Source: Candidatus Promineifilum breve (GTDB lineage: Bacteria > Chloroflexota > Anaerolineae > Promineifilales > Promineifilaceae). Taken from it: a DNA stretch of 64,000 nucleotides. Positions 1 through 64,000 of the stretch are shown here, one piece after another. The notes beneath the pieces are model-generated. The model was not told the DNA's origin and searched no databases. It was given only the letters and a program-made list of their open reading frames with translations. Both the position numbers and the translations under genes were made by a program. The first letter of the stretch is position 1, and each line of letters begins with the position of its first letter. The stretch covers positions 620,001 to 684,000 of the forward strand of contig NZ_LN890656.1 of NCBI RefSeq assembly GCF_900066015.1. The letters are read 5' to 3'.

Positions 1-1573
1 TCGGGATGGCCGCCTGGACGCGGCTCTCGGTCGCCACGTCGAGCGCGCTGGTGCTGTCGTCCAGGATGAGGATGCGCGGCTGCGGCACCAGGGTGCGGGT
101 GATGCTCAATCGCTGGCGCTGGCCGCCGGAGAAGTTATAGCCGCGCCGGGCCACCGGCGCGTCGAACTTCTGCGGCAGATTGTCGATGAAGCCGAAGGAA
201 TCGGCCGCCCGCGCCGCGCTGGTCAGGTGCTCCTCGTCCGCCTCCGGGTGGCCGAATTTCAGGTTGAAGCGGATGTCACCCTCGAACAGCACCGACTCCT
301 GCAGGGCGATGCCGACGATGTCGCGCAAGTTGGTCTGCGGCAGGTCGCGCACGTCGACGCCGTCGATGGTGATCCGACCCTCATCCACGTCGTAGAAGCG
401 CGGGATCAGATTGACCAGCGCCGTCTTGCCCGCCCCCGTCGCGCCCAGGATGCCCACCCGCTGCCCCGGCTCGATGACCAGATCGATGTTCTTCAACACC
501 GGCGGTTCCTTCATCCCTCCGGGCGTCGAGAAGCCAAAGGAGACGTTCTCGAACGCCACGCGCCCCTTGACCGCCGCCGGATCGAGCGGCTGGGCATTCG
601 GCCTGTCGCCGATGACCGGCACGGCGTCGTAGACTTCGAAGATACGCCGGGCCGAGGCATCGCCGCGCAACATGAAGGGGATGACAATGGCCGTCATGGC
701 CAACGGGGCAATGGTCAGCTGCAAATATTGCATGAAGCTGATCACGTCGCCCACGGCCAGCCCGGTGCCCTCGATGACCTGCGCGCCGCCGGTGCGGAAG
801 GTCAGGATCAGGGCCGCCTGGGTGAAGACGGTCAGGAAGACGGTCAGAATGCCGATTAAGAACTGGGCGGTGAAGGCCGGTTGGCGCATGGCCTCGGCCC
901 GTCCGCGAAACTTCTCCGTCTCCAGTTCCTCGCGGGTGAACGCCTTGACGACGCGGATGCCCGACAGATTTTCCTGCAACGTGTTGTTCAGGTCGTCGAG
1001 CCGCCGCTGCCGCTTCATAAAGGCCGCCAGGATGCGCGGCACCAGCACGCCCACGACGCCCAACACGACCACCGTCGTCAGCAGCATGATCCAGACCAGT
1101 TGGGGCGTGTTGATGATGGCCATGACCACGGCGATCAGAATCATCGCCGGGGCGAAAAGGACCAGCAAGACGGCAAACATGACGGCATTGGCGACGGTGT
1201 TGACGTCGGCGTTCAGGCGCACCATCAAATTGCCGGTGCGAAACTGGTCGAAATTGGCGAATGAGAACGTTTGAATCTTGGCAAACAACTCGGTGCGGAT
1301 GTAGTAGGCCGTGCCCTGGGCAAAGAAGACGGCCAGGGCCGCCGTGCCGGCCAGACACAGCCCGGCCACGGCGGTCAAGACCGTCATCGTAATGCCGGTG
1401 TTGACGATGACCAGGATGTTACCGGCATAAAGCCCCTCGTTCAGGAGCTTCTGGGTCTGGGTCGCCATCAGGATGGTGCAGAGCGCGGCCACAATCAGCA
1501 AGATCTGCGAGAGGATGAGACGGCCGCGATACCCCTTGTAGATGGTAGTCAGGCGACGAAGCGATGAAAACAT
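1..1573 (-). CDS. ABC exporter half-transporter (TMD-NBD), partial
   Basis: This gene encodes a fused membrane-domain/ATPase half of a multidrug or lipid-type ABC exporter; its C-terminus runs off the window, leaving about 524 residues. The first 330 residues are a six-helix exporter membrane domain. The nucleotide-binding domain has Walker A GATGAGKT (near residue 376), the signature FSGGQRQR (near 480) and Walker B ILILDD (near 500), followed by STSALD. The residue after the Walker B aspartate is Asp instead of the catalytic Glu. In the family this marks the degenerate site of heterodimeric exporters such as BmrC/BmrD or LmrC/LmrD, so a partner half is expected, probably just outside the window. 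The start ATG at 1573 follows an AGGAGG-like ribosome site. Substrate unknown. Confidence 0.93.
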   Translation of the reverse strand, partial: MFSSLRRLTTIYKGYRGRLILSQILLIVAALCTILMATQTQKLLNEGLYAGNILVIVNTGITMTVLTAVAGLCLAGTAALAVFFAQGTAYYIRTELFAKIQTFSFANFDQFRTGNLMVRLNADVNTVANAVMFAVLLVLFAPAMILIAVVMAIINTPQLVWIMLLTTVVVLGVVGVLVPRILAAFMKRQRRLDDLNNTLQENLSGIRVVKAFTREELETEKFRGRAEAMRQPAFTAQFLIGILTVFLTVFTQAALILTFRTGGAQVIEGTGLAVGDVISFMQYLQLTIAPLAMTAIVIPFMLRGDASARRIFEVYDAVPVIGDRPNAQPLDPAAVKGRVAFENVSFGFSTPGGMKEPPVLKNIDLVIEPGQRVGILGATGAGKTALVNLIPRFYDVDEGRITIDGVDVRDLPQTNLRDIVGIALQESVLFEGDIRFNLKFGHPEADEEHLTSAARAADSFGFIDNLPQKFDAPVARRGYNFSGGQRQRLSITRTLVPQPRILILDDSTSALDVATESRVQAAIP

Positions 1574-1612
1574 CGTGGGCCTCCTTATGGGATGCAACGA
1601 AACGAGCTTAAC

Positions 1613-1993
1613 TTAGACGCGGTCAAAGTGAGTCTGTTTAAAGTGATCGGGATACTTCAACCCATACCCGACCATCCGATCCATGCCGATATGGGCCAGC
1701 CAGATGAGGGCCACCGGCGCAGCCCACGGCCAGCCCAACGCCCAGCCCGCCACGCCCACGAGTAGCGGCCAGACGATGATATGCGCCAGATTATAGGTTA
1801 CACTGCCCACCCGCGGCCCGAACAGATAGCCAATGGCCGACAGATCCGGGGCGAGCAAAAAGACGAGGAAGGCCCACAGCGGCAGGCCCAGGCGGAAATA
1901 AACGAACGCGGCCGTCACCAGGACAGCCGCGCCTTCCAAATGTAACAACAGGCGCGGCAGGCTCACCCGCCGCGCCTCCCTTTCAGGGGCCAT
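1613..1993 (-). CDS. DUF4260 family membrane protein
   Basis: A 126-residue integral membrane protein with about four hydrophobic segments. The sequence shows the features I associate with DUF4260: a PDLSAIGYLFGPRVGS stretch, a conserved NLAHIIVWP segment, and the C-terminal HIGMDRMVGYGLKY motif with conserved His, Asp and Arg. Its function is not known. It lies 40 bp upstream of the ABC exporter on the same strand and may be co-transcribed with it, but nothing in the sequence ties the two functionally. Confidence 0.85.
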   Translation of the reverse strand: MAPEREARRVSLPRLLLHLEGAAVLVTAAFVYFRLGLPLWAFLVFLLAPDLSAIGYLFGPRVGSVTYNLAHIIVWPLLVGVAGWALGWPWAAPVALIWLAHIGMDRMVGYGLKYPDHFKQTHFDRV

Positions 1994-2005
1994 AAAGGTC
2001 CTGGA

Positions 2006-2281
2006 TTAGTGATTCCGCTGGCGGTTGCTATACCCACCGCCGCCAATCGAGCCGATGTCGATCAGAAAGCCGAAGGCAACCACCGCCCATTGCAGCCCAC
2101 TGACCCCGCCCGGCGACATGAGCACGTAGGTCAGCGTCGTCCACGGCAGGAAGAGCAGCCCGGCGATGGGCCACAGGATATTGCTGAAGGCCGCGTTCCA
2201 GCGCGCCGTGTCCAGGAAGTACCAGCCGATGCCGGCAATACGCGGGCCAATGAAGATGAGCAAGGACAATATACAACACAT
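2006..2281 (-). CDS. Small membrane protein, unknown function
   Basis: A 91-residue protein with two or three hydrophobic segments (residues about 3-22, 38-55 and 65-80) and a short polar tail ending in SNRQRNH. The start at 2281 is chosen because AGGAGG sits seven bases before that ATG; a longer reading frame upstream would overlap the end of the polyphosphate kinase gene. The layout resembles small proteins in which two membrane segments flank a WTTLTYVLM stretch and the C-terminus is glycine-rich. I do not recognise a named family with certainty. It is the middle gene of a same-strand run from ppk2 to the ABC exporter. Confidence 0.7.
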   Translation of the reverse strand: MCCILSLLIFIGPRIAGIGWYFLDTARWNAAFSNILWPIAGLLFLPWTTLTYVLMSPGGVSGLQWAVVAFGFLIDIGSIGGGGYSNRQRNH

Positions 2282-2297
2282 AATAGCCTCCTGATAG

Positions 2298-3197
2298 TTA
2301 CCCGGCGGCCAGTCGCGCTTTCTCGGCGGCCAGCCGCGCTTTCTCGGCTGCCACGTCAAAGTCCATCGTCGGGTATTGGGGGTTCATCTCGCGCAACGTC
2401 TCGGCCACCAGTTGGGTCAGCAGCCAGTCGCGATGCCATTTGCGGTCGGCGGGGATGACGTACCACGGCGCATACGCGGTCGAACAGCGCGTCAGCGCCG
2501 CCTGATAGGCCGCCTGATATTGATCCCACAACTGCCGCTCGTCCACGTCGCCGGGGTTATATTTCCAATGCTTGCTGGGGTCGGCCAGCCGGTCGAGCAG
2601 GCGCTGCTGCTGCTCCTCCTTGCTGATGTGGAGCATACACTTGAGGAAGACCACGCCCTGTTCGCTCCATTTCTGCTCCCAGGCGTTGATCTCGTCATAG
2701 CGGCCGCTCCACACGTCCTCGGGAACGAGATTGCGCACGCGCACAATGAGCACGTCCTCGTAATGGGAGCGGTCGAAGATGCCGATGGCCCCGGCGGGCG
2801 GCATGGCCCGGTCGATGCGCCACAGGAAATGGCGGCGCTTCTCCTCTTTGGTCGGCGCGCCGAAGCTGGTCATCCGCAGGCCAATCGGCTCGCACACCCG
2901 GTCGATGGCCTTAACCGCCCCGCCCTTGCCCGACGTGTCCATGCCTTGCAGGACGATGAGCAAGCGCCGTTTGCCGCCTTGTTTCGACTCGGCGAAGAGG
3001 CGCTCCTGTAGGTCGGTGACCTCGCCCTCCAGCGCCGCCGCCTCGGCCCGCGCCAGCACCTTGTCGGTCGGCCCGGCCACGACGCGGCGCGGATCCACTG
3101 CCGTCAGGTCGAACTCCGGCCCCACGCGCAGCAGATCGCGCACGGTTGGCGGCGCGGCCTTGGCCTCGCGTTTGTCGCTTTTCTTTTTCTTAGCCAT
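2298..3197 (-). CDS. ppk2: PPK2-family polyphosphate:nucleotide phosphotransferase
   Basis: A 299-residue cytoplasmic enzyme that transfers phosphate between polyphosphate and nucleotides. The Walker A-like loop GMDTSGKGGAVK lies near residue 85, and the PPK2 motif FDRSHYEDVLIVRV near residue 145, followed by an EQKWSEQGVVFLKCMLHIS stretch typical of the family. The length matches single-domain PPK2 proteins, and the sequence is closest to the PPK2-related group (TIGR03709). The start at 3197 is chosen from an AGGAG site and the lysine-rich MAKKKKS beginning; a longer frame reads into the upstream repeat array. The C-terminus ends in a duplicated AAEKARLAA heptad-like segment. Whether it phosphorylates AMP, ADP or both cannot be told from sequence alone. 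Confidence 0.93.
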   Translation of the reverse strand: MAKKKKSDKREAKAAPPTVRDLLRVGPEFDLTAVDPRRVVAGPTDKVLARAEAAALEGEVTDLQERLFAESKQGGKRRLLIVLQGMDTSGKGGAVKAIDRVCEPIGLRMTSFGAPTKEEKRRHFLWRIDRAMPPAGAIGIFDRSHYEDVLIVRVRNLVPEDVWSGRYDEINAWEQKWSEQGVVFLKCMLHISKEEQQQRLLDRLADPSKHWKYNPGDVDERQLWDQYQAAYQAALTRCSTAYAPWYVIPADRKWHRDWLLTQLVAETLREMNPQYPTMDFDVAAEKARLAAEKARLAAG

Positions 3198-3207
3198 CCG
3201 CCTCTCC

Positions 3208-3487
3208 TTGTACGTCGGGATGGCATCCCGACCGAGTAACCATGTAGGTCGGGATGGTATCCCGACCAACTATCCCGACCAACTATCCCGACCGAGTAAC
3301 CATGTAGGTCGGGATGGTATCCCGACCAACTATCCCGACCAACTATCCCGACCGAGTAACCATGTAGGTCGGGATGGTATCCCGACCAACTATCCCGACC
3401 AAACAACCATGTAGGTCGGGATGGTATCCCGACCCCTACTATCCCAATCGGACAAACCAAGAGGTCGGGATACCATCCCGACCTACA
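3208..3487. repeat. 60-bp tandem repeat array of GGTCGGGAT hairpins
   Basis: Three exact or near-exact 60-bp units begin at 3241, 3301 and 3361, flanked by partial copies on both sides. Each contains the palindrome GGTCGGGAT...ATCCCGACC plus two further ATCCCGACC halves. The outermost copy at about 3461-3486 is in the opposite orientation. The array fills the spacer between ppk2 and the next gene. It has no unique spacers, so it is not a CRISPR array. Confidence 0.95.
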
Positions 3488-3491
3488 ATCC

Positions 3492-3911
3492 TCAGCGGCC
3501 GAAAGCCTTCCGCACTTCCGGCTGCAACAGATAAAACAGGATACCCGCCGGCACCAGCAAACCCAGAATGCCGCAGCAGATGGCGAAGAAGCCACCGCTC
3601 ATCAGGCCCAGCACGCCGGTGATGACCGTGATCGCCAGCCCGATGAGGGCCAGCATCCAGCCCCACGGCCGCAGGTTCAGCAAGCCGTAGGCGATGATGA
3701 AATCGAGCGTGGCCCCGGCCACGCCGATGATGCCGCCCCAGAAGTTGGCGGTGCCGAAAGAAGCCATATTCTCGGCCCCCACGATGGCCCCGGTCAGGCC
3801 GGTGACCGCGCCCACGCCGAAGACGAGCAGGCTCCAGACCAGCGACAACAAACCCAACAGAATATAAATGATAGCCAATATCGTGACACCGGACGGACGT
3901 TCAGTAACCAT
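3492..3911 (-). CDS. Four-helix membrane protein, unknown function
   Basis: A 139-residue integral membrane protein with four predicted hydrophobic segments (about 8-35, 48-70, 75-98 and 100-130) and a polar C-terminus reading LQPEVRKAFGR. The beginning MVTERPSGVTILAIIYILL resembles small membrane proteins whose second segment is glycine-rich and whose last polar segment has a PEVRxAF motif; such proteins are common in Chloroflexota and Actinobacteria and have no assigned role. The ATG at 3911 is preceded by GGAG at a suitable distance. The gene is isolated between two repeat-rich spacers. Confidence 0.75.
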   Translation of the reverse strand: MVTERPSGVTILAIIYILLGLLSLVWSLLVFGVGAVTGLTGAIVGAENMASFGTANFWGGIIGVAGATLDFIIAYGLLNLRPWGWMLALIGLAITVITGVLGLMSGGFFAICCGILGLLVPAGILFYLLQPEVRKAFGR

Positions 3912-4168
3912 TTGCGTGCTCCATTGATGACAGGGTTGTATGATGAAAAACGAATGATTAAACAAGGATGGGACGGATGAAACGGATGAAAACGGATTGC
4001 ATGTACACAATCCGTTTTCATCCGTCCCATCCGTGTTAATCCGTGGCTAAATGATTAATCTTATTACGAATGATACGGATGAAACGGATGAAAACGAATT
4101 GAACTTACGCAATCCGTTTTCATCCGTCCCATCCGTGTTAATCCGTGGCTAAATGATTAAAAGGCTCA
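3912..4168. repeat. Two tandem copies of a CGGAT-unit hairpin
   Basis: Two long imperfect hairpins lie at about 3960-4052 and 4065-4158. Each left arm is built of short ACGGATGAA-type units and each right arm of the complementary TTCATCCGT-type units, ending in CCGTGGCTAAATGATTA. The two copies are nearly identical. The repeats fill the spacer; I see no gene in it. Confidence 0.9.
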
Positions 4169-6586
4169 TTAGCTGGCCGGGGCAAAGGTCATCGTGCCGC
4201 TCTCATAGAGCATATCGATGAGCAGATTGCCGCCTTCCAGCCGGTAGCCCATGGCGTTGGTCAGGCCGCCCAGGAAGATCTGGTCGAACGAACCGGGCGG
4301 GCAGAAGGCCATCGTCGATGCGCCCATCGTCACGGCCAGACCGCCATCGCTGCCGGTGTAGGTGGCCGAGCCGACGTTGCAGTCGGCCTGCCAGTTGGCC
4401 GAGCCGTCGGCGTTGAAGGTGACCGTGTAGCGCGACGGATCATTGATGGTGATCGTGCCGTCGGGCTTGGTGATCGTCGTCAACTGCCAGACCGTGCCGG
4501 CAAACTCACCGGCCACGGCCGGCAGACCGCCGCCCGCTTCGCCCTTGCTCGGCTCGGCGGCCGTGAAACGCATCGTGCCGCTGCTGGCAACCATGTCGAT
4601 GTAGAGATCGCCATCCTGGAAGAAGTAGATGGCCGCGCCGTCCAGACCGGTGCGGAACTGCTGATCCTGCGAATCCACGCAGAAGGCCATCGTGCTGACG
4701 CCGAGGGTGATGTCGATCGCCCCGTCGGGGGCGGCGGTGTAGGTGGCGTTGCCCACGTTACAATCGGCCACGATGCCCGCCGTGCCATCCTCGTTGAAGG
4801 TGATGGTGTAGCGGGTCGGGTCGGCCACGGTGATCATTTCGACCGGGGTCTGGGTGGACACCCACTGCCAGGTGACGCCGGTCAGCGTATCGGCCGCCGG
4901 AGCGGTCTCGGCCGCGCCTGCCGCGCGGAAGCGCAGGGCCGGCCCGTCGGCGGCCATATTGCCGATGATCAAGTCGCCATTCTCAAACTGATACGTGGCG
5001 GTCGCCATCGATTGCAGCCCGGCCAGGAACTCGTTCACCTGCGAATCGGGCGGGCAGGCCATCAGCGTCGAGGGGCCGAGGGTCAGCCCCAGCGCGCCGG
5101 TCTCGTCGCTGGTGTAGTTGCCCAGGACGGTGTTGCAGTCGGCCTTGATATTGGCCGTGCCGTCGTCGTTGAAGGTGATCGTGTAGCGGGTCGGGTCGGC
5201 CACGGCCGTGTTGCCCACCATCGTGATGGATTCGGTCCACTCCCAGGTCGTGCCGGTCAGGGTAGCCCCCGCCGCGCCCGGCTCGGCCGTCTCGCCGCCG
5301 CCCGCGGCACGGAAGTGCATCACGCCACCGTCGGCGGCCGTATTAATCAGCATCAGCCCGCCATCGGCCAACTCATAAGCTCCGGTCGCCATCAAGCCGG
5401 CCAGGAACTCAGTCGCCTGCGAATCTTCGGGGCAGGCCATGGCCGTCGACGCGCCCAGGATGATCGACAGCCCGCCGGTCTCGTCAGCGGTATAGGTGGC
5501 CGTGACGCTATTGCAGTCGGCGGTGACGTTGGCCGTGCCGTCTTCGTTGAAGGTGATGGCGTAGCGGGTCGGGTCGGCGATGGCCGTCGCTCCCAGCATG
5601 GTGACCGTTTCGGTCCACTCCCAGGTCGTGCCGGTCAAGGTGCCGGCCGGCGCGGTCGTCTCGCCCGTGCCCGCGGCGCGGAAGCGCATCACCCCACCGT
5701 CGGCGGCCGTATTGCGCAGCAGCAGATCGCTGCCATCGAACTGATAGGCCCCCATCGTCAGCGAACCCAGCCCGGCCAGGAACACGTCCACCTGCGAATC
5801 GGGCGGGCAGGCCACCAGCGTCGAGGGGCCGAGAGTCAGCGGCAGGGCGCCGGTGTCGTCGCTGGTATAGGTCGCCAGCACGGTGTTGCAATCGGCCTTG
5901 ATATTGGCCGTGCCGTCGTCGTTGAAGGTGATCGTGTAGCGGGTCGGGTCGGCCACGGCCGTCGTGCCCAGCATCGTCGTGAACTCCGTCCACTCCCAGG
6001 TCGTGCCCACCAGGGCCGGGGCCGCCACGGGGGCTTCGGCCGCGCCGCCGGTGCCGGCCGCGCGGAACATCAGCGTGCCGCTGCCGCCGACCAGGGTGAT
6101 GAACAGTTCGCCGTCTTCCACGACGTAGCTCTCCGACGAGCCGAGGGCGTTGACGAACATCTGATCCTGCGTGTCTTCGGGGCAGGCCACCAACGAGGTC
6201 ATGCCCGGTTCGATGGTGATATTGGTCCCATCGGTGAAGAAGTTGGCGATGACCGTGTTACAGTCGGCCACGACGTTGGCGACGTCACCCTCGTTGAAGG
6301 TGATGGTGTAGCGCGCCGGGTCGGTGGCCGTGGTTTGCCCGGCCGCGTCCACCAGCGACACCCACTCCCAGGTGGTTCCCAGCAGGTCGGCCCCCGGCGT
6401 CGCGGCGGTCTCCCCTTCACTTTCGGCCGGGACTTCGGCCGTGGCTTCCACCGGCGCGGCGGTGGCCTCGCCGGCCACGGTGGTGCCGACGCCGGTGGTC
6501 GGCAGCGCCTCTTGCGGCCCCATCGTGTCGCAGGCCGCCAGGGCGAACAGCAACACCAGGCCCAGAATCAAGGCAAGACGTTTCAT
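4169..6586 (-). CDS. Lipoprotein with six tandem META domains
   Basis: An 805-residue exported lipoprotein. The signal peptide MKRLALILGLVLLFALAAC ends in a lipobox whose Cys would be lipidated. After a low-complexity Ala/Thr/Glu linker there are six META modules (HslJ-like fold) of about 115-125 residues each. Every module starts with a GTTWEW or related segment, then DPTRYTITFN, a conserved ADCN and an ACP.DSQ...F..GL stretch. The two Cys residues per module could form a disulphide outside the cell. Modules two and four are almost identical, suggesting recent duplication or conversion. META domains have no settled biochemical function. The gene is followed downstream by a second META lipoprotein gene on the same strand. 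Confidence 0.93.
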   Translation of the reverse strand: MKRLALILGLVLLFALAACDTMGPQEALPTTGVGTTVAGEATAAPVEATAEVPAESEGETAATPGADLLGTTWEWVSLVDAAGQTTATDPARYTITFNEGDVANVVADCNTVIANFFTDGTNITIEPGMTSLVACPEDTQDQMFVNALGSSESYVVEDGELFITLVGGSGTLMFRAAGTGGAAEAPVAAPALVGTTWEWTEFTTMLGTTAVADPTRYTITFNDDGTANIKADCNTVLATYTSDDTGALPLTLGPSTLVACPPDSQVDVFLAGLGSLTMGAYQFDGSDLLLRNTAADGGVMRFRAAGTGETTAPAGTLTGTTWEWTETVTMLGATAIADPTRYAITFNEDGTANVTADCNSVTATYTADETGGLSIILGASTAMACPEDSQATEFLAGLMATGAYELADGGLMLINTAADGGVMHFRAAGGGETAEPGAAGATLTGTTWEWTESITMVGNTAVADPTRYTITFNDDGTANIKADCNTVLGNYTSDETGALGLTLGPSTLMACPPDSQVNEFLAGLQSMATATYQFENGDLIIGNMAADGPALRFRAAGAAETAPAADTLTGVTWQWVSTQTPVEMITVADPTRYTITFNEDGTAGIVADCNVGNATYTAAPDGAIDITLGVSTMAFCVDSQDQQFRTGLDGAAIYFFQDGDLYIDMVASSGTMRFTAAEPSKGEAGGGLPAVAGEFAGTVWQLTTITKPDGTITINDPSRYTVTFNADGSANWQADCNVGSATYTGSDGGLAVTMGASTMAFCPPGSFDQIFLGGLTNAMGYRLEGGNLLIDMLYESGTMTFAPAS

Positions 6587-6768
6587 CTTTTTTTCTCCTC
6601 ACATGAACTGCTTAGGACAGACAACCAACTCAGGCGGCGCGCCATCTCCGGCGTGGGCCGCTAGGTAAACATAATACAACAAAACGGCGGCAATCGCAAT
6701 GCCCGATCATAAGACCTGACAGGTTGTCGGGTCGCCCGCCAACCTGTCAGGTCTTATTAAAGGAAAGC
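6587..6768. repeat. CCTGACAGG hairpin in the spacer between META genes
   Basis: The spacer holds one perfect inverted repeat at about 6712-6758 with arms AAGACCTGACAGGTT and AACCTGTCAGGTCTT. The same arm sequence recurs at 15703, 17914, 46574, 46733 and 63580. It has no run of T on either side, so it is not a canonical intrinsic terminator. Confidence 0.85.
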
Positions 6769-8637
6769 TTATTGCCGCAGGAAGCGCAGCAATTCCACCC
6801 CGCCCGAATCGCGCAGGGTCAGCTCGTTGCCGTTGATGGTGAATGCACCCGTGCTGTGCAGCGCGCTCAGGAACGCCTGCTCCTGGGCCGTCACGTCCTC
6901 CTCGCAGGCCACCAGACTGCGCGTGCCGACGCTCATCGCCAGCCCATCGGTGCCGAACAGCGAGTAGTTGCCCCAGAACGTGTTGCAGCCGGAGAACCCT
7001 TCCACGTAGTTGCCCACGCCGAAGGAGATCGTCGGCGGCCGGCCGGGCAGTAGACCGGCCGGGCCAATGTTCGCCAGCACCCAGTTGGTATTCGCCAGCC
7101 GGTTGCCGGGGGTCACGTTGACAGTCACGCGCTGGGTAGTGATGGAACCGTCGCGCAGTTGGACGCGCATTTCGTAGGTTGTCGTCGCCGACGGGCACAC
7201 CTGCCGGCTGCCGTCGCCGGTGGCCGGGAACTGCTCGAAGCTCTGGCCGACCTCATAGACCCACACGGCCTGGATATTGGCCACCGACCAGCGCAACGTG
7301 GTGCATTGCCCCTGGTCGATCTGCGTCCGGTCGACCCAGAAGGCCGTTTGCGCCGATGGCGTCGGCTCCGGCGTGGGCGAGGGCACGGGCGTGGGCAGCG
7401 GCGGCCCGGCCACCACCGGCAAGCCGCCGGTATTGAAGGACTCGACAAAGCCGGCGCTGACCCAGCCGCGGCCGTTGGGCGCGCCGTTGAGGGGCGTGGC
7501 CCACCAGTTGTTATCCACGCTGCGGCCGATCAACTCCAGCTCCGCGCCAAACGGGGCCACACCCAGCGACGAGAAAGCCGTGGACGGGCCGCTGCGTACA
7601 TTCACCCCGGCCGCGCCGGTCACAACGGCATAGGCCGCCGGCGGGCCGTCGGGCGTCGGGGCGATCTCCACTTCTTCTTCTTCCGTCTCTGTGCCGCCAT
7701 ATTGCAGCGAGCCGACCAGCGCGTCCAGCACGTCGAGCGCCGGCTGCCAATCGGCGTCGGTCAGCGCGTTCAACTCGACCCCCGACAGGGCCAGCGCCGC
7801 CACCGGATCGGCCTCGATCACGGCCATGTCCTCGGCCGAAATCTCCTCGATGGTGGCCGGCAGGTGGGCCGTGGTGACCGGGAAGAAGGCCGCCACCAGC
7901 ACCTCATCATTGGCCCCGACGAAGCCCTGGAAGATGTAGCGCAAGCCCTCGTTGGTCAGCGGGTGGGGGTCCTGGGCAAAGCGGGCCACGAAGCGGATGC
8001 CTTCCCATTCGTCGAACTCAAGGAATTGCCCCTGCACGGCCAGGTCGTTGACGGCGCGGGCTTCCTCGATGGGCAGCACGGGCATATTCTGGGGGCTGAC
8101 GGCCGACGGCCGGCGGCCAATCCAGCGCGTCAGCGCGTCCAGATTTTCGCCCACCAGCGGGTTCTGGGCCGCGTCCCACAGATCGCGGTAGGCGGCGGCG
8201 GGGATGATGTAGATGATCGGCTCGCCCGCCTGGTGGGTGTCGGAGGCGCGGCCGTCGAAGGTGATGGTGATGTGTTGCGGCAGCCCGCGAATGTCAGGCG
8301 TGTCGTCGGCGTAGTCGGTCGCCGCGACGCAATCGGCCTGCCATTCGCTATAGATACCCTGCGTGTTGAGGTTGATCAGCGTCGGATCGACCACGTCGCA
8401 GAACTGGGCCACGGGCTGGACGGCCGGCGGCGCGGTGGCTTCGGCGGTGGCCTCGGCCGGAACTTCGGTGGCCTCGGCCGGGGCCTCGGTGGCCACGGCT
8501 TCCGGGGCGGCCGTGGCTTCGGTCACAGGCGTTTCCTCAGCCGGGGCGATGGTCGGCACCACGTCCGGCTGTTGCTGGCAGGCGACGACCAACGCCGCCA
8601 GCAGCACGATCAGGATCATCAGGGTGTACTTCTTCAT
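6769..8637 (-). CDS. Secreted lipoprotein with SH3b and META domains
   Basis: A 622-residue exported lipoprotein. The signal MKKYTLMILIVLLAALVVAC ends in a lipobox. An Ala/Glu/Pro/Thr linker (about 20-75) leads to a 200-residue N-terminal region I do not recognise. An SH3b domain follows (about 325-405, with GVNVRSGPSTAFSSLG and GWV), then a proline-rich linker and a beta-sandwich segment with FWVDRTQIDQGQCTTLRWSV that is common in Chloroflexota surface proteins. The last 110 residues form one META domain. The start at 8637 is chosen because AAAGGAA precedes it and the signal peptide then begins cleanly. SH3b domains often bind cell wall, so a wall-associated role is plausible but inferred. 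Confidence 0.9.
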   Translation of the reverse strand: MKKYTLMILIVLLAALVVACQQQPDVVPTIAPAEETPVTEATAAPEAVATEAPAEATEVPAEATAEATAPPAVQPVAQFCDVVDPTLINLNTQGIYSEWQADCVAATDYADDTPDIRGLPQHITITFDGRASDTHQAGEPIIYIIPAAAYRDLWDAAQNPLVGENLDALTRWIGRRPSAVSPQNMPVLPIEEARAVNDLAVQGQFLEFDEWEGIRFVARFAQDPHPLTNEGLRYIFQGFVGANDEVLVAAFFPVTTAHLPATIEEISAEDMAVIEADPVAALALSGVELNALTDADWQPALDVLDALVGSLQYGGTETEEEEVEIAPTPDGPPAAYAVVTGAAGVNVRSGPSTAFSSLGVAPFGAELELIGRSVDNNWWATPLNGAPNGRGWVSAGFVESFNTGGLPVVAGPPLPTPVPSPTPEPTPSAQTAFWVDRTQIDQGQCTTLRWSVANIQAVWVYEVGQSFEQFPATGDGSRQVCPSATTTYEMRVQLRDGSITTQRVTVNVTPGNRLANTNWVLANIGPAGLLPGRPPTISFGVGNYVEGFSGCNTFWGNYSLFGTDGLAMSVGTRSLVACEEDVTAQEQAFLSALHSTGAFTINGNELTLRDSGGVELLRFLRQ

Positions 8638-8771
8638 ATTCCTTTCAGGGGGCCGTCGGTTGAGATTTCGGTTAGCGGGCAAGATCAGGCAGCCCGATTG
8701 ATTGACGGCTCCTTAGGGGGCATTATAAGCGAGTTAGGGGAATTGTGTAAATAACGGCCGGGACTTATTAC

Positions 8772-9527
8772 CTACTTGTTAGCCTGGGCCTCATCCGGGG
8801 TCGCGCGCGCGGCCGATTCGCGCTGGCGGGCCACGGCTTCGAGGATTAACCCGACCGCCTCATCGACCGAATCGGTGGGCGACCACAGATGAATGTCGCG
8901 CTTGCCGATGGTGCCCTGCGTCACCAGCGTATCGCGCATGAAGTCGGCCATCGGCTGCCAGAAAGCGACGCCCATCGAGATGAGCGGGAAGTCCTCGATC
9001 TTGTCGGTCTGCATCAGCGTCACCGTCTCGAACGCCTCATCCAGCGTGCCGAAGCCGCCGGGAAAGACGACGAAGGCCGACGAGTATTTCACCAGCATCA
9101 CCTTGCGGATGAAGAAGTGGTTGAACTCGATGAAGATGTCGAGGTATGGGTTAGGCTCCTGCTCGAAGGGCAACTCGATATTGACCCCGATGCTCAGCCC
9201 GCCGGCCTCTTTGGCCCCGCGATTGGCCGCTTCCATGATGCCCGGCCCGCCGCCGGTCATCACCCCCAGCCCTTCGGCGGCCAGGCGGCGGCCCAACTCG
9301 CGGGCCAGGGCGTAGTAGGGCGTAGTCTCGCCCAGCCGCGCCGAGCCGAAGACCGTGACGCACGGCCGATCGATGGCCCCCAGCGTCTCGAAGCCCTGAA
9401 TGAACTCCAGGAAGTAGCGAGTGGCGCTCTCCAAATCCTTGGAGCGCTCGCGCGGCCCGGCCAGAAAGCGCTTCTCCACGTCGGTCGCGGCCTGCAAGAG
9501 GCTCAGCTTTTGGTTCTTCACATTCAT
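8772..9527 (-). CDS. LOG family protein (TIGR00730)
   Basis: A 251-residue cytoplasmic protein of the LOG family, whose studied members are phosphoribohydrolases that release a base from nucleoside 5'-monophosphates, including cytokinin precursors. The diagnostic motifs are present: GGGPGIMEAANRGAKEAGG (near residue 95) and PGGFGTLDEAFE (near 160), which build the active site. An N-terminal extension of about 50 residues precedes the Rossmann core. The gene starts 7 bp after the stop of the next upstream gene (9535-10179), so the two are probably one transcript. Its substrate in bacteria of this kind is unknown. Confidence 0.93.
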   Translation of the reverse strand: MNVKNQKLSLLQAATDVEKRFLAGPRERSKDLESATRYFLEFIQGFETLGAIDRPCVTVFGSARLGETTPYYALARELGRRLAAEGLGVMTGGGPGIMEAANRGAKEAGGLSIGVNIELPFEQEPNPYLDIFIEFNHFFIRKVMLVKYSSAFVVFPGGFGTLDEAFETVTLMQTDKIEDFPLISMGVAFWQPMADFMRDTLVTQGTIGKRDIHLWSPTDSVDEAVGLILEAVARQRESAARATPDEAQANK

Positions 9528-9534
9528 GGCGATC

Positions 9535-10179
9535 TCACAGGAGTTGGGTTAGATCGGGCGCGTCGGCAGGCCACTCACCGGCCCGCTCCAGCGTGTGGCG
9601 CATTTGCCGCACCAGGTGAAGCGCGGCGCGGGTGGCTTCGTCCTCGTCGGCCCGCGCCAGCCGGGTCAGCCGCTCGTCGAGCGTGGCGATGGCGGCCACG
9701 AACAGCGTCAGCGGCTCCACCTCGCCCAGCCGATCCAGATGGCGGGACTCGTCGCCCCCCCAGCCGGCGCGGCTCTGGGCCAGCACGGCCTCGAATTCGC
9801 TCTCCAAAATGACGAAGGGGGAGTCCGGGGCGTCGGACAGGGGCAGGAACGGGGCCGACGATTCGGCGCGGACGACGGTCTGCTCGCCCGTGGTGGTGAT
9901 ATGCGCCCGGCCGCCGAAGGTGACGATCTCGATGACGTCGCCGTCAAACGCCTCCAGCCGGACGCGGCCGGAGGCAAACCGCAACTCCTCGCCCATCCGG
10001 TAAGGGTGGGCCACGGCCAGACGGCGCAATGTCCCGGCCTGCTCGATGGGGAACAAGACCCGGCTGGCGTCGAAATAGCGGCCGCCCGCCCCGCCGGTCA
10101 GCCGCGCCTCGAACCCGGCATGGCCCAGGGGCGGGTCATAGCGGGATGGATAATAGATCAGGCCGTCGAGTGGTTCCAT
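9535..10179 (-). CDS. Hypothetical protein paired with LOG
   Basis: A 214-residue soluble protein that I cannot assign to a family. It has no signal peptide or membrane segment. The first 110 residues look beta-rich (FDASRVLFPIEQAGTLRRLA, then EAFDGDVIEIVTFGGRAHI); the rest is helical and acidic, with a conserved-looking LTLFVAAIATLDERLTRLA segment. It is the first gene of a tight pair with the LOG enzyme, separated by 7 bp. No clear ribosome site precedes the ATG at 10179, so the start is uncertain. Confidence 0.7.
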   Translation of the reverse strand: MEPLDGLIYYPSRYDPPLGHAGFEARLTGGAGGRYFDASRVLFPIEQAGTLRRLAVAHPYRMGEELRFASGRVRLEAFDGDVIEIVTFGGRAHITTTGEQTVVRAESSAPFLPLSDAPDSPFVILESEFEAVLAQSRAGWGGDESRHLDRLGEVEPLTLFVAAIATLDERLTRLARADEDEATRAALHLVRQMRHTLERAGEWPADAPDLTQLL

Positions 10180-10348
10180 AGGTTCTGGACGAGCGCCGGG
10201 CTATGATATCAGCGCGTCTCCTTCGTGTCACAGTATAACATGGGGGATGGAGGCTAGGAAATGGGTCTGGGATATAGGATGAATGAGGGTGCAGCCTAAT
10301 ACCCATCCGAATCAGTCATTTTACCTATGCCATTATGATCTTCTTCGC

Positions 10349-10377
10349 TTGTGCCCCAACGTCAAATTCTCTAAACT
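10349..10377 (+). promoter_or_regulatory. Predicted promoter of the beta-helix gene
   Basis: TTGTGC (10349-10354), a 17-bp spacer and TAAACT (10372-10377). The stretch CTTGT..CCCCAA...ATT.CTCTAAACTG is conserved upstream of the secreted-protein gene at 15990. It predicts a leader of about 65 nt. The rest of the 269-bp spacer shows no gene. Confidence 0.5.
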
Positions 10378-10448
10378 GTCTGAATTGACGGCGGCGGCCG
10401 GCCAGGCCATCGCCCCCACTGTTTCGACGAGTTTGGAGGAACCTCATC

Positions 10449-12875
10449 ATGTCTACCGAAGTGGAACGGGATAGCGCATCCGGCGTTTCGCCCTGGCTGG
10501 CGAGCCTGATGCTGCGCCGCGGCGGGGCCACCCTGCCGCGTTTCGCGGTCTATTACCAACGATTGAGTGGTCTATCGCGCGGCATGCGGCGGCGGCTGCG
10601 GCGCAAGCTGGCCGTCACCGTCACCGGCGCGGCGCTGCTGCTGGCCCTCAGCGGCGGGGCGACATGGGCGCAACCAGAAGCGCCCGAGGCGACGATCACC
10701 GTCGTCAACGGTCAGGTGGCGGTCAACGCCAACGGCAAATGCTCGCTCATCGAAGCCATTCAGAACGCCGATAGCAAGACCAACGGGCAGCCAAATAACG
10801 ATTGCGCGGCGGGCAACCCCAGCGGGGCGGATACGATCAATCTGCCGGCCAATGGGTTGTTTACCCTGAATAATGTACAAGTCAGCGATGTCATCGGCGA
10901 CATCGGCCTGCCGTGGATCAGCACCGCGATGACCATCAACGGCAACGGATCGACCATTCAGCGCAACAGTAACGCGCCTGAATTTCGTATCCTGGCCGTG
11001 GGTAATAATGGCAATCTAACGCTGAACAATACGACCATTCGTGGTGGCCGGGTCGAATCAGGTTATTCATCTGCAACCTATACTTACTATGGTGGCGGGG
11101 GTATACTGAATCAGGGTGTGTTGACGATTACGGGAAGCATCGTAGAGGATAACTCCAACTACCACTTCTATTATTTTGGTTACGGCGGTGGGATTGACAA
11201 TGCTGGAACGCTAACGATCTCCAGCAGTTCGATCCGCGACAACACAACCTCCGGTTACTGGAGTGGAGATGGCGGCGCGATTCATTCCCACAACGGATCG
11301 GTAACCATTCTAAATAGCGTTATCAGCGGCAATACGGTCAGTGGGGATCCTGCCTATGGCGGGGGAATCTCAATTAGCTCCGAGTCATCACTGACAGTCG
11401 ATAACAGCACGTTCTCGGATAATTACGACGATGGTTACGATAGTGCCGCCGGCGGTGGGATTGCGTCCTGGGGCAGTGCGACCATCACCAATAGCACATT
11501 CACCGGCAATGAAGTCCAATCCGTGTACGATGAAGGGCAAGGTGGTGGCATCGTCAATGCCTTTAGCGGTGTGATGGTTATCACCAACAGCACGATCAGC
11601 GCCAATAGTGCTGATGCCACTGGCGGCGGGGTCGCCAACTTTGGCGAGATTACCTTTAACAACACGACCATCACCGGCAACAGCAACGGCGGCGTCTTCA
11701 CCAGTTGCCAAGATCAGGACACCATCAACCGCTTCCGCCGCACCATCGTCTCCGGCAACACTGGCGGTGAAGTGACGCTCGACTACGCCGGTAATTGCCC
11801 CGGTGGCGTCGTGGTCAACAAGAACAACGTCTTCGGCCGCAGCAACAACGCCGGCCTCATCGGCTTCAGCCCCGGCGCAACCGACATCGTCCCCGCCGGC
11901 GCGCTCAACACCATCCTCTCCCCCCTGGCCAACAACGGCGGCCCGACCCAGACCCACGCCCTGCCCGCCAACAGCCCCGCCCTCGACCGCGCCCCCAACG
12001 CCGATTGCACCGCCGCCCCGGTCAACGGCCTCGACCAGCGCGGCCAGCCCCGCAACCAGAACGGCAACGGCGCGGCCGGCAGCAACGACTGCGACGCCGG
12101 CGCCTTCGAGCGCGAAGGCGGCCCCGTCTCCGCTGACCCCGGCTTCTACGCCTCCATCACCGGCGCGGGCAACGTCGGCGGCGTGGCCTTCACCCCGGCC
12201 GACGTGCTCAAGTTCGACCCCAACGCCGGCTGGTCGATGTTCTTCGACGGCTCCGACGTGGGCATCACCAAGAACGTCGCGGCCTTTGAACTCCAGGACG
12301 ATGGCAGCCTGCTGCTGGCCCTGGGCGCCAAGCAGGCCGTGGGCAATCTGGGCACGGTCACGCCCCAGGACGTGCTGCGCTTCGTGCCGTCCGCCACCGG
12401 CGACAACACCAGCGGCTCCTTCTCGCTGTGGGTCGATGGCTCCGCTGTCGGCCTGGCCGCCGCGGGCGAGAAGATCGACGCCCTGGGCCTGACCGCCGAC
12501 GGCCGCATCGCCATCGGCGTCACCGGGGCCTTGTCCGTTCCCGGCTCCGGCGGCGCCACGCTCAAGGCCCAGGACGAGGACGCGGTGGGCTTCAACCGCG
12601 CCACGGCTGCCTGGACCAACTTCTTCGACGGCACGCCCATCCCCGGCCTGAAGGGCGAGGACGTCAACGCCCTGTGGGTCAACCCCACCACCGGCGAACT
12701 CTACATCACCATCATCGGCGCGTTCAACGTGGCCGGCGTGGCCGGCGACGGCCGCGACATCCTGAAGCTGACCCCCGACGCTGGCGCGACCGGCGGCTAC
12801 ACGGCGGCGCTGGTCTACGACGGCTCGACGCAGGGGCTGCTGACCAATATCGACGCGCTGGAGATGATCCCGTAA
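10449..12875 (+). CDS. Secreted right-handed beta-helix protein, CSLREA type
   Basis: An 808-residue exported protein. After a 45-residue N-terminal extension comes a signal-like segment (LAVTVTGAALLLALSGGATWA). The CSLREA-type motif, here CSLIEAIQNA (near residue 98), opens a parallel beta-helix region rich in LTNNSTF and NNTTI-like rungs (about 150-500). It ends with NGGPTQTHALPANSPALDRA and LDQRGQPR, which are typical of these proteins. Residues about 557-808 form the C-terminal domain shared with the proteins at 15990, 21989 and 24014. It contains four repeats centred on FDGSDVG, WVDGSAVGL, FDGTPIPGL and YDGSTQGL. GGAGG before the ATG fixes the start. The likely role is a surface adhesin or polysaccharide-binding protein, which is inferred. 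Confidence 0.88.
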   Translation: MSTEVERDSASGVSPWLASLMLRRGGATLPRFAVYYQRLSGLSRGMRRRLRRKLAVTVTGAALLLALSGGATWAQPEAPEATITVVNGQVAVNANGKCSLIEAIQNADSKTNGQPNNDCAAGNPSGADTINLPANGLFTLNNVQVSDVIGDIGLPWISTAMTINGNGSTIQRNSNAPEFRILAVGNNGNLTLNNTTIRGGRVESGYSSATYTYYGGGGILNQGVLTITGSIVEDNSNYHFYYFGYGGGIDNAGTLTISSSSIRDNTTSGYWSGDGGAIHSHNGSVTILNSVISGNTVSGDPAYGGGISISSESSLTVDNSTFSDNYDDGYDSAAGGGIASWGSATITNSTFTGNEVQSVYDEGQGGGIVNAFSGVMVITNSTISANSADATGGGVANFGEITFNNTTITGNSNGGVFTSCQDQDTINRFRRTIVSGNTGGEVTLDYAGNCPGGVVVNKNNVFGRSNNAGLIGFSPGATDIVPAGALNTILSPLANNGGPTQTHALPANSPALDRAPNADCTAAPVNGLDQRGQPRNQNGNGAAGSNDCDAGAFEREGGPVSADPGFYASITGAGNVGGVAFTPADVLKFDPNAGWSMFFDGSDVGITKNVAAFELQDDGSLLLALGAKQAVGNLGTVTPQDVLRFVPSATGDNTSGSFSLWVDGSAVGLAAAGEKIDALGLTADGRIAIGVTGALSVPGSGGATLKAQDEDAVGFNRATAAWTNFFDGTPIPGLKGEDVNALWVNPTTGELYITIIGAFNVAGVAGDGRDILKLTPDAGATGGYTAALVYDGSTQGLLTNIDALEMIP

Positions 12876-12876
12876 G

Positions 12877-12985
12877 AGATAGAACGCGGATGACGCGGAT
12901 TGGCGCGGATTTTCGCGGATCAGAAGCTATCTGATCCGCGTCAATCCGCGTTAATCCGTGTCATCCGCGTTCCATTCTTTCCGAT
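12877..12985. repeat. Long hairpin of CGGAT units
   Basis: The left arm reads AGAACGCGGATGACGCGGAT with further GCGGAT units; the right arm carries the complementary ATCCGCG units and ends in ATCCGCGTTCC. The loop is about ten bases. It starts one base after the beta-helix stop codon. The same family occurs at 30532, 32108, 35099, 52937 and elsewhere. Confidence 0.92.
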
Positions 12986-13011
12986 CCGCGTGCCATTCCT
13001 ATTTCCCCCTC

Positions 13012-13082
13012 TTTACTTCCTGACGCACCGTGTTATACTGTTTGTGAAAATTCTCACAAACCCCGTTCGCCAATGAGCGGGG
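13012..13082 (+). promoter_or_regulatory. Predicted cbbL promoter with CRP/FNR-type palindrome
   Basis: A promoter-like pair TTTACT (13012-13017) and TATACT (13034-13039) is followed at once by a perfect palindrome TTTGTGA-N6-TCACAAA (13041-13060). This contains the CRP-family consensus TGTGA-N6-TCACA and overlaps the predicted start of transcription, the position expected for repression. A hairpin CCCCG...CGGGG (13061-13082) follows in the leader. The regulator itself is not in the window. Confidence 0.6.
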
Positions 13083-13152
13083 AGTGAGGCGTCTCCGCAT
13101 TGGGCGGCGGCGCGATTGTCGGTTGCAGCACATTCACATGGAGGTCAGACCC

Positions 13153-14544
13153 GTGGCTATTCATAATCCCCTTGCCGGGCCGAAAACGGTCAAAGCGCGG
13201 CCGACGGCCGAGCTGAGCGACGCCTACAAAGCCGGCGTCCGCGCCTATGCTGTCGATTATTACGTACCGGATTATATTCCCCAGGATACCGATCTGCTCT
13301 GTGCCTTTCGGATTCAGCCGCGCGGCGTCGATATGATCGAAGCCGCCGCCGCCGTGGCCGCCGAATCCTCCACCGGAACGTGGACCGAAGTGTGGTCCAA
13401 CCAACTGACCGATATCGATTTCTACAAAGCCAAGGTCTACGCCATCACCGGCGACATCGCCTACATCGCCTACCCGCTCGACCTCTTCGAGGAAAATAGC
13501 GTCGTCAACATCATGTCGTCGATTGTCGGCAACGTCTTCGGCTTCAAGGCCGTGGGCGCGCTGCGGCTGGAGGACATGCGTATCCCCCTGGCCCTGGTGA
13601 AGACCTTCCCCGGCCCGCGTGTCGGCATCTACGACGAGCGGGTGTGGAGCAACAAATGGGATCGGCCGCTCATCGGCGGCACGGTCAAGCCCAAGCTGGG
13701 CCTGTCGCCCAAGGCCTATTCGACCATCATCTACGAATGTCTGTCCGGCGGCCTGGATACGTCCAAGGACGACGAGAACATGAACAGCCAGCCCTTCAGC
13801 CGTTGGCGCGACCGCTTCATGTATGCCCAGGAAGCCGTCGACCGGGCCGCGGCCGAGACGAACGAGTTCAAGGGCCACTGGCACAACGTCACCGCCGGCA
13901 GCACCGAGGAAAGCCTGCGCCGCCTGGAATACGCCTACGAACTGGGCAGCCGCATGGTCATGTTCGACTTCCTGACCGCCGGTTTCGCCGCCTCGGCCGA
14001 CATCTTCAAGCGCGCCGGCGAACTGGACATGATCGTCCATTGCCACCGGGCCATGCACGCCGTCTTCACCCGCCAGGCCAACCACGGCATCGCCATGCGC
14101 GTCGTCGCCAAGTGGCTGCGCCTGACCGGCGGCGATCACCTGCACACCGGCACGGTCGTCGGCAAGCTGGAAGGCTCGTGGAACGACACGCTGGGCATCA
14201 TCGACATCCTGCGCGAGCGGTACGTGAAGGCCAATCTGGAGCACGGCCTCTACTTCGACCAGGACTTCGGCGGGCTGAAGGCCAGTTGGCCGGTGGCCTC
14301 CGGCGGCATCCACGTCCACCACGTGCCCGACCTGTTGAAGATCTACGGCAACGACGCCTTCTTCCTCTTTGGCGGCGGCACCCACGGCCACCCCGACGGC
14401 AGCCGCGCCGGGGCCATCGCCAACCGCGCCGCCGTTGAGGCCGTCAGCGCCGGCCAGACCTTGCAACAGGCCGCCCGCTCCTGCCCCGAACTGCGCAAGT
14501 CGCTGGAGCTATGGGCCGACGTCAAATTCGAGGTTGTGCAATAA
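13153..14544 (+). CDS. cbbL: RuBisCO large subunit, form I lineage, no small subunit (form I'-like)
   Basis: A 463-residue carboxylase that fixes CO2 onto ribulose-1,5-bisphosphate. All active-site motifs are present: ESSTGTW, GNVFGFKA, GTVKPKLGLS, GGLDTSKDDEN (the carbamylated Lys with its Asp and Glu), HCHRAMHAV, HLHTGTVVGKLEG (loop 6 Lys), SGGIH and FGGGTHGHP. KDDEN, loop 6 and the overall length place it in the form I lineage, not form II, III or IV. No rbcS gene lies downstream or elsewhere in the window; prk follows instead. This matches the form I' clade described from Chloroflexota, whose enzymes are octamers of large subunits only. The GTG at 13153 is preferred because GGAGGT sits just upstream; an in-frame ATG at 13138 overlaps that site. 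Confidence 0.96.
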   Translation: MAIHNPLAGPKTVKARPTAELSDAYKAGVRAYAVDYYVPDYIPQDTDLLCAFRIQPRGVDMIEAAAAVAAESSTGTWTEVWSNQLTDIDFYKAKVYAITGDIAYIAYPLDLFEENSVVNIMSSIVGNVFGFKAVGALRLEDMRIPLALVKTFPGPRVGIYDERVWSNKWDRPLIGGTVKPKLGLSPKAYSTIIYECLSGGLDTSKDDENMNSQPFSRWRDRFMYAQEAVDRAAAETNEFKGHWHNVTAGSTEESLRRLEYAYELGSRMVMFDFLTAGFAASADIFKRAGELDMIVHCHRAMHAVFTRQANHGIAMRVVAKWLRLTGGDHLHTGTVVGKLEGSWNDTLGIIDILRERYVKANLEHGLYFDQDFGGLKASWPVASGGIHVHHVPDLLKIYGNDAFFLFGGGTHGHPDGSRAGAIANRAAVEAVSAGQTLQQAARSCPELRKSLELWADVKFEVVQ

Positions 14545-14710
14545 GAAGAGGGAGAATCCACAGATTACACAGATTTCACAGATTGAAGAATAGTGAATAG
14601 TGGATAGTAGACAGTGTATAGACACTGACCACTGTCCACTACCCACTATCTACTATCCACTTTTTCTAATCTGTGAAATCTGTGAAATCTGTGGATTCTC
14701 TTCTCTCCCA
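14545..14710. repeat. Nested hairpin between cbbL and prk
   Basis: The outer hairpin has left arm units CACAGATTA and CACAGATTT (14556-14585) and a complementary right arm (about 14666-14700), flanked by GAGGGAGAATC and GATTCTCTTCTC. Inside it lies a second, unrelated hairpin whose arms are GTGGATAG-type and CTATCCAC-type units (about 14588-14662). The structure ends just before the AGGAGG of prk. Confidence 0.92.
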
Positions 14711-14721
14711 AGGAGGCCACT

Positions 14722-15690
14722 ATGAATCGAAAAACGATCATGCTGGGCGTGGCCGGCGATAGCGCCTCGGGCAAGACGACGATCAGCAAGGGCATCGCCG
14801 AGGCCCTGGGCGCCGAGAACGTGACCGTCATTTGCTGCGACCATTACCACAAATACAACCGCGTCCAGCGTCGCGAGCTGGGCCTCAGCGCCCTGCATCC
14901 CGACTGCAACTACATCGACATCATGGAGCAGCACTTCCGCCTCTTGCGCGAAGGGCAGCCCATCCTGAAACCGACCTATAACCACAACACCGGCGACTTC
15001 GACGGCCCGACCTACGTGCAGCCGACGAAGTACGTCATCATCGAGGGACTGTTGCCCTTCCATTCGCGCCTCATGCGCCTGTGCTTCGACGTGAAGGTCT
15101 ACCTCGACCCGCCGGAGGAGTTGCGCCGGGCGTGGAAGATCAAGCGCGACACCTCCAAGCGCGGCTACACCCATGAGCAGGTGCTAACCTCCCTGCAGGG
15201 CCGGGGCGACGTCTCGCCGCGCTTCATCCACCCGCAGCGGGCCTACGCCGACATGATCGTGCGCTTCTACCCGCCCGACGCGGCCATGGACTCCGGCGAC
15301 AGCCATCTGAACGCCCAACTGGTGTTGCTGCCCACGCTGGCCCACCCCGACCTGAGCGACGTGCTGAGCCACGGCCCCAACGGCCCCACCCATCATCCCG
15401 CCCTGCGCCTCGACCTGGCCCGCTTCGAAGGTAAGCCGGCCGACTTTCTGGAGATCGACGGCTCCGTGGCGCCCGACAAGGCCGAGGAGCTGATGGGCAT
15501 CATCCGCAGCCACTTGCCGCCCAACGCCGGGCTGGACGCGAGCAAACTCGGCCGCTATCTCTACGGGCTGGAAGAGCGGCGCAGCTACCCGCTGGCCCTG
15601 ACCCAACTGTTGATCGCCTACCATCTGGTGCGCACGGCCGACCAGATGGCTTATGCCACCGATCGGGCGGTGGCCCCGGCGGCGAATTGA
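14722..15690 (+). CDS. prk: Phosphoribulokinase
   Basis: A 322-residue cytoplasmic kinase that phosphorylates ribulose 5-phosphate to make the RuBisCO substrate. The P-loop GVAGDSASGKTT lies near residue 10, followed by CDHYHKYNR, HPDCNYIDIMEQH, YNHNTGDF and IEGLLPFH, as in class II (plant and cyanobacterial type) phosphoribulokinases. The redox-sensitive Cys usually found within the P-loop of plant and cyanobacterial enzymes is replaced by Ser, so thioredoxin or CP12 control through that residue is not expected. AGGAGG precedes the ATG. It is separated from cbbL only by a nested repeat and is probably co-transcribed with it. Confidence 0.95.
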   Translation: MNRKTIMLGVAGDSASGKTTISKGIAEALGAENVTVICCDHYHKYNRVQRRELGLSALHPDCNYIDIMEQHFRLLREGQPILKPTYNHNTGDFDGPTYVQPTKYVIIEGLLPFHSRLMRLCFDVKVYLDPPEELRRAWKIKRDTSKRGYTHEQVLTSLQGRGDVSPRFIHPQRAYADMIVRFYPPDAAMDSGDSHLNAQLVLLPTLAHPDLSDVLSHGPNGPTHHPALRLDLARFEGKPADFLEIDGSVAPDKAEELMGIIRSHLPPNAGLDASKLGRYLYGLEERRSYPLALTQLLIAYHLVRTADQMAYATDRAVAPAAN

Positions 15691-15702
15691 GCCTCCCACT
15701 TC

Positions 15703-15750
15703 TTAGACCTGACAGGTTGGCGAACTTCCATTCGTGAACCTGTCAGGTCT
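15703..15750. repeat. CCTGACAGG hairpin after prk
   Basis: Inverted repeat with arms AGACCTGACAGGTT and AACCTGTCAGGTCT around a 19-bp loop. It belongs to the same family as the copies at 6712 and 63580. No T-run follows, so termination at this point is uncertain. Confidence 0.85.
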
Positions 15751-15841
15751 GTTGCCCCGCGCCGCCGGAACAATTCTCCTCTACGGCCACGCCCCAATCG
15801 CTCCATTATTCCTTCCATCGTGAGTAATGTCACCTATAATC

Positions 15842-15885
15842 GTGACAAATATCACTTGTTTCCCCAAGCAGGATTACTCTAAACT
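15842..15885 (+). promoter_or_regulatory. Predicted promoter with upstream CRP/FNR-like site
   Basis: TTGTTT (15856-15861), an 18-bp spacer and TAAACT (15880-15885) match the promoter upstream of 10449 in a shared 32-bp pattern. GTGACAAATATCAC (15842-15855), a GTGA-N6-TCAC palindrome, abuts the -35 box. Its centre is about 43 bp before the predicted start, the position of a class II activator site. The rest of the 299-bp spacer holds a hairpin and no gene. Confidence 0.5.
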
Positions 15886-15989
15886 GCATTCAGTTCCAAA
15901 CCATCTCGCGTCTGTCCGGTGCCGGGCGGCGAAGTCAGTGCCACATCCGGCGCCCCATACGCCCATATTTACATAAGGAGAATAGTCTG

Positions 15990-17903
15990 ATGAAACCGCG
16001 CATTGTCGGATTGTGTCTGCTGGCCCTTATGCTGCTCTTGGTCGGCATCATGCCGGCCGTCATGGCCCAGGGCGAGCCGAGCAACCCTCCCCCGCCGACG
16101 CCCGCCTTGCCCGCCCCGGCCGCCACGCCCCGGCCCCACCAGGGGCAGCCGGGCCTGGTGCCCTCCTCGCCCAATGATTTCACCGTCTCCGGGAAAGTGA
16201 CGGACGTTTTTAACCAACCCGTCACGGATGTTTGGTTCGACGTCTATAACACCAGCACCTGGGATTACTACACGACCTCAACCAATGCCAGCGGCAATTA
16301 TTCGCTCTCCCTGCCCGCCGGGGATTACGATATCGATCCCTATAAGTCCGGCTGGTTATTCAAGCCTGAGATGATCCATGTCACCGTCGGCCCGAACAAG
16401 CCCAACAAGAACTTCCAGGCCGTCGACGCGAATTGGCAGGTGGCCTGGTATAACGCGATCGAAGACGGCTACACCAACGAGGGCAGCAAGACCGCCAACT
16501 ATGGTTCGGCTTCCATTCTGCGCGTCAAGAACGCGGCGGCCGACATGAATGCCTACGTCAAATTCGACGTATATGACCTCGTGCAGGAAACGGAACCCGG
16601 CACCTGCTTCGCCACCGGCGATGGCTGGCTGATGACCTACGTCAAAGAACCCGGCCCCGACGGCGGCGGCGTCTACCCCGTCGGCAACAACTGGAACGAG
16701 ACGACCCTCAACTGGAATAATGCGCCGGCGATCACCGGCGACCCAATCGGCCAGTTCGGGGCCGAGACCGACGAAAGCAACGCCTGGGCGCGCCTATCGA
16801 AGCCGGCGACCGGTGACGGCGTCTACAGCTTCGCCATCCGGAACAATTCGTCTGACTCGGTCGATTACAGCAGTTGGGAGGGCGGCGATTATCCGTGGCT
16901 CGTCGTCGACTACCGGGTCGAGTATAAGGATTTCCTCTCGGCCAATATTTCCTATGACGACTGGGCCGGGTTAGCTCCCTTCACAGTTCAGTTTTTAGAC
17001 CGATCGTATGGCTGCGCCACGTCCTGGCACTGGGACTTCGGCGACGGCGCCACAAGTACTCAGCCGAACCCCAGCCACACCTATTCGTCCCCCGGCTATT
17101 ACGGAGTTAGCCTGACCGTGTCCAATGGTACCTCTAGCGTTAACGCGGGCGACGGCATCTATGTCGTCGAACCTGTCACGCAGTTCTTCATTAGCCCCGC
17201 CACCAATGCCACAATCGGCGGCATCGCCGCGCAGGCGGCCGACGTCCTGCTCTATGACCGGCCGTCCAACACCTGGACGATGGTCTATGACGGCTCGGCC
17301 CACAACACCCTGAAAAATATCAGCGCTGTGGATTTTGACGGCACAGACCTGCTACTGACTTTCAGCGCTAATCAGGCCATTCCCGGTCTGGGAACGGCGA
17401 CGCCGTATGACGTCGTCCGCTTCACGCCCGACGACCCCTATACCTACCCGCTTGGCTCCGGCAGTTTTTCATGGCAGTTCCAGGGCAGGCCAAAGGGGTT
17501 GACAACGGCCGGCGAGAAGATCGATGCTTATGCCTACTCCTGGGCAGAATTGTTATCCACGTCTGGAGCGGCGTCGTTGCCGACCGACCCAATCATCAAG
17601 CGGGCTGACGAAGACTTGTTCAGTTGGTATGCCTGGGATAACAGTTGGTTAACCTGGCCACTGGACGGCTCGACGATCACCGGTCTGGCCGCCGAAGACA
17701 TAAACGGCGTCGCGTACGATTGGACCGATGATTTGTACATCACCATCCTCGGCACCTTCAATCTGGGCGGGATCTCCGGCGACGGCAAAAGTATCGTCCT
17801 GCTAGAGGCTACCGGCGGCGGCTACACGCCATCGCTCGTGCCCTGGCTGGCCCCCGGCGCGACCTTCCCCTCCACCATCGACGCCATCGAGGTGGTGCGC
17901 TAG
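15990..17903 (+). CDS. Secreted DNRLRE/PKD protein with shared C-terminal domain
   Basis: A 637-residue exported protein. A signal peptide (residues 1-27, ending VMAQ) and a proline-rich linker are followed by a carboxypeptidase-regulatory-like beta-sandwich (FTVSGKVTDVFNQPVTDVWF, about 62-145). Next is a DNRLRE-like domain (GSKTANYGSASILRVKN...AYVKFDVYDL, about 150-310) and a PKD domain (about 313-392, with WHWDFGDGATSTQPNPSHTY). Residues about 395-637 are the C-terminal repeat domain shared with three neighbours, with VYDGSAHNTL and LDGSTITGLAAEDINGV. No catalytic domain is recognisable, so a binding or structural surface role is likely. AAGGAG lies upstream of the ATG. A predicted CRP-like site precedes its promoter. 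Confidence 0.88.
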   Translation: MKPRIVGLCLLALMLLLVGIMPAVMAQGEPSNPPPPTPALPAPAATPRPHQGQPGLVPSSPNDFTVSGKVTDVFNQPVTDVWFDVYNTSTWDYYTTSTNASGNYSLSLPAGDYDIDPYKSGWLFKPEMIHVTVGPNKPNKNFQAVDANWQVAWYNAIEDGYTNEGSKTANYGSASILRVKNAAADMNAYVKFDVYDLVQETEPGTCFATGDGWLMTYVKEPGPDGGGVYPVGNNWNETTLNWNNAPAITGDPIGQFGAETDESNAWARLSKPATGDGVYSFAIRNNSSDSVDYSSWEGGDYPWLVVDYRVEYKDFLSANISYDDWAGLAPFTVQFLDRSYGCATSWHWDFGDGATSTQPNPSHTYSSPGYYGVSLTVSNGTSSVNAGDGIYVVEPVTQFFISPATNATIGGIAAQAADVLLYDRPSNTWTMVYDGSAHNTLKNISAVDFDGTDLLLTFSANQAIPGLGTATPYDVVRFTPDDPYTYPLGSGSFSWQFQGRPKGLTTAGEKIDAYAYSWAELLSTSGAASLPTDPIIKRADEDLFSWYAWDNSWLTWPLDGSTITGLAAEDINGVAYDWTDDLYITILGTFNLGGISGDGKSIVLLEATGGGYTPSLVPWLAPGATFPSTIDAIEVVR

Positions 17904-17913
17904 GTTAATCCAT

Positions 17914-18290
17914 ACCTGACAGGCCGGCGGGCTACAATTCGCGGCCGGCCTGTCAGGCCCAGTTTGTAAATCGACGCCATCAAGTTGGCGCGATGTTCCT
18001 CCAAACCGGCAGGAGTTGGGCGTTGGGCGTCCGCAGCCAACCCCCAACTCCTGTCCGTTCTGCTCATTGAATCCCAGAAACCGAGTTTTTTCCTGAAAAC
18101 TCGGTTTCTTTCCAGGCTTTTCAGTAGTGACCTTGGGGACACAGAGTACACAGAGGAGTCACAGAGATTCACAGAGAAAGCGCCTTCTTCGCTCCGTGCT
18201 CTCTGTGACTCCTCCGTGATCTCTGTGTCCGCTTTTGACAACTGAAAAGCCCTGGGTTTCTTCCCTAAAAACTCGGTTTCCACGATTTTT
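17914..18290. repeat. Composite of three hairpin families before fba
   Basis: First comes a hairpin with arms CCTGACAGGCCGGC and GGCCGGCCTGTCAGG (17918-17959). Then a nested structure follows. GAAACCGAG...CTCGGTTTC hairpins lie at 18080-18108 and, degenerate, at 18254-18281. Inside these, CAGGCTTTTCAGT (18114) pairs with ACTGAAAAGCCCTG (18240). Innermost is a long hairpin of GACACAGAG-type units (18136-18230). No gene is seen in this 494-bp spacer. Confidence 0.85.
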
Positions 18291-18293
18291 TGC

Positions 18294-18299
18294 TATAAT
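18294..18299 (+). promoter_or_regulatory. -10 box of fba
   Basis: TATAAT lies directly after the composite repeat and about 99 bp before the fba ATG. No convincing -35 hexamer is visible, as that position falls in the repeat. Confidence 0.45.
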
Positions 18300-18397
18300 C
18301 CCCATCAGAGCGCGGAACCAGCGGCGCAGATTCACCCTTGCCCCCCTGCCCCCCCGCTCCCCTGCTCTTCCAAAATCCACCTCACAGGAGACCACCC

Positions 18398-19348
18398 ATG
18401 ATCGTCACCACCGCCCAGCTATTCCAGGAAGCCTACGGCCGCTACGCCGTCGGGGCCTACAACATCAACAACATGGAGCAAGCCCTCGGCCTCTTCCAGG
18501 GCCACATCGAGGCCCAGGCCCCGTTCATCATCCAGCTCAGCAAGGGGGCGCGCAAATACGCCAACGCCCGCGTGCTGGAGGCCATCATCCGCGCCGTGGA
18601 GAGCGAATACCCCGAAGCCATCTTCGCCGTCCACCTCGACCACGGCGACGAGCAGACCTGCTACGACTGCATCGACTCCGGCTTCTATAGCTCGGTGATG
18701 ATCGACGCCTCCCACGAGACGTTCGCCGAGAACGTCGCCATCACCCGCCGCGTCGTGGAGCGCGCCCACGCCAAAGGCATCAGCGTCGAATCGGAACTGG
18801 GCATGCTCGGCGGCGTGGAGGAAGACATCAAGGTTGACGAGAAGCACGCCATGCTGACCGACCCCGACGAGGCCCAGGCGTTCGTGGAGGCCAGCGGCTG
18901 CGACAGTCTGGCCGTCGCCATCGGCACCAGCCACGGGGCCTACAAGTTCGCCGGCTCCCAGGGGCTACACTTCGACCGCATCGAGGCCATCCAGGCCGCC
19001 CTGCCCGGCTTCCCGCTGGTCATGCACGGCAGCAGCAGCGTGCCCCAATCCGAGGTACAGCGCATCAACGCCGCCGGCGGCGCGCTGAACCCCAACGCCA
19101 AGGGGGTGGACGACAGCCAATTCGGCCGCGCCGCCAAACTGGGCGTGACCAAGGTCAACATCGACACCGACGGCCGCCTCGTCTGGACGCGCGTCCACCG
19201 CGAATTCTTCCGCGACCACCCCGAGGGCTTCGACTTCCGCACCCCCGGCAAGGAGTACGTCAAGGCTTACGCCGACTTCATCGTCGATAAGAGCCGCAAG
19301 CTGGGTTCGGCCGGGCACTTGGAAGAGGTTCGCGCCGCAGTGATGTAG
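18398..19348 (+). CDS. fba: Class II fructose-bisphosphate aldolase
   Basis: A 316-residue zinc-dependent aldolase that interconverts fructose 1,6-bisphosphate with glyceraldehyde 3-phosphate and dihydroxyacetone phosphate; in the Calvin cycle it also makes sedoheptulose bisphosphate. Metal and catalytic motifs are visible: HLDHGDEQT (catalytic Asp and Zn His), ELGMLGGVEED, GTSHGAYKF (Zn His), MHGSSSVP (Zn His) and GVTKVNIDTDGR. The sequence is closest to the class IIA/IIB type used by autotrophs. The start at 18398 follows ACAGGAG; a longer frame upstream is low-complexity proline. It is the third Calvin-cycle gene in the region, separated from prk by a secreted-protein gene, so it has its own promoter. 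Confidence 0.94.
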   Translation: MIVTTAQLFQEAYGRYAVGAYNINNMEQALGLFQGHIEAQAPFIIQLSKGARKYANARVLEAIIRAVESEYPEAIFAVHLDHGDEQTCYDCIDSGFYSSVMIDASHETFAENVAITRRVVERAHAKGISVESELGMLGGVEEDIKVDEKHAMLTDPDEAQAFVEASGCDSLAVAIGTSHGAYKFAGSQGLHFDRIEAIQAALPGFPLVMHGSSSVPQSEVQRINAAGGALNPNAKGVDDSQFGRAAKLGVTKVNIDTDGRLVWTRVHREFFRDHPEGFDFRTPGKEYVKAYADFIVDKSRKLGSAGHLEEVRAAVM

Positions 19349-19575
19349 GGCGGGTTGGTAACCCGCCCACCCCCGGCGGTCGAACCACACCGTGCGGTGG
19401 TTATGCTCGGCGGGTTTCAACCCGTCGCGTCGCGCCGCTCCGCCACAATGCCCGGCGGCCGAATCCGGCGGGATCAATCCCGCCGCTGCTATACGAAACC
19501 CGGCTGAAGCCGGTTGGCGGAGGGTAGCCTCTTCAACCGGCTTCAGCCGGGTTTTGTGTGCCAGCGGCGGGTTAT
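19349..19575. repeat. Cluster of short hairpins after fba
   Basis: Several perfect short hairpins stand in series: GGCGGGTTGGTAACCCGCC, GCGGGTTTCAACCCG, GGCGGGATCAATCCCGCC, and a larger one with arms AACCCGGCTGAAGCCGGTT and AACCGGCTTCAGCCGGGTT (19497-19557). The last ends in GGGTTTTG and could terminate fba transcription weakly. No gene is seen here. Confidence 0.85.
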
Positions 19576-19599
19576 CCGTTTTGACAACTAAACACGGCT

Positions 19600-20700
19600 A
19601 TGTCAGGTAGATACCGTCTTAAAAGTCAAGTACCCAGAGCAGGCGAAAGGGCAAAAGCCGGGTCAAAGGGGCGGCCGGACTTAAGGACGCCGAAGGCTAG
19701 ATGGAGCAGCTTGCGCATGGCGGCGACGACGATGACCATTTTGGGTTTGCCGGCGCGCTGCAGGCGCTGCTGCATGGCCTGGATGACAGGATTGTGGCGC
19801 AGGGCAACCAGCGCGGGCATGTACAACTGCGCGCGCAGGACAGCATTGCCCTTGCGGGAGGTGTGGCCGCGCCCATAGACCGATGTGCCGGATTGGCAAA
19901 CGGACGGAGCCAGGCCGGCATGGGCCACCAGTTGCCTGGGGTTGTCGAAGGCGTGGATGTTGGGCAACTCGACCATCAAGCGGACGGCGGTTAACAGACC
20001 GATGCCGGGGATGGAACGCAGCAGTTGGCAGGTGTGGCGCAGAGCGGGATGGGCCTGCAGATGGGCCTCAATGGCCTTTTGCAACGCCACGATCTGGGCC
20101 TCGAGCACGGCCAGGATGGCTTGCAGGCTGGCCTGAACGATGGGCGGATGAGAACCGGCGGTCAGGCGATTGCGCTCCTGCTGATGCATGTGTTGCACGT
20201 CGGCCACGCGCCGCACGAGGGCGCACAGCTCCTGCTGTTCCGCCGTGGGCGGCGTCCAGAGGGCAGGGCGCTGGGTGCGGCCAAAGTCCAGGATGAGGGC
20301 GGCATCCAGCCGGTCGGTCTTGGCCCGCCGGAGCTTGGACGCACCATAGGCTTTGATGCGCGCCGGATTGACGACCGAAACGGCGTGGCCTTGTTGGCTC
20401 AGGTAGTGGGCCAGGGCCTCACCGTATCGCCCGGTGGCCTCCTGGACCGCCCACACTCGGCCGGCCCCGTTTTTGTCCAGCCAGCGGCTCAGCGCTCGAA
20501 AGTCGGCCGGGTCGTTGTCAAAGCCGCGGCTGTTCTGCCGTGGCCCGACCTGTAACACGGCCTCGAACGTGGCCTTGGCGATGTCGATGCCCAGAAAGGA
20601 ATAGGTGTCTGACATGGTTGACGCTCCTGTTGGTTTGCTCGGATTGGCTTGACAGTCCGGCCCGGCCCTTCTGGTGAACACCCTTGTTCATTCAGGCTCT
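19600..20700 (-). mobile_element. IS110-family insertion sequence, ends not defined
   Basis: The region contains one IS110-type transposase. IS110 elements lack long terminal inverted repeats and usually carry a structured bridge RNA in a non-coding end. I could not define the ends: flanking host repeats end near 19575 and a gene remnant begins near 20708, so the coordinates are approximate. Confidence 0.5.
19626..20615 (-). CDS. IS110-family transposase
   Basis: A 329-residue recombinase. The N-terminal RuvC-like DEDD domain shows FLGIDIAKATFEA (first Asp), VQEATGRYGEAL (Glu) and AKTDRLDAALI (two Asp). The C-terminal transposase_20 domain has LRSIPGIGLLTAVRLMVEL, the GLAPSVCQSGTS segment with the catalytic Ser region, and RKGNAVLRAQLYMPAL. 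The length agrees with full-length family members, and no frameshift is seen, so it may be active. The start at 20615 (MSDTYSFLGID) is chosen because a longer frame reads into non-coding sequence. It sits between fba and a stretch of gene remnants. Confidence 0.95.
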   Translation of the reverse strand: MSDTYSFLGIDIAKATFEAVLQVGPRQNSRGFDNDPADFRALSRWLDKNGAGRVWAVQEATGRYGEALAHYLSQQGHAVSVVNPARIKAYGASKLRRAKTDRLDAALILDFGRTQRPALWTPPTAEQQELCALVRRVADVQHMHQQERNRLTAGSHPPIVQASLQAILAVLEAQIVALQKAIEAHLQAHPALRHTCQLLRSIPGIGLLTAVRLMVELPNIHAFDNPRQLVAHAGLAPSVCQSGTSVYGRGHTSRKGNAVLRAQLYMPALVALRHNPVIQAMQQRLQRAGKPKMVIVVAAMRKLLHLAFGVLKSGRPFDPAFALSPALGT

Positions 20701-20707
20701 TTCTGTG

Positions 20708-20809
20708 GTAGAATGGCCTACGATACCGTTCGTTCTGGCGAAGGGCTTGCGGGTAGGGGACCTCATCTACGTTTCAGGTGTAGCTACCCCTAGGGGCGAG
20801 GACAGGTTC
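20708..20809 (+). pseudogene. Possible RidA-family gene fragment
   Basis: One frame reads PFVLAKGLRVGDLIYVSG, which resembles the N-terminal strand of RidA/YjgF enamine deaminases. After about 34 residues the similarity stops and the frame runs into repeat DNA. The fragment lies next to the IS110 transposase, so it may be a gene cut by the insertion or by a later deletion. The match is short and is judged by eye. Confidence 0.35.
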
Positions 20810-20867
20810 ACCCTACCCGTGGCCTTTCGCCAGACATTACCTCCTTTCGCTTCCCCCTTCAAGATAC

Positions 20868-21015
20868 AAGGGGCGAGGCGACGGCGAAAAACCTCGTCAA
20901 AACATAGAACCTCGTCTCGCCGTCGCCTCGCCCCTCTTCGCCCCAGAGGGCCAGGCAACCGGGAGTGGAGGCTAAGGTGATCGGCCGAACCTCTTCCCGG
21001 TTGCCTGGCCCCTAC
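20868..21015. repeat. Two long hairpins downstream of IS110
   Basis: The first has arms GGGGCGAGGCGACGGCGA and TCGCCGTCGCCTCGCCCC (20873-20934). The second has arms GGCCAGGCAACCGGGA and CCCGGTTGCCTGGCC (about 20949-21010). A relative of the second lies at 45708-45770. Confidence 0.88.
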
Positions 21016-21239
21016 ACCTGGGTTATCCGCATTCATTCATCAAAACGCATCAACCCGCCACGCCAACCTATCACATCCACCACCCGGGCAGGTTGCCAAT
21101 CCGGCCAACATCACAGCGCGCGGCCCAGCGCCGGTTCCGGCTTGCACATCCGCATCAGGGGGCTGCCCAGGCTGTAGGGGATGAACTCCCCCAACGGCAT
21201 CACCTCGACCAGCGCCGACATCCGCGCCGCAAAATATGT

Positions 21240-21280
21240 TATAATCGTTCCGCGACGCCTGGATGGGGCGTCGCGATTTT
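21240..21280 (+). promoter_or_regulatory. TATAAT box followed by a leader hairpin with T-run
   Basis: TATAAT (21240-21245) is followed after five bases by a perfect hairpin CGCGACGCC-tggatgg-GGCGTCGCG (21251-21275) and ATTTTCT. It lies just upstream of the truncated ORF at 21298. It could be an attenuator or a stabilising 5' hairpin. Confidence 0.5.
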
Positions 21281-21297
21281 CTATAGAGGAGTAACCA

Positions 21298-21345
21298 TGC
21301 TGGTCGAACTCTCCCGCTTGCGCATCAAGCCCGGCAAAGCCCAGT
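21298..21345 (+). pseudogene. Truncated 16-codon ORF, DUF6176-like start
   Basis: The ORF MLVELSRLRIKPGKAQ has a good ribosome site (AGAGGAG) and stops after 16 codons. The beginning resembles DUF6176 proteins, which open with a similar LVRIKIKPGK strand. It may be a remnant after deletion or a short leader peptide; the sequence alone does not decide. Confidence 0.35.
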
Positions 21346-21441
21346 GATGAATAGCCCGCCATCGCTTTCGCTTTCGCAATCGTTCTGTGGCAAGCAACCG
21401 ACGGTCTCATTCACCCTAAAATCGCCAGGAGATAAATCCCC

Positions 21442-21858
21442 ATGAGTGAAAACAGTAACAAGACCCAATTCAACGACGCCGCCGTCACCGCTTTTCTCGA
21501 TGCCGTCCCCGACGAGCGCAAGCGCCGCGACAGCTACGTCATCCTGGAGATGATGCGCGAGATTAGCGGCGAGGAGCCGCGCATGTATGGCACGAGCATC
21601 GTCGGCTTCGGCAACGTCCACTATCAATATGAGAGCGGCCGCGAGGGCGACATGCCCGTCGTCGCCTTCTCGCCCCGCAAGCAAAACCTGACCCTCTACA
21701 TCACCACCGACGACGACGAATACGAGGCCCTGCGCGCCCGGCTGGGCAAGCACAAGGTCGGCAAGGTGTGCCTCTACATCAACAAGCTGGCCGACGTCGA
21801 TCCGGCCGTGCTGCGCGAGATGATCAGCCACACGGTTTCCACTGTGCGCGCCGGTTGA
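21442..21858 (+). CDS. DUF1801 domain protein
   Basis: A 138-residue cytoplasmic protein of the DUF1801 (YdhG-like) family. Family hallmarks visible are the RRDSYVILEMMREISGEEP segment, MYGTSIVGFGNVHYQYESG, the FSPRKQNLTLYI strand and GKVCLYINKLADVD near the end. No enzymatic activity is established for the family. AGGAG precedes the ATG. The gene is followed by 130 bp and then the trypsin-like gene, which has its own TATAAT box, so it is probably transcribed alone. Confidence 0.9.
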   Translation: MSENSNKTQFNDAAVTAFLDAVPDERKRRDSYVILEMMREISGEEPRMYGTSIVGFGNVHYQYESGREGDMPVVAFSPRKQNLTLYITTDDDEYEALRARLGKHKVGKVCLYINKLADVDPAVLREMISHTVSTVRAG

Positions 21859-21867
21859 TCGTTATGA

Positions 21868-21930
21868 TATAATTTCCCCAATCGCGTATCCCGCCGGGCC
21901 GTTGCTTGTTCCGGCGGTTTGCCGGTTATC
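21868..21930 (+). promoter_or_regulatory. TATAAT box and leader hairpin of the protease gene
   Basis: TATAAT (21868-21873) follows the DUF1801 stop. A hairpin CCGCCGG...CCGGCGG with a TTT tail lies about 20-45 bp downstream, in the predicted leader. The arrangement parallels that at 21240. Confidence 0.4.
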
Positions 21931-21988
21931 TTATATTCCTGTCGCCGGTCGCCTGGCCGGTGGCCCAGTTTGTTGTTGGGAGGATTTT

Positions 21989-23620
21989 GTGAACCAGATG
22001 GCGTCGTTTTCTGTTCGTTTCGTTCGTCTATCGCGGGTGGCGTTGATCCTGCTCTTCGCCTTCGCCCTGCTGCCGGCGGTGCTGGCCCAGGACGAAAGCC
22101 CGCCGCCCATCATCGGCGGCCAGGTCGCCGGCCCCGGCGAATGGCCGTGGCAGGTGGCGCTGATCGGCGCCGGCGGCGATCCCTATGCCGCTCAATACTG
22201 CGGCGGCTCGCTCATCGATGTCGAGTGGGTCGTCACCGCCGCCCATTGTGTCGTCGGCGACGATGCCAACGACGTCCAGGTGCTGGCCGGCATCCATGAT
22301 CTGGGCGACCCCGAGGCCGGCTACCAGCGCCTCGACGTGGCCCAAATCTACGTCCACCCGCAATATGAACAGGCGGCCCAATACGATAAGGACGTGGCCC
22401 TGATCCGCCTGGAAGACGCCGCCGACCTGGGGCCGACGCCCGGCGGCGAGATGGTTGCCACCATCCCGTTGGTCTCGGCCGGCGTCGGCAGCCTGGCCGG
22501 CGAACAGGCGTCGATCTCCGGCTGGGGCAGCGACGGCAGCGGCTATCCGGAAGACCTGATGGAAGCCGTCGTGCCCATCGTCACCAATGCCGATTGCAAC
22601 GACAGCAACAGCTACGACGGCGACATCACCGCCGCCATGCTCTGCGCCGGGTATACGGCCGGCGGCGTCGATACCTGCGCCGGCGATAGCGGCGGCCCGC
22701 TGGCAATTGACGGCCCGAATTGGAAGCTGGCCGGTATCACCAGTTGGGGCAACGGCTGCGCCCTGCCCAACTACTACGGCGTCTATACCCGCGTGTCACA
22801 GGTCGTGGGCTGGATCGAGGAAACGATGGGGACGGTGACGCCGCCCACCGAACTGGACGTCTACGTGACCGCCACCGCCGCGGGCACGACGAGCGACGGG
22901 CAAGCCTTCGACAAGCGCGACATCCTGCGCTGGGACGCCGGCACCGGCGACTGGTCGCTCTATCTGGACGGCAGCGCCCTCGGCCTGCCCACCAAGGCCG
23001 ACATCGTGGCCTTCGACATCCCCAACCCGGCCAACGGTTCGGCCGTCATGGCCTTCGCCAAGACGGTGACCATCACCGGCGTGGGCGCGGTGGCCGCCCA
23101 CGACTTGCTGCTGCGTGAGACCAACGGCTTCGCCCTGGGCTTCGACGGCTCCGACGTGGGCCTGACGACCGGCGGCGAGAAGCTCGACGCGGTGGAGATA
23201 CTGCCGGGCAACCTGTCGCCCATCGGCTCGAATTGCGACAAGTACATCCTGTTCAGCACCAAGACCGGCGGCACGGTGCCGGCCCACAACGGCGGCAATC
23301 TGCAATTCAAGGGCGAGGACGTGCTCGGCTTCTGCGGCACGCAATTGGGGGCCACCACCCAGGGGTCGTGGCATCTGCTCATCGACGGCTCGGTCGAAGG
23401 CATGCCCAAGAACGCCACCGTCAGCCTGTCGGCCAGCGCCGACGGCCAGACGATCTACCTGACGACCAAGGGCAATTTCAACGTTGACAGCGCGTCGGGC
23501 GGCCATTCGATGATCTATAGCTACAGCCTGGCGACCGACCAGTTCAGCGGCCCCATCTGGAGCGGCCCGGCCGAAGGGCTGCCCAAGACGGTGGATGGGC
23601 TGGACGTGATCGCGCCGTAG
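21989..23620 (+). CDS. Secreted trypsin-like serine protease with shared C-terminal domain
   Basis: A 543-residue exported S1 peptidase. A signal segment (LSRVALILLFAFALLPAVLAQ) is followed by IIGGQVAGPGEWPWQVALI, where the mature enzyme may begin at IIGG after activation. The triad is intact: His in VVTAAHC, Asp in YDKDVALIRLE and Ser in CAGDSGGPLAI. Cys residues around the active site suggest disulphides. Residues about 289-543 form the four-repeat C-terminal domain found on three neighbours, with LDGSALGL, FDGSDVGL, IDGSVEGM and GPAEGLPKTVDGLDVIAP. GTG at 21989 is preferred since GGGAGG lies six bases before it; ATG at 21998 is the alternative. Confidence 0.92.
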   Translation: MNQMASFSVRFVRLSRVALILLFAFALLPAVLAQDESPPPIIGGQVAGPGEWPWQVALIGAGGDPYAAQYCGGSLIDVEWVVTAAHCVVGDDANDVQVLAGIHDLGDPEAGYQRLDVAQIYVHPQYEQAAQYDKDVALIRLEDAADLGPTPGGEMVATIPLVSAGVGSLAGEQASISGWGSDGSGYPEDLMEAVVPIVTNADCNDSNSYDGDITAAMLCAGYTAGGVDTCAGDSGGPLAIDGPNWKLAGITSWGNGCALPNYYGVYTRVSQVVGWIEETMGTVTPPTELDVYVTATAAGTTSDGQAFDKRDILRWDAGTGDWSLYLDGSALGLPTKADIVAFDIPNPANGSAVMAFAKTVTITGVGAVAAHDLLLRETNGFALGFDGSDVGLTTGGEKLDAVEILPGNLSPIGSNCDKYILFSTKTGGTVPAHNGGNLQFKGEDVLGFCGTQLGATTQGSWHLLIDGSVEGMPKNATVSLSASADGQTIYLTTKGNFNVDSASGGHSMIYSYSLATDQFSGPIWSGPAEGLPKTVDGLDVIAP

Positions 23621-23631
23621 CGATTTTCCGG

Positions 23632-23797
23632 TAGGGGCGAGGCGGCGGCGCCTCGCCCTCTTTGTTCGTAGTAGGCACTTTAGTGCCGTCTGAAGAACGG
23701 CGATAAATCGCCTGACTACAAACGGACCTCTTTGTTCGTAGTAGGCACTTTAGTGCCCGTCTGAAGAACGGCGATAAATCGCCTGACTACAACTGAC
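23632..23797. repeat. Direct pair of GTAGTCAGGCG-type hairpin units
   Basis: A short GGCGAGGCGGCGGCGCCTCGCC hairpin-like copy (shown here only by its arms GGCGAGGC and GCCTCGCC) is followed by two nearly identical 78-bp units (23663 and 23731). Each unit holds GGCACTTTAGTGCC, GTCTGAAGAACGGC and GGCGATAAATCGCC, and closes with TGACTACAA, complementary to TTCGTAGTA. A related unit lies at 44430. Confidence 0.85.
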
Positions 23798-23806
23798 CTT
23801 CCAAAC

Positions 23807-23885
23807 ATGACATTTGTCACCCCAATTACATGACAATAGTGGTGACATGAGTTGATTGACTCACCCTCCGCTATTCGTTTATGCT
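23807..23885 (+). promoter_or_regulatory. Promoter region of the metallopeptidase gene
   Basis: ATGACATTTGTCAC (23807-23820) is, read on the other strand, a 12/14 match to the site before 15990. A second GGTGACATGA lies at about 23841. TTGACT (23856-23861), 18 bp and TATGCT (23880-23885) form a possible promoter. A further imperfect hairpin AACAGCGACACCCC...GGGTTGCTGTCGTT lies in the leader at 23950-23980. Confidence 0.4.
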
Positions 23886-24013
23886 CCTTCTAAGGATAAG
23901 CAGGTTTCTCTCACCATAGCCCTTATCTTTGCCAATTTGTCCGGTGGTTAACAGCGACACCCCATCGTGGGTTGCTGTCGTTTTGTCGTCCATTTGTTCC
24001 TGGGAGGATCACC

Positions 24014-26554
24014 ATGTTGTCACGTTGGAAGTATCTGCCGCTGTTACTCCTGGCCGGTCTGCTGGTGTTGTTCACCGGCTCAGCCCTGGCCCAGAGTAAT
24101 GAGAAATATTCCGGAGCCACTAACGGCGAAGGCGAAGCCCTAACCGGCACGTTCCTCGTCATCTGGGGCGACCCCCAACCCAATTCGGGCGAGGCCGCGC
24201 AAACGCTCTATTTCCTGGTCACCGATGCCGGCGAAGAGCTTCAGCTGGCAATAAGCGCCGACACGCTGGCCGCCGCCGGCGGTGTAACGGCCCTCAACGG
24301 ACGGCGCGTCACGATTCACGCCATCCGCCAGGCCGTGCCCGGCGACGACACCGCGGCGGCCGTGACCGGCGCGATCGAACTCGTGCCCGGCCAGCCCTCC
24401 GACCCCAGCCCCATTACCGGCACGCAGCCCTACGTCTCCATCCTCTGCAAGTTTAACGACATTCCCGACCAGCCGCGGGGGCTATCTTACTTCACCGGTA
24501 TGTACAGCAATTCCTATCCGGGGCTGGATCACTATTGGCGAGAGACCTCATTCAACCAGGTCAACATCGCCGGCAGTAACGCCTACGGTTGGTTCACCTT
24601 GCCACAGCCACGCAGCGCCTACTTTGACGCCGAGGGCAACCTGTTGCGCAACGATGTGCTGTTCGATTGTATTGGCGTGGCTAATGCGTCAGTCAACTTT
24701 CCGTCCTTCAGCGGCATCAACATGATGTTCAACGCCAATCTGGATTGTTGCGCCTGGGGCGGCAGCCGGACGCTGACCCTCGACGGCGTGACGAAGCAAT
24801 ACGGCGTCACCTGGGAGCCGCCCTGGGCCTATAATAATATCACGGTGATGGCCCACGAGATGGGCCACAGCATGGGCATGCCCCATTCCTCCGGCCAATA
24901 CGGCCTCGTCTACGATAACCGGTGGGACGTGATGAGCGACACCTGGACCGATTGCGACCGGGCCACCCACGCCACGTATGGCTGCGTGGGCCAGGGAACC
25001 ATCTCCTTCCACAAGAATCTGGTCGGCTGGATTCCGGCGGCGCGCCGTTTCACCCTGGGCAGTAGCGCCCAGACGATCACCCTGCAGCGGCTGGCCCAGC
25101 CGGGCGCGTCCGATTACCTCATGGCGATCCTGCCCATCAACGGCTCGAGCAGCCACTACTACACCGTCGAAGCCCATAAGTGGGCGGGCTACGACGTCAA
25201 ATTGCCGCTGGAGGGCGTGGTCATCCACGAAGTAATCGACGGCGTCGCCTACGTGATCGACATCGACGGCGACGGCGACACCGGCGACAGCGGCGGGCAA
25301 TGGCTGCCGGGCGAAACCTTCTATGGCCAGGACGATAACGTGGTCGCCATCAACAGCGCCACGTCAACCGGCTATACCGTCACCCTCTCCCGTGGCAGCG
25401 GGCCCACCGACCCCCATGAGCCGAACAACAACCGGGCCAACGCCACGCTCATCGCCTATGGCGACGTGGTCGACGATCCGCTCATCGACCCGGCCGGCGA
25501 CGTGGACTTCTACCGCTTCAACGGCCAGGCCGGCGACGCGATCACCGTCGATATCGACGCCGTCACGCTCGGCTCCGACCTCGACTCCACGCTCCAGTTG
25601 CAGAATGCGTCGGGGAATTTGTTGGCCGAAAATGACGACACCACCAACCACGACTCCCTGCTGACCTACACCTTGCCGTCGAACGGGGTCTACTACGTGC
25701 GCGTGCGCGAATTCAACCACGGCAACGAGGGCGGGTCGAGCTACTTCTATACCTTGAAGCTCACCAAGCAGGGCGTCGCGACCGCCGCCGACATCTACGT
25801 GGCGACCAACGCCATCGGCGTCACGGCCGACGGCCAATCCTTCAACAAGCGCGACATCCTGCGCTGGGACGGCGACACCGGCGCCTGGTCGCTCCATCAG
25901 TCCGGCAATGCCATCGGCCTGCCGACCAATGCCGACATCGCCGCCTTCGACATCCCCAGCGCCGCCAATGGCTCGGCCAACATGGCCTTCACCAAGAACG
26001 TGACCATCGCCGGCGTGGGCACCATCTTGCCCCATGACCTGCTGCTGCACGATCCCAACGGCTTCGCCCTGCGCTTCGACGGCTCCGACGTGGGCCTCTC
26101 GACCGCCGGCGAAAAGCTCGACGGCGTGGAACTGTTGCCCGGCTACCTGTCGCCCATCGGCACGAACTGCGACAAGTACATCCTGTTCAGCGTGAAGACG
26201 GGCGGCTCGGTGTCGGCCTATAATGGCGGCACGATCACCTTCTCCGGCGAGGACGTGCTCGGCTTCTGCTCCACGCAGTTGGGCACGAACACCCAGGGGT
26301 TGTGGCATCTGCTCATCGATGGCTCGGCCGAGGGCATGCCCCGCAATTCGACCGATAGCCTGTCGGCCAGCGCCGACGGCCAGACGATCTACCTGACGAC
26401 CAAGGGCAACTTCAACGTTGACGGCGCGTCGGGCACGCATTCGATGGTCTATACCTACAGTCTGGCGACCGGCCAGTTCAGCGGCCCCATATGGAGCGGC
26501 CTGGACGAGGGGTTGCCCAAGACGGTGGATGGGCTGGATGTGATCGCGCCGTAG
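24014..26554 (+). CDS. Secreted zinc metallopeptidase with PPC and shared C-terminal domains
   Basis: An 846-residue exported protein. The signal peptide (1-27, ending SALAQ) leads to a beta-rich region and then a metzincin-like or M6-like catalytic domain with HEMGHSMGMPH (near residue 281): three zinc His and the catalytic Glu, all intact. A pre-peptidase C-terminal (PPC) domain follows (about 465-585, DPHEPNNNRANATLIAYGD...DVDFYRFN). Residues about 591-846 are the four-repeat C-terminal domain, almost the same as that of the trypsin-like neighbour. GGGAGG precedes the ATG at 24014. The protein is most likely an extracellular or surface-bound protease. Confidence 0.92.
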   Translation: MLSRWKYLPLLLLAGLLVLFTGSALAQSNEKYSGATNGEGEALTGTFLVIWGDPQPNSGEAAQTLYFLVTDAGEELQLAISADTLAAAGGVTALNGRRVTIHAIRQAVPGDDTAAAVTGAIELVPGQPSDPSPITGTQPYVSILCKFNDIPDQPRGLSYFTGMYSNSYPGLDHYWRETSFNQVNIAGSNAYGWFTLPQPRSAYFDAEGNLLRNDVLFDCIGVANASVNFPSFSGINMMFNANLDCCAWGGSRTLTLDGVTKQYGVTWEPPWAYNNITVMAHEMGHSMGMPHSSGQYGLVYDNRWDVMSDTWTDCDRATHATYGCVGQGTISFHKNLVGWIPAARRFTLGSSAQTITLQRLAQPGASDYLMAILPINGSSSHYYTVEAHKWAGYDVKLPLEGVVIHEVIDGVAYVIDIDGDGDTGDSGGQWLPGETFYGQDDNVVAINSATSTGYTVTLSRGSGPTDPHEPNNNRANATLIAYGDVVDDPLIDPAGDVDFYRFNGQAGDAITVDIDAVTLGSDLDSTLQLQNASGNLLAENDDTTNHDSLLTYTLPSNGVYYVRVREFNHGNEGGSSYFYTLKLTKQGVATAADIYVATNAIGVTADGQSFNKRDILRWDGDTGAWSLHQSGNAIGLPTNADIAAFDIPSAANGSANMAFTKNVTIAGVGTILPHDLLLHDPNGFALRFDGSDVGLSTAGEKLDGVELLPGYLSPIGTNCDKYILFSVKTGGSVSAYNGGTITFSGEDVLGFCSTQLGTNTQGLWHLLIDGSAEGMPRNSTDSLSASADGQTIYLTTKGNFNVDGASGTHSMVYTYSLATGQFSGPIWSGLDEGLPKTVDGLDVIAP

Positions 26555-26564
26555 ACGAGGCAAG

Positions 26565-26675
26565 AGGGACACAGAGGACACAGAGAACCACAGAGGACGC
26601 AGAGAAAGCAAGATTCTTTCTCTGTGTTCTCTGTGTCCCTCGGTGTTCTCTGTGTTCCTCTTCTCTGCATTCTTT
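26565..26675. repeat. Long hairpin of ACACAGAG units
   Basis: The left arm is GGACACAGAG-type 9-10 bp units and the right arm the complementary CTCTGTGTTC-type units, with loop near 26608. It fills the spacer between the metallopeptidase and the TIGR03032 gene. Relatives lie at 18136 and 46600. Confidence 0.92.
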
Positions 26676-26676
26676 G

Positions 26677-26682
26677 TATAAT
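26677..26682 (+). promoter_or_regulatory. TATAAT box 6 nt before ATG (leaderless)
   Basis: TATAAT ends six bases before the ATG at 26689, and no ribosome site fits between. Transcription would begin at or beside the start codon. Confidence 0.6.
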
Positions 26683-26688
26683 CCCCCC

Positions 26689-27837
26689 ATGACCGACTAC
26701 CAACCCCCCGCCCCCGACGAAGCCCCGCCGCCCGCCGACCCCACCGCCGACGCCGCCGACACTGAACCCAAGCCCGATCCGCTCCGCAGCGTCTATACCA
26801 GCTCCTTCGGCGAAATCCTGAAGCAGACCGGCGTCAGTCTGGTGGTCAGCACCTATCAGGCGGGCAAGGTCATCCTCGTCCGCTACGACCCCGAGACGGA
26901 GACGGTCAACACCCATTTCCGCTCGTTCAACAAGCCGATGGGCATTGCCGTCGACGCCAGCCGCCTGACCATCGGCGGCACCAACACCGTGTGGTACTAC
27001 CGCAACATGCCCGCCGTGGCCCGCAAGCTGGAGCCGGCCGGCAAGCACGACGCCGCCTATTTGCCGCGCCGCATCCACGTGACCGGCGACATCGACATCC
27101 ACGAGATGGCCTGGTCGGCCGACGGCGAGCTATGGCTGGTGAACACTCGCTTCGGCTGTCTGTGCACACTGGACGCCGACCACAGCTTCTACCCGCGCTG
27201 GCGGCCGCCGTTCCTGACGGCCCTGGCCCCCGAAGACCGCTGCCATCTGAACGGGCTGGCCATGCTGGGTGGCCGGCCGCAATTCGTCACCGCGCTGGGC
27301 GAGACCGATACCCGCGGCGGCTGGCGCGAGAACAAGGCCAACGGCGGCCTGCTGATGGAAGTGCCCACCCGCTCCATCCTCCTGCGCGGCCTGTCCATGC
27401 CCCATTCGCCGCGCTGGTATGACAGCAAATTGTGGTTCCTGGAATCGGGCGAGGGCAGCATCGCCCAGGCCGACGTGCGCCATGGCGCGTGGCGCACTGT
27501 GGCCCAGATGCCCGGCTTCACCCGCGGCCTCGACTTCTACGGCCCGCTGGCCTTCATCGGCCTGTCGCAGGTGCGCGAAAGCGCCACGTTCAGCGGCATC
27601 CCGCTGGTGGAGCGGCTAACGGAGCGGACGTGTGGCGTGTGGGTGGTCGATCTGCGCGACGGCCGCGTGCTGGGCTTTTTGCGCTTCGAGGAAGGGGTGC
27701 AGGAGATCTTCGCCGTCCAGGTGCTGCCCAACGTGCGCTTCCCGGAGATGCTGGAGTGGAACGATGACCGGCTGAAGCATAGCTATGTGTTGCCGGATGA
27801 GGCGTTGGCGGCCGTGCCGGAGACGATGCGTGAGTGA
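26689..27837 (+). CDS. TIGR03032 family protein
   Basis: A 382-residue protein of the TIGR03032 (DUF4915) family. After a disordered Pro/Asp-rich N-terminus (1-32) the conserved body begins at YTSSFGEILKQTGVSLVVSTYQAGKVI. It continues through FNKPMGIAVD, IHEMAWSADGELWLVNTRF, CHLNGLAM and MPHSPRWYDSKLWFLESGEG, which look like blades of a beta-propeller. No signal peptide is present. The family has no known biochemical role. The gene has a TATAAT box only six bases before the ATG. Confidence 0.9.
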   Translation: MTDYQPPAPDEAPPPADPTADAADTEPKPDPLRSVYTSSFGEILKQTGVSLVVSTYQAGKVILVRYDPETETVNTHFRSFNKPMGIAVDASRLTIGGTNTVWYYRNMPAVARKLEPAGKHDAAYLPRRIHVTGDIDIHEMAWSADGELWLVNTRFGCLCTLDADHSFYPRWRPPFLTALAPEDRCHLNGLAMLGGRPQFVTALGETDTRGGWRENKANGGLLMEVPTRSILLRGLSMPHSPRWYDSKLWFLESGEGSIAQADVRHGAWRTVAQMPGFTRGLDFYGPLAFIGLSQVRESATFSGIPLVERLTERTCGVWVVDLRDGRVLGFLRFEEGVQEIFAVQVLPNVRFPEMLEWNDDRLKHSYVLPDEALAAVPETMRE

Positions 27838-27884
27838 GAGAAACCCCGTCTGTGAACTGTCGTCCGCGGCTACAGGGTATTCTA

Positions 27885-27912
27885 TTGTAGACACCGGCTC
27901 GCCAAGTATAAT
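27885..27912 (+). promoter_or_regulatory. Promoter of the restriction-modification pair, leaderless type
   Basis: TTGTAG (27885-27890), 16 bp and TATAAT (27907-27912), with the first ATG only six bases further (27919). No ribosome site is present, so the mRNA is probably leaderless. Confidence 0.65.
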
Positions 27913-27918
27913 CAACGC

Positions 27919-28821
27919 ATGATGATGGATTTTACAACCGGCAGCTTTTCCTCAACCCTGTATCAGGGCGATTGTTTCGACGTATTGAGGACCTTGCCGG
28001 ACAACTCGGTTGACTTAATCGTCACCTCACCTCCCTACGCCGATCAACGGAAAAGCACCTACGGCGGCATCCACCCGGACCACTACGTTGAATGGTTTAC
28101 CCCAACCGCTGTAGAGCTACTACGAGTCCTCAAGCCCACCGGAACATTCATCCTCAATATCAAGGAAAAAGTTGTCAATGGCGAACGCCATACCTACGTG
28201 CTCCAGTTGATCTTGCGCATGCGCGAAGTTGGTTGGCTGTGGACCGAGGAGTTCATGTGGCACAAAAAGAACTCCCATCCCGGCAAGTGGCCCAATCGCT
28301 TTCGGGATAACTGGGAAAGGCTGCTACAGTTTAACAAGGAAAAGCAGTTTGCCATGTACCAGGATGCGGTCATGGTGCCGATGGGTAAATGGGCGGAGTC
28401 TCGGCTGCGAAACCTGAGTGAAACGGATAAGCGCCGTGATAACTCAAGAGTGGGCAGTGGCTTTGGCAAGAACGTGTCCAAGTGGGTGGGGCGCGATATG
28501 GCTTACCCCAGCAATGTCCTCCACATGGCCACCGAGACGAGTAACAAAAACCATAGTGCCGCGTTTCCCCTGGAACTTCCCAGTTGGTTCATCAAGCTCT
28601 TTACAGGTGCGGGCGACCTTGTGCTTGACCCATTCATGGGGCAGGGTACGAGCTGTGTCGCGGCGACCCAACTTCAACGTAGCTCAATCGGCATTGAGCT
28701 GAATGAGGAGTATTATGGCCTCGCCTGCGCGAATGTTGACAACGCCTTCAAGCAATCGCCCACTTACGGCCAGCCTAGCCTGTTCAGCGTCTTGAATGAA
28801 TCGCAAGGCTTGACGGAATGA
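27919..28821 (+). CDS. Type II DNA methyltransferase (beta class)
   Basis: A 300-residue SAM-dependent DNA methyltransferase. Motif IV TSPPY lies near residue 37 and motif I DPFMGQGTS near residue 234, the order of the beta class; SPPY is most common in N4-cytosine enzymes, but N6-adenine cannot be excluded. Three ATG codons in a row (27919, 27922, 27925) leave the exact start open. Its stop overlaps the next ATG by four bases, so it forms one transcript with the restriction gene. Codon use is visibly less GC-biased than in neighbours, in keeping with horizontal acquisition. It protects the host from its partner endonuclease. Confidence 0.93.
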   Translation: MMMDFTTGSFSSTLYQGDCFDVLRTLPDNSVDLIVTSPPYADQRKSTYGGIHPDHYVEWFTPTAVELLRVLKPTGTFILNIKEKVVNGERHTYVLQLILRMREVGWLWTEEFMWHKKNSHPGKWPNRFRDNWERLLQFNKEKQFAMYQDAVMVPMGKWAESRLRNLSETDKRRDNSRVGSGFGKNVSKWVGRDMAYPSNVLHMATETSNKNHSAAFPLELPSWFIKLFTGAGDLVLDPFMGQGTSCVAATQLQRSSIGIELNEEYYGLACANVDNAFKQSPTYGQPSLFSVLNESQGLTE

Positions 28822-29627
28822 TACCCTCACTGCTCGATTACGATGCTCTCCATGAGTATGTCACTCAGCAAGTCATAGAGCCATATTACAGCAAGCGCAT
28901 CGAAACCTTGCGCCGTCTCAGCCTAATCAACAATCGGGTAAGACAAAAGGCTCTCCTAAACCGCAAGAACCCCTACCTGTTCAGGGCCAAGAATATACAA
29001 ACATCCGGCGAGTTCGTGCAGTATGCGCTGGATGGCTTTCTCTCATCATCAGAGGAAACCCTGTTTGGAAATCTACTGGAGGGCTTGGCTATTCACATAT
29101 GCGAGCAGGTCTTTGGCGGCCATAAAGCGCCAGCCAGAGAAATGAAAAGCGTCGATCTCATTTTCACACGGGACGAGACACGTTTCATTGTCGGGATCAA
29201 ATCAGGCCCTAATTGGGGCAACCAGGACCAGAAAGACAGAATGGCCGGCAACTTTAAGACAGCCAGGGCCATTCTCAGGGCTAAAGGGGAAACCTTGCCA
29301 ATCGTTGCCGTTAACGGCTGTATGTACGGCGTTGACCAAGTCCCGTGGAAACCCAACAGCCATGACCCCGAACTTAGCTACTATAAATATTGCGGCCAAC
29401 TGTTCTGGGAGTTTATTTCGGGCGACGAGATGTTGTATCTCAAATTGATCAGACCACTGGGCGAGGAAGCTAGGACGAGGAGCGATGCGTTCAACAAGCT
29501 ATACCACGCCAAGATAAATGAGATGACCACCGAGTTCAGCAACAATTTCCTGGGTGAGGACAATCAGATAGATTGGAATAAGCTCATTCACTTTGTCTCG
29601 TCCAGTCCAAAACGAATGGCGGATTGA
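28818..29627 (+). CDS. PmeII-family type II restriction endonuclease
   Basis: A 269-residue protein that by position and sequence is the endonuclease partner of the preceding methyltransferase. The segment NRKNPYLFRAKNIQTSGEFV and SSEETLFGNLLEGLAIHIC are features I associate with PmeII-like type II enzymes. A PD-(D/E)xK-like core is visible as SVDLIFTRDETRFIVGIKSG, with Asp and the Ile-Lys pair. It overlaps the methyltransferase by ATGA. The gene is complete, so the system may be active. Recognition sequence unknown. Base use is AT-richer than its surroundings. Confidence 0.85.
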   Translation: MIPSLLDYDALHEYVTQQVIEPYYSKRIETLRRLSLINNRVRQKALLNRKNPYLFRAKNIQTSGEFVQYALDGFLSSSEETLFGNLLEGLAIHICEQVFGGHKAPAREMKSVDLIFTRDETRFIVGIKSGPNWGNQDQKDRMAGNFKTARAILRAKGETLPIVAVNGCMYGVDQVPWKPNSHDPELSYYKYCGQLFWEFISGDEMLYLKLIRPLGEEARTRSDAFNKLYHAKINEMTTEFSNNFLGEDNQIDWNKLIHFVSSSPKRMAD

Positions 29628-29641
29628 TAGCGAACGCCGGG

Positions 29642-30496
29642 CTACCTATCGGCCGTCAGCAGCACCCTTATCCCCGACGGATCAACAACCCACAGCCCGG
29701 AGGCATCCTGCTCGAACAGGTAATTGGCCGCGTCCAGCCGCTCAGCAATGGCGCTCACCGCCGCCGCATCAGGCAGCACCAGCTCATACCACAACAACCG
29801 CGCCGCATCGGCCGGGGCGGGCGGCAGGTTTTCGCCGGTCCAGGTGTTGGCCCCCAGGTGGTGGTGATAGCCGTTGTACGACAGGAACGTCGCCGACGGC
29901 CCAAAGCGCAGCACCCGATCCAGCCCCAGCAGCCCGATATAGAACTGCTCCGTGGCCGCGATCGTCGCCACTTGCAGGTGCACGTGGCCGACGAACGTGC
30001 CGGGAGCCATGACGTGGCTGTCCGGCGGGCCGTTTAGCTCGGCCAGGATGCCGCGCGCGTCCAGCGGGTCGCTGGCCATGCGCAACTGTTGGCCGAGGTA
30101 GGGCCACTCGGCCCGCGGCCGATCGCGGTAGATCTCGATGCCGTGGCCATCGGGGTCGGTCAGATAGAGCGCCTCGCTCACCAGATGATCGGCCCAGCCG
30201 CCCAGCGCCCCGTCGATCGCCAGCAAATGATGCAGCGTGCGGGCCAAATCGCGGCGCGAGGGCACGAGGATGGCGAAGTGATAGAGCCCGGTCGCGCGCT
30301 GCACCGGCCGCGCTCCCGGTTGCCCGGTCAGCCACAGGAAGCCCACGTCGCCCGCGCCCAGGTGCGCCGTGTCGCCATCGCGCGCCAATAGCGTCAGGCC
30401 GATGACGTCCTCATAGTAGCGAATCGAACGATCGAGATCGGTCACGGCCAGGGCGACGCGGCCGATGTGGGGTGGGGGCATGGTTATCATATCCAT
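29642..30496 (-). CDS. Two-module VOC-family dioxygenase-like protein
   Basis: A 284-residue cytoplasmic protein with two vicinal-oxygen-chelate modules, similar in layout to CatE-type catechol-2,3-dioxygenases. The N-terminal module starts HIGRVALAVTDLDRSIRYYE and holds HFAILVPSR and GIEIYRDR. The C-terminal one starts GHVHLQVATIAATEQFY and contains HHHLGANTW. The conserved His and Glu positions suggest a metal site. The substrate is unknown; catechol-like compounds are a guess from family. ATG at 30496 has no strong ribosome site, and the in-frame ATG at 30487 is possible. Its stop lies 15 bp from the end of the convergent restriction gene. Confidence 0.88.
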   Translation of the reverse strand: MDMITMPPPHIGRVALAVTDLDRSIRYYEDVIGLTLLARDGDTAHLGAGDVGFLWLTGQPGARPVQRATGLYHFAILVPSRRDLARTLHHLLAIDGALGGWADHLVSEALYLTDPDGHGIEIYRDRPRAEWPYLGQQLRMASDPLDARGILAELNGPPDSHVMAPGTFVGHVHLQVATIAATEQFYIGLLGLDRVLRFGPSATFLSYNGYHHHLGANTWTGENLPPAPADAARLLWYELVLPDAAAVSAIAERLDAANYLFEQDASGLWVVDPSGIRVLLTADR

Positions 30497-30529
30497 CGTG
30501 ATTCTCTGCGGCAGATGAAGTTACCCGGA

Positions 30530-30625
30530 ATAGAACGCGGATGACGCGGATTGACGCGGATCAGAATCGAATCTTCTCTGATCCGTGTCAATCCGCCAAA
30601 TCCGTGTCATCCGTGTTCTATCATT
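30530..30625. repeat. Long hairpin of CGGAT units
   Basis: Arms AGAACGCGGATGACGCGGAT and complementary ATCCGTGTCATCCGTGTTCT enclose a short loop with an internal CAGA...TCTG pair. It fills the spacer between the VOC and YceI genes. Confidence 0.92.
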
Positions 30626-30628
30626 CTC

Positions 30629-31174
30629 TTAGGCCACTTCGGCCACCGGCTCGGCCACCTGGGCCAGTTCCAGTTCGATCTCGATGGTCACCTGCTCGCT
30701 GACCAGCCAGCCGCCGGCCTCCAGGGCCACGTTCCAGTTCAGCCCCCAATCCTTGCGGTTGATCGTCGTCTTGCCGGAGAAACCGGCGCTGCTGCCGCCC
30801 CACGGCCCCTTCATCACGCCCGAATACTCCACGTCCAGGGCGACTTCCTTGGTGAGGTCGCGGATGGTCAGGTCGCCGATCAGCTTGCCGCGCGTCGGGC
30901 TGTGCTGCTCCACGCGCTTGCTCTGGAAGGTCAACACCGGGTAAGCCTCGGCGTTGAGGAAATCGGGCGACTTCAGATGGGCGTCGCGCTGCGCGTCGCG
31001 GGTGTTGATGCTGTCGGCCTTGATGGCGACAGTGACGGTCGTAGCCGTCGGGTTGTTCTCGTCGAAGTTGACGGTTATGTCGGTGTCGGCGAACTCGCCG
31101 CGCACCTTGCTGATCATCATGTGGCGGGCCACAAAGTTTACGTGGGTGTGACTTTTATCTACTTGCCAGGCCAT
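30629..31174 (-). CDS. YceI-family protein
   Basis: A 181-residue lipocalin-like protein of the YceI family, whose members bind polyisoprenoid or other amphiphilic molecules in a beta-barrel. The opening WQVDKSHTHVNFVARHMMISKVRGEF is diagnostic; further on come DAQRDAHLKSPDFLNAEAYP and GDLTIRDLTKEV. There is no signal peptide, so this member is cytoplasmic, unlike E. coli YceI. AGGAG precedes the ATG. It has a strong promoter with a palindromic operator inside and is divergent from a TetR-family gene, which probably represses it. Confidence 0.94.
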   Translation of the reverse strand: MAWQVDKSHTHVNFVARHMMISKVRGEFADTDITVNFDENNPTATTVTVAIKADSINTRDAQRDAHLKSPDFLNAEAYPVLTFQSKRVEQHSPTRGKLIGDLTIRDLTKEVALDVEYSGVMKGPWGGSSAGFSGKTTINRKDWGLNWNVALEAGGWLVSEQVTIEIELELAQVAEPVAEVA

Positions 31175-31232
31175 TTGGTATACTCTCCTCTACTGCGTGA
31201 TTCGTAATGGTTTGTTTTGTTTCTTTTCTATG

Positions 31233-31288
31233 TGGACTTCAGTCCGCTTATGTGTTAGAATGATAGCGGACTTGAGTCCGTTTGTCAA
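31233..31288 (-). promoter_or_regulatory. YceI promoter with two palindromic operators
   Basis: Read on the minus strand, TTGACA (31283-31288), a 17-bp spacer and TATCAT (31260-31265). The palindrome CGGACTCAAGTCCG (31267-31280) fills the spacer and a second, CGGACTGAAGTCCA (31233-31246), lies 34 bp downstream at the start of the leader. The position is ideal for a TetR-type repressor; the TetR gene at 31459 is the obvious candidate. Confidence 0.75.
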
Positions 31289-31298
31289 GGGTTTTTGC

Positions 31299-31446
31299 TC
31301 GAAACCGAGTTTTTTCCTGAAAACTCGGTTTCTAGGTCGGAATACTAAGGTGAAAGAAACCGAGTATTCAAGAAAATACTCGGTTTCTAGACCACAGGAT
31401 TAAGAGGAAAGAAACCGAGTTTTCAAGAAAAAACTCGGTTTCTAAG
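31299..31446. repeat. Three tandem GAAACCGAG hairpins
   Basis: Three perfect hairpins with arms GAAACCGAGTTTT/AAAACTCGGTTTC or the GAAACCGAGTATT variant follow one another at about 31300-31333, 31355-31390 and 31408-31443. The third ends 15 bp before the tetR ATG. The same hairpin occurs at 18080. Confidence 0.93.
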
Positions 31447-31458
31447 AACGGAAGGCAT

Positions 31459-32103
31459 ATGGATCGCATTGATTTAAACCCGGCGGGGGGCGTCGGGACA
31501 ACGGAGCGCCACGAGCGGGCCGATGCCGCCGCCAATCGCGCCCTCATCCTGCGCACGGCCGAGCAGCTATTCCGCGAGCGCGGCGTCGCCAACGTGTGCA
31601 TGGCCGAGATCGCCGAGGCCGCCGGCGTGGGCAAGGGCACCCTCTACCGCCGCTTCGCCAACAAGGGCGAGCTGTGCCTGGCCCTCATGGACACCCAGAT
31701 GGCCGAGTTCCAGAACGCCATGCTGAACCTGTTCGCCGGTCTGACCGCTCAGGGCGTGCCCTACCGGCGGCAACTGGCCCGCTTTCTGACCGCCCTGGTC
31801 GAATTCACCGAGATGCACTCGCCGCTGCTGGTCGAGGTCGAGCGAGCGGGCATGATCCAGGGCGACCCGCGGCTGAACCTGCCCCACTTCTGGCAATACA
31901 TCACCGTCAGCGCCCTGCTGCGCGCGGCGGCGCGGCAGGGGGAGCTGGCTCCCGGCCTCGACCTGGACTACCTGGGCGAGGCGCTCCTGGCCCCGCTCCA
32001 CGTCGATACCTTCCGCTTCCAGCGCCACGTGCGCGGCTACTCCACCGAGCGCATTGCTGCCGGGCTTAGCTCGCTGGTCGAGTTGCTGGCTGGAAGAGAA
32101 TGA
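31459..32103 (+). CDS. TetR-family transcriptional regulator
   Basis: A 214-residue repressor-type regulator. The N-terminal helix-turn-helix domain spans about residues 22-70 (ALILRTAEQLFRERGVANVC, then EIAEAAGVGKGTLYRRFANK), and the rest is the helical ligand and dimer domain. Arg/Ala-rich residues 1-20 are an extension. GGAAGG precedes the ATG. It is divergent from the YceI gene, whose promoter holds two matching palindromes, so it probably represses that gene. The ligand is unknown; the long C-terminal domain resembles the TetR_C regions of regulators of lipophilic compounds. Confidence 0.92.
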   Translation: MDRIDLNPAGGVGTTERHERADAAANRALILRTAEQLFRERGVANVCMAEIAEAAGVGKGTLYRRFANKGELCLALMDTQMAEFQNAMLNLFAGLTAQGVPYRRQLARFLTALVEFTEMHSPLLVEVERAGMIQGDPRLNLPHFWQYITVSALLRAAARQGELAPGLDLDYLGEALLAPLHVDTFRFQRHVRGYSTERIAAGLSSLVELLAGRE

Positions 32104-32280
32104 ATGAATTAGCCACGGATTTACACGGATTACACGGATTGACACGGAAAGAACGAATGAATTAGCCACGGATTGACGCGGATGACACGGATCAACACGG
32201 AAAGAATAGCCTACCAATCTAAGCATCCGTGAAAATCCGTGTAATCCGTGTCAATCCGTGGTGAAATCATTTTTCCCCCG
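32100..32280. repeat. Double left arm, single right arm CGGAT hairpin
   Basis: Two successive left arms, both beginning ATGAATTAGCCACGGATT, stand at about 32101-32150 and 32155-32205. A right arm of ATCCGTGTAATCCGTG units ends in CCGTGGTGAAATCA (32222-32268). The tetR stop codon lies in the first arm. The duplicated arm suggests slippage or repeated insertion. Confidence 0.9.
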
Positions 32281-32310
32281 TGGTGAAATTATTATCTTCT
32301 GGAGAAGCCT

Positions 32311-33081
32311 ATGAACGACCGTATGATCCTGACCCCCTACTTCCTCGATGAATACGACCCAATCATCGCCGCGCTGGCCGGCGACGACTGGCGCGTGGTG
32401 ACTCCCGACCTGCCCAACGGCGACCAATTGGCGCGGCTGAGCGCCATCCACCGCGCTCTGGCCGCCGAAGTGCGCGCCGCCCTGGCCGCCGGCGAGCGGC
32501 CGGTGTCGATTGCCGGTGACTGCTGCGCCACGTTGGGCGTGCTGGCCGGGCTGCAAGGGGCGGGGCAGGAGCCGGCGCTCGTCTGGCTCGACGCCCACGG
32601 CGACTTCAACACGGCCGACACCACCCCCAGCGGCTTCCTGGGCGGCATGCCCCTGGCGATGGCCGTCGGTCTGGGCGATCAGACGCTGGTCGAAGGCGCG
32701 GGCTTGCGGCCGTGGCCGGAGCCGAAGGTCATCCTCAGCGACGCCCGCGACCTCGACCCCGGCGAGCGCGACAACGTGGCCCGCGCGGCCATTCGCCACG
32801 TGCCCGATGTGGAGAGCTTGCTGCAACCCGGCGCGCTGCCCGACGGCCCGCTCTACGTCCACTTCGACGCCGACGTCATCGACCCGTCGGAGGCCCCGGC
32901 CATGACCTATGCTGCCCCCGGCGGCCCCGCATCGGAGACGGTGCGCGACGTATTGCGCAGCCTGAACGCCACCAACCGGCTGGCGGCCATCTCCGTCACC
33001 CTGTGGACGCCCGCACTCGACCACGACGGCGAAACGCGGGCCGTGGTGCAGGGGGCGATCAACGCGCTACTCGGCCGCTAA
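32311..33081 (+). CDS. Arginase/ureohydrolase-fold protein with altered metal ligand
   Basis: A 256-residue cytoplasmic protein of the arginase fold. The dinuclear-metal motifs DAHGDFN (near residue 94) and HFDADVID (near 187) are intact. The first ligand motif, GGDHS in arginase and agmatinase, reads AGDCCATLG here, so the usual His is Cys. The sequence PSGFLGGMPLA matches the substrate loop of ureohydrolases. Enzymes of this subfamily occur in other bacteria as uncharacterised arginase-family proteins, so activity on arginine or agmatine is not certain. TGGAGA precedes the ATG. It is convergent with the cyanophycinase-like gene. Confidence 0.88.
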   Translation: MNDRMILTPYFLDEYDPIIAALAGDDWRVVTPDLPNGDQLARLSAIHRALAAEVRAALAAGERPVSIAGDCCATLGVLAGLQGAGQEPALVWLDAHGDFNTADTTPSGFLGGMPLAMAVGLGDQTLVEGAGLRPWPEPKVILSDARDLDPGERDNVARAAIRHVPDVESLLQPGALPDGPLYVHFDADVIDPSEAPAMTYAAPGGPASETVRDVLRSLNATNRLAAISVTLWTPALDHDGETRAVVQGAINALLGR

Positions 33082-33199
33082 CCTGCTGCCAGGTGCGACG
33101 CACTTTCTTAAGTGCGTTGCACCTGGCAGCCAGTCACGTTAGCAGAATAGCCTCTTATCCGTCCCCATCCGTCTTTTCCGCCTCATCCGTAGCCAATCC
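33082..33199. repeat. Hairpin and half CGGAT repeat
   Basis: A hairpin with arms GCTGCCAGGTGC/GCACCTGGCAGC around a GCGACGCAC...GTGCGTTG inner stem (33084-33131), then TATCCGTCCCCATCCGT-type units without a left arm (33155-33195). This separates two convergent genes and may stop transcription from either side. Confidence 0.8.
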
Positions 33200-35053
33200 C
33201 TACTCCGCCATCACCGTCCCCGTCGGGAACGTATCGATCAACAGCCACGTCGCCGCGAACGCGCCGTTGTCGCCCACGGCCATCGTCTGGGCATAGCGGC
33301 CATCGACCACGAAGGCCGTTTCCTGACCGATGACACTCACGCCCGCGGACGTGATGTGCAGCCCTGCGCCCCGCTCCAGCCCCACGGCCACCGTCGCCGG
33401 GTCGGCCATGACGTGGCTGACCAGCCGCCCGTAGAGATAATCATAGAGCACGCGCGGCTCGATGACGGCATCGACCAGCCCCAACCCCGGGGCCATCGTC
33501 AGGTAGCCGTCGAGGAAGGTGTCGCTCGATTGGTACTCCACGTTGCCGCTGGTGGGCGAACGCTCGGCGGTCATGCTGACGCCCAGCGCGGCGGCGGCGG
33601 CGTTGTCGGCCAGCAGCACGCCGCCACTCGCCCACCACGCCTGCAGCGCGGCGGCCGACCCGCTCTCGACCATCCCGGCCACCAGTTCGGCCATCAGTTC
33701 CTGGTCGCGGCCGGTGAAGAAGATCGCCCCCGCGCCTTCCAGCCGCCCGGCCAGCGCCGCGAAATCGGTCGCCGGGGTCAGCGCCACCAGTTGCGGGCGG
33801 GCCTCCAGCCCCTGTTGCCGAAGCCGGTTGCGCCAGAAGCGAGCGAAGCCCAGCGCCGCCGGTTGGCGCGGCGCGGCCGACAGCACGATGACCGGCCCGC
33901 CGTTGTCGTTGGCCGCCGCCACGAAGGCCGTCACCACCTCGCCGCGCACGTCGTTGCCCACGTCGCCGCCGATGAACAACGCCCCCGCCCCGGCCGGGGC
34001 GATCAGGTGATCGAAGCTGCGCTCGCTGATGTCGGGCGCGTCCTGGGCCACACCATCGACCACCGGGCGGCGTGTCGTCAGGTCATAGGCGTAGGGCCCG
34101 GCGGGCAGGATGTGGTAGCCCACGTCGTGGATCGCCAGGATGGCCGCATCGCCCACATACTGGGCAGCGGCCGCCGCGCCATAGGTCTCGCCGTCGAGGG
34201 CGATGGCCGCGTACCAGCCGGCCACGTCGCGGGCCAGCCCGGTCTCGTCAATGACCCCGCCCGTGCCCCAGTCGTAGCCGACGGCCAGCTTGTCGCCCGG
34301 CTTTTCGACCATGGCCTGCAACAAGCGGGCGGTGCGGCCGCGCTCCAGCACGTGCTGGTCAATGACCGCCTGCGGCTGGCCGAAGATGAGGCCGCGCCGG
34401 TCGGTATCGTCGGGGCCATACCACAGATCGACCGCCCCCTGATGCAGCCCGTCCCAGGCGGAGTTGTTGCCCACGTAGCCAGCGATCATGTAGCGGCTGA
34501 TGACCGCCGCCCCGGCGCTGTTGCCGCCCACGGCCGCGCCGTTGGCGAACCCAGCAGCCAGCGCCGCCTCCGATGGCGTGTTGGCGATGACCAGCATGGC
34601 GATGGCCTGGTCGCCGCCCAGAATGTAGAAGCCGTCCACCTCCAGCCCCAGTTCGGCCACGCGGTCGGGGTTTTCGGCGTCGCGGCGGATCATCATGTCC
34701 ACGACCGTGGCCTCGCACGTCTGACCGCCGGCGGCGATGGCCGCGCACGCTTCCTCGATCTGCGCGGCGCGCGTCTGGGCCAGTTGCAGATTCTCCCGCC
34801 GCAGCCGCGGGCTGATGTCGAAGGCGTTGAAGTGATAGGTGATGGGCAGCACGCGAATCAACACGTGGCCGTCGCTGTCCTGTTCGGCCGCCTGGGCCGC
34901 GAACAGCATGAGCGTGTCCTCCTCGTAGCCCGCGCCGATGGGCACGAGCCGCGTCTCCCCCTCACCGGCCACCAGCCCCACCATGATCAATAAACCCGCC
35001 AGCGCGGCCAATACGGCCCACGCCCGCCAATTGCCCCACCATTTCTTGTGCAT
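33200..35053 (-). CDS. Exported cyanophycinase-like S51 peptidase
   Basis: A 617-residue protein with a signal peptide or anchor (WRAWAVLAALAGLLIMVGLVAG, residues 9-31). The N-terminal half shows the peptidase S51 features GFYILGGDQ and VGGNSAGAAVIS, where Ser of GxSAGA is the expected nucleophile. The second half repeats the general fold (ALFIGGDVGND...GAIFFTGRDQELMAEL) but lacks a SAGA motif, so it looks like a degenerate second domain. Cyanophycinases cut cyanophycin into beta-Asp-Arg dipeptides, and extracellular forms exist. Its neighbour is an arginase-fold protein. The family role is known; activity here is inferred. Confidence 0.85.
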   Translation of the reverse strand: MHKKWWGNWRAWAVLAALAGLLIMVGLVAGEGETRLVPIGAGYEEDTLMLFAAQAAEQDSDGHVLIRVLPITYHFNAFDISPRLRRENLQLAQTRAAQIEEACAAIAAGGQTCEATVVDMMIRRDAENPDRVAELGLEVDGFYILGGDQAIAMLVIANTPSEAALAAGFANGAAVGGNSAGAAVISRYMIAGYVGNNSAWDGLHQGAVDLWYGPDDTDRRGLIFGQPQAVIDQHVLERGRTARLLQAMVEKPGDKLAVGYDWGTGGVIDETGLARDVAGWYAAIALDGETYGAAAAAQYVGDAAILAIHDVGYHILPAGPYAYDLTTRRPVVDGVAQDAPDISERSFDHLIAPAGAGALFIGGDVGNDVRGEVVTAFVAAANDNGGPVIVLSAAPRQPAALGFARFWRNRLRQQGLEARPQLVALTPATDFAALAGRLEGAGAIFFTGRDQELMAELVAGMVESGSAAALQAWWASGGVLLADNAAAAALGVSMTAERSPTSGNVEYQSSDTFLDGYLTMAPGLGLVDAVIEPRVLYDYLYGRLVSHVMADPATVAVGLERGAGLHITSAGVSVIGQETAFVVDGRYAQTMAVGDNGAFAATWLLIDTFPTGTVMAE

Positions 35054-35098
35054 CGTGCCTCCGGTCCTGTGGTCTCAGCCTGATTGATAAAGATCGAA

Positions 35099-35224
35099 TA
35101 ATTAGCCACGGATTGGCACGGATTGGACGGATATACACGGATAAGAGGGTCAAGAGTGCAGTCATGCCGCGATTCAATCCGTTTAATCCGTCTAATCCGT
35201 GTCCATCCGTGGTTCATTATTTTC
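35099..35224. repeat. CGGAT hairpin between divergent genes
   Basis: The left arm ATTAGCCACGGATTGGCACG with further units and a right arm of AATCCGT units ending CCGTGTCCATCCGTGGTT flank about 40 bp. It lies between divergently transcribed genes, so it cannot be a terminator for either. Confidence 0.9.
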
Positions 35225-35262
35225 TGGACACATTATAGCCGCCATTTGTTGATATATGGATT

Positions 35263-35268
35263 ACAATA
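35263..35268 (+). promoter_or_regulatory. TACAAT box 6 nt before ATG (leaderless)
   Basis: TACAAT ends six bases before the ATG at 35275, with no ribosome site in between. It belongs to the same pattern as at 26677 and 27907. Confidence 0.55.
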
Positions 35269-35274
35269 TCGTCC

Positions 35275-36783
35275 ATGCCCGCCCAACCAACAACTTTATC
35301 GCTGGCGCAAATTAGCCGTCTGGCCGATGACCTGGCCCACTACTTGTGGCCGCTGTGGCAATGGCGGCCGGCGCTGCGCCAATTCAATCTGCGCGACGAA
35401 GTGCCGCTGGCCGACCTGCTGGTGCCGGCCATCGCCGCCTTTGCCGGGCGACTGATGACCCTGACCCCATCGACGGGGCAATTGGCACAACTGCCCACGG
35501 CCCTGGGCGATTTCTTCGGCAACCCGGACACGGCCGCGGCGCTGGATCACTACACCGACGGCGAGACCGAGGCGGCCGACGAATTACTGCACCTGCTCCT
35601 GGCCGCCGGGCTGGACGCCGGATTGCCGCTGCGCATCTACTTCAACGTGGCGCTCGATACGCTGCTGGCCGCGGTCGAGGCGTCTCTCCGGCACAACCCG
35701 CCCGGCCCATCGCCGGCCCAAGAGGCAGGTTCGCCACCCCTGCCGACGCTCTATGGCGACCTTTCGCCCTACCTGTTGGCCGACGTGGAGCGTTTGGTCA
35801 TCGCTTATTACCGTGATGGCCTGAGCCGGGTCGAACTGGGCCAGGCCGTGGCCGCCGACGGCGCGACGGTGATCTACGAATGGGATGCCGCGCCGATGGG
35901 CGGCGGGCCGCCCGAAGAAATGGCCCAGAGCGCCGGGCCGGACGAGGGCTGGACGAGCGCGGAGCCGGGCGATCCGCTCGAATCGGGGGGCGAGTTCGCC
36001 ACCGGCAACGGCGCGGGCGAGGAGCCGCCACCCCCACCACCCCCGCCGCCACCGCCGCCCCCGGCCGTGACCGAGCCGCAACCACCGCCGCCCGCCCCGC
36101 CGCCGCCCGCCCCGCCCGAAGCGCCGGTCGCCCTGCGCCTCGATGCCGCCCTGCCGGAGCGGGTCGTCGTCGGCCGCGCCTTCGATCTGGCCGTGGCTGT
36201 GCGCCGGCCTCAGTCGCCCGCCCTGGCCCCCGACGACCTGGCCCGCCGCGAGAGCGCCGGCTTCGAGGCCGCCTGGCCGGCGGGCGCGGCCTTCATCCGG
36301 CTGCGGATTCAGGTAGCCGCGCCGGAGTGCGACATCCACGGCGGCGACAGCCGCGACGTGCGCCTGCCCGCCGGGGCCGACGGCCCGCCGGTCTACTTCC
36401 AGTTGACGCCGCGCCGCGCCGGGCCGCTCAGCGTCATCATCACCGTCTATCAGGCTGAGGATTGGGCCGGCTCCACGCGGCTGCGCACCGAGGCCGGCGA
36501 CGAACAGCCGCGCGGGGCGTTGGCGATGACCGTCGCCAGCGCGCCATTGGCCGCGGCCGACGTGAATCTGGTCACCCTGCGCCGGGCGCTCGATGACGGC
36601 TACAACGACTCCGAACTGCGCGATGTGTGCTTTGAATTGGGTATCGACTACGAGGAGCTGCCGGGCGACAACCAATCGGCCAAGGCGCGCGAACTGGTGC
36701 TCTACGCCCAGCGGCGCAACCTGCTCGCCCAACTGGTCGCCCACGTCATGCGCGAGCGCCCCCATCTCTTGATTGCGGGATAA
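35275..36783 (+). CDS. Effector-associated-domain (EAD) protein with poly-Pro linker
   Basis: A 502-residue cytoplasmic protein. Residues 1-145 are helical and unrecognised. A region up to 230 is acidic and helical (LYGDLSPYLLADVERLVIAYY). A long proline tract (about 245-282) links to a beta-sandwich (about 285-425, ALRLDAALPERVVVGRAFDL, FIRLRIQV). The last 75 residues are an effector-associated domain (EAD): SELRDVCFELGIDYEELPG then KARELVLYAQRR. EADs are Death-fold-like adaptors that pair effectors with STAND NTPases in conflict systems by homotypic contact. The gene at 40765 carries the same domain. No catalytic domain is visible here, so the protein is likely a scaffold or sensor. Confidence 0.82.
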   Translation: MPAQPTTLSLAQISRLADDLAHYLWPLWQWRPALRQFNLRDEVPLADLLVPAIAAFAGRLMTLTPSTGQLAQLPTALGDFFGNPDTAAALDHYTDGETEAADELLHLLLAAGLDAGLPLRIYFNVALDTLLAAVEASLRHNPPGPSPAQEAGSPPLPTLYGDLSPYLLADVERLVIAYYRDGLSRVELGQAVAADGATVIYEWDAAPMGGGPPEEMAQSAGPDEGWTSAEPGDPLESGGEFATGNGAGEEPPPPPPPPPPPPPAVTEPQPPPPAPPPPAPPEAPVALRLDAALPERVVVGRAFDLAVAVRRPQSPALAPDDLARRESAGFEAAWPAGAAFIRLRIQVAAPECDIHGGDSRDVRLPAGADGPPVYFQLTPRRAGPLSVIITVYQAEDWAGSTRLRTEAGDEQPRGALAMTVASAPLAAADVNLVTLRRALDDGYNDSELRDVCFELGIDYEELPGDNQSAKARELVLYAQRRNLLAQLVAHVMRERPHLLIAG

Positions 36784-36961
36784 GAGGGGGAGAATCCACA
36801 GATTACACAGATTTCACAGATATAAGAACAATCATCCGCAGATTGGGCAGATTCGGCAGATTACCCGATTGCTCTTAGAAATCTGCCTAATCTGCCTAAT
36901 CTGCGGATAAATCTTCTTAAAAATCTGTGAAATCTGTGAAATCTGTGGATTCTCTTCTCTT
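36784..36961. repeat. Nested hairpin between convergent genes
   Basis: The outer arms carry CACAGATTACACAGATTT units (36796-36822) and their complement (36920-36950), bounded by GAGGGGGAGAATC and GATTCTCTTCTC. The inner hairpin has GCAGATTGG/GCAGATTCG units (36838-36870) and AATCTGCCT units (36878-36908). The structure fills the entire spacer. Confidence 0.93.
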
Positions 36962-38669
36962 CTACACCGGCAACATATCCCAAGCGCGTTCGGCCCAGCG
37001 GGCCATGAGCACGTGCCACAGCCAGGTATAGGCCGCCACGAGCACCACGCCCATGGCCGCGAACAGCAGCGACCACTGCGGCCAGACGGCGGCCAGCCCA
37101 AAGCTCAATATCGTCACGATGCCCGCCGGCAAGCCATAGAGGATCGACAGCAGAAACGACACCCAACTGCCGCCGCTCGAAATCATGCGCCGTGGGTCGG
37201 TCCAGGCCAGATTGGCATAGCGGAAGCCGACCGAGACGTAGAGGGCCATCAACCCGTAGCCCATCAGCAGCCCCGTCGCCAGGGCGTAGGGCAGCCAGGC
37301 CAGACTGTAGCGCACGAACAGCCACGATCCGGCCAGCGTCAGCACGAAGAGCATCACGTAGGGAACCATCATACTCATCAGCTTGGCCCACCACACCGCG
37401 CGCGGCCGGATGGGCGCGGCCTTCAGCATGGCAAAGCCGGCCCCCTCCTGCGCCAGGGCGTAGGAGGCCGAGTTCGACAGAAAGGAAAAGCCGACGAACA
37501 GCGCCCAGGCGGCCATGAGCACGCCCGGACTCAGCGCGGCCGTCAGCACCCGCCAGCCGCCCGGCACGTCGATCGTCCCCGACGAGGAAAGGGCCATCAG
37601 GCTGGTGTCGCCGCCGCTGCCGCGAAAGATAGCCAACCCGCCCACGACCACAGCGATGACCCCGCTGCCCAGCACGTTGACCAGTTGGCGCGGGTCGCGC
37701 AGCCGTAATAGCCAATCCTTCCAGGCGATGGCCGAGGCCAACGAGCCGCGCCCCAGCAGCCCGCCGCCGCTTTCCAGGCCGCGCCGCTTGCCGCCCGCGC
37801 TCTGCGTCTTCAGCCAGCCCGACAGGTAGAGCCGGTCGGCGGTCAGGATGACCAGACTGAACAGCCCCAGCGTCGTCAACACGTAGGCCAGCAAGCCCAG
37901 CAGCCCGGTGGCGTCGATGCCGCCCGCGTCGAGGGCCACCAGCCCCCGCCCGGCCCACAGGGTGGGGATGGGCAGGCGATCCACCGTCTCGATCCACGTC
38001 CCCAGCGCGCCGCCGGCGACGCTCTCGACCATCGCTTCGGGGTCTTCGTTGACGAACAGGCGCGGCAATTGAAACAGCAGAGCGACGGCGATGCCCAGAA
38101 AGGCGTAGGTCGCGGCCAGCAATTCGCTGACCCGGTTCACCGGCAGCCAGCGCACCAGCAGCATGGCGATGACCGCGCCGACCGCCAGGCCGAACAGCGG
38201 CGCCAGCAACAACAGCACCGCCCCCAACAGGTAGTACACCGGCCCCGCGCCCATGCCGATGCCATAGGCCACCAGCGCCGGCGCGCCGACCAGCAGCAGC
38301 AACAGCAGGCTCGATGGCAGCCGGCTCAGCAGCTTGGCGACCATGACCGAGCGCGTGTGCACCGGCGCGACCATCAGCCGGTCGAGATCGCCGCTGAGGA
38401 AGAGCGACTTGACCGCCTGATTCAGCCCGGTGACGAGCACGCCCAGCAGGACAAAGGTCAGGATGAGGCCAGGGACGAGGCCCGGCGGCACGCGCACTGG
38501 CATCTCCGGCCGCAACAGGTAGGAGGCGAAGTAGCCCACGGCGGCCGAAAACGCGGCGATGAACAACATACCGACCACGCCCAGCGCGTAGGCCAGGATG
38601 CGTAGCTTAGACTGGCCCGTTACCTCGCGCTGGTCAAGTTTCCAATATAGTTGCATGAGCAACCAGGTA

Positions 38670-38680
<11 letters not shown>
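36962..38680 (-). CDS. ABC-2-like exporter permease
   Basis: A 572-residue integral membrane protein with about twelve hydrophobic segments, arranged in two halves (about 25-310 and 330-560) and therefore a fused double-length ABC-2-type permease. It has no ATPase motifs. Typical features are SLFLSGDLDRLMVAPVHTRS in the first cytoplasmic loop and KAAPIRPRAVWWAKLMSMMVP in the second, both resembling the coupling regions of export permeases. The preceding gene for the ATPase overlaps it by 11 bp, so the two form one operon and complex. The cargo is unknown. The start MAADTWLLMQ is the first ATG of the frame. Confidence 0.88.
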
Positions 38681-39440
<760 letters not shown>

Positions 39441-39654
39441 GAATAACTCCTTGGGGCAATGAGCACCGGCTTCATTGTACCCAAAATCGCCCAACGCGGT
39501 AACCCACGGCTTATCGATAGTCAAAACTTTATCTGACTTTAGAAAAGCCCTACGTGCCTGTGCCTCCTAAATCATCCAGGTGTATCATCTTCCTTCATAA
39601 TTCATCCTTCCTAATTCATCCTTCGTTATTCATAATTCCTAATTCCTAATTGTT
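39441..39654. other. AT-rich spacer with ATTCATCCTT units
   Basis: The last 70 bp consist of ATTCATCCTTCCTA and CATAATTCCTA units in series, one arm of another repeat family. The spacer separates two divergent genes and holds no gene. Confidence 0.6.
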
Positions 39655-40395
39655 ATGAATCCCTCCGAATACCACACCATCTATACGGTCGAAGACCGCC
39701 ACTGGTGGTACGTGGGCATGAAGCGCATCACCCTGGCCCTGCTGGCCGAAACCTACGGCCCACGCGGCGACCTGCACATCCTCGACGCCGGCAGCGGCAC
39801 GGGGGCGGGCATGGCCTATCTGGCCCGCTTCGGCCGCGTCACGGGCATCGACGCCTCGCCCCTGGCCCTCGACTACTGCCGCCGCCGCCAACTCGACCGG
39901 CTGGGGCAGGCCTCGGTCACCGCCCTGCCCTTCGCCGCCGCCTCGTTCGACCTGGTGACGTCGTTTGACGTGCTCTACCACCGCGCCGTGGGCGACCCGG
40001 CGGTGGCCCTGCGCCAGTTCCACCGGGTGCTGCGGCCGGGCGGGCAGCTGCTGCTGCGGCTGCCCGCCTACGACTGGCTGCGCGGCCGGCACGATGCGGC
40101 CATCCACACCGAGCGCCGCTTCACCACCGGCGGTGTCGCTAACTTACTACACGAAATAGGATTCACTATCGACCGGCTCACCTACGCCAACACGCTACTC
40201 TTCCCCTCGGCCCTGGCCAAGCGGCTGGCCGAAAGCCTGTTGCCCGGCGACGGCCCCGGCCCCTCCGACGTCTCGCCCAACCCGCGTTGGCTGGATGACG
40301 CCCTGGCCGCCGTGCTCAGCCTGGAGGCCCGCTGGTTGCGCCGCCGCGATCTGCCCTTTGGCCTGTCGGTCGTCGCCCTTGCCCGCCGCTCGTAG
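39655..40395 (+). CDS. Class I SAM-dependent methyltransferase
   Basis: A 246-residue cytoplasmic methyltransferase. The SAM-binding loop is LDAGSGTGAGMAYLA (near residue 44), followed by the acidic strand VTGIDASP and motif III-like VLRPGGQLLLRLPAYDWL. The N-terminal YTVEDRHWWYVGMKRITLALL resembles methyltransferases found in polysaccharide and glycolipid gene clusters. No ribosome site precedes the ATG, which follows AT-rich repeats, so a leaderless or weakly translated start is possible. The substrate is unknown. No sugar genes lie nearby. Confidence 0.88.
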   Translation: MNPSEYHTIYTVEDRHWWYVGMKRITLALLAETYGPRGDLHILDAGSGTGAGMAYLARFGRVTGIDASPLALDYCRRRQLDRLGQASVTALPFAAASFDLVTSFDVLYHRAVGDPAVALRQFHRVLRPGGQLLLRLPAYDWLRGRHDAAIHTERRFTTGGVANLLHEIGFTIDRLTYANTLLFPSALAKRLAESLLPGDGPGPSDVSPNPRWLDDALAAVLSLEARWLRRRDLPFGLSVVALARRS

Positions 40396-40720
40396 GTGGA
40401 ACTTCCAGTTCCACCCCCACCGTTCCGCGCACCACAGCGTAGGTGGAACTTCCAGTTCCACCCCCACCGTTCCGCGCACCACAGCGTAGGTGGAACTTCC
40501 AGTTCCACCTCCACAGTTCCGCGCACCACAGCGTAGGTGGAACTTCCAGTTCCACCCCCACCGTTCCGCGCACCACAGCGTAGGTGGAACTTCCAGTTCC
40601 ACCTCCACCGTTCCGCGCACCACAGCGTAGGTGGAACTTCCAGTTCCACCTCCACCGTTTCTTCCCGGCCGGTTCCGTATCGCAAGGAATGGTGGAGCTA
40701 GGAAGCTCCACCTACATGAT
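40391..40720. repeat. 47-bp tandem repeat array, six copies
   Basis: Units begin at 40391, 40438, 40485, 40532, 40579 and 40626. Each holds a hairpin GGTGGAACTTCCAGTTCCACC-like core (arms GGTGGAACT and AGTTCCACC) followed by CGTTCCGCGCACCACAG. The first unit contains the methyltransferase stop codon. A different hairpin, GGTGGAGCT...AGCTCCACC, closes the array near 40690-40713. There are no unique spacers. Confidence 0.96.
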
Positions 40721-40764
40721 GCCTTGACATCCCCTGCCCCCCCTGCTACTCTGTTAACCAACCA

Positions 40765-41568
40765 ATGCTCGAACCCGCCGGCAATCCCCCTCTGAATACC
40801 ACCCGCCTCCTGGAGCAGATCCGCGCCCTGTTCAGTGATAGCGAATTGCGCGACCTGTGCCTCGATCTGGCTGTCGATTACGAAAACCTGCCCGGCGCGG
40901 GCAAGGGGGACAAAGCCCGCGAGCTGATCCTGCTGATGCAACGGCTCAATCGCCTGCCCGACCTCGTGGGCCGGGCGACTGAACTACGGCCGCATCTGGG
41001 CCTCAACGTCCAGCGCCTGGCCGAAGTCGCCATCACCGCCCCCGACCAGCAGGCGGGGCTGAACAGCCTCATGGAGCAGTTCCGCCGCTACAACGAGCAG
41101 ATCAACGAGTGGAAAGAACTCCACCGCCAGGTCAACGTCCTGCTGACCGTCTTCGACCCATTCCGCAAGCAGATCGAGCGCTTCGACGCCCGGCCGGAGC
41201 GCTTCGACATCTATTCCGTCGATGCCAACTGGCAGACGGTCAACCTGTTCATCGGCCAACTCTTACGCTGGGCCATGACCATCGACCATATCGGCCCGCG
41301 CTACCGGGACGCGGGCGGCGATTTGACCGGCGTCGAGTGGGCCGTGCGCCTGGGCACGATCAACGGGGCCATGAACCGCCACCTGAAGGCCCGCCCGCCC
41401 CAGCCCACGGCCGACGCCAACGACGTCTGGTGGCGGCGGCTGCGCGAGGAAACCTCGAACCTGGAGGACGCCATCAAACAGGTGCTCATCATGGCCGACG
41501 AAGAACTGCGCAAGACGACGGCCGACCTGTTCGACCTGTCGGCGGCCAGCCTGTGGAGAAGCGCATGA
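40765..41568 (+). CDS. EAD plus coiled-coil protein
   Basis: A 267-residue cytoplasmic protein. Residues 10-75 form an effector-associated domain with SELRDLCLDLAVDYENLPG and KARELILLMQRL, clearly related to the domain at the end of the 35275 protein. Residues 80-260 are helical and probably coiled-coil (SLMEQFRRYNEQINEWKELH, then EETSNLEDAIKQVLIMADEE). No catalytic motif is seen. The stop overlaps the next start by ATGA, so it is co-transcribed with a membrane-anchored WD40 protein. EADs recruit partners through like-with-like contact, so a link with the 35275 protein is plausible. The role in defence is inferred from the family. Confidence 0.83.
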   Translation: MLEPAGNPPLNTTRLLEQIRALFSDSELRDLCLDLAVDYENLPGAGKGDKARELILLMQRLNRLPDLVGRATELRPHLGLNVQRLAEVAITAPDQQAGLNSLMEQFRRYNEQINEWKELHRQVNVLLTVFDPFRKQIERFDARPERFDIYSVDANWQTVNLFIGQLLRWAMTIDHIGPRYRDAGGDLTGVEWAVRLGTINGAMNRHLKARPPQPTADANDVWWRRLREETSNLEDAIKQVLIMADEELRKTTADLFDLSAASLWRSA

Positions 41569-43073
41569 CCAACTTCAAAACGATGCAAGACGCCCATCTG
41601 GCGCTATTGGCCCGCCAGGACGCCGCGCCCAACGACCCGGCGCTGCCGGCGGCGGCCGAAGCCTACATCGCCGAGGTCACCGCCGGCAGCACCTGGGTCG
41701 CCGACCCCGGCGAGCGCGACCTGTTGCGCGCCTATCTGCGCTATTGGGCGGGGGTCATCTACCAGCAGCGCGGCATCTACCCCAAGACCGAACTGCGCCC
41801 GGCCGAGACCACCGCCGCCGCCCGGCCGGTGTCCCCCGCGCCGTCGGAACGGGAACCATCCCCGACTACGGCCCCCGCCCCGCGCCGTGGGCTGCCCGGC
41901 TGGCTGTGGTTGCTGGGCGGGCTGTTGGGCTTGCTGTTGATCCTGGGCGCGGCCGGTATGATCTTCCTGCGCGCCGGGCAGGGCGCCGGCCAGGAAGTCA
42001 TCGACCCCGGCGTGCCCGATCCGGCCACGCCGCTGCCGGGCATCACCCGCACCCCGGTGCCCCAGACCCCGGAGCCGGCCGTGCCCATCGACCAGAACAA
42101 CGCCGCCCAGCTGCAACCCCTGATGCAAGCCGAGCCTCTACCCGGCGTGGCCGCCCATACCGGCGGCGCGCTGGCCGTCGATTTCGACCCGCGGGAACCC
42201 GAAGTCGCCACCGCCGGGGCCGATGGCGCGGTGCGCTTCTGGACCGTGCCCACCCTGACCCTCAGCCGCCAGTTGAACGACCAGCGCGGCTGGGTGCGCT
42301 CGGTCGATTACTCACCCTATGGCGATCAAAGCAATGTGCCGGCCCTCTTCCTGACCGGCGGCAACGACGGCCTGCTGCGCGTCTACGATCTGGAATCGCT
42401 GCAACTCTTCGCCGAGTACCGGCCGTCGGCGGTCAACCCCGGCTTCGTCTTTGCCGCCCGCTTCAGCCCCGACGGCCGCCTCATCGCCAGCGGCCACGGC
42501 GACGGCCAGGCCCGCATCTGGAACGTGGCGACGGGCACGGAGAGCGGGGCGCTGTCGCCCGACATCAGCTCGCGCCTGGCCCAAATCCCGTCCGGCGGCG
42601 CGGCGGTGTTGGACGTGGCTTTCGCCCCCGACGGCGCGGCGCTGGCCCTGGCCCTGAGCGGCACGGATAACGGCGTGCTACTCATGGACAGCACCTATAC
42701 CAATCCCGTGTGCGTGGTCAGCGGCGGGGCGGCGGCGGCCGTGGCCTTCTCGCCGCGCGGCGACCGGCTGGCCGCCGGGTTGGAGAACGGCAACCTGGTC
42801 ATCGCCGCCCTCAGCGAATGCCCCCAACCGCGCAACTACTACGACAACCTGGCCCACCAAGGCGGCGTGACCGACGTGGCCTTTAGCCCCGGCGGCGACT
42901 GGCTGGTGACCGGCGGGCGCGACGGCACGCTGAAGCTGTGGTCGCCGGAGGGGCAATGGTTGGCCGAACTGGCCGTGGGTGCGGCGGTGGAGGCCGTGGC
43001 CGTCAGCGCCGACGCGGGTTATATTGCGTCGGTGGATGCGAACGGACGATTGATATTGTGGGGTATTCCGTAG
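41565..43073 (+). CDS. Membrane-anchored WD40-repeat protein
   Basis: A 502-residue protein. Residues 1-75 form a small helical domain (MQDAHLALLARQ, RDLLRAYLRYWAGVIYQQRG) of a type I recall at the N-terminus of Chloroflexota WD40/NTPase proteins. A linker and one transmembrane helix (about 108-135, LWLLGGLLGLLLILGAAGMIFL) follow. Residues 185-502 form about seven WD40 blades (VDFDPREPEVATAGADGAVRF, AFSPRGDRLAAG, VAFSPGGDWLVTGGRDGTL), which are probably outside the cell or facing a partner. No NTPase domain is present, unlike most relatives. The ATG overlaps the preceding EAD gene by four bases, so the two products are likely partners. Confidence 0.88.
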   Translation: MTNFKTMQDAHLALLARQDAAPNDPALPAAAEAYIAEVTAGSTWVADPGERDLLRAYLRYWAGVIYQQRGIYPKTELRPAETTAAARPVSPAPSEREPSPTTAPAPRRGLPGWLWLLGGLLGLLLILGAAGMIFLRAGQGAGQEVIDPGVPDPATPLPGITRTPVPQTPEPAVPIDQNNAAQLQPLMQAEPLPGVAAHTGGALAVDFDPREPEVATAGADGAVRFWTVPTLTLSRQLNDQRGWVRSVDYSPYGDQSNVPALFLTGGNDGLLRVYDLESLQLFAEYRPSAVNPGFVFAARFSPDGRLIASGHGDGQARIWNVATGTESGALSPDISSRLAQIPSGGAAVLDVAFAPDGAALALALSGTDNGVLLMDSTYTNPVCVVSGGAAAAVAFSPRGDRLAAGLENGNLVIAALSECPQPRNYYDNLAHQGGVTDVAFSPGGDWLVTGGRDGTLKLWSPEGQWLAELAVGAAVEAVAVSADAGYIASVDANGRLILWGIP

Positions 43074-43155
43074 CAGGTCAGCGCCGCACCCGCAGGCCAC
43101 GCGGGGTCGCCACCGATACCGCTCCTGCCAGTTGTTCCAGTTTGATCAACATCGA

Positions 43156-43395
43156 TTAGACAGCGAACGGTAGATAGACGTCCTGACGCATGATCTCGGA
43201 TGCATAAGCAAGGGCAGCGTGGATATCGACCGGCTTCAACTGGGGATATGCCGCGATAATCTCATCTGCCGTCATGCCGTCGGCCAGGCTCCCAACGACA
43301 ATTGCCGCCGGGATGCGCGTACCGCGAATACAAGCATCGCCATGATGCAGGTCGGGCGCGATCTCAATGTGAGCTTTCCAGTCAATGCGGTTCAT
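43156..43395 (-). CDS. DUF433 antitoxin-like protein, orphan
   Basis: A 79-residue protein of the DUF433 family (VapB-like). The family core is visible: IEIAPDLHHGDACIRGTRIP and VGSLADGMTADEIIAAYPQL, with a winged-helix-like end. Such genes usually precede a DUF5615 PIN-like toxin gene; here the 80 bp downstream hold no such gene, so it is an orphan. A TGTTACAAT-like -10 element lies 24 bp upstream. Role as antitoxin therefore unproven. Confidence 0.88.
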   Translation of the reverse strand: MNRIDWKAHIEIAPDLHHGDACIRGTRIPAAIVVGSLADGMTADEIIAAYPQLKPVDIHAALAYASEIMRQDVYLPFAV

Positions 43396-43457
43396 AGAGT
43401 TGCCTTAGTCGCCATACTTTCCGTCATTGTAACATAGAGTTGGGCCAGTCCAATTCA

Positions 43458-44384
43458 TTACACCGCAATCAATAGTACCGCCAGCAACGCCAGTCCCACC
43501 CCCACATTCTGTCGCCGCGTCAGCCGCTCGCCCAGCAGCACGCGGGCCAGGGCCACCGTCGCCGCCGGGTAGAGGGCCGACAGCACCGCCGCCACGTCCA
43601 GCCGCCCCAACTGCGACGACAGGATGAAGAACGCATTGCCCGCCGTGTCCCCCACCCCGGCCACCGCCGCCAACCCCCACGGGAACGCCCGCCAACGCTC
43701 GACTACGGACCACCGACCACCGACCACTGACCGCGGCCGCCTGTCGTCGGTCGTCGGTTGTCCGCCCTCAATCGGCCGCTCAGCAACGGTGCGCAGTGAG
43801 GCCAGCAACACGACCGTCATCAGCGCCACCGACGCCACCCGCCCCACCACCAGCGGCCAGGCAAAGCCGACGTCGTCGGGCAGCCGGCCCATCATCGCCA
43901 GGAAAATGCCGAACCCCACCCCGGCCAACAGCGGCAGCCAGACGTCGCCCGGCCGCAGCCGCCCCGCGCCGCCCGGCTGAGCGATGATCCAGATGGCCGC
44001 CAAGGCCAGCGCGAAACCCGCCAGTTGCGGCCCGCCCGGCAGCCCCTCGGTGAATAGCCCGACCAACAGAGGGATACCGCCGGCGGCCACGGCCGTCAGC
44101 GGCGCGGCCACGCCCATCACCCCCCGCGCCAGACTGAGATAGAGCAGCAACAACCCCACGCTGCCGGCCAACCCGGCCACAACTCCAATCCACAGCGCGC
44201 TTGACGGCGGCCACGGCTGGCCTAGGCCCAGCCCCAGCCCGATCAGGGGCAGCATACCCAACAATTGCGAGGCCAGCACCACCCGCACGGCCGACGCCCG
44301 CCGCCCGGCCAGCCCGCCGGCAAAATCGCCCGCGCCCCAGAAGAAAGCCGAAGCCAGTCCGGCGGCTATCGCCACTATATTCAT
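43458..44384 (-). CDS. EamA/DMT-family transporter with in-frame repeat insert
   Basis: A 308-residue integral membrane protein with ten predicted helices in two EamA halves, starting MNIVAIAAGLASAFFWGAGDF. Such transporters move metabolites in or out, but the substrate cannot be told. Between the halves, residues about 206-229 (PTTDDRRPRSVVGGRWSVV) are encoded by a repeat of GGTCGGT-type 7-bp units that elsewhere occurs in non-coding DNA. The insert keeps the frame and lies in a polar loop, so the protein may still fold. No clear ribosome site precedes the ATG. Confidence 0.87.
   Translation of the reverse strand: MNIVAIAAGLASAFFWGAGDFAGGLAGRRASAVRVVLASQLLGMLPLIGLGLGLGQPWPPSSALWIGVVAGLAGSVGLLLLYLSLARGVMGVAAPLTAVAAGGIPLLVGLFTEGLPGGPQLAGFALALAAIWIIAQPGGAGRLRPGDVWLPLLAGVGFGIFLAMMGRLPDDVGFAWPLVVGRVASVALMTVVLLASLRTVAERPIEGGQPTTDDRRPRSVVGGRWSVVERWRAFPWGLAAVAGVGDTAGNAFFILSSQLGRLDVAAVLSALYPAATVALARVLLGERLTRRQNVGVGLALLAVLLIAV
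43699..43770. repeat. Spacer-type repeat inside the EamA coding sequence
   Basis: The DNA reads GGACCACCGACCACCGACCA-type units and then CGTCGGTCGTCGGTTGTCC, partly complementary. The 7-bp unit is related to that between dnaA and purH (51214-51253). The insert is in frame and adds about 24 residues to the protein. Confidence 0.8.
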
Positions 44385-44544
44385 ACAAATGCCTTAATCA
44401 CTAAGCACACCGTACACAATTATTCTTAGGTTCGTAGTCAGCAACTTTAGTTGCGTTCCCGGACAAGGCTCTTGTCGTCTGACGGCGCTGAAGCGCCTGA
44501 CTACGAACAATTGTGGTTTTCAATGTAACAAGGTAGTAGACGGT
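44385..44544. repeat. GTAGTCAG-type hairpin unit
   Basis: A hairpin begins TTCGTAGTCAGCAACTTTAG (44430) and closes with GCGCCTGACTACGAA (44508), enclosing GCAACTTTAGTTGC and GGCGCTGAAGCGCC. It is a relative of the pair at 23663. Confidence 0.85.
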
Positions 44545-45522
<978 letters not shown>

Positions 45523-45878
45523 GGGGCTGATTTCCTCGTAGCTGACTGATTATTTCTGTAGGTCGGGTAAATGGCAACTCACTCGGTAAACTCATGCGCA
45601 CGACCAGCGGCCCCGGTTCGACCGCGATCCGGGCGGGGAATTGCACGTTTCCAAATCAATTTGTCTCGCCGCCGCCTCGCCCTCTTGGGTCATCGTCAAA
45701 GAGGGGTCAGGCGACCGGGAGAGGTGTTGGTGGAAAACGGGCCGACTTCTCTCCCGGTTGTCTGCCCTCTACCCCATACGTGATGATTTGGTTAATTCGC
45801 AACGACCCACCGCGCGATATGTCTATACTTCTATAGATAGATTCCAAAATAGACTATGCGAAATATGGGTATTATCTT
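45523..45878. other. 356-bp spacer with a hairpin and AT-rich end
   Basis: The spacer contains a hairpin with arms GGCGACCGGGAGAGGT-like and CTCCCGGTTGTCTGCC (about 45708-45770), related to that at 20949. An AT-rich stretch before the DUF305 gene holds CTATACTTCTATAGATAG and TATTAT three bases before the ATG. I see no gene or RNA in it. Confidence 0.6.
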
Positions 45879-46568
45879 ATGTTGTCTGCATCCACTCCCC
45901 CCGACACACCACTTGATGACGAGCTACCAACCCACACCCCATCCCGGCTGCCTACCTGGCTACTCATCGGCCTTCCCGCCCTGCTCCTCGGCATCCTCCT
46001 CGGCGCGCTGGTCGGCTTCCGGCTGGCCGGCGGCGGCGACCCGGCGGCCGATTCCACCGACGTCGGTTTCGCCCGCGATATGAGCGTCCACCACGAGCAG
46101 GCCGTCCAGATGGCCGCCCTCGTCTATGACCGCTCGGCCGATCCCGCCATCCGCCAACTGGCCTTCGACATCCTGACCACCCAGCAGGGCCAAATCGGCA
46201 TTATGGGCGGCTGGCTCGATGCCTGGGGCCACGACTGGACGACGACCGGGCCGCGCATGACCTGGATGGGCATGGCTGTCGAGGGCCTCATGCCCGGCAT
46301 GGCGACGCCCGAACAATTGGCCGCCCTGCGCGCCGCGTCCGGCGAAGCGGCCGATGCCATCTTCCTGCAACTGATGATCCCCCACCACCAGGCCGGAACC
46401 GAGATGGCCCGCGCCGCCGCCACCGACGCCGCCCAGGCCCCGGTGCGCGCCCTGGCCGCCGGCATCCTCGAGGCCCAGGCGCTGGAGATCGACTACATGC
46501 GCGAGCTATTGGCCGGCAAAGCGCCGGTGACCCTGCCCGCCGCCCCGGCCGACGACCACGATCATTAA
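45879..46568 (+). CDS. DUF305 membrane-anchored protein
   Basis: A 229-residue protein with an N-terminal transmembrane anchor (residues 27-50) and an external DUF305 domain. Two family motifs are visible: FARDMSVHHEQAVQMAALV (near residue 66) and FLQLMIPHHQAGTEMARAA (near 165), the paired M..HH motifs that are four-helix, ferritin-like metal sites; the protein ends DDHDH. DUF305 proteins often occur next to copper-handling genes. Here a YtkA-like lipoprotein and a FixG-like ferredoxin follow after a 263-bp spacer. No ribosome site is visible; TATTAT lies just before the ATG. Confidence 0.9.
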   Translation: MLSASTPPDTPLDDELPTHTPSRLPTWLLIGLPALLLGILLGALVGFRLAGGGDPAADSTDVGFARDMSVHHEQAVQMAALVYDRSADPAIRQLAFDILTTQQGQIGIMGGWLDAWGHDWTTTGPRMTWMGMAVEGLMPGMATPEQLAALRAASGEAADAIFLQLMIPHHQAGTEMARAAATDAAQAPVRALAAGILEAQALEIDYMRELLAGKAPVTLPAAPADDHDH

Positions 46569-46831
46569 TCCCACACCTGACAGGCCAATTGTCAAAAGCG
46601 GACACAGAGAGCACAGAGGAGTCACAGAGATCACGGAGCGCAGAAGGCGCTTTCTCTGTGAACCCTCTGTATGCTCTGTGTCTGCGCTCTGTGAACTCTG
46701 TGTTCTTTGCTCCTCAGCCCGACTTTGGAAAAGGCCTGACAGATGCGCCGCCCACCTGTCAGGCCTACAAAAACGGGGTACACTTGCGCCTAAAGGGTAA
46801 CTTGCCCTATTTGTATCCCACGGGGAGTGAC
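46569..46831. repeat. Spacer with ACACAGAG hairpin and CCTGACAGG hairpins
   Basis: A long hairpin of CACAGAG units (46600-46705) is bracketed by ACCTGACAGGCC (46574) and by a hairpin GGCCTGACAG...CTGTCAGGCC (46733-46765). TTGCCC...TTGTATCCC before the next gene could be a weak promoter. No gene is seen. Confidence 0.85.
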
Positions 46832-47227
46832 ATGGTTCGCCTGCTATTCCTGCTCACTGTTTGTCTGGCGTCATTGGCCGCCGGCTGCCGCCAATCGGGC
46901 CAAACCGATACCGCCTCCGGCGTGGTCATCACCCTGGCCGATTCCCCCACCACCCGCCACGTCGTCGGGCCGGGGGCGCTCACCATTCGGCTGGCCACGG
47001 CCGACGGCGCGCCCATCGCCGACGCCACGGTTGAACTGCGCGGCGACATGGCCCACGCCGGCATGACCCCCTCGCTGGGCACGGCCACCGCCGCGGCCAC
47101 CCCCGGCGACTACGACGCGACCATCGAATGGACCATGGCCGGCGACTGGATCGTGACCGTCACGGCCACGCTGCCCGACGGCGGCGTGGCGACCGAGGAA
47201 TTCACGCTGCGCGTGGCGGTGGACTAA
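46832..47227 (+). CDS. YtkA/FixH-like lipoprotein
   Basis: A 131-residue exported lipoprotein. The signal peptide MVRLLFLLTVCLASLAAGC has a lipobox with Cys at position 19. The rest is a single beta-sandwich of the YtkA-like type (GPGALTIRLATADGAPIADATVELRGDMAHAGM, ending with GDWIVTVTATLPDG). It contains a MAHAGM segment with His and two Met that could bind copper. GGGGAG precedes the ATG. Only four bases separate its stop from the next ATG, so it forms an operon with the FixG-like and FixH-like genes. Confidence 0.85.
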   Translation: MVRLLFLLTVCLASLAAGCRQSGQTDTASGVVITLADSPTTRHVVGPGALTIRLATADGAPIADATVELRGDMAHAGMTPSLGTATAAATPGDYDATIEWTMAGDWIVTVTATLPDGGVATEEFTLRVAVD

Positions 47228-47231
47228 GGCC

Positions 47232-48680
47232 ATGATCCAGCTCAGCGACATTGCCGTTTCCAGTGACGAACCGCTCTACCGCCCCCCGCCGCGCCGCGAC
47301 CTGCTGCGCGCGCCGCTGCTCGGCCGCCTGTTGCGCGCCCGGCGCGGCCGGTTGTGGCTGCAGCTCCCCTTCCTGCTCGTGGCCCTGCTGCTCATCTACG
47401 ACGGCTTCAGCGGCCCGCCGCTGGCCGCGCAAAATCTGGCGACCGTCGGCGTCTGGGTGCATACACGCGGCTTCGTCATTCTGGCCCTGCTGCTGTTCGG
47501 CAATCTGTTCTGCATGGGCTGCCCGTTCACCATCCCGCGCACGGTGGCCCTGCGCCTCAGCGGCGGCGGGCGGCGCTGGCCGCGGGCGCTGCGCCATAAG
47601 TGGCTGGCCGTGGCCGCCTTCGTCGCCTTCCTCTTCCTCTACGAATGGCTCGACCTGTGGGCCGGGCCGGCGCTGACGGCCTGGGTCATCATCGGCTACT
47701 TCCTGGGCGCGTTCGTGCTAGAGCTTCTGTTCGCCGAATCCCCCTTCTGTAAATACATCTGCCCCCTGGGCACGTTCAACTTCGTGGGCAGCACCGTATC
47801 GCCCACGCAAATCACCGTGCGCGACCGCGACGTGTGCCGCGCCTGCCCCGGCAAGGAGTGCGTCAACGGCTCGCCGCGCGCCCTGGGCTGCGGCACGGAG
47901 CTTTTCCCGCCCATGCTGCGCTCCAATCTCGATTGCGTCTTCTGCCTCGATTGCGCCCGCGCCTGCCCCTATGACAACGTGGCCCTGGCCGTGCGGCCGC
48001 CGGGCCGCGAACTGGTGGACGACGCCTGGCCGCGCCGCTGGGACGTGGGCTTTCTGGTCATCGTCTTCGCCTTTGCCGCGCCGGCCAACGCCTTCGGCAT
48101 GGTGCCGCCGTTCTACGACCTGCTGGCCTGGCTGTCGGCCGCGTTGGGCACGGCCAACGAGTTCGTGCTGCTGGCCCTCGTCTTCGGGCTGCTCTTTTTG
48201 CTGTTGCCGGCGGCCGTCTCGCTGGCCGCCGCCCGGCTCAGCCGCGCCCTGGCCGGCCGGGACGAACCGTTGCGCGTCTCCTTCAGCCGCTACGCCCCGG
48301 CCTTCGTCCCCCTGGGCGTGGCCGTCTGGGCCGCCCACTACGGCTTCCACTTCGCCACCGGCGCGCTGGCCCTCATCCCCGTGTTCCAGACCTTCCTCAT
48401 CGACCACGGTCTGACCGGCCTGGGCGCGCCGAACTGGCGCCTCGGCCCCATCCTGCCCGGCGCGTGGCTGTTGCCGCTGCAAACGGTCATCGTTCTGGGC
48501 GGCTTCGCGGCCACGCTCTATGTCGGGCAACGCATCGGCCGGCGCGATTTTGGCTCGCCGCCCCAAGCCATGCGCGCCCTGCTGCCCTGGCTGCTGGTCT
48601 GGCTGGCGCTGGCCGCGGCGGCGCTGGCGACCTTTAACCTGCCGATGGAGATGCGCGGCACGATGTTGCTGGGTGGATAA
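47232..48680 (+). CDS. FixG/NapH-like membrane polyferredoxin
   Basis: A 482-residue membrane protein with four [4Fe-4S]-type Cys clusters: FCMGCPF (near residue 94), CKYICPLGTF (near 173), CRACPGKEC...GCG, and DCVFCLDCARACPY (near 236). At least eight hydrophobic segments flank these. The C-terminal half is membranous without Cys. It resembles the CcoG/FixG and NapH group, membrane electron carriers linked to copper insertion into oxidases or to nitrate reduction. The following gene encodes a FixH-like protein one base away. No oxidase or copper ATPase gene is in the window. Confidence 0.85.
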   Translation: MIQLSDIAVSSDEPLYRPPPRRDLLRAPLLGRLLRARRGRLWLQLPFLLVALLLIYDGFSGPPLAAQNLATVGVWVHTRGFVILALLLFGNLFCMGCPFTIPRTVALRLSGGGRRWPRALRHKWLAVAAFVAFLFLYEWLDLWAGPALTAWVIIGYFLGAFVLELLFAESPFCKYICPLGTFNFVGSTVSPTQITVRDRDVCRACPGKECVNGSPRALGCGTELFPPMLRSNLDCVFCLDCARACPYDNVALAVRPPGRELVDDAWPRRWDVGFLVIVFAFAAPANAFGMVPPFYDLLAWLSAALGTANEFVLLALVFGLLFLLLPAAVSLAAARLSRALAGRDEPLRVSFSRYAPAFVPLGVAVWAAHYGFHFATGALALIPVFQTFLIDHGLTGLGAPNWRLGPILPGAWLLPLQTVIVLGGFAATLYVGQRIGRRDFGSPPQAMRALLPWLLVWLALAAAALATFNLPMEMRGTMLLGG

Positions 48681-48681
48681 G

Positions 48682-49248
48682 ATGAAGTGCCTCGCCCTCG
48701 TCAGTCGCGTATTGTTGGCGGCGCTCGTCGTGCTGCTGGTGGTCGCGTCGGCCGAAGCCCACGGCATCGGCACGCCGCGCGTCGTCAACCAGCCGGCCGG
48801 CCCCTACCTGCTCTCGGCCTGGACCGACCCCGACCCGCTGCGCGAGGACGAAACCCACGTCGTCGTGGGCGTCACCGATGCGGCCAGCAATGAACCCATC
48901 GTGACCGGCGTCGAGGTCGCCGTCACCCTGACCTCGGCCGCCGATCCGGCCCTGGCCTTCACCGAAATCGCCGCCGCCGACAGCGTCAACCGCCTGCTCT
49001 ACGCCGTCGAGTTCAACGACCAACTGGCCGCCGGGCGCTGGCTGGTGAGCCTGCGCGTCAGCGGCGCGCCCGGCCTGGGCGAGGGCGTCACCTTCCCCAT
49101 CGACGTGGAACCGGCGCGCGGCTTCAACTGGCTATGGCTGGGCATCGGCGGGCTGGCGGTCATTGTGCTGGGCTGGCTGGCCGTCGCCATGAGCGGCGAG
49201 AAGCCGGGACGTGGGTCGCGCCCCTCTGCGCGCCCATCCAGCCGGTAA
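48682..49248 (+). CDS. FixH-like exported membrane protein
   Basis: A 188-residue protein with a signal peptide (1-26, ending AEAH), a beta-sandwich domain (about 30-150, with QPAGPYLLSAWTDPDPLRED and THVVVGVTDAASNEPIV), a C-terminal transmembrane helix (LWLGIGGLAVIVLGWLAVAM) and a short basic tail. This is the layout of CopC/YtkA-like or FixH-like proteins. The ATG follows one base after the FixG-like stop, so expression is coupled. The His at the mature N-terminus (HGIG) could be a copper ligand, as in CopC-type proteins; this is inferred. Confidence 0.8.
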   Translation: MKCLALVSRVLLAALVVLLVVASAEAHGIGTPRVVNQPAGPYLLSAWTDPDPLREDETHVVVGVTDAASNEPIVTGVEVAVTLTSAADPALAFTEIAAADSVNRLLYAVEFNDQLAAGRWLVSLRVSGAPGLGEGVTFPIDVEPARGFNWLWLGIGGLAVIVLGWLAVAMSGEKPGRGSRPSARPSSR

Positions 49249-49796
49249 TATTACTTATCGGTTCTGCATTAATTTTTGCGAGCGGCGGCCGGCTAATGTT
49301 GCTAACGCCGAATCCATACATTAGCCGCCGCCCCCAAGACCGCCTCATAAGGTATCCCATAGGTTAGTCAGAGAGGGTATATTATGGTCAACTACGCCCA
49401 TATATGGGGGTACTTGTGGCCGGTAACACCTAATTGTTGGTACGTTGGGCAATCGTCCGGCGCGGCCTGTTTTAGCGGCCAATTCTTTAACATTGTCGAA
49501 TCCTAAAAGATGCGCCAGTTTTAAGCAGAATCGTTTGCCCTTCCATTGTCTAGCCCGGCTGCGTATGCTAGAATTCTCAAACCATTGAGAAAGCGATGCC
49601 CTGGGCATCGCGCAGCGGTTGATACACCGGGCCGCATGCCCGTGAGGCTCATCGTATCACCGTGGGGGCGGATCAGCGAGGGAACTCTTCCGACCGCTCA
49701 GTTGGTTTTTTCGCCTCTTCACGTCTGTCCGTTATCCAAAGAAAGCGGGTCAACCGAGCTTGAACTACGCCTGCCGACCGCTTGGCGAGGGAAGAT
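49249..49796. other. 548-bp spacer upstream of dnaA
   Basis: No gene is visible. A perfect hairpin GGCTAATGT/ACATTAGCC lies at about 49291-49326 and a small GATGCCCTGGGCATC hairpin at 49593-49607. One site, TTATCCAAA (about 49732), is one base off the DnaA box TTATCCACA. There is no cluster of such boxes. The region may hold dnaA control elements, but its role as replication origin is not shown. Confidence 0.5.
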
Positions 49797-51212
49797 ATGC
49801 AAACCGGAACAGTGACACCCGACACCGCCTGGAAGGCTGCTTTGGGCGAGTTAGAAATGCAAATGACGCGGGCCACGTTTAACACGTGGCTACAGGGGAC
49901 GCGCGCCCTGTCCTGCGTCGATGACGAATTCGTCATCGGCGTCCGCAACGATTTTGCCAAGGATTGGCTGGAAAACCGGCTGTATGACGTCATCGCTCGC
50001 ACGTTGTCGAATGTGATCGGCCGCCGCGTCACGGTGCGCTTCGTCGTTTGGTCCGATGAGATCATCGCCCCCAACCTGGCCATGGTCAACGGCAACGGCC
50101 GGGCCGAAATGCTGCCCGCGCCGGCGGTCAACGGCTATGCTAACGGCCACGCCCGCCGCGAGGCCGAAGCGACGACCGACGAACCGGCCCTCAACCGCCG
50201 CAACACCTTTTCGACCTTCATCGTCGGCCCCAACAACCGCCTGGCCCACGCCGCGGCCCTGTCGGTGGCCGAGAACCCCGGCCAGACCTACAACCCGCTG
50301 TTCATCTACGGCGGCGTGGGGCTGGGCAAGACCCACCTGCTCCACGCCATCGGCCACCGCTGCCGCCAGGACGGCTACAACGTGCGCTACATCTCGGCCG
50401 AGACCTTCACCAACGACCTGGTCATGGCCATTCGCACCAAGACGACGCCCGATTTCCGCGAGCGCTACCGCACCGTCGACGTGCTGCTCATCGACGACAT
50501 CCAGTTCATCGCCGGCAAAGAGGGCACGCAGGACGAGTTTTTCCACACCTTCAACGACCTGCACAGCCACGGCAAACAGGTCATCATCTCCAGCGACCGG
50601 CCGCCCAAGTCATTGGCGACGCTGGAAGAGCGCCTCCTGTCGCGTTTCGAGTGGGGTCTGACGGCCGACGTGCAGCCGCCCGACGAAGAGACGCGGCGGG
50701 CCATCCTGCTGGCCAAGGCTGAGGAGTTGAACTGCTACGTGCCCGACAAGGTGATCGAGTTCATCGCCCATAACTCGCGCCAAAACATCCGCGAGCTGGA
50801 GGGGGCGCTCAACAAGGTCGTGGCCTATGCCAATCTGACCGGACGGCCCATCGACCTCGATCTGGTCAACATGGCCCTGGCCGACAGTCTGCGCCGGCCG
50901 GAGCGCATCAGTGTGGAGCAGATCATCGACACCGTCGCCCGCTACTACAACGTCAGCGGCGACGTGCTCATCAGCAGCAGCCGCAAGAGCACCATCTCCC
51001 GGCCGCGGCAGGTGGTCATGTATCTGGCCCGCACCGAGACCGACGCCTCGCTGCCCCAAATCGGCGCCCAACTGGGGCCGCGCGACCACACAACCGTGCT
51101 CCACGGCTACGAAAAGATCGCCGGGCTGGTGGACACCGAACCGCAACTGCGTCGCGATCTGCTGGAGATCAAGGCCATGCTCTACGAACGCGCGGCCGTC
51201 ATCACCCACTAA
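49797..51212 (+). CDS. dnaA: Chromosomal replication initiator DnaA
   Basis: A 471-residue initiator that binds DnaA boxes and opens the origin. Domain I is at the N-terminus (ALGELEMQMTRATFNTWLQ). Domain III is an AAA+ ATPase with Walker A GGVGLGKTHLLHAI (near residue 174) and Walker B VLLIDDIQFIAGK (near 230). Domain IV carries the DnaA signature IGAQLGPRDHTTVLHGYEKI (near 425). The ATG at 49797 follows GAGGGAAG; a TTG at 49782 is an alternative. The gene is convergent with purH, with only a 7-bp repeat tract between the two stops. Confidence 0.97.
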   Translation: MQTGTVTPDTAWKAALGELEMQMTRATFNTWLQGTRALSCVDDEFVIGVRNDFAKDWLENRLYDVIARTLSNVIGRRVTVRFVVWSDEIIAPNLAMVNGNGRAEMLPAPAVNGYANGHARREAEATTDEPALNRRNTFSTFIVGPNNRLAHAAALSVAENPGQTYNPLFIYGGVGLGKTHLLHAIGHRCRQDGYNVRYISAETFTNDLVMAIRTKTTPDFRERYRTVDVLLIDDIQFIAGKEGTQDEFFHTFNDLHSHGKQVIISSDRPPKSLATLEERLLSRFEWGLTADVQPPDEETRRAILLAKAEELNCYVPDKVIEFIAHNSRQNIRELEGALNKVVAYANLTGRPIDLDLVNMALADSLRRPERISVEQIIDTVARYYNVSGDVLISSSRKSTISRPRQVVMYLARTETDASLPQIGAQLGPRDHTTVLHGYEKIAGLVDTEPQLRRDLLEIKAMLYERAAVITH

Positions 51213-51213
51213 A

Positions 51214-51253
51214 CAGTGGTCAGTGGTCAGTGGTCAGTGGTCAGTGGTCAGTG
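51214..51253. repeat. 7-bp tandem tract between dnaA and purH
   Basis: AGTGGTC is repeated five times, followed by AGTG. The tract reaches into the last codon and stop of purH, whose TGA lies at 51248-51250. A related tract is inside the EamA gene. Confidence 0.9.
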
Positions 51254-52903
51254 CCGGAAGTGCCGCGCCCCGGTGAAGACGAGGGCCAGCCCCAGCCGGT
51301 CGGCGGCGGCGATCACTTCCTCGTCGCGCACCGAGCCGCCCGGCTCCACCACGGCCGTCACGCCCGCCTCGGCCGCCGCCTCCACCCCGTCGGCAAACGG
51401 GAAGAACGCATCCGAGGCCAGCGCCGCCCCGCGCGCCCGCTCCCCGGCCTTGGCCGCCGCCAGCCGCACCGCGTCGATACGGCTGGGCAGCCCGCCGCCG
51501 ATGCCCACCGTGGCCGTCGCCTGGGCCAGCACGATGGCGTTGGACTTGACGTGCTTCGCGGCGATCCAGGCCAGGCGTAGGGCGCTCTCTTCCTCGGCCG
51601 TCGGCGCGCGGCGGCTGACGACGCGCCAGCCGGCATCCGGCGGGTCGCCCGCGTCGCGCGTCTGGGCCAGCAGGCCGCCGCGAATGGCCCGCCATTCCAG
51701 GAGCGCGGGCGGGTCGCCAATGCTCTCGCCCAGGGCCAGCAGCCGGCAATTCTTCTTATGCGCCGCGAACCAATCCAGCGCTTCCGGCGCGAAGGCCGGG
51801 GCGACGATGGCCTCTACGAACAGATCGGCCAGCGCCGGCTCGGCCACGAAGGCCGCGTCCACCGGCCGGTTGACGGCGATGACCCCGCCGAAGGCCGACA
51901 CGGGATCGGACGCCAGCGCCGCCGGGAACGCCACCGCGGCCGTCGCGCCAATGGCCAGGCCGCAAGGCGACAGGTGCTTGACGATGACCACCGCCGGGCG
52001 CAGCAACGACTCGGCCGCCCGCCAGGCCGCGTCGAGGTCGAGCAGGTTGTTATAGGACAACTCCTTGCCCCGCAGCAGCCGCCCGCCCAGCGGCCCGGCC
52101 TCACTTTCGGCCGCGTAGAGCGCCGCCGCCTGGTGGGGGTTCTCGCCGTAGCGGAGCGCCTGAACCTTCTTCAGGCGTAGATCTATCTCTTCCGAAAATA
52201 CCTCTGTGTCGTCGCGGGTGGCGGGTGGCGAGTGGCGGGTGGCGGGTAGCGGGTCGCTCCCTTGCTCCCCTGCCCCCCTGCCCCCCTGCTCCCCCGCGCC
52301 CAAAGAACCCTCTCCTAACCTCTCCCGGGGGGAGAGGGACAAGAAATCCACAATCGCCCGATCGTAGGCCGCCGTCAGGGCAAACGCCTTCAGGGACATT
52401 GCGCGGCGGAGGGCCTCGGTTGTGCTGCCGCCGCGCAGAGCGGCCAGGGCGTCGGCGTAATCGGCCGGGTCGCACAGCACCAGCACGCGGCCGAAGTTCT
52501 TGGCCGCGGCCCGCAGCAGGGCTACGCCGCCGATGTCGATCTGCTCCACGGCCTCGTCGGCCGTCACGTCGGGCCGGGCCACGGTGGCGGCGAACGGGTA
52601 CAGATTGGCGACGACCAGATCGAACGGCGCGATGTGGTGGGCGGCCAGTTCGGCGGCATCGGCCGCCGAGTCGCGGGCCAGGATGCCACCGTGGATGGCC
52701 GGGTGTAGCGTCTTGACCCGGCCGCCCAGCATCTCCGGCGCGCCGGTCACCTCGGCCACGTCGCGGACGGCCAGCCCGGCGGTGCGCAGGGCCGCCGCCG
52801 TGCCCCCGCTGCCCACCAGCTCCCAGCCCAACGCGGCCAGCCCGCGGCCCAATGTGATCAATCCTGTCTTGTCGGATACGGAGAGAATGGCTCGTTGCGT
52901 CAT
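51248..52903 (-). CDS. purH: Bifunctional AICAR transformylase/IMP cyclohydrolase with repeat insert
   Basis: A 551-residue enzyme for the last two steps of purine synthesis. The N-terminal MGS-like cyclohydrolase domain (1-188) has KTLHPAIHGGILARD and NLYPFAATV. The C-terminal transformylase (232-551) has LRYGENPHQAA, SYNNLLDLDAAW, VKHLSPCG with the catalytic Lys-His, and SDPVSAFGG, ending GARHFRH. Between the domains about 43 residues (SLSPRERLGEG...HSPPATRDD) are encoded by repeat DNA, making the protein longer than usual. The start at 52903 is chosen over a longer frame because MTQRAILSVSDKTGL is the family start. Convergent with dnaA. Confidence 0.95.
   Translation of the reverse strand: MTQRAILSVSDKTGLITLGRGLAALGWELVGSGGTAAALRTAGLAVRDVAEVTGAPEMLGGRVKTLHPAIHGGILARDSAADAAELAAHHIAPFDLVVANLYPFAATVARPDVTADEAVEQIDIGGVALLRAAAKNFGRVLVLCDPADYADALAALRGGSTTEALRRAMSLKAFALTAAYDRAIVDFLSLSPRERLGEGSLGAGEQGGRGAGEQGSDPLPATRHSPPATRDDTEVFSEEIDLRLKKVQALRYGENPHQAAALYAAESEAGPLGGRLLRGKELSYNNLLDLDAAWRAAESLLRPAVVIVKHLSPCGLAIGATAAVAFPAALASDPVSAFGGVIAVNRPVDAAFVAEPALADLFVEAIVAPAFAPEALDWFAAHKKNCRLLALGESIGDPPALLEWRAIRGGLLAQTRDAGDPPDAGWRVVSRRAPTAEEESALRLAWIAAKHVKSNAIVLAQATATVGIGGGLPSRIDAVRLAAAKAGERARGAALASDAFFPFADGVEAAAEAGVTAVVEPGGSVRDEEVIAAADRLGLALVFTGARHFRH
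52211..52339. repeat. Spacer-type repeat inside purH
   Basis: The DNA holds GGGTGGC-type 7-bp units (52215-52253), then CTCCCCTGCCCCCCTG-type units, and a CCTCTCCCGGGGGGAGAGG hairpin (52319-52337). It is read in frame without a stop and lies exactly at the domain boundary of the enzyme. Confidence 0.88.
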
Positions 52904-52936
52904 GGGGTGAAGTGTATCATGGCTGATGAAGCGGGC

Positions 52937-53037
52937 GGAATAGAACGCGGATGACACGGATCAACGCGGATTTTCGCCGATCAGATAGTTTCTGATCCGC
53001 GAAAATCCGTGCCAATCCGTGTCATCCGCGTTCCATC
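52937..53037. repeat. CGGAT hairpin between divergent genes
   Basis: Left arm AGAACGCGGATGACACGGAT and further units, right arm GATCCGCGAAAATCCGTG-type units closing in ATCCGCGTTCC, loop near 52985. It lies between purH and the divergent 53094 gene, so it cannot be a terminator for either. Confidence 0.93.
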
Positions 53038-53093
53038 TCTTCTCATCTTTAACACTAGCCCAAAGCACCCACATCGTCTATGATTGTCCCCGA

Positions 53094-54836
53094 ATGAATG
53101 CGGGAACAGAGTACCGTCGCGCCCTGGTTTCCAACCAATTCCACCGCGCGCGCCGTCGCGCGGCGCTGGAAGCGCTTCTGGCGCGTGTTTCCGGTCGTCC
53201 GGCCGATCTGTTGTCGTTCGCTGAGGTCATCGACAAACTGGGCGTCAGCGGCCAATCGAGCCTCGGCGTCCAGCAGATCCCCATCGACGCCATCATCGGC
53301 AGCGTCGGCCGCTATCAGGACTTCTCGCGCACCTTCCTGCCCCGGCTGGAAAACGACGAAGACCGCTGGGTACGCGTCGGCGCGGCGGCCGAAAGCATCG
53401 CCCAACTGCCGCCCATCGAGGTCTACAAGGTCGGCGACTCTTACTTCGTCCTCGACGGCAACCACCGCGTCAGCATCGCCCGCCAGCAAAAATTGCGCTT
53501 CCTCGATGCCGCCGTCGTCGAAGTGCGCACCCGCGCCCCCCTGCCGCCCGGGGCCAACCCCGAAAGCCTGATCATCGCCGCCGAGCATGCCGCCTTCCTG
53601 GCCCACACCCGCCTCGATCACACCCGGCCCGCCGCCGATCTACAGGTCAGCGTGGCCGGCCAATATCGCCATCTGGAAAGCCACATCGAGGCCTACCGCT
53701 TCGTGCTGGAGAGCGGCGAGGCGCGCGACATACCGCTCGACGAGGCCGCCGGCCGCTGGTACGACGACCTCTATCTGCCGCTGGTGCAGGCCATCCGCGA
53801 GCAGGGCATCCTGCGCTACTTCCCCGGCCGCAGCGAGACCGACTTCTTCATCTGGCTGGCCCGCCACCGCGCCGAGCTACAGAACGAGCTGGGCACGACC
53901 ATCCCGCCCGCCGTGGCCGTCTCGCGGCTGGCCGAGCGGGTGCGCGAGACGGCCGAGGTTCCCCCGCCCCTGGCAACCCGCCTGCGCCGCCTCACCCGTC
54001 TGACCGCCCCGGAGAACGCCGGCCGCCTGCCCGCCCGCACCTGGGCCCAGGAGCGCACCCTCGACCGCTATTCCGACCATCTCTTCAGCAACATGCTCTT
54101 CCCCGTGCGCATCGACGAGGCCGGCGGCCGATATGCCCCACCAGCCGAAAGCGTGGCCCGCCTGCTGGCCCTGAGCCGCGCCGAGGGGGCCACGCTCTGC
54201 CTGCTGTGCCTGCTCGATCACCCGCCCACGCCGGGCGAGAGCGCGGCCATCGACGCCCTGCGCCAGACCATCGCCGGCCGGCCCGCGCCCTGCGAACTGC
54301 TCATCCGGATTGGCGACCCGGATCATTGGACCAAAGAGGTCGGCCTGTTGCACGATCTGATCGTCGTGGATACGGCTATGGCCGGCGATGCGTTGCCGGT
54401 CATCCTGCGCGGTCTGGCCCGGCCGCTGCTGGTGCTGGGCGACGCCCCGGTCGAATTGCCCCGGCGGGCGCTGCTGGTGCATGACACACGCCGCCCATTG
54501 GACGAAGCCATCTTCATCGCCGCCTATCTGGCCGAGCGCTGGGGCGTGGCCCTGACCGTGTTGCCCCTGAGCAACGGCCGCAACACCCACGAGATCGCCG
54601 CCCACATCAGCGACTATCTGGCCCTGCACGAAGTCGCCGCCGCGTTCCTCGACCCCATCCGGCCCGACGCGCGCGCCGTCGACCGCATCATCGCCACGGG
54701 TCTGGGCGGCGGGTATGATTTGTTGATTATGACCGGCCCCGCGCGCGGTCAGAGAACGAACTACAACCAACAATTGACGGCTATGAATGGGGCCATCCTG
54801 CAACGCTGGCCCCATGCCGCACTCATCGCCACCTGA
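53094..54836 (+). CDS. ParB-fold and universal-stress-protein fusion
   Basis: A 580-residue cytoplasmic protein. The N-terminal third holds a ParB/sulfiredoxin-like nuclease-fold segment: IPIDAIIGSVGRYQDF and FVLDGNHRVSIARQQ (near residue 120), the latter matching the ParB-type GxxRxxA box. A middle helical region follows. The C-terminal 200 residues look like a universal stress protein domain (LIVVDTAMAGDALPVILRG, RRALLVHDTRRPLDEAIF, YDLLIMTGPARGQR). No helix-turn-helix of ParB is evident, so chromosome partition is unlikely. The start at 53094 is preceded by a TATGAT box nine bases away and lacks a ribosome site. Function unknown. Confidence 0.82.
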   Translation: MNAGTEYRRALVSNQFHRARRRAALEALLARVSGRPADLLSFAEVIDKLGVSGQSSLGVQQIPIDAIIGSVGRYQDFSRTFLPRLENDEDRWVRVGAAAESIAQLPPIEVYKVGDSYFVLDGNHRVSIARQQKLRFLDAAVVEVRTRAPLPPGANPESLIIAAEHAAFLAHTRLDHTRPAADLQVSVAGQYRHLESHIEAYRFVLESGEARDIPLDEAAGRWYDDLYLPLVQAIREQGILRYFPGRSETDFFIWLARHRAELQNELGTTIPPAVAVSRLAERVRETAEVPPPLATRLRRLTRLTAPENAGRLPARTWAQERTLDRYSDHLFSNMLFPVRIDEAGGRYAPPAESVARLLALSRAEGATLCLLCLLDHPPTPGESAAIDALRQTIAGRPAPCELLIRIGDPDHWTKEVGLLHDLIVVDTAMAGDALPVILRGLARPLLVLGDAPVELPRRALLVHDTRRPLDEAIFIAAYLAERWGVALTVLPLSNGRNTHEIAAHISDYLALHEVAAAFLDPIRPDARAVDRIIATGLGGGYDLLIMTGPARGQRTNYNQQLTAMNGAILQRWPHAALIAT

Positions 54837-54869
54837 TAGCCCGTCCCACACTATTTTTAGGAAGGATTC

Positions 54870-57629
54870 ATGGCAACTGAATGGTATAAACTTTCGATTG
54901 ACCAGACGCTCAAAGAAGTCGGCAGCGCCCTTGACCGGGGACTGGCCGCCGACGAAGCGGCGCGCCGGCTGACCGAGCGCGGGCCGAACGAACTCCAGGA
55001 AAAGGCCGGCCGCTCCAAGCTGGAAATCATCTGGGAGCAATTCGCCAACATCCTGACCGTGCTGCTCATCCTGGCCGCCGGCGTCTCGGCCTTCCTGGGC
55101 GACTGGATCGAGGCTGTCGCCATCCTCATCATCGTCGTGCTCAACGGCATCCTGGGCTACAGCCAGGAGTATCGCGCCGAGCAGTCGATGGCCGCCCTGA
55201 AGCGCATGTCGGTGCCCATCGTCCGCGTGCGGCGCGACGGCCGCCTGCAAGAGGTGTCGGCCCGCGACCTCGTGCCCGGCGACGTGGTCGTCCTGGAGAC
55301 GGGCAACATCGTCCCCGCCGACGGCCGCGTTACGACCAGCGTCAACATGCGCATCGAGGAGGCCGCCCTCACCGGCGAATCGGAGCCGGTGGAGAAGGAT
55401 CAGTCGCTGGTCTTCAACGATGACCACGCCCTGGGCGACCGGCGCAATATGGTCTATAGCGGCACGCTGGTCAACTACGGCCGCGGCGAGTTCGTCGTCA
55501 CCTCCACCGGCATGGAGACCGAACTGGGCCACATCGCCAACCTGATTCAGGGCGTCGAGGAGGATGACACCCCCTTGCAGGCCCGTCTCGACCGCCTCGG
55601 CCGCGCCCTGGCCTACGCCGCCCTGGCCCTGATCACCGTGATGATCGTCCTGGGCTTGCTGCGCGGCGAGACCGATTACGGCGAATTGCTGCTGACGGCC
55701 GTCAGTCTGGCCGTGGCCGCCATCCCCGAGGCGCTGACGGCCGTGGTCACCATCGCCCTGTCGCTGGGGGCGCAACGGATGCTCAAGCGGCAGGCGCTCA
55801 TCCGCCGCCTGCCGGCCGTGGAAACGCTCGGCTCGGTCACCATCATCTGCTCCGACAAGACCGGCACGCTGACCCTCAACCGCATGACCGTGCAGGCCGT
55901 CGATATGGCGAACCACACCTATAGCTTCCAGCACAACGAGGCCACCCGCCGGCTGGAAATTATGAAGGTTGGCGGCGAGACCCCCCACCTGGGCACGAAT
56001 CCGACGCTGGATCTGTTGCTCGTCAGTGGCGCGCTCAACAGCGACGCCATCCTGGCCCACGAGACCGAGGCCCAGGCCATCGGCGACCCGACCGAGGCCG
56101 CGCTGGTCAACGCCGCCGCCCTGGTGGAGATGCGCAAGCCCGACCTGGAACATGCCTTCCCGCGCATCGCCGAAGTACCGTTCGACTCCACCCGCAAGCG
56201 CATGACCACCGTCCACCGCGTGCCCAGCAACGATGACGAGGTGCCCGATAGTCTGGCCGCCGTCTGGCAGCGGCGCGACCTGGCCCAGGTGACCGAGCCG
56301 CCCTTCGTGGCCTTCACCAAGGGCAGCGTCGATGGCCTGCTGCAAATCTCGGCCTCCGTCTGGGACGAGGGGCAGGTGAAGCCAATCGATGACGGCTGGC
56401 GGCAGCGCATTATGACCGCCCACGACGAGATGGCCGCCAAGGGCATGCGCGTCCTGGGCATGGCCCTGCGCGGCTGGAGCAGCCAGCCCGACAAGAACGA
56501 CGAAGAGACATTGGAGCGCGACCTCATCTTCGTCGGCATGTTCGGCCTCATCGACCCGCCGCGGCCGGAAGTGCGCGATTCGGTCGCCAAGTGCAAGGCC
56601 GCCGGCATTCGCCCGGTGATGATCACCGGCGACCACCCGCTGACCGCCCGCCACATCGCCCAACAGATCGGCATCGCCGACAACGACAAGTTCATCACCG
56701 GCCAGGAGCTGGATCGCCTCTCGCCCAGCGAACTGGAGCAGGAAGCGCGCGACGTGTCGGTCTTCGCCCGCGTGTCGCCGGAGCACAAGCTGCGGCTCAT
56801 TGACGTCTACCAGAATCAGGGCAACATCGTCTCCATGACCGGTGACGGCGTGAACGACGCCCCGGCGCTGAAGAAGGCCGACATCGGCGTAGCGATGGGC
56901 ATCACCGGCACCGACGTGGCCAAGGGCGCGGCCGAGATGGTGCTGCTCGACGACAACTTCGCCACTATCGTCGCCGCCGTCGAAGAGGGGCGGATCATCT
57001 ACGACAACATCCGCCGCTTCATCAAGTATCTGCTGACCTGCAACGCCAGCGAGATCGCCGTGATGATCATCGGCCCGTTCCTGGGCATGCCCCTGCCCCT
57101 GCTGCCGCTGCAAATCCTGTGGATGAATCTGGTGACCGATGGCCTGCCGGCGCTGGCCCTGGGCATCGAACCGCCGGAGCGGGACGTGATGAACCGGCCG
57201 CCCTACTCGGCCACGGAGAGCGTCTTCGGCCGCGGCATGGTGACGTTCATCATGGTCTTCGGCGTCGTGCTGAGCATCGCCGCGCTGGGCGGCGGCTACT
57301 GGCTGTGGCGCGACGGCGACCCGGCCTGGCGCACGGCGCTCTTCACGACGCTGGTCTTCTGCCAATTGGCGATGGCCCTGTCGGTGCGCTCGGAGAAGGA
57401 GTCGCTGCTGCGCACCGGCCTGCTGACCAACAAGCCCATGGTCGGCGCGCTGATCATCACGGTGGTCTTGCAATTGGTGCTCATCTATTGGGGGCCGGCG
57501 CAACGCATCTTCCGAACCACCGCCCTGCCGCCGCGCGATTTGGCTCTGGCGTTTGGGTTGTCGCTGGTTGTCCTGCTGCTGGTGGAAATCTGGAAATACT
57601 TCGTCCGGGCGCGGGAAAGAAATAATTAG
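54870..57629 (+). CDS. P2A-type Ca2+-transporting ATPase
   Basis: A 919-residue membrane pump. The family motifs are complete: [11 protein letters not shown] (TGES), CSDKTGTLT (phosphorylated Asp, near residue 328), KGSVDGLL in the nucleotide domain, and [21 protein letters not shown] in the P domain. The calcium-site residues of the SERCA group are present: Glu in [12 protein letters not shown] (helix 4), Asn and Glu in [10 protein letters not shown] (helix 5), and Asn, Thr and Asp in [14 protein letters not shown] (helix 6). Calcium, possibly with manganese, is the expected substrate. GGAAGG precedes the ATG. It lies 33 bp after the ParB/USP gene, perhaps in one transcript. Its stop TAG is part of the repeat that follows. 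Confidence 0.94.
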
Positions 57630-57770
57630 CCACGGATTGACACGGATTTAACGGATAGAAGAGGGAGAAACCACAGATTACACAGATTTCACAGATTATT
57701 AAGAGCGTTCTTAAATCTGTGTAATCTGTGTAATCTGTGGTTTTCTTCTCTTCAATCCGTGGTTAAATCA
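57626..57770. repeat. Nested hairpin spanning two convergent stop codons
   Basis: The outer arms are TTAGCCACGGATTGACACGG and further units (57627-57655), and TCAATCCGTGGTTAAATCA (57752-57770). The inner hairpin has CACAGATTACACAGATTT units (57671-57697) and its complement (57713-57740). The TAG stop of the ATPase and the stop of the convergent thioesterase (57768-57770) are the outermost bases of the structure. Confidence 0.94.
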
Positions 57771-58673
57771 TTCCGCCACGTTCGGCCGGAAGCTCTCGAT
57801 GAACTCTCCCGGCACGCGCACGGGCCGGCCGGTCGCCAGATCGACGAAGACCCACAGCGCATGGGCGCGGGCCAGCAGCGCCCCATCGCCCACGCGGCGA
57901 ATCTCGTTGTGGCGGATGGCCGTGGCCCGCCGCAAGTCCGACAGGTAGGACGTGATCTCCAGTTCGTCGTTCAGCAGCGCCGGCGCGCGGTATTCGATGC
58001 GATAGCGCCGGGCCACAATCGCCACCCCCCGCGCCATGATGTGGGCCATTGACCCGCCAAACGCCTCGGCCGCGCTCACGTTGCACTCCTCGATGTAGGC
58101 CAGATAGTTGGCGTTGTTCACGTGGCCGGCCGGGTCCACGTCGCGCCACTCCACCCGGCGGCGCGCCCGATAGACGCCCGGCGGCGGCGGCGGGGCCGTG
58201 GGGAATGGCTCGCGCCGTTGGCCGGGAATCGTCGCCGGGTGATAGAAAGCGGCCACCATCGCCGGCGGCGGCGTGGCCGGGCGCAGCGTGGCCGTGTCCA
58301 GAAAGACCCACTCCGTCGTCCCCGTCGCCACCGGCTCGTCGCTGCCGGCCAGCCGTAGCTCATACATCCGCCGCGAGCGCACCCGCCGGAAGTCGCCCAC
58401 CCACGTCCGCACGATGACCGTATCGCCATAGACCAGCGGGCGCAAATAGGTGATGTCGGTCTCGCGGATGAGCCACAGCCGGCCCATCTGGTTATACCGC
58501 GCCACGTCGTAGCCCACGGCGGCCGAGGCGTCGAGGGCCGCCTCCTGCATGTAGCGCAAATAGTTGGCGTGGTTGACGTGGCCGTAGGCATCGCACTCGT
58601 AGAGGCGCATGCGGAAGGCGCGCTCCAGCACGGCCGGCGACCCGGGCGCATCGATCTGGTTGTTGTCGGGCAT
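57768..58673 (-). CDS. Tandem hotdog acyl-CoA thioesterase
   Basis: A 301-residue cytoplasmic protein with two 4HBT hotdog domains. The first has RLYECDAYGHVNHANYLRYMQEAA (near residue 22) and the second VEWRDVDPAGHVNNANYLAYIEE (near residue 168). Both keep the D-x-x-G-H-V-N-(H/N)-A-N-Y pattern with the active-site Asp. Double-hotdog proteins of this kind hydrolyse acyl-CoA or acyl-ACP thioesters; the chain length is unknown. It heads a run of minus-strand genes after the 58679 gene with five bases between, so it is likely co-transcribed. Confidence 0.92.
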   Translation of the reverse strand: MPDNNQIDAPGSPAVLERAFRMRLYECDAYGHVNHANYLRYMQEAALDASAAVGYDVARYNQMGRLWLIRETDITYLRPLVYGDTVIVRTWVGDFRRVRSRRMYELRLAGSDEPVATGTTEWVFLDTATLRPATPPPAMVAAFYHPATIPGQRREPFPTAPPPPPGVYRARRRVEWRDVDPAGHVNNANYLAYIEECNVSAAEAFGGSMAHIMARGVAIVARRYRIEYRAPALLNDELEITSYLSDLRRATAIRHNEIRRVGDGALLARAHALWVFVDLATGRPVRVPGEFIESFRPNVAE

Positions 58674-58678
58674 GGCGT

Positions 58679-59431
58679 TCAGGGAGTGGTGGCTCCGGCG
58701 GCGGCGGCAGCGGCGGCGGCCTCGCGCTCGCGGGCAACCTGGGCATAGGTCGCCTCGTAGCGCCCGGCCAGTTCGATGAGGTAATCGCGGAACTCGGCCC
58801 AGCGCTCGGCCACCGTCGTGCGCGTTTGTTTCATGGCCGCCGTCTCTTCGCGGCGGCGCACAAAGCGATAGATGGCCCGCAGCAGCCCGCGCACCTGATG
58901 GCGGGCGGTCTCGATGACCTCGCCGGCCAGATTGAGCACCGGGCTGGTCTGCGTGGTCGCCAGGGTGCGCTCCAGCGCCGCCGCGGCCAACGACGCCCGC
59001 GCCGTGTCGTCCAGATGGCCGCGGCCGACCATGTAGTTGAGCAAGAAGGCGCGATGCCAGTAATGGCTGAGCTTCTCGCTGGCATCGTAGACGCTGAGCA
59101 CGTAGACCACCGTGCGATAGAGGTTGCGCAACACGTAGACAATGAGTTGCAGCGGCAGCATGGCGCAGCCCGCCAGGCAGCCCTCGCCCCGGCGGCGGTT
59201 GATCGCGCGCTGCACGGCCGGGCTGAGCGTCCGGCCGCGCCGCCGGGCGATGTCGCGGGCCATGCGCCGCCGGAAGTACTCTTCCAGCAGCGAATCGACA
59301 AACGGGAAGGGGATCAGGATGGCCAGCCCGGCAAAGGTGGCGTCGGCATAGACCAGCCAGTCGAAATCGGTGGCAATGCTCTGGGGATCGACCGGCTGGG
59401 CGGGCGGCCCGGCTAGTGGTGGATCAATCAT
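58679..59431 (-). CDS. Hypothetical membrane-associated protein
   Basis: A 250-residue protein that I cannot assign. It has a possible membrane segment near the N-terminus (TFAGLAILIPFPFVDSLLEE), a Cys-containing amphipathic region (GEGCLAGCAMLPLQLIVYVL) and a helical, charged rest with coiled-coil potential ending in a run of alanines. The VDSLLEEYFRRRMARDIARR segment resembles proteins in Chloroflexota that have no assigned role. It overlaps the end of the Nudix gene by eight bases and precedes the thioesterase by five, so it belongs to that operon. Confidence 0.75.
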   Translation of the reverse strand: MIDPPLAGPPAQPVDPQSIATDFDWLVYADATFAGLAILIPFPFVDSLLEEYFRRRMARDIARRRGRTLSPAVQRAINRRRGEGCLAGCAMLPLQLIVYVLRNLYRTVVYVLSVYDASEKLSHYWHRAFLLNYMVGRGHLDDTARASLAAAALERTLATTQTSPVLNLAGEVIETARHQVRGLLRAIYRFVRRREETAAMKQTRTTVAERWAEFRDYLIELAGRYEATYAQVAREREAAAAAAAAGATTP

Positions 59432-59960
59432 GGCCCCGCTCCAGATAGGCCAGCAACTCGCGCAGGCCGATGATCGTCTTGCTGTCGCGGAAGCGGCGCT
59501 CGTCGAGCATCCGCCGCGCCTCGTCGAGCGTCACCTCGACCCGTTCGATCTCCTCGGTTTCCTCCGGCGCGGCCACCACCGGCGTAAGATCAAGCCCCAG
59601 AAAGACGTGGATGCGCTCGGAGCAGTAGCCGGGCGAGACGTAGAACTCGGCCGCCGGGATGAGCCGCCCGGCGCGATAGCCGACTTCCTCGCCCAGTTCG
59701 GCCTGAGCGCGGGCCATCACGTCATCGTCCGGCCCCTCCAGCTTGCCCGCCGGAATCTCCAGCAGCGACTCGCCGGCCACCGGCCGCGGCTGACGCACCA
59801 GCAGCACCCGGTCGCCCAGCAAAGGCACGACGGCCACGCCGCCGTGGTGCTCCACGATGTCGAACGGCTGCGCGCCGCCGCCGGCACTCTGGCGCGTGGC
59901 GGTGCTCACGCGGATGATCGCGCCTTCATAGACGAGGCGTTTGCTAATCCAATAACCCAT
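59424..59960 (-). CDS. Nudix hydrolase, ADP-ribose pyrophosphatase type
   Basis: A 178-residue cytoplasmic hydrolase that splits nucleoside diphosphate linkages. The Nudix box is visible as GKLEGPDDDVMARAQAELGE followed by EVGY, with one extra residue compared with the consensus; the essential AELGEE glutamates are intact. The preceding LVRQPRPVAGESLLEIPAGK and the later SPGYCSERIHVFLGLDL fit the ADP-ribose pyrophosphatase subgroup. It is the first gene of a run of three (Nudix, 58679 and thioesterase). The start at 59960 is the first ATG. Confidence 0.92.
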   Translation of the reverse strand: MGYWISKRLVYEGAIIRVSTATRQSAGGGAQPFDIVEHHGGVAVVPLLGDRVLLVRQPRPVAGESLLEIPAGKLEGPDDDVMARAQAELGEEVGYRAGRLIPAAEFYVSPGYCSERIHVFLGLDLTPVVAAPEETEEIERVEVTLDEARRMLDERRFRDSKTIIGLRELLAYLERGHD

Positions 59961-59982
59961 GCGGCGTTCCTGGTTTAGATGA

Positions 59983-60261
59983 TTACGCGGCCCAGGTGGG
60001 CGTCAGATCGGGCAGCGGTTCGCCGGTGACCTGGGCATAGAGGACGTCGGGATCCAGATCGCCGCCCCCCGGCCAGACAATCGTGCCGAGATCGACATCG
60101 ACCCTTACCTGATCGAATACCGGCTTCTCGCGCAAGGAGGCAAAGACGCCGCGAAATTCGATGAGCTGGGCAATATCAACTTCCCCCTCGCGGCCGTCTT
60201 CAAAACGTAGAAACAATCGATAGCCACCTAGAGGCTTGACTTGTACAACGTCCTTCAACAT
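59983..60261 (-). CDS. DUF2442 protein
   Basis: A 92-residue protein of the DUF2442 family: VVQVKPLGGYRLFLRFEDGREGEVD, LREKPVFDQVRVDVDLGTIVWPGGGDLDPDVLY. The family occurs next to DUF4160 partners in many bacteria as possible toxin-antitoxin-like pairs. No DUF4160 gene is adjacent here. TATAAT lies seven bases before the ATG and overlaps the end of the previous gene's spacer, so the mRNA is probably leaderless. Confidence 0.9.
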   Translation of the reverse strand: MLKDVVQVKPLGGYRLFLRFEDGREGEVDIAQLIEFRGVFASLREKPVFDQVRVDVDLGTIVWPGGGDLDPDVLYAQVTGEPLPDLTPTWAA

Positions 60262-60268
60262 ACGAGTA

Positions 60269-60274
60269 ATTATA
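60269..60274 (-). promoter_or_regulatory. TATAAT box 7 nt before the DUF2442 ATG (leaderless)
   Basis: On the minus strand TATAAT ends seven bases before the ATG at 60261. No ribosome site fits between. It is the fourth case of this pattern in the window. Confidence 0.55.
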
Positions 60275-60276
60275 AC

Positions 60277-60813
60277 CTAGAACCGCCGCAACTTTATATC
60301 ACCAATAAACTGCGTCAACTCAAACCTCACCTGCCGCTCGGCCATCTTGTAACCGTCGCTCTTCCAGTGGAACGGCGACAGGAAATAGGTCTCCTCTTCG
60401 CCGCCGTCGAGCTTGAACTCGGTGACAAACGAAGCGCCGGTGATCGACACGCCCACGTCGGCCGGGGCGAAGATCTCGATGTCGCTGATGAAGCTGAAGC
60501 CGCGGATGATCGTCTCGCCGGGCGGGATGTCGTACTTGGTCAGGTCATACGTGCCATCGACGATGAAGCCCCAGAACTCCTCGGCCGGCAGCTCGCCCGG
60601 CCCGACACGGTTGAAGTCGCCGAACAGCATCGTGTGGCTTTCGACGCCCGGCCCCACCATGCGCGGCCGAAAAATGACAAACAACCCCAGCAGGATCAGC
60701 CCCAGCGGGAAGCAAACGGCCCAGACGTTGACGTTGAACAGATTGCCCACCAACAACAAGATGCCCACGAGAATGACGGCGACGGCGATGAGAACCATCC
60801 CTTGATTGCGCAT
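60277..60813 (-). CDS. LiaF-like membrane protein
   Basis: A 178-residue protein with two N-terminal transmembrane helices (about 6-25 and 30-48) and a C-terminal beta-helix-like domain (about 58-178). The repeats GETIIRGFSFISDIEIFAPADVGVSITG resemble the DUF2154/LiaF C-terminal domain of cell-envelope stress systems. A LiaRS two-component pair is not present nearby. AAGGAG precedes the ATG at 60813; the longer frame upstream is rejected. Its role is unknown; membrane-stress sensing is a family-based guess. Confidence 0.85.
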   Translation of the reverse strand: MRNQGMVLIAVAVILVGILLLVGNLFNVNVWAVCFPLGLILLGLFVIFRPRMVGPGVESHTMLFGDFNRVGPGELPAEEFWGFIVDGTYDLTKYDIPPGETIIRGFSFISDIEIFAPADVGVSITGASFVTEFKLDGGEEETYFLSPFHWKSDGYKMAERQVRFELTQFIGDIKLRRF

Positions 60814-60959
60814 GATGACTAACTCCTTTGCGGTTCGGCTAACAGTATCATCTCTACTATCCAATACGCAAATCCGGCGGCTAAGTTTGCCGGGCTTTCC
60901 CAAAGTCAAAGAACACAGTGCGCACGGAAAGCAGACACCAAGAGCGCAGAGGCGGGCAA

Positions 60960-60992
60960 AGAAAAAGCCCGGCATGATAATACCGGGCCTGA
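60960..60992 (-). terminator. Intrinsic terminator of the phasin-like gene
   Basis: On the minus strand: GCCCGG-tattatcatg-CCGGGC followed by TTTTT. This is a canonical Rho-independent terminator, about 60 bp after the phasin-like stop codon. Confidence 0.85.
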
Positions 60993-61051
60993 ATGGACCA
61001 TTAAGTAGGGCTCCGCGAACCGGGCCGCGGATCGTCACGGAGCAGCAAGAT

Positions 61052-61471
61052 TTAGATCTTCTGGGCCGTCGCGTTTTCCTTGATCACCTTGTCGAGCTTG
61101 CGATCGACGGAGTTGACTTTCTTGGTCATCGTGTCGATCATGTCGGCCGTGGGGATGTGGACGCGGGTGAGAACCTGCTCGCTATATTTGTCGAAGGTCT
61201 CGCCGGCGCGCTTGTAGGTGTCCTTGGCCATCGTCTGCGGCATCTCGACCAGTTCGGTCACCTTGCCGCGATTCTCATCGGCCATCTTCTCGCCGCGCTC
61301 CACCAGATTGTGGCGATATTCCTTGCCGCGCTCCACCAGCTTTTCCACGTTTTCCTGGACAACGCTCACCACGCCCAGGCCCATGTAGAAGGATTCGCGC
61401 CCGAACTTCACAACCATGTCCGTAACCTTCTTGGTCTCGTCCACGACTACATCAACTTTCTCGGTCATCAT
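61052..61471 (-). CDS. Phasin-like coiled-coil protein
   Basis: A 139-residue soluble, mostly helical protein: VDETKKVTDMVVKFGRESFY, VQENVEKLVERGKEYRHNLV and a charged C-terminus with DKVIKENATAQKI. The composition and heptad pattern resemble phasins or PhaF-like proteins that coat storage granules, but no PHA synthase is in the window, so this is a guess. GAGGAA sits just upstream of ATG 61471. The longer frame upstream is rejected because its ATG is part of that site. The gene has a strong promoter with two operator copies and its own terminator, so it is a single-gene unit under tight control. Confidence 0.75.
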   Translation of the reverse strand: MMTEKVDVVVDETKKVTDMVVKFGRESFYMGLGVVSVVQENVEKLVERGKEYRHNLVERGEKMADENRGKVTELVEMPQTMAKDTYKRAGETFDKYSEQVLTRVHIPTADMIDTMTKKVNSVDRKLDKVIKENATAQKI

Positions 61472-61521
61472 AGCATTCCTCATATATATCCGGTGTCTGC
61501 GACAACCGGATTAGATTTAAT

Positions 61522-61576
61522 TAACGCATTGCGTCATTCGCATTCACAATATAACGCATTGCGTCATGTTTGTCAA
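61522..61576 (-). promoter_or_regulatory. Promoter with duplicated operator for the phasin-like gene
   Basis: On the minus strand, TTGACA (61571-61576), a 17-bp spacer and TATATT (61548-61553). The motif ATGACGCAATGCGTTA occurs twice: inside the spacer (61552-61567) and 30 bp downstream (61522-61537). Its core ACGCA-A-TGCGT is a palindrome. A repressor bound there would block RNA polymerase; the regulator is not adjacent. Confidence 0.75.
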
Positions 61577-61615
61577 GGGGGTATGAGGTGCTCCTGAGTA
61601 AATGGGCCTTTTTGC

Positions 61616-62302
61616 TCAGCGCCGCCGGTTGGCGATGCTGATGTAGTAGAGCAGCTGTAGCACCGACGTGATAGCCGCCGCCACGTAGGTCAAGGCCGCG
61701 GCGCGCAACACGGCCCGCGCCCCGCGCTGATCCTCTTTCGACTGCATCAGCCCGGCCTCGGTCAACAACTGCAAGCCGCGCCGGCTGGCGTCGAACTCCA
61801 CCGGCAGGGTCAGCAGGGTGAAGAAGACCATCACGCCGAAGAAGACGATGCCGACCCAGATCAGGCCGGTGATGTTGAGCATGAAGCCGATCAGAATCGC
61901 CATATAGGAAACCGTCGGGCTGAACTGCACGGCCGGCACCAGGAAATTGCGCGCCTTGATCAGCGCCGAGCCGGTCTGATATTGCTGCACGTGGCCCAAT
62001 TCGTGGGCGGCGATGGCCATGGCGGCCACGCTGGGCTGCCCGGCCGTGCCCTGCGACAGGCGAACGACATTGGCCCGCGGGTCGAAGTGGTCGGTCATCT
62101 GCCCCGGCACCACCTGCATGGGGATTTCGTTCAACGCCGTGCGGTCGAACAACAGATCGCTGACCTGCATCCCGGTCATGCCGCCGCTGTTGCGCACCTT
62201 GCTCCACTTGCCGTAGGTGCTGCGCAGATAGAGCTGCACCCCGAAGGAGAGCAGCAGGGTCGGGATCATCACGAAAATGATATAATTGGAATCGAAAAAC
62301 AT
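61616..62302 (-). CDS. YugP-type zinc metallopeptidase
   Basis: A 228-residue membrane protein of the YugP-like neutral zinc peptidase family (Zn_peptidase_2). An N-terminal helix (FVMIPTLLLSFGVQLYL) leads to GMTGMQVSDLLFDR. The zinc motif is AAHELGHVQQYQ (near residue 101). Two or three further hydrophobic segments follow, with the family motif LPVEFDASRRGLQLL. The family has an inside-facing or membrane-border active site and unknown substrates. The gene is complete. It ends just before the operator-bearing promoter of the phasin-like gene. Confidence 0.92.
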   Translation of the reverse strand: MFFDSNYIIFVMIPTLLLSFGVQLYLRSTYGKWSKVRNSGGMTGMQVSDLLFDRTALNEIPMQVVPGQMTDHFDPRANVVRLSQGTAGQPSVAAMAIAAHELGHVQQYQTGSALIKARNFLVPAVQFSPTVSYMAILIGFMLNITGLIWVGIVFFGVMVFFTLLTLPVEFDASRRGLQLLTEAGLMQSKEDQRGARAVLRAAALTYVAAAITSVLQLLYYISIANRRR

Positions 62303-62326
62303 GGCGTATTCTCTCCTATTCTTACG

Positions 62327-63181
62327 TTAAGCGTTCTTAGGTTCAGCGCCGCGCAGTTGATTGATCGCGTCGCGCAGCTTTTCGGCCGCCGCCCGCGCGG
62401 CGGTGTCGAAGTCCATGGCCGACGAGGCATAGAGCACGCTCCGCCCGGCGTTGATGACCGGCCCGGCGATGGGGTCGCCGCCATGGGCCACGGTCGCCGC
62501 GCCGTGGGCCACGGTCGCCGCCAGATCGCCGCCCTGCGCGCCGATGCCCGGAATGAGAAAGTTGGCCGCCGGGGCCAGTGCCCGGGCCGCGGCCAATTCT
62601 TCGGGCACGGTGGCCCCCACGACGAAACCGCAATGGCCGTCGGCCGCGCCGCTCCAGGTGGGCGCGGCGCGCATCACCTCGGCCGCCAGCCCCACCCCAT
62701 GGCGCAAATCGCCCTGAAACAAGGCCGCGCCGGGATTGGAGGTGCGGGCCAGCACGTAGACGGCGCGCTCCGGCCGCCCCGCTATCAATGACCGTACCGC
62801 CTCGGCCCCCACGTAGGGGTTGACGGTGATAGCGTCCACGCCCCACTCGTCAAACAGCCCCCGCCCCCAGGCCGCCTGCGTGTGGCCGATGTCGCCGATC
62901 TTGGCGTCGAGGATGATGGGGATGTGGTCGGGGATGGCGGCGATAGTGCGCTCCAGGGCGATGACCCCCGCCGCGCCCCATTGCAGATAGAAGCCGAGGT
63001 TGGGCTTATAGGCGCACACCAGATCGGCCGTGGCGTCGATGATGCGCCGGTTGAAGGGCAGGATCGGCTCGTCCCATTTGAGGGCTTCCACCGGCAAGAG
63101 ATCGGGCTGCGGGTCGAGGCCCAGGCACAGCCAGGAGTTGTTGGCCTGCTGCGCCGCGGCCAGCTTTTCCAGATAACGCAT
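62327..63181 (-). CDS. pyrF: Orotidine 5'-phosphate decarboxylase, type 2
   Basis: A 284-residue enzyme for the last step of UMP synthesis. The type 2 OMP decarboxylase pattern is clear: WLCLGLDPQPDLLP, CAYKPNLGFYLQWG, LDAKIGDIGHT (catalytic Asp-Lys-Asp), DAITVNPYVG, LARTSNPGA and VGATVPEELAAAR, with the late phosphate site LIPGIGAQGGD. A short AATVAHG duplication lies near residue 232. The start at 63181 (MRYLEKLAA) follows the family; a longer frame is rejected. It lies four bases downstream of the Dabb gene, so both are on one transcript. Confidence 0.95.
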   Translation of the reverse strand: MRYLEKLAAAQQANNSWLCLGLDPQPDLLPVEALKWDEPILPFNRRIIDATADLVCAYKPNLGFYLQWGAAGVIALERTIAAIPDHIPIILDAKIGDIGHTQAAWGRGLFDEWGVDAITVNPYVGAEAVRSLIAGRPERAVYVLARTSNPGAALFQGDLRHGVGLAAEVMRAAPTWSGAADGHCGFVVGATVPEELAAARALAPAANFLIPGIGAQGGDLAATVAHGAATVAHGGDPIAGPVINAGRSVLYASSAMDFDTAARAAAEKLRDAINQLRGAEPKNA

Positions 63182-63185
63182 CGCC

Positions 63186-63473
63186 TTAACTCTCGTAATC
63201 GACGGCCACGACACTCTCGGCCGCCTCGCCGATGTGGGCTAGCACCGGCAAATGCACCGGATGCTCGCGGTAGACCTGAAAACCGGCGGCGTCATCAAAG
63301 CGGGTGATGAGCGCCAGGTCATAGGAGCGGCCGGAGTGGGTCACGTCGACGCCGACTTCCAGCCCGCGCAGGGTGGGGATACCCGTAGCCAGGCTCTCCA
63401 GCCGCGCCCGCGTGTCGGCCACGCTCGCCGGGCGGTTGTCCTTCAGCTTGAACAAAACGATATGGGTGAACAT
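63186..63473 (-). CDS. Dabb (stress-responsive A/B barrel) protein
   Basis: A 95-residue single-domain protein of the Dabb family: MFTHIVLFKLKDNR, a central GLEVGVDVTHSGRSYDLALI and HPVHLPVLAHIGEAAESV. Such proteins form dimeric ferredoxin-like barrels of varied function. It lies upstream of pyrF by four bases and would be co-transcribed with it, though no functional link is obvious. Confidence 0.92.
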   Translation of the reverse strand: MFTHIVLFKLKDNRPASVADTRARLESLATGIPTLRGLEVGVDVTHSGRSYDLALITRFDDAAGFQVYREHPVHLPVLAHIGEAAESVVAVDYES

Positions 63474-63733
63474 CCTTCTCTCCCGCGTCGGCCGCTCGGC
63501 CTCGCGAACCCATGCCGGATTCGGCCGACCATGCGCCGATTATCGCCTAATGTGCTTCTCTGGGCAATGGGGTGCATTTACAGACCTGACAGGTGGGCGG
63601 CCCACCTGTCAGGTCTAGGCGCGGCGCGGGGCACGTACCTATTTCCTATGTTCTAACCCCCGCCAATCTTGGGCAAACCACCCGGCCATCGGTACAATTG
63701 CCGCAACTTGAAGGCAGCAGGCGGCAAAATCCT
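63474..63733. other. Spacer with CCTGACAGG hairpin and a promoter
   Basis: A hairpin with arms AGACCTGACAGGTGGGC and GCCCACCTGTCAGGTCT stands at 63581-63617. TTGGGC and TACAAT (about 63670-63698, with an 18-bp gap) could be the promoter of the HD gene. No other gene is seen in this divergent spacer. Confidence 0.65.
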
Positions 63734-64000
63734 TTGACGAAACCGAATTTTCTCCGGGCGGAGCAATATGTGATCTCGCGACTGTCGCGCGAATTATCCC
63801 CCCACCTGACGTACCATTCGCTCTATCATACGCGTGATGACGTTTTGCCGGCGGCGGCGCGGTTGGGCCGGGCATCGGGGCTGAACGAGGATGAGTATCT
63901 GGCGCTGACCACGGCCGCCCTGTTCCACGACACCGGCTTCATCGACACCTACGAGGATCACGAGGCGGGCAGCATCGCCATCGCCCGCGCCGCGCTGCCC
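63734..64000 (+). CDS. HD-domain phosphohydrolase, partial
   Basis: The gene begins near the window end and runs off it; 89 residues are visible if TTG 63734 is the start. The sequence has the HD pattern: LTYHSLYHTRDDVLPAAARLG (first His), TTAALFHDTGFIDTYEDHE (His-Asp pair). HD domains hydrolyse phosphoesters such as cyclic nucleotides or ppGpp. What follows the HD domain is outside the window. GTG 63770, with GGAG upstream, is an alternative start. The promoter region suggests it is the first gene of its unit. Confidence 0.82.
   Translation, partial: MTKPNFLRAEQYVISRLSRELSPHLTYHSLYHTRDDVLPAAARLGRASGLNEDEYLALTTAALFHDTGFIDTYEDHEAGSIAIARAALP

Follow-up and report, generated by a model that had tools for sequence, protein, structure and literature searches.

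A predicted four-bladed beta-propeller of hemopexin type shared as a C-terminal module by unrelated secreted proteins of Candidatus Promineifilum breve

Type IX secretion C-terminal domains (CTDs), PEP-CTERM, choice-of-anchor and PPC regions are beta-sandwich domains or short tails. Four-bladed beta-propellers are found in the hemopexin-type domains of the matrix metalloproteases MMP-13, MMP-1, MMP-2 and MMP-9, of vitronectin and of hemopexin, as well as in the legume seed albumins of hemopexin fold LS24, CP4, CAL and DC25. The seed albumins consist of four blades of four strands in about 225 residues and have one Asn/Asp channel residue per blade (PMC6934871). Here we describe a domain with traits of all these systems, found at the C-terminus of four proteins encoded in a 64-kb stretch of the Candidatus Promineifilum breve genome (hereafter, the window; Table 1).

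A sequence-only reading of the window had claimed that these four proteins end in one common domain made of four repeats. The common domain is real, since its ~250 residues can be aligned from one end to the other in all four proteins, 30 columns being invariant, and the residue ranges given earlier for the four C-termini were correct, allowing for start-codon offsets. Circularity was avoided by building the test profile only from relatives in other genomes; this profile retrieved the four ORFs with E values of 3.6e-65, 1.3e-36, 2.3e-34 and 2.7e-32 and matched no further ORF within the window. The fourfold repetition proved uneven: it was strong in protein 1 (blade-to-blade z-scores of 2.6-9, compared with up to 25 in a canonical relative) and partly eroded in proteins 2, 3 and 4, where several blade pairs had z-scores near zero and the repeat was visible mainly through the family alignment. 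Each blade follows an approximate pattern: D-[IVL]-[LV]-x-[FY] leads through a loop to an outer strand containing W or F, next come D-G-[ST] and a short turn of helix, and after these [ED]-x-[IV]-D-[AG] and then G-x-[IL]-x-[IV]-[ST]. The Asp at the start of strand C is conserved in 71-75 of the 75 family members in all four blades. Asp121, in the IDA motif of blade II, is invariant (75/75), Asp246 is conserved in 68 of 75 members, 63 of 75 have Asp or Asn at position 55, and position 184 varies; the conservation of Asp121 and Asp246 is compatible with a candidate ion site. When conservation was sorted by loop type, no binding face stood out. Copies of the domain diverge down to about 25-30% identity.

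Table 1. Domain-bearing genes of the 64-kb window and features of their predicted C-terminal propellers (positions in the window).
Feature	Position	Strand	Content or basis
Protein 1	10449-12875	+	signal peptide, beta-helix part, choice-of-anchor Q, C-terminal propeller
Protein 1 propeller domain	12141-12872	+	alignment, independent profile; modelled, pLDDT 94
Protein 1 propeller, strands B, C and D of closing blade (N-terminal)	12141-12245	+	DSSP of model; repeat alignment
Protein 1 propeller, blade I, strands A-D	12276-12434	+	repeat alignment, model
Protein 1 propeller, blade II, strands A-D, with Asp121 of IDA motif	12474-12626	+	repeat alignment, model, family conservation
Protein 1 propeller, blade III, strands A-D	12663-12818	+	repeat alignment, model
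Protein 1 propeller, innermost strand A at C-terminus, predicted to close the ring	12849-12869	+	model, fold alignment
Protein 2	15990-17903	+	signal peptide, CarboxypepD_reg-like part, CBM96/DNRLRE, PKD, C-terminal propeller
Protein 2 propeller domain	17172-17900	+	alignment, independent profile
Protein 3	21902-23620	+	signal peptide, trypsin S1 (PF00089, E 3.9e-61), C-terminal propeller
Protein 3 propeller domain, the DNA stretch homologous to protein 4	22856-23620	+	independent profile; modelled, pLDDT 92.9
Protein 4	23972-26554	+	signal peptide, M6-like metallopeptidase, PPC domain, C-terminal propeller
Protein 4 propeller domain, 84% DNA identity to 22856-23620	25790-26554	+	independent profile, DNA comparison

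Several other genes are interleaved with those of the secreted proteins. A transposase-like ORF (19626-20681, minus strand), presumably of IS110 type to judge from its sequence, sits between proteins 2 and 3, and genes for a RuBisCO large subunit and for phosphoribulokinase-like and fructose-bisphosphate aldolase-like proteins lie at 13129-15690 and 18338-19348. The RuBisCO large subunit, encoded between proteins 1 and 2, matched PDB entry 6URA from end to end with 1070 bits (runner-up, 711). This entry represents the Form I' RuBisCO from Candidatus Promineofilum (Promineifilum) breve. The species' Form I' enzyme has been described (PMC10135865). The match assigns the window to this species or to a very near relative, within Chloroflexota. 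The protein 1 gene also has a paralogue (L139:4848-7445). The DNA of the two is ~89-90% identical at either end and has diverged in the beta-helix part between; the pair resembles a diversified passenger between conserved ends.

The domain had not been recognised from the sequence, and no Pfam or NCBIfam family scored above its curated cut-off in the four C-termini of the window. Scans of 51 and 75 family members against these collections gave stray weak matches only. The commonest, DUF4984 (PF16372), concerned 39 of 75 members, was partial and had a best E value of 3.3e-6; it reached 16-20 bits in the five members detailed, remained below its 25-bit cut-off in each member seen in detail, and covered ~45-72 of 164 profile positions at repeats that varied between members. 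For the hemopexin family PF00045, a search of the four window proteins that allowed E values as high as 1 was empty, and 51 family members gave no match to it (all 25 families that matched were checked). Nor did PF00045 match in 151 Chloroflexota genomes, but this blank carries no weight, as the control genomes were equally silent. Searched against PDB sequences, the family profile found no related chain and, at E up to 10, no hemopexin. Kelch, NHL, WD40 and similar propeller repeat families did not match the four window proteins and gave stray weak matches in single relatives (e.g., NHL, 14.2 bits for a cut-off of 20). The type IX sorting domain TIGR04183 scored 14.9, for a cut-off of 23, at residues 532-579 of protein 4, which correspond to the PPC region, outside the propeller. 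A plasmid collection held no match to the domain, and our literature search found neither the motif FDGSDVGL nor any work connecting hemopexin with Chloroflexota, the mention of Chloroflexi being in a general propeller survey. By these sequence comparisons, the domain is an uncatalogued family, missing from Pfam and NCBIfam.

The earlier suggestion that the domain is possibly a small beta-propeller is strongly supported by two confident models and by fold comparison. The AlphaFold2 model of the protein 1 domain, for which 75 aligned sequences served as input, had a mean pLDDT of 94.0 and a pTM of 0.90 and was all-beta apart from short helices, one at each of three DGS motifs out of four; that of the protein 3 domain (pLDDT 92.9, pTM 0.90) had the same arrangement despite ~30% identity to the protein 1 domain. 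With VIA-align, ranks 1-20 for the first model were all hemopexin-type four-bladed propellers (Z 9.1-11.7, rmsd 3.5-4.3, 158-182 residues), MMP-13 being the best (Z 11.7, rmsd 3.5, 163 residues); seed albumins reached Z 10.3-10.8 with as many as 182 residues aligned, and no unrelated propeller exceeded Z 8.6. For the second model, the top four were hemopexin-type (MMP-13, Z 11.6; MMP-1, 10.2; vitronectin, 9.1) and the rest had Z of 8.8 or less; Z values of ~11 are moderate, and the ranking of hemopexins above other propellers reflects blade number in part. Foldseek alone placed the larger kelch and paraoxonase propellers first, with TM about 0.3-0.4 and rmsd 8-12; because these superpositions were poor, we preferred the refined alignment. 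Matches in a viral structure library were only generic propellers and some viral matrix metalloproteases. The prospect of a new fold was not borne out, since the domain resembles hemopexin-type four-bladed propellers. On the strength of the models, we regard it as highly probable that it is a closed four-bladed beta-propeller of hemopexin type, shared as a module.

The strand order of the predicted ring appears to differ from that of its nearest fold matches. In the model and in the repeat alignment, the first strand of the domain is homologous to the B strands of the other repeats and the last one to their A strands. MMPs and seed albumins align from model residue 7-8, in the N-terminal strand B, up to 240-244; the final strand of the domain (245-251) thus has no aligned counterpart, and on the hemopexin side the first strand A precedes the aligned range. 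The channel residues of the seed albumin DC25 (6ix1) are Asn5, Asp63, Asp119 and Asp172 (PMC6934871). Our alignment begins at DC25 residue 13, so that Asn5 falls where strand A has moved; the equivalent positions in the domain are 55, 121, 184 and 246. From the strand order and the alignment ranges, the domain looks like a hemopexin-type ring permuted by one strand, whose closing blade would combine strand A from the C-terminus with strands B, C and D from the N-terminus (a 1+3 closure).

Where four copies had been noted before, the whole genome has 35 domain matches in at least 32 proteins. Their distribution between contigs is far from proportional, with 25 of the 35 on contig C2 (1.00 Mb) and ten on C1 (3.99 Mb). 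Genomes of the same genus have 29, 18, 16, 14, 9, 2 and 0 matches, and in the wider phylum the domain occurs in 6 of 400 sampled genomes, that of the window included. A scan of one genome per species, whose narrower alignment favours canonical members, detected 283 relatives, of which 80 were kept, these mostly from Chloroflexota. A restriction of the family to this phylum is refuted by relatives in Cyanobacteria, Planctomycetota and Proteobacteria (Nitrosomonas, Methylobacter) and in a handful of metagenome bins from further phyla; the taxonomy of bins may be wrong, but no bin label is attached to the records of Calothrix, Tolypothrix, Nitrosomonas and Methylobacter. In the phylogenetic tree, the genome's own copies fall into several clades, each mainly of this genus, suggesting that much of the expansion was local.

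The earlier view that unrelated N-terminal domains carry one common module is supported, and it now covers at least 32 proteins of the genome instead of four. All 32 (those in the genome stretches examined) have a signal-peptide-like segment, and 31 of them end within 11 residues of the domain. Across 80 loci, the protein ends no more than 11 residues past the match in 66; among the exceptions, three have a second copy at the very end, the domain is internal in Methylobacter L090, and a few Caldilineaceae-type relatives add an acidic tail of ~50 residues. The internal copy and the tailed relatives indicate that the extreme C-terminus is not strictly required. We searched the own copies for a short sorting tail, and they end in the last propeller strand, without any hydrophobic or basic tail. 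The ~50 acidic residues that follow the domain in L071, L076, L095, L096 and L136 (several of them Caldilineaceae) finish in a motif like IFLPLITR or FYLPILSR, possibly a separate C-terminal signal of Chloroflexota secreted proteins; this ending was found in none of the long ORFs of the window. A short protein encoded at L162:2224-3273, adjoining a subtilase with a full copy, carries a lipobox-like AAGC directly before a diverged, incomplete domain copy and is possibly a lipid-anchored stand-alone form.

Partner domains are very diverse. Beyond the window, those of the own copies include subtilase (S8), sulfatase, alpha-amylase with CBM20, endonuclease/phosphatase-like, beta-helix, LVIVD, FG-GAP, Ig-like and prealbumin-like repeats; in other genomes they include subtilase (S8) with P-domain, papain (C1), M14, M36, M23, endonuclease I and apiosidase.

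Comparison of close copies at the DNA level suggests how such combinations arose. The domains of proteins 3 and 4 are highly similar (Table 1), and their N-terminal parts and 3' flanks are unrelated; the homology begins within six bases of the domain start and stops on the final stop-codon base in both genes. The pair L149/L151 has a similar border, with 89% identity over 774 bp and unrelated N-terminal parts. Two pairs of related genes have a dS far lower in the domain than upstream (0.13 vs 1.03; 0.05 vs 0.71), which points to recent conversion, and in other gene pairs dS is similar and dN about six times lower in the domain (0.03 vs 0.18), which points to stronger constraint on it, the upstream dS and dN values being perhaps inflated by misalignment in repetitive parts. 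As these borders indicate, the domain is moved between genes as a precise DNA module.

We propose that an ordinary N-terminal signal peptide exports these proteins and that, outside the cell, the propeller docks its varied passengers, secreted enzymes as well as adhesin-like proteins, onto a single common target, which is most likely the producer's own envelope, sheath or extracellular matrix. This role would be akin to that of the hemopexin domains that keep matrix metalloproteases on their substrate or surface, and recombination at the exact module borders would exchange the propeller between genes. Among surface anchoring, sorting and substrate binding, the three roles offered by the sequence-only reading, the evidence leans towards docking or retention on a shared target. 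A common target appears preferable to the substrate of each enzyme because one clade of own copies spans trypsin, M6-like metallopeptidase, amylase, Ig-repeat and beta-helix partners. The docking reading also draws on the Pro/Thr-rich linkers that precede the domain in 45 of 74 loci of other genomes (44% P+T vs 16% background); against it, long linkers are missing from most copies in the genome of the window. We infer that retention is the best fit to position, partners and exchange; the shared fold by itself shows no function, as propellers bind many things, and different clades may have different targets, given their divergence. Taken as a whole (a permuted hemopexin-type ring, docking or retention on a common target, and exchange at exact borders), the balance tips slightly in favour of our proposal. 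A bolder version, which we find rather doubtful, would make the permuted propeller a general attachment module of a bacterial lineage, recognised on the surface of the filament by a single receptor or matrix component; new surface enzymes and adhesins would be built by adding its DNA cassette, excised precisely at the module borders, to further secreted proteins.

The remaining alternatives rank with substrate binding first, a structural cap second and a sorting signal last. As a substrate-binding module, the domain would be a lectin- or protein-binding propeller delivering each enzyme to a polymer, like a carbohydrate-binding module (CBM). In its favour, the hemopexin domains of MMPs are substrate binders, the existence of several clades could point to more than one ligand, and the domain occurs on hydrolases with Pro/Thr-rich linkers resembling those of CBMs. 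However, that a single clade serves trypsin, metallopeptidase, amylase and beta-helix proteins, with close copies on unrelated N-terminal parts, means that a single ligand would have to suit all substrates, and we consider this alternative improbable. A little less probable still is a structural cap or multimerisation domain, protecting the C-terminus or joining proteins without any outside target. The ring is predicted to be stable and compact, its conserved DGS motif may serve the fold only, and domains of hemopexin type are able to form dimers, one of which (1itv, from MMP-9) is among the fold matches, but the acquisition of the domain by so many unrelated secreted proteins of one genus would be left unexplained. 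A C-terminal sorting signal of the kind used in type IX secretion, read by machinery dedicated to export or attachment, would suit the nearly constant position at the extreme C-terminus and the many unrelated cargoes, but it is quite unlikely, since a complete closed ring of 250 residues is large for a signal, all own copies have a Sec-type signal peptide, the domain may be doubled, internal (L090) or tailed, and copy number varies from 0 to 35 within the genus.

Docking or retention on a common target would have wider implications. If the domain is a retention module, it would mark the secreted proteins that stay on the filaments of Promineifilum and of other Chloroflexota shaping activated-sludge flocs, and it would provide a ready tag for surface display. 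The constant ring, the changing passengers and the homology stopping at module borders make a clear case of natural domain shuffling within one bacterial genome, by a family that has 35 matches in that genome and relatives in several phyla and is yet missing from Pfam and NCBIfam.

Like the hemopexin-type domains, the domain described here is predicted to be a four-bladed beta-propeller in which Asp/Asn starts the innermost strands; in proteins 3 and 4 it stands, as in MMPs, on the C-terminal side of a secreted protease. Unlike PF00045 members, to which it has 8-15% identity in structural alignment, it is missing the hemopexin sequence signatures. The protein 1 domain contains no cysteine and, therefore, none of the terminal disulfide that joins the first and last blades of MMP hemopexin, although some relatives carry a cysteine in blade IV. 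The hemopexin order begins with the innermost strand of blade I, whereas here this first strand would be shifted to the C-terminus, and the range of partner domains is far wider. The legume seed albumins also have four blades but are stand-alone plant proteins, unpermuted, that bind ions or haem analogues. With type IX CTDs, PEP-CTERM, choice-of-anchor and PPC, the domain shares the use of one C-terminal part by many unrelated secreted proteins; unlike them, it is predicted to be a closed propeller, and they have no above-cut-off sequence match in it. Its most likely role is docking or retention in the manner of the MMP hemopexin domain, although it does not belong to the hemopexin sequence family.

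What the first reader, a model, noticed from the sequence alone, without database searches (positions are those of the whole stretch)
13012..15690. RuBisCO large subunit of form I lineage without a small subunit, paired with a P-loop-Cys-free PRK
All catalytic motifs of form I are intact, yet no rbcS exists in the window and prk follows cbbL directly. This matches the form I' clade known from Chloroflexota, which assembles without small subunits. PRK also lacks the redox Cys of the P-loop, so the usual CP12/thioredoxin switch seems absent. This makes the pair an early-looking carbon-fixation module.
Basis: partly seen in the sequence, partly recalled or inferred. Interest (0 to 1): 0.75.

Follow-up and report, generated by a model that had tools for sequence, protein, structure and literature searches.

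The report
Published small-subunit-free RuBisCO, Promineifilum breve
The gene is the very RuBisCO, from a filamentous sewage-sludge bacterium, whose crystal structure defined the small-subunit-free 'form I-prime' type, so it is real but already published; its partner kinase turns out to have been exchanged among relatives and is not a special ancient companion.

Summary
An intact RuBisCO large-subunit gene (GTG 13153-14544) is followed by prk (14722-15690). No rbcS exists in the window or anywhere in the 5.03 Mb, 99.96%-complete genome, and this is its only RuBisCO. The protein is identical over 462 of 462 aligned residues to PDB 6URA, the form I' enzyme of Ca. Promineofilum breve (Banda et al. 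2020). The form I' reading is therefore right, and it is the published type specimen rather than a new case.

The second half of the reading needs correction. The PRK does lack the P-loop redox Cys and the C-terminal Cys pair, and the genome has no CP12. But the same P-loop holds in 81 of 82 relatives examined, 37 of them from loci that carry rbcS, so it does not mark an early module. RbcL of 14 form I' loci forms one clade (97/95). Their PRKs do not: the window's group is sister to a KSB1 rbcL-rbcS-prk operon, while L086-L090 sit among PRKs from rbcS-bearing loci. One PRK clade is rejected (p-AU 1e-6 or lower). So prk was exchanged at least once while the two-gene order persisted. In relatives the operon continues with Calvin-cycle genes. 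Already known; low interest.

The parts
13153..14544 (+). cbbL/rbcL, form I' RuBisCO large subunit, 463 aa, GTG start
   Evidence: 100% identical over 462 aa to PDB 6URA chain A; PF00016 355 bits, PF02788 140 bits; catalytic motifs intact
14545..14721 (+). 177-bp spacer between rbcL and prk
   Evidence: Read directly from the ORF coordinates; no rbcS here or elsewhere in the genome
14722..15690 (+). prk, phosphoribulokinase, 322 aa, without the P-loop redox Cys and without the C-terminal Cys pair (Cys only at 38, 39, 62, 121)
   Evidence: NF005655 373 bits over cut-off; best PDB match 9qko/9qkp 'cyanobacteria specific phosphoribulokinase', 353 bits, against canonical PRK 6gve, 174 bits; Cys positions
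18338..19348 (+). class II fructose-bisphosphate aldolase, probable member of the same Calvin-cycle neighbourhood
   Evidence: PF01116 276 bits; close homologues lie downstream of rbcL-prk in form I' locus L067 and downstream of rbcL-rbcS-prk in L072

Best explanation
This is the rbcL-prk pair of Ca. Promineofilum (Promineifilum) breve or a strain with the identical enzyme. RbcL assembles into an L8 octamer without small subunits and carboxylates RuBP. The adjacent PRK makes RuBP from ribulose 5-phosphate and ATP. The nearby class II aldolase, plus FBPase, GlpX and transketolase elsewhere in the genome, regenerate the pentose, giving a Calvin-Benson cycle in a non-phototrophic or facultative bacterium. 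The PRK cannot form the classical P-loop disulfide and there is no CP12, so the cyanobacterial/plant redox switch is absent. The prk gene has an evolutionary history partly separate from its rbcL: form I' operons carry at least two PRK lineages. Shown here: sequence identity, gene order, absence of rbcS and CP12, the trees. Taken from publications: L8 assembly and kinetics of the identical protein. Inferred: PRK activity and flux in the organism.
For: RbcL is identical to 6URA. 6URA is the P. breve form I' structure, and the P. breve enzyme was purified as L8 with Sc/o about 36 (PMC9833052; PMC10135865). There is no rbcS in this genome, nor in 13 form I' relatives, whereas 26 of 29 RuBisCO-bearing Chloroflexota genomes have one. 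All 14 form I' loci have prk next to rbcL. Form I' RbcLs form one clade, 100/99 and 97/95. Downstream genes in relatives: tkt, rpe, fba (L067), tkt, rpe, HAD phosphatase (L070), rpe, class I fba (L088), rpe (L071). FBPase, transketolase and GlpX are present in the genome. CP12 is absent with a positive cyanobacterial control. PRK polyphyly: p-AU 1.4e-6 and 2.5e-63.
Against: PRK activity is assigned by family and neighbourhood only. In P. breve no genes for oxidising inorganic energy sources were reported (PMC6753630), so autotrophic use of the cycle is uncertain. Whether form I' lost RbcS or never had it is not decided by these trees; the longer branches (L016/L033, L083) make rooting uncertain.
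Confidence: 0.93

Rival explanations
1. The RuBisCO is ordinary form I whose rbcS lies elsewhere in the genome or was missed in assembly.
For: One Chloroflexota genome with form I RbcL (G288) has rbcS about 11 kb away from rbcL rather than next to it, so displacement does happen.
Against: No PF00101 match in a 99.96%-complete genome; RbcL is identical to a protein crystallised and purified as L8; 13 relatives in the same RbcL clade also lack rbcS genome-wide.
Confidence: 0.01
2. The rbcL-prk pair is an ancient unit inherited together, so the redox-Cys-free PRK is a primitive trait of the form I' lineage (the first reader's module idea).
For: Gene order rbcL-prk holds in all 14 form I' loci, and rbcS-less loci outside form I' (L016, L033, L083, L084) have it too; 9 of the 13 form I' PRKs form one clade, 100/98.
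Against: The other form I' PRKs (L086-L090) nest among PRKs of rbcS-bearing loci, 99/99, and one clade is rejected. The Cys-free P-loop is present in 81 of 82 PRKs examined, 37 of them from rbcS-bearing loci.
Confidence: 0.1
3. The kinase is a uridine kinase or another sugar kinase of the PF00485 family and not a PRK.
For: PF00485 covers both; one of its closest PDB relatives (9qkn) is labelled 'Uridine kinase'.
Against: NF005655 phosphoribulokinase 373 bits over cut-off, while uridine kinase models stay far below theirs; the genome has another, uridine-kinase-like paralogue (31% identical, L001); adjacency to rbcL, tkt, rpe and fba in relatives.
Confidence: 0.03

Closest known systems
Form I' RuBisCO of Ca. 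Promineofilum breve (PDB 6URA; Banda et al. 2020, Nature Plants)
   Same: Identical protein over 462 aligned residues; no RbcS
   Different: No difference found in the protein
'Cyanobacteria specific phosphoribulokinase' (PDB 9qko, 9qkp; related 9qkn)
   Same: Closest solved PRK by sequence, aligned over residues 1-304
   Different: Window PRK forms a separate branch with form I' operon partners and KSB1 L072
Canonical cyanobacterial/plant PRK (6gve, 6kev; Argonema L111 here)
   Same: Same PF00485 family and the retained VIC motif holding the second redox Cys position
   Different: No P-loop Cys, no C-terminal CGTKLTC pair, no CP12 in the genome
Form I rbcL-rbcS-prk-tkt-fba-glpX operon of KSB1 bacterium (L072)
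   Same: PRK is the nearest outgroup of the window's PRK clade; same tkt/fba neighbourhood
   Different: Has rbcS and a form I RbcL

Membership tests
Form I' RuBisCO | RbcL in the clade sister to form I, distinct from it | tested here: met
   Identical to 6URA; clade support 100/99 and 97/95
Form I' RuBisCO | No small-subunit gene in the genome | tested here: met
   0 PF00101 matches, control positive; same in 13 relatives
Form I' RuBisCO | L8 assembly, active without RbcS | not testable with these tools
   Published for the identical protein (PMC10135865, PMC9833052)
Form I' RuBisCO | Catalytic residues intact | tested here: met
   Motifs listed
Form I RuBisCO proper | RbcL inside the form I clade, rbcS present | tested here: not met
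Form I-alpha / I'' | RbcL in one of those clades | tested here: inconclusive
   No named reference sequences of these forms were at hand; identity to 6URA makes membership moot for the window
Phosphoribulokinase | Score over curated PRK model, above uridine kinase models | tested here: met
   NF005655 373 bits against cut-off 236; udk models 96-107 bits, below their cut-offs
Thioredoxin/CP12-regulated PRK | P-loop Cys with its partner Cys, C-terminal Cys pair, CP12 in genome | tested here: not met
   Only the VIC Cys is retained; CP12 absent

The most novel reading that the evidence does not exclude
Form I' RuBisCO operons keep the order rbcL-prk but have replaced the kinase at least once with a PRK from lineages that pair with small-subunit-bearing form I RuBisCO, so the two genes keep a shared place but not a shared history. 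I found no statement of this in the papers I could search, but the main form I' papers are not held.
Probability: 0.8. Interest if true: 0.35.

Novelty: already known. Interest (0 to 1): 0.2.

Why it matters
Form I' is the reference point for how RuBisCO worked before the small subunit. This check confirms that the published enzyme sits in a genome with no small subunit at all. It also warns against reading the neighbouring PRK as a relic: the lack of the redox Cys is general in its clade, and the kinase is an exchangeable part of the operon.

Tried and rejected
Hidden rbcS: whole-genome search empty. Second RuBisCO: none. Alternative PRK elsewhere: two other PF00485 matches, a uridine-kinase-like paralogue and a weak one of 64 bits. 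Paper behind the 9qko structures: not in the library. Papers on PRK and Chloroflexota form I: nothing on PRK exchange seen in the hits listed (most were judged by title and abstract only). The Banda 2020 paper and the paper at DOI 10.1038/ismej.2016.14 (which I took, from memory, to be the P. breve genome paper) are not held. The form of the rbcS-less L016/L033 and L083 RbcLs could not be named: their best PDB matches are other RuBisCOs (7qsv and similar).

Full report
Observation. The window holds an intact RuBisCO large-subunit gene and, 177 bp downstream on the same strand, a phosphoribulokinase gene. Catalytic motifs are intact, and Pfam and NCBIfam agree on both genes.

Identity. Residues 2-463 of the protein are identical to PDB 6URA chain A. 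Papers in the library give 6URA as the form I' RuBisCO of Promineofilum breve (PMC9833052), describe the form I' enzyme of that organism as an L8 octamer that assembles without small subunits (PMC10135865), and use 6URA as the form I' reference (PMC9802188). The finding is therefore the published enzyme. By sequence match the organism is Ca. Promineofilum breve, now Promineifilum breve (Chloroflexota, Ardenticatenia), or a strain with the identical protein.

Small subunit. The genome (5,033,966 bases, 3 contigs, 99.96% complete) has no RbcS match and only this RuBisCO. The control in the same search was positive. Of 29 Chloroflexota genomes with a form I-like RbcL, 26 carry rbcS; the three without are the window's genome, G008 and G179. 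Thirteen relatives of the window's operon also lack rbcS genome-wide, though several are metagenome bins of unstated completeness.

Tree. In a 64-row RbcL tree the window, L065-L071, L086-L090 and L109 form one clade (100/99), apart from the form I clade (99/100), whose members carry rbcS next to rbcL or, in G288, about 11 kb away. A smaller tree gives 97/95 for the form I' branch. Two Chloroflexota (L016, L033) and a Myxococcota sequence (L083) are further rbcS-less RbcLs on separate branches; I could not assign them to named forms.

Operon. All 14 form I' loci have prk directly after rbcL. In relatives the operon continues: tkt-rpe-fba in L067, tkt-rpe-HAD phosphatase in L070, rpe-class I aldolase in L088, rpe in L071. 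In the window a CBM96/PKD protein (15990-17903) lies between prk and a class II aldolase (18338-19348) whose close homologues follow the operon in L067 and in the KSB1 locus L072. The genome also has FBPase, transketolase and two GlpX proteins. This fits a Calvin-Benson cycle; a review of activated-sludge Chloroflexi reports the genes for that cycle but no inorganic energy source (PMC6753630; the passage lies in its Ardenticatenia section).

PRK. It scores as phosphoribulokinase. Its nearest solved relatives are the 'cyanobacteria specific' PRKs 9qko/9qkp (353 bits), well ahead of canonical PRK 6gve (174 bits). The P-loop reads GDSASGKT against GDSGCGKS in the cyanobacterial PRK of Argonema (L111). 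Of the four redox Cys of that PRK only the one in VIC is retained; the C-terminal CGTKLTC pair is missing. CP12 is absent from this genome and 14 others, and present in Argonema and Synechococcus. So the classical switch is absent. However, 81 of 82 PRKs with a readable P-loop lack the Cys, 37 of them from rbcS-bearing loci. The sample was drawn around the window's PRK, so the fraction is not a census.

Partner exchange. If rbcL and prk were an inherited unit, the form I' PRKs should be one clade. They are not. Nine, including the window's, form a clade (100/98) whose sister is the PRK of the KSB1 rbcL-rbcS-prk operon. The PRKs of L086-L090 fall among those of rbcS-bearing Chloroflexota and Acidobacteriota loci (99/99). 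Holding the form I' PRKs together costs 117-119 log-likelihood units, p-AU 1.4e-6 in the 61-row quick tree and 2.5e-63 in the 42-row careful tree. The group was defined by the RbcL tree before the PRK tree was built. The RbcLs of L086-L090 are themselves not one clade (p-AU 0.0135), so more than one exchange is possible. The direction of exchange is not determined.

Conclusion. The RuBisCO half of the reading is right but already published. The PRK half is right as an observation, but it does not indicate an early module.

Noticed in passing
L086-L090 against window 14722-15690: Form I' operons carry at least two PRK lineages; L086-L090 have PRKs nested among those of rbcS-bearing form I loci.
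   Followed up: yes
L016 (G008), L033 (G179), L083, L084: rbcL-prk pairs without rbcS outside the form I' clade (L084 rbcL is partial, not in the tree); form not assigned.
   Followed up: partly
L072:5297-13068: KSB1 operon HAD phosphatase-rbcL-rbcS-prk-tkt-fba-glpX, whose PRK is the nearest relative of the window's PRK clade.
   Followed up: partly
window 27919-29627: DNA methylase (PF01555) followed by an EcoO109I-type restriction endonuclease (PF14511): a type II restriction-modification pair.
   Followed up: no
window 19626-20681 (-): Looks like an IS110-type transposase close to the aldolase gene; family not scanned.
   Followed up: no
window 4169-6586 (-): Protein with six META-domain stretches.
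   Followed up: no
G144 (same genus as the window's genome): No RuBisCO large subunit found (97% complete), so the trait is patchy within the genus.
   Followed up: no

Follow-up and report, generated by a model that had tools for sequence, protein, structure and literature searches.

The best-described systems of comparable layout are those of REP sequences and their RAYT proteins, in which, according to the abstracts of two accounts, a genome carries many intergenic palindromes together with a few dedicated genes that are flanked by the same palindromes and match them in type (PMC3733652, PMC8266576). The abstract of PMC3733652 leaves the question of a dedicated transposase open for CGTC REPs. 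The hairpins described here, followed up from a convergent gene end in the window (the whole 64,000-nucleotide stretch of the Candidatus Promineifilum breve genome that was analysed), share with such REPtrons and REPINs the many intergenic palindromes, mostly 3' of genes in convergent and tandem spacers, and the few copies of a dedicated gene between the same palindromes, with enzyme and palindrome types that match. They differ in the enzyme, which by its signature is of the PD-(D/E)XK type and not an HUH transposase, in their arms of tandem 8-10 bp units with no GTAG/CGTC tag, in the position of the gene inside the hairpin loop and in their nesting. Since neither the tag nor the enzyme of REPs was found with these palindromes, we do not class the GxxExxY hairpins as REP/RAYT. 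As in MITEs, gene-less and gene-bearing copies have common ends and deletions within the loop gene were seen, but no DDE transposase was found. Homing endonuclease elements consist of a small nuclease gene inside the site that its enzyme may cut, with flanks shared with empty copies. By analogy, the hairpins would resemble them in holding a nuclease-like gene within a putative target whose flanks are common to empty copies; they differ in having no intron or intein and in the many sites per genome. Two-way intrinsic terminators likewise have an A-rich side, a stem and a U-rich side between convergent stops, whereas the present hairpins are very long, repeat-built and common to hundreds of sites, and a terminator role for them is putative.

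The loop gene encodes GxxExxY, an enzyme family already known by name whose tie to these hairpins was not found in the papers searched. Within literature coverage that lacks most subscription papers, no description linked GxxExxY to hairpins, the protein received passing mentions with no described role, and a search for the repeat strings gave no match. GxxExxY, widely annotated with no described role found, gains a function-shaped context here, and a candidate enzyme is offered for those intergenic palindromes which lack a transposase of their own. Judged from sequence comparison, the GxxExxY gene and the hairpins very probably form one element, and on balance we read the feature at 57626-57766 as two nested gene-less copies of this nuclease-linked hairpin element. 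More tentatively, GxxExxY could be the engine of an undescribed class of bacterial mobile elements, consisting of a unit-arm hairpin with a PD-(D/E)XK gene in its loop, which would land after stop codons or in hairpin loops and shed hundreds of gene-less copies, in many phyla and in viruses; 57626-57766 would then be the fossil of two landings.

The original prediction had described a long nested hairpin that fills a convergent spacer, and both parts were borne out. The region 57610-57790 folded at -83.6 kcal/mol compared to -40.0 +/- 3.9 kcal/mol for shuffles (z -11.1), with none of 200 shuffles equalling it, and the hairpin fills the 138 bp from stop to stop (Table 1). One hairpin family does lie inside another, the outer built of CACGGATT units (type B) and the inner of CACAGATT units (type A). 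The outer layer is, however, lopsided, with three CACGGATT-type units in the left arm (57631-57657) and one in the right (57754-57761), so that the loop enclosing the inner hairpin is without about two right-hand units. The inner layer is intact, with three CACAGATT units per arm and purine-rich and pyrimidine-rich flanks. Both stop codons had also been placed within the hairpin; this holds for the TAG of the ATPase-like gene, the sole stop codon within the continuous basal stem, but the minus-strand TGA of the thioesterase-like gene lies just beyond that stem, where the fold extends only weakly.

Table 1. Features of the nested hairpin, its flanking genes and other hairpin copies in the window
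Feature	Position	Strand	Basis or remark
Entire nested hairpin	57626..57766	.	Fold z -11.1; fills convergent spacer
Outer left arm, type B: TTAGC CACGGATTGA CACGGATTTA ACGGATA, 3 units	57626..57657	+	Sequence; family of other type B copies
Stop codon TAG of ATPase-like gene, within basal stem	57627..57629	+	ORF, fold
Purine-rich left flank of inner element, GAAGAGGGAGAAAC	57658..57671	+	Most type A copies have a comparable flank
Inner left arm, type A, CACAGATT x3	57672..57697	+	Word search
Inner loop ATTAAGAGCGTTCTTA, forming small AAGA/TCTT stem	57698..57713	+	Loop comparison
Inner right arm, type A, minus-strand CACAGATT x3	57714..57739	-	Word search
Pyrimidine-rich right flank of inner element, GTTTTCTTCTCTTC	57740..57753	+	Sequence
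Outer right arm, type B, single unit AATCCGTGGTTAA	57754..57766	-	Sequence, fold
Stop codon TGA of thioesterase-like gene, outside continuous stem	57768..57770	-	ORF
Flanking gene, 919 aa, cation-transporting P-type ATPase-like	54870..57629	+	By eye from DKTGT motif
Flanking gene, 301 aa, acyl-CoA thioesterase-like	57768..58673	-	Named by eye
Pair of type B arms (CACGGATG/CACGGATT) sharing one spacer	4018..4147	-	
Single-layer type C hairpin (CGCGGAT)	12885..12969	.	47/52 aligned bases identical to arm of gene-bearing L251
Nested copy: type A hairpin with GTGG/CAGTGG hairpin in loop	14559..14693	.	
Type C/B hairpin	30536..30615	.	34/34 aligned bases identical to arm of L251
Type B copy enclosing second type B left arm	32114..32260	.	
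Single-layer type B hairpin	35107..35211	.	44/50 aligned bases identical to arm of gene-bearing L250
Nested copy: type A hairpin with GGCAGATT hairpin in loop, convergent spacer	36797..36947	.	
Single-layer type C hairpin	52946..53030	.	

At up to two mismatches, the word CACAGATTNCACAGATT occurred 14 times in the 64-kb window compared to 0.01 expected. The whole genome (G000; 5.03 Mb, 3 contigs) held 240 exact copies, with none for the reversed control, and 75 matches to the CACGGATT word at no more than two mismatches. We compiled 99 own-genome sources, namely the window, 18 search loci and 80 stretches around repeat matches, which, being chosen by repeat matches, are not a random sample. 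They yielded 130 distinct arm groups, of which 122 lay in spacers between genes called by our own script (84 tandem, 27 convergent, 11 divergent), three overlapped a called gene and five were at edges; all 54 spacers of the window, for comparison, comprised 39 tandem, 7 convergent and 8 divergent. The 122 placed groups thus have a REP-like distribution, mostly 3' of genes in tandem and convergent spacers. The suggestion of insertion near stop codons gained weight from the recurrence of this position, as 58 of 69 CACAGATT-type hairpin sides facing a stop were within 18 nt of it, compared to 6 of 54 sides facing a start. Rfam gave no match at the gathering score and 19 below threshold, nearly all to microRNA hairpin models. 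Doubled or tandem hairpins were seen in type B spacers (window 32114-32260, L100, L086 and L090).

The ATPase-like and thioesterase-like genes are also convergent neighbours in four relatives (G001, G005, G006 and G007; thioesterase amino-acid identity 73-78%), and the spacer holds a different hairpin in each. G005 has a ACGCCAGG/GCGAAGG-type hairpin with both stops in its base (TAA..TTA), G007 a hairpin with TAG..CTA at its boundaries, and G001 and G006 have plain terminators. One gene further, the gap is 99 bp in G007 and contains a ACGCCAAGG/GGCAAAGGCGC-type hairpin, compared to 4-8 bp in G000, G001 and G005; in G006 the genes overlap under the chosen start codon. An arm of the hairpin in the 99-bp gap contains the stop of the upstream gene, and this hairpin looks like a gained element which supplied a stop codon. 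That an element can supply a stop would account for the frequent presence of a stop codon in gene-end hairpins.

These spacers also lend themselves to a different account, which we consider unlikely: the hairpins would be passive terminator-like or mRNA-end structures, enlarged on the spot through slippage and template switching, with hairpins at gene ends serving as safe landing sites for GxxExxY genes. Some hairpin of unrelated sequence in the same spacer of all four relatives fits a two-way terminator maintained by selection. T made up 53% of the 14 nt beyond the stem on either strand (98 sides of 49 CACAGATT hairpins), giving the intrinsic-terminator arrangement of a stem and then a U-rich tract 3' of a stop codon, and the unit number differs between the arms of hairpins, so slippage does occur. 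Passive growth is, however, hard to reconcile with the recurrence of the same families hundreds of times in one genome, and the gene-bearing copies add further evidence against it.

Exactly two genes in the genome match PF13366 (GxxExxY, PD-(D/E)XK nuclease-like; 139.5 and 136.2 bits, cut-off 22), and both occupy hairpin loops, one of type B and one of type C. Their arms aligned with those of gene-less copies, one of them in the window, at 45/48, 48/51 and 34/34 bases. Gene-less hairpins thus share their ends with a gene-bearing element, as MITEs do, and this likeness of arms in the two kinds of copies argues against growth in place. PF13366 was the sole gene family found within loops of these hairpins. 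Scanning GTDB genomes for CACAGATTNCACAGATTNCACAGATT gave at least 120 stretches, those listed coming from Cloacimonadota, Planctomycetota, Verrucomicrobiota, Asticcacaulis, Bacteroidota, Desulfosporosinus, Brocadiaceae, Acidobacteria and Treponema, among others; an identical 26-base pattern in many phyla again speaks against passive hairpins. Two of the listed stretches had an ORF between the arms: the L169 loop protein matched TIGR04256 (GxxExxY; 133 bits, cut-off 35), and the ORF of L131 was frame-shifted. Across the 120 listed word-picked stretches, hmmsearch detected the family in nine and between CACAGATT arms in five, some decayed. Two related Desulfosporosinus copies shared flanks and arms and differed by a 77-bp deletion within the loop gene remnant, which makes gene decay one possible origin of short-loop hairpins; HMMER found no gene remnants in the fetched G000 hairpin copies, so in-loop decay was seen in other genomes only.

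Several arrangements of the gene were observed besides. Two Desulfosporosinus genomes (G063 and G070) are full of dead copies, with 10 and 14 PF13366 matches of which nearly all are short fragments in decay, and tandem PF13366 domain pairs occurred within one frame of ~270-345 codons (G034:C39, G025:C119, G043:C172 and others). The GxxExxY genes of L269 and L277 sit between two complete hairpins and not between two arms.

The GxxExxY protein is a stand-alone protein of ~120 residues with a D...ExK signature. D69, E79 and K81 were invariant in 30/30 aligned proteins, giving the D...(D/E)xK signature of PD-(D/E)XK. The modelled L169 protein (pLDDT 73) consists of two helices, three strands, one helix and two strands, an order which we take to be that of PD-(D/E)XK enzymes. 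Fold matches of the model were headed by nucleases and were weak, with a best Foldseek E of 0.01 and a best Z of 5.4; a PDB sequence-profile search returned nothing significant, the only nuclease being 1m0d (E 0.57). No PADLOC defence family matched below E 0.001, and three proteins had no match in PHROGs. When arm units were scored against protein type, with weak-arm and motif-less loci left out, GxGLLE proteins had units ending AG at 31/31 scored loci (one unscored) and GxGFLE proteins had units ending AT at 18/20 scored loci (three ties, one unscored). The protein tree (55 rows) is mainly one deep split, so this match mostly reflects co-inheritance and lends no independent support to recognition. 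Members of f1, the family to which the window belongs, fall on both sides of the split, each with arms of the type found in its protein clade, which indicates that arms and gene travel together; that arms track the protein clade and not the host family is a further point against hairpins grown in place.

Flanks were scored by local alignment, taking the best match between the 300 bp upstream and the reverse-complemented 300 bp downstream, with a threshold of 14.0, the maximum over 17 control loci. Inverted arms were present beside 26/31 PF13366 genes of G000 and its relatives compared to 0/17 control loci; the five below threshold were L254 and L267 (13.5) and L260, L273 and L275 (8-9). A stricter null, in which arms were paired between loci, had a 95th percentile of 19.5, passed by only 17/31, and a 99th percentile of 76.9, passed by 0/31; near-identical loci and shared arms inflate this null, and because the loci share arms it was set aside for counting. 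For other phyla, 35 loci were chosen from the 120 listed stretches, one per organism, and 30 were scored: 24 genes exceeded 14 and six did not, compared to 0/51 shifted windows (maximum 13). On plasmids, 3/8 PF13366 genes passed the threshold and 5/8 were below it. Viral contigs scanned with a single protein gave no relative, whereas scanning with a profile gave four, all with inverted arms (4/4). Two viral contigs were rich in CACAGATT arms (L248, and L245 with nine in <400 bp, 2467-2852). Rows of CACAGATT arms in the same direction, ~100-130 bp apart, were seen in Anammoxibacter, Flavobacterium and other Bacteroidota (L139, L141, L233, L173 and L202), a layout unlike the hairpin at 57626-57766.

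The gene was present in 34/35 genomes picked for the CACAGATT word compared to 42/201 in a phylum sample. This sample comprised 24 genomes with gene and arms, 18 with the gene only, 15 with arms only and 144 with neither (odds ratio 12.8, p 2e-10, kinship ignored). Over 52 family genomes arm count rose with gene count (Spearman 0.47, p 4e-4), the exceptions being five genomes with at least five arm words and no gene and five with the gene and no arm word.

An empty site for a gene-bearing element was identified between fabD and fabG. On a Sphingomonas parapaucimobilis plasmid, a hairpin with its GxxExxY gene directly follows the stop of fabD and precedes the ribosome site of fabG, in a spacer of 464 bp. 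The same spacer measures 24 to 32 bp in S. paeninsulae, S. meliloti and R. indigoferae and is also short in M. bullatum (tblastn), and the GxxExxY gene is absent from it in all four records; the element edges in these pairs are not sharp. A DNA search for an empty site with the viral flank returned the same contig only, and a search for plasmids similar to that of a Bacteroides element returned only itself.

Insertion at the loop of another hairpin had been proposed from this single locus, and nesting of this kind recurs with several inner families; at 57626-57766 itself, the order of events is our reading of the layers. With strict units, 49 two-armed CACAGATT hairpins were counted, 26 with loops of <40 nt and 23 with loops of at least 40 nt, many of the latter holding hairpins. 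The long type A loops contained GTGG/CAGTGG, CGCAGATT, GGCAGATT or GAAACCGAGTTTC hairpins or plain sequence. AAGA began 13/26 short and 13/23 long loops, TCTT ended 14/26 and 12/23, and both were present in 6/23 long loops compared to 0.02 expected from shuffling. The halves of the short loop are thus kept at the ends of long loops, the pattern left by insertion mid-loop, and their retention around inner hairpins also counts against passive growth. Nor do the relatives all carry the same nested structure, as the spacer differs in the four genomes described above and empty sites exist. From these patterns, the inner CACAGATT hairpin was likely inserted into the outer CACGGATT hairpin at 57626-57766, and the loss of outer right-arm units suggests that this insertion was not clean. 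Hairpins of a further family, GAAACCGAGTTTCTTNNGAGAAACTCGGTTTC, were observed inside a type A loop (L056) and beside a type A hairpin (L068, ~7395-7500).

It is improbable that the two layers are instead a single composite element, copied whole and not inserted at 57626-57766. Some nested pairs may be copied together, since the junctions of CACA-outer/CGCA-inner pairs are alike (GAAGAG..TTATCCGCAG / CTGCGGAT..CTCTTC). Type A loops, however, also enclose the CGCAGAT and GGCAGAT families in addition to GTGG/CAGTGG and GAAACCGAGTTTC, and the CACGGATT-outer/CACAGATT-inner pair was met only once among the fetched own-genome copies, at 57626-57766.

If the hairpins are nuclease-linked elements, as we prefer, each element would be a hairpin with arms of 3-4 copies of an 8-10 bp unit (CACAGATT, CACGGATT, CGCGGATT), a few copies keeping the nuclease gene in the loop and most having only a short loop. 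The outer CACGGATT element would have arrived first, just after the stops of two convergent genes; the inner CACAGATT element would then have entered the outer loop, and the outer right arm would have lost its units nearest the loop at this entry or later. The nuclease may cut hairpins of its own family, in cruciform or single-stranded form, in the loop or close to it, and the loop would be refilled by repair from another copy or by capture of another hairpin. We put forward such nuclease-driven cut and repair with some reserve; if the enzyme does cut its hairpins, this would bear on the spread and the nesting of such repeats. The hairpins would act as two-way terminators, and the elements may persist since a hairpin that follows a stop and ends in a U-rich tail is harmless, or useful as such a terminator.

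An origin of the hairpins as MITE-like remnants, whether of an ordinary transposon or of a REP/RAYT (HUH transposase) system, is highly doubtful, for although they are high-copy, palindromic and 3' of genes like REPs (abstract of PMC3733652) and the genome has three PF01797 genes, the ends of 57626-57766 (AATAATTAGCC and GGTTAAATCATT) have no unpaired GTAG or CGTC tag as defined in the same abstract, the loops yielded no gene family other than PF13366, and the PF01797 loci have other palindromes (CCGTGGGATGAATCCCACG, AACCGGCTGAAGCCGGTT, GGTGGAACTTCCAGTTCCACC) or none. A RAYT/REP origin was rejected on this last ground, none of the three genomic PF01797 loci having a Y1/HUH transposase gene flanked by the hairpin palindromes. 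The Y1_Tnp (RAYT-like) genes of G000 lie at L021 (C2:284376), L022 (C1:3171597) and L023 (C1:556427); L021 and L023 are ringed by short palindromes of their own, which suggests that the genome may also contain a REP system distinct from the hairpins.
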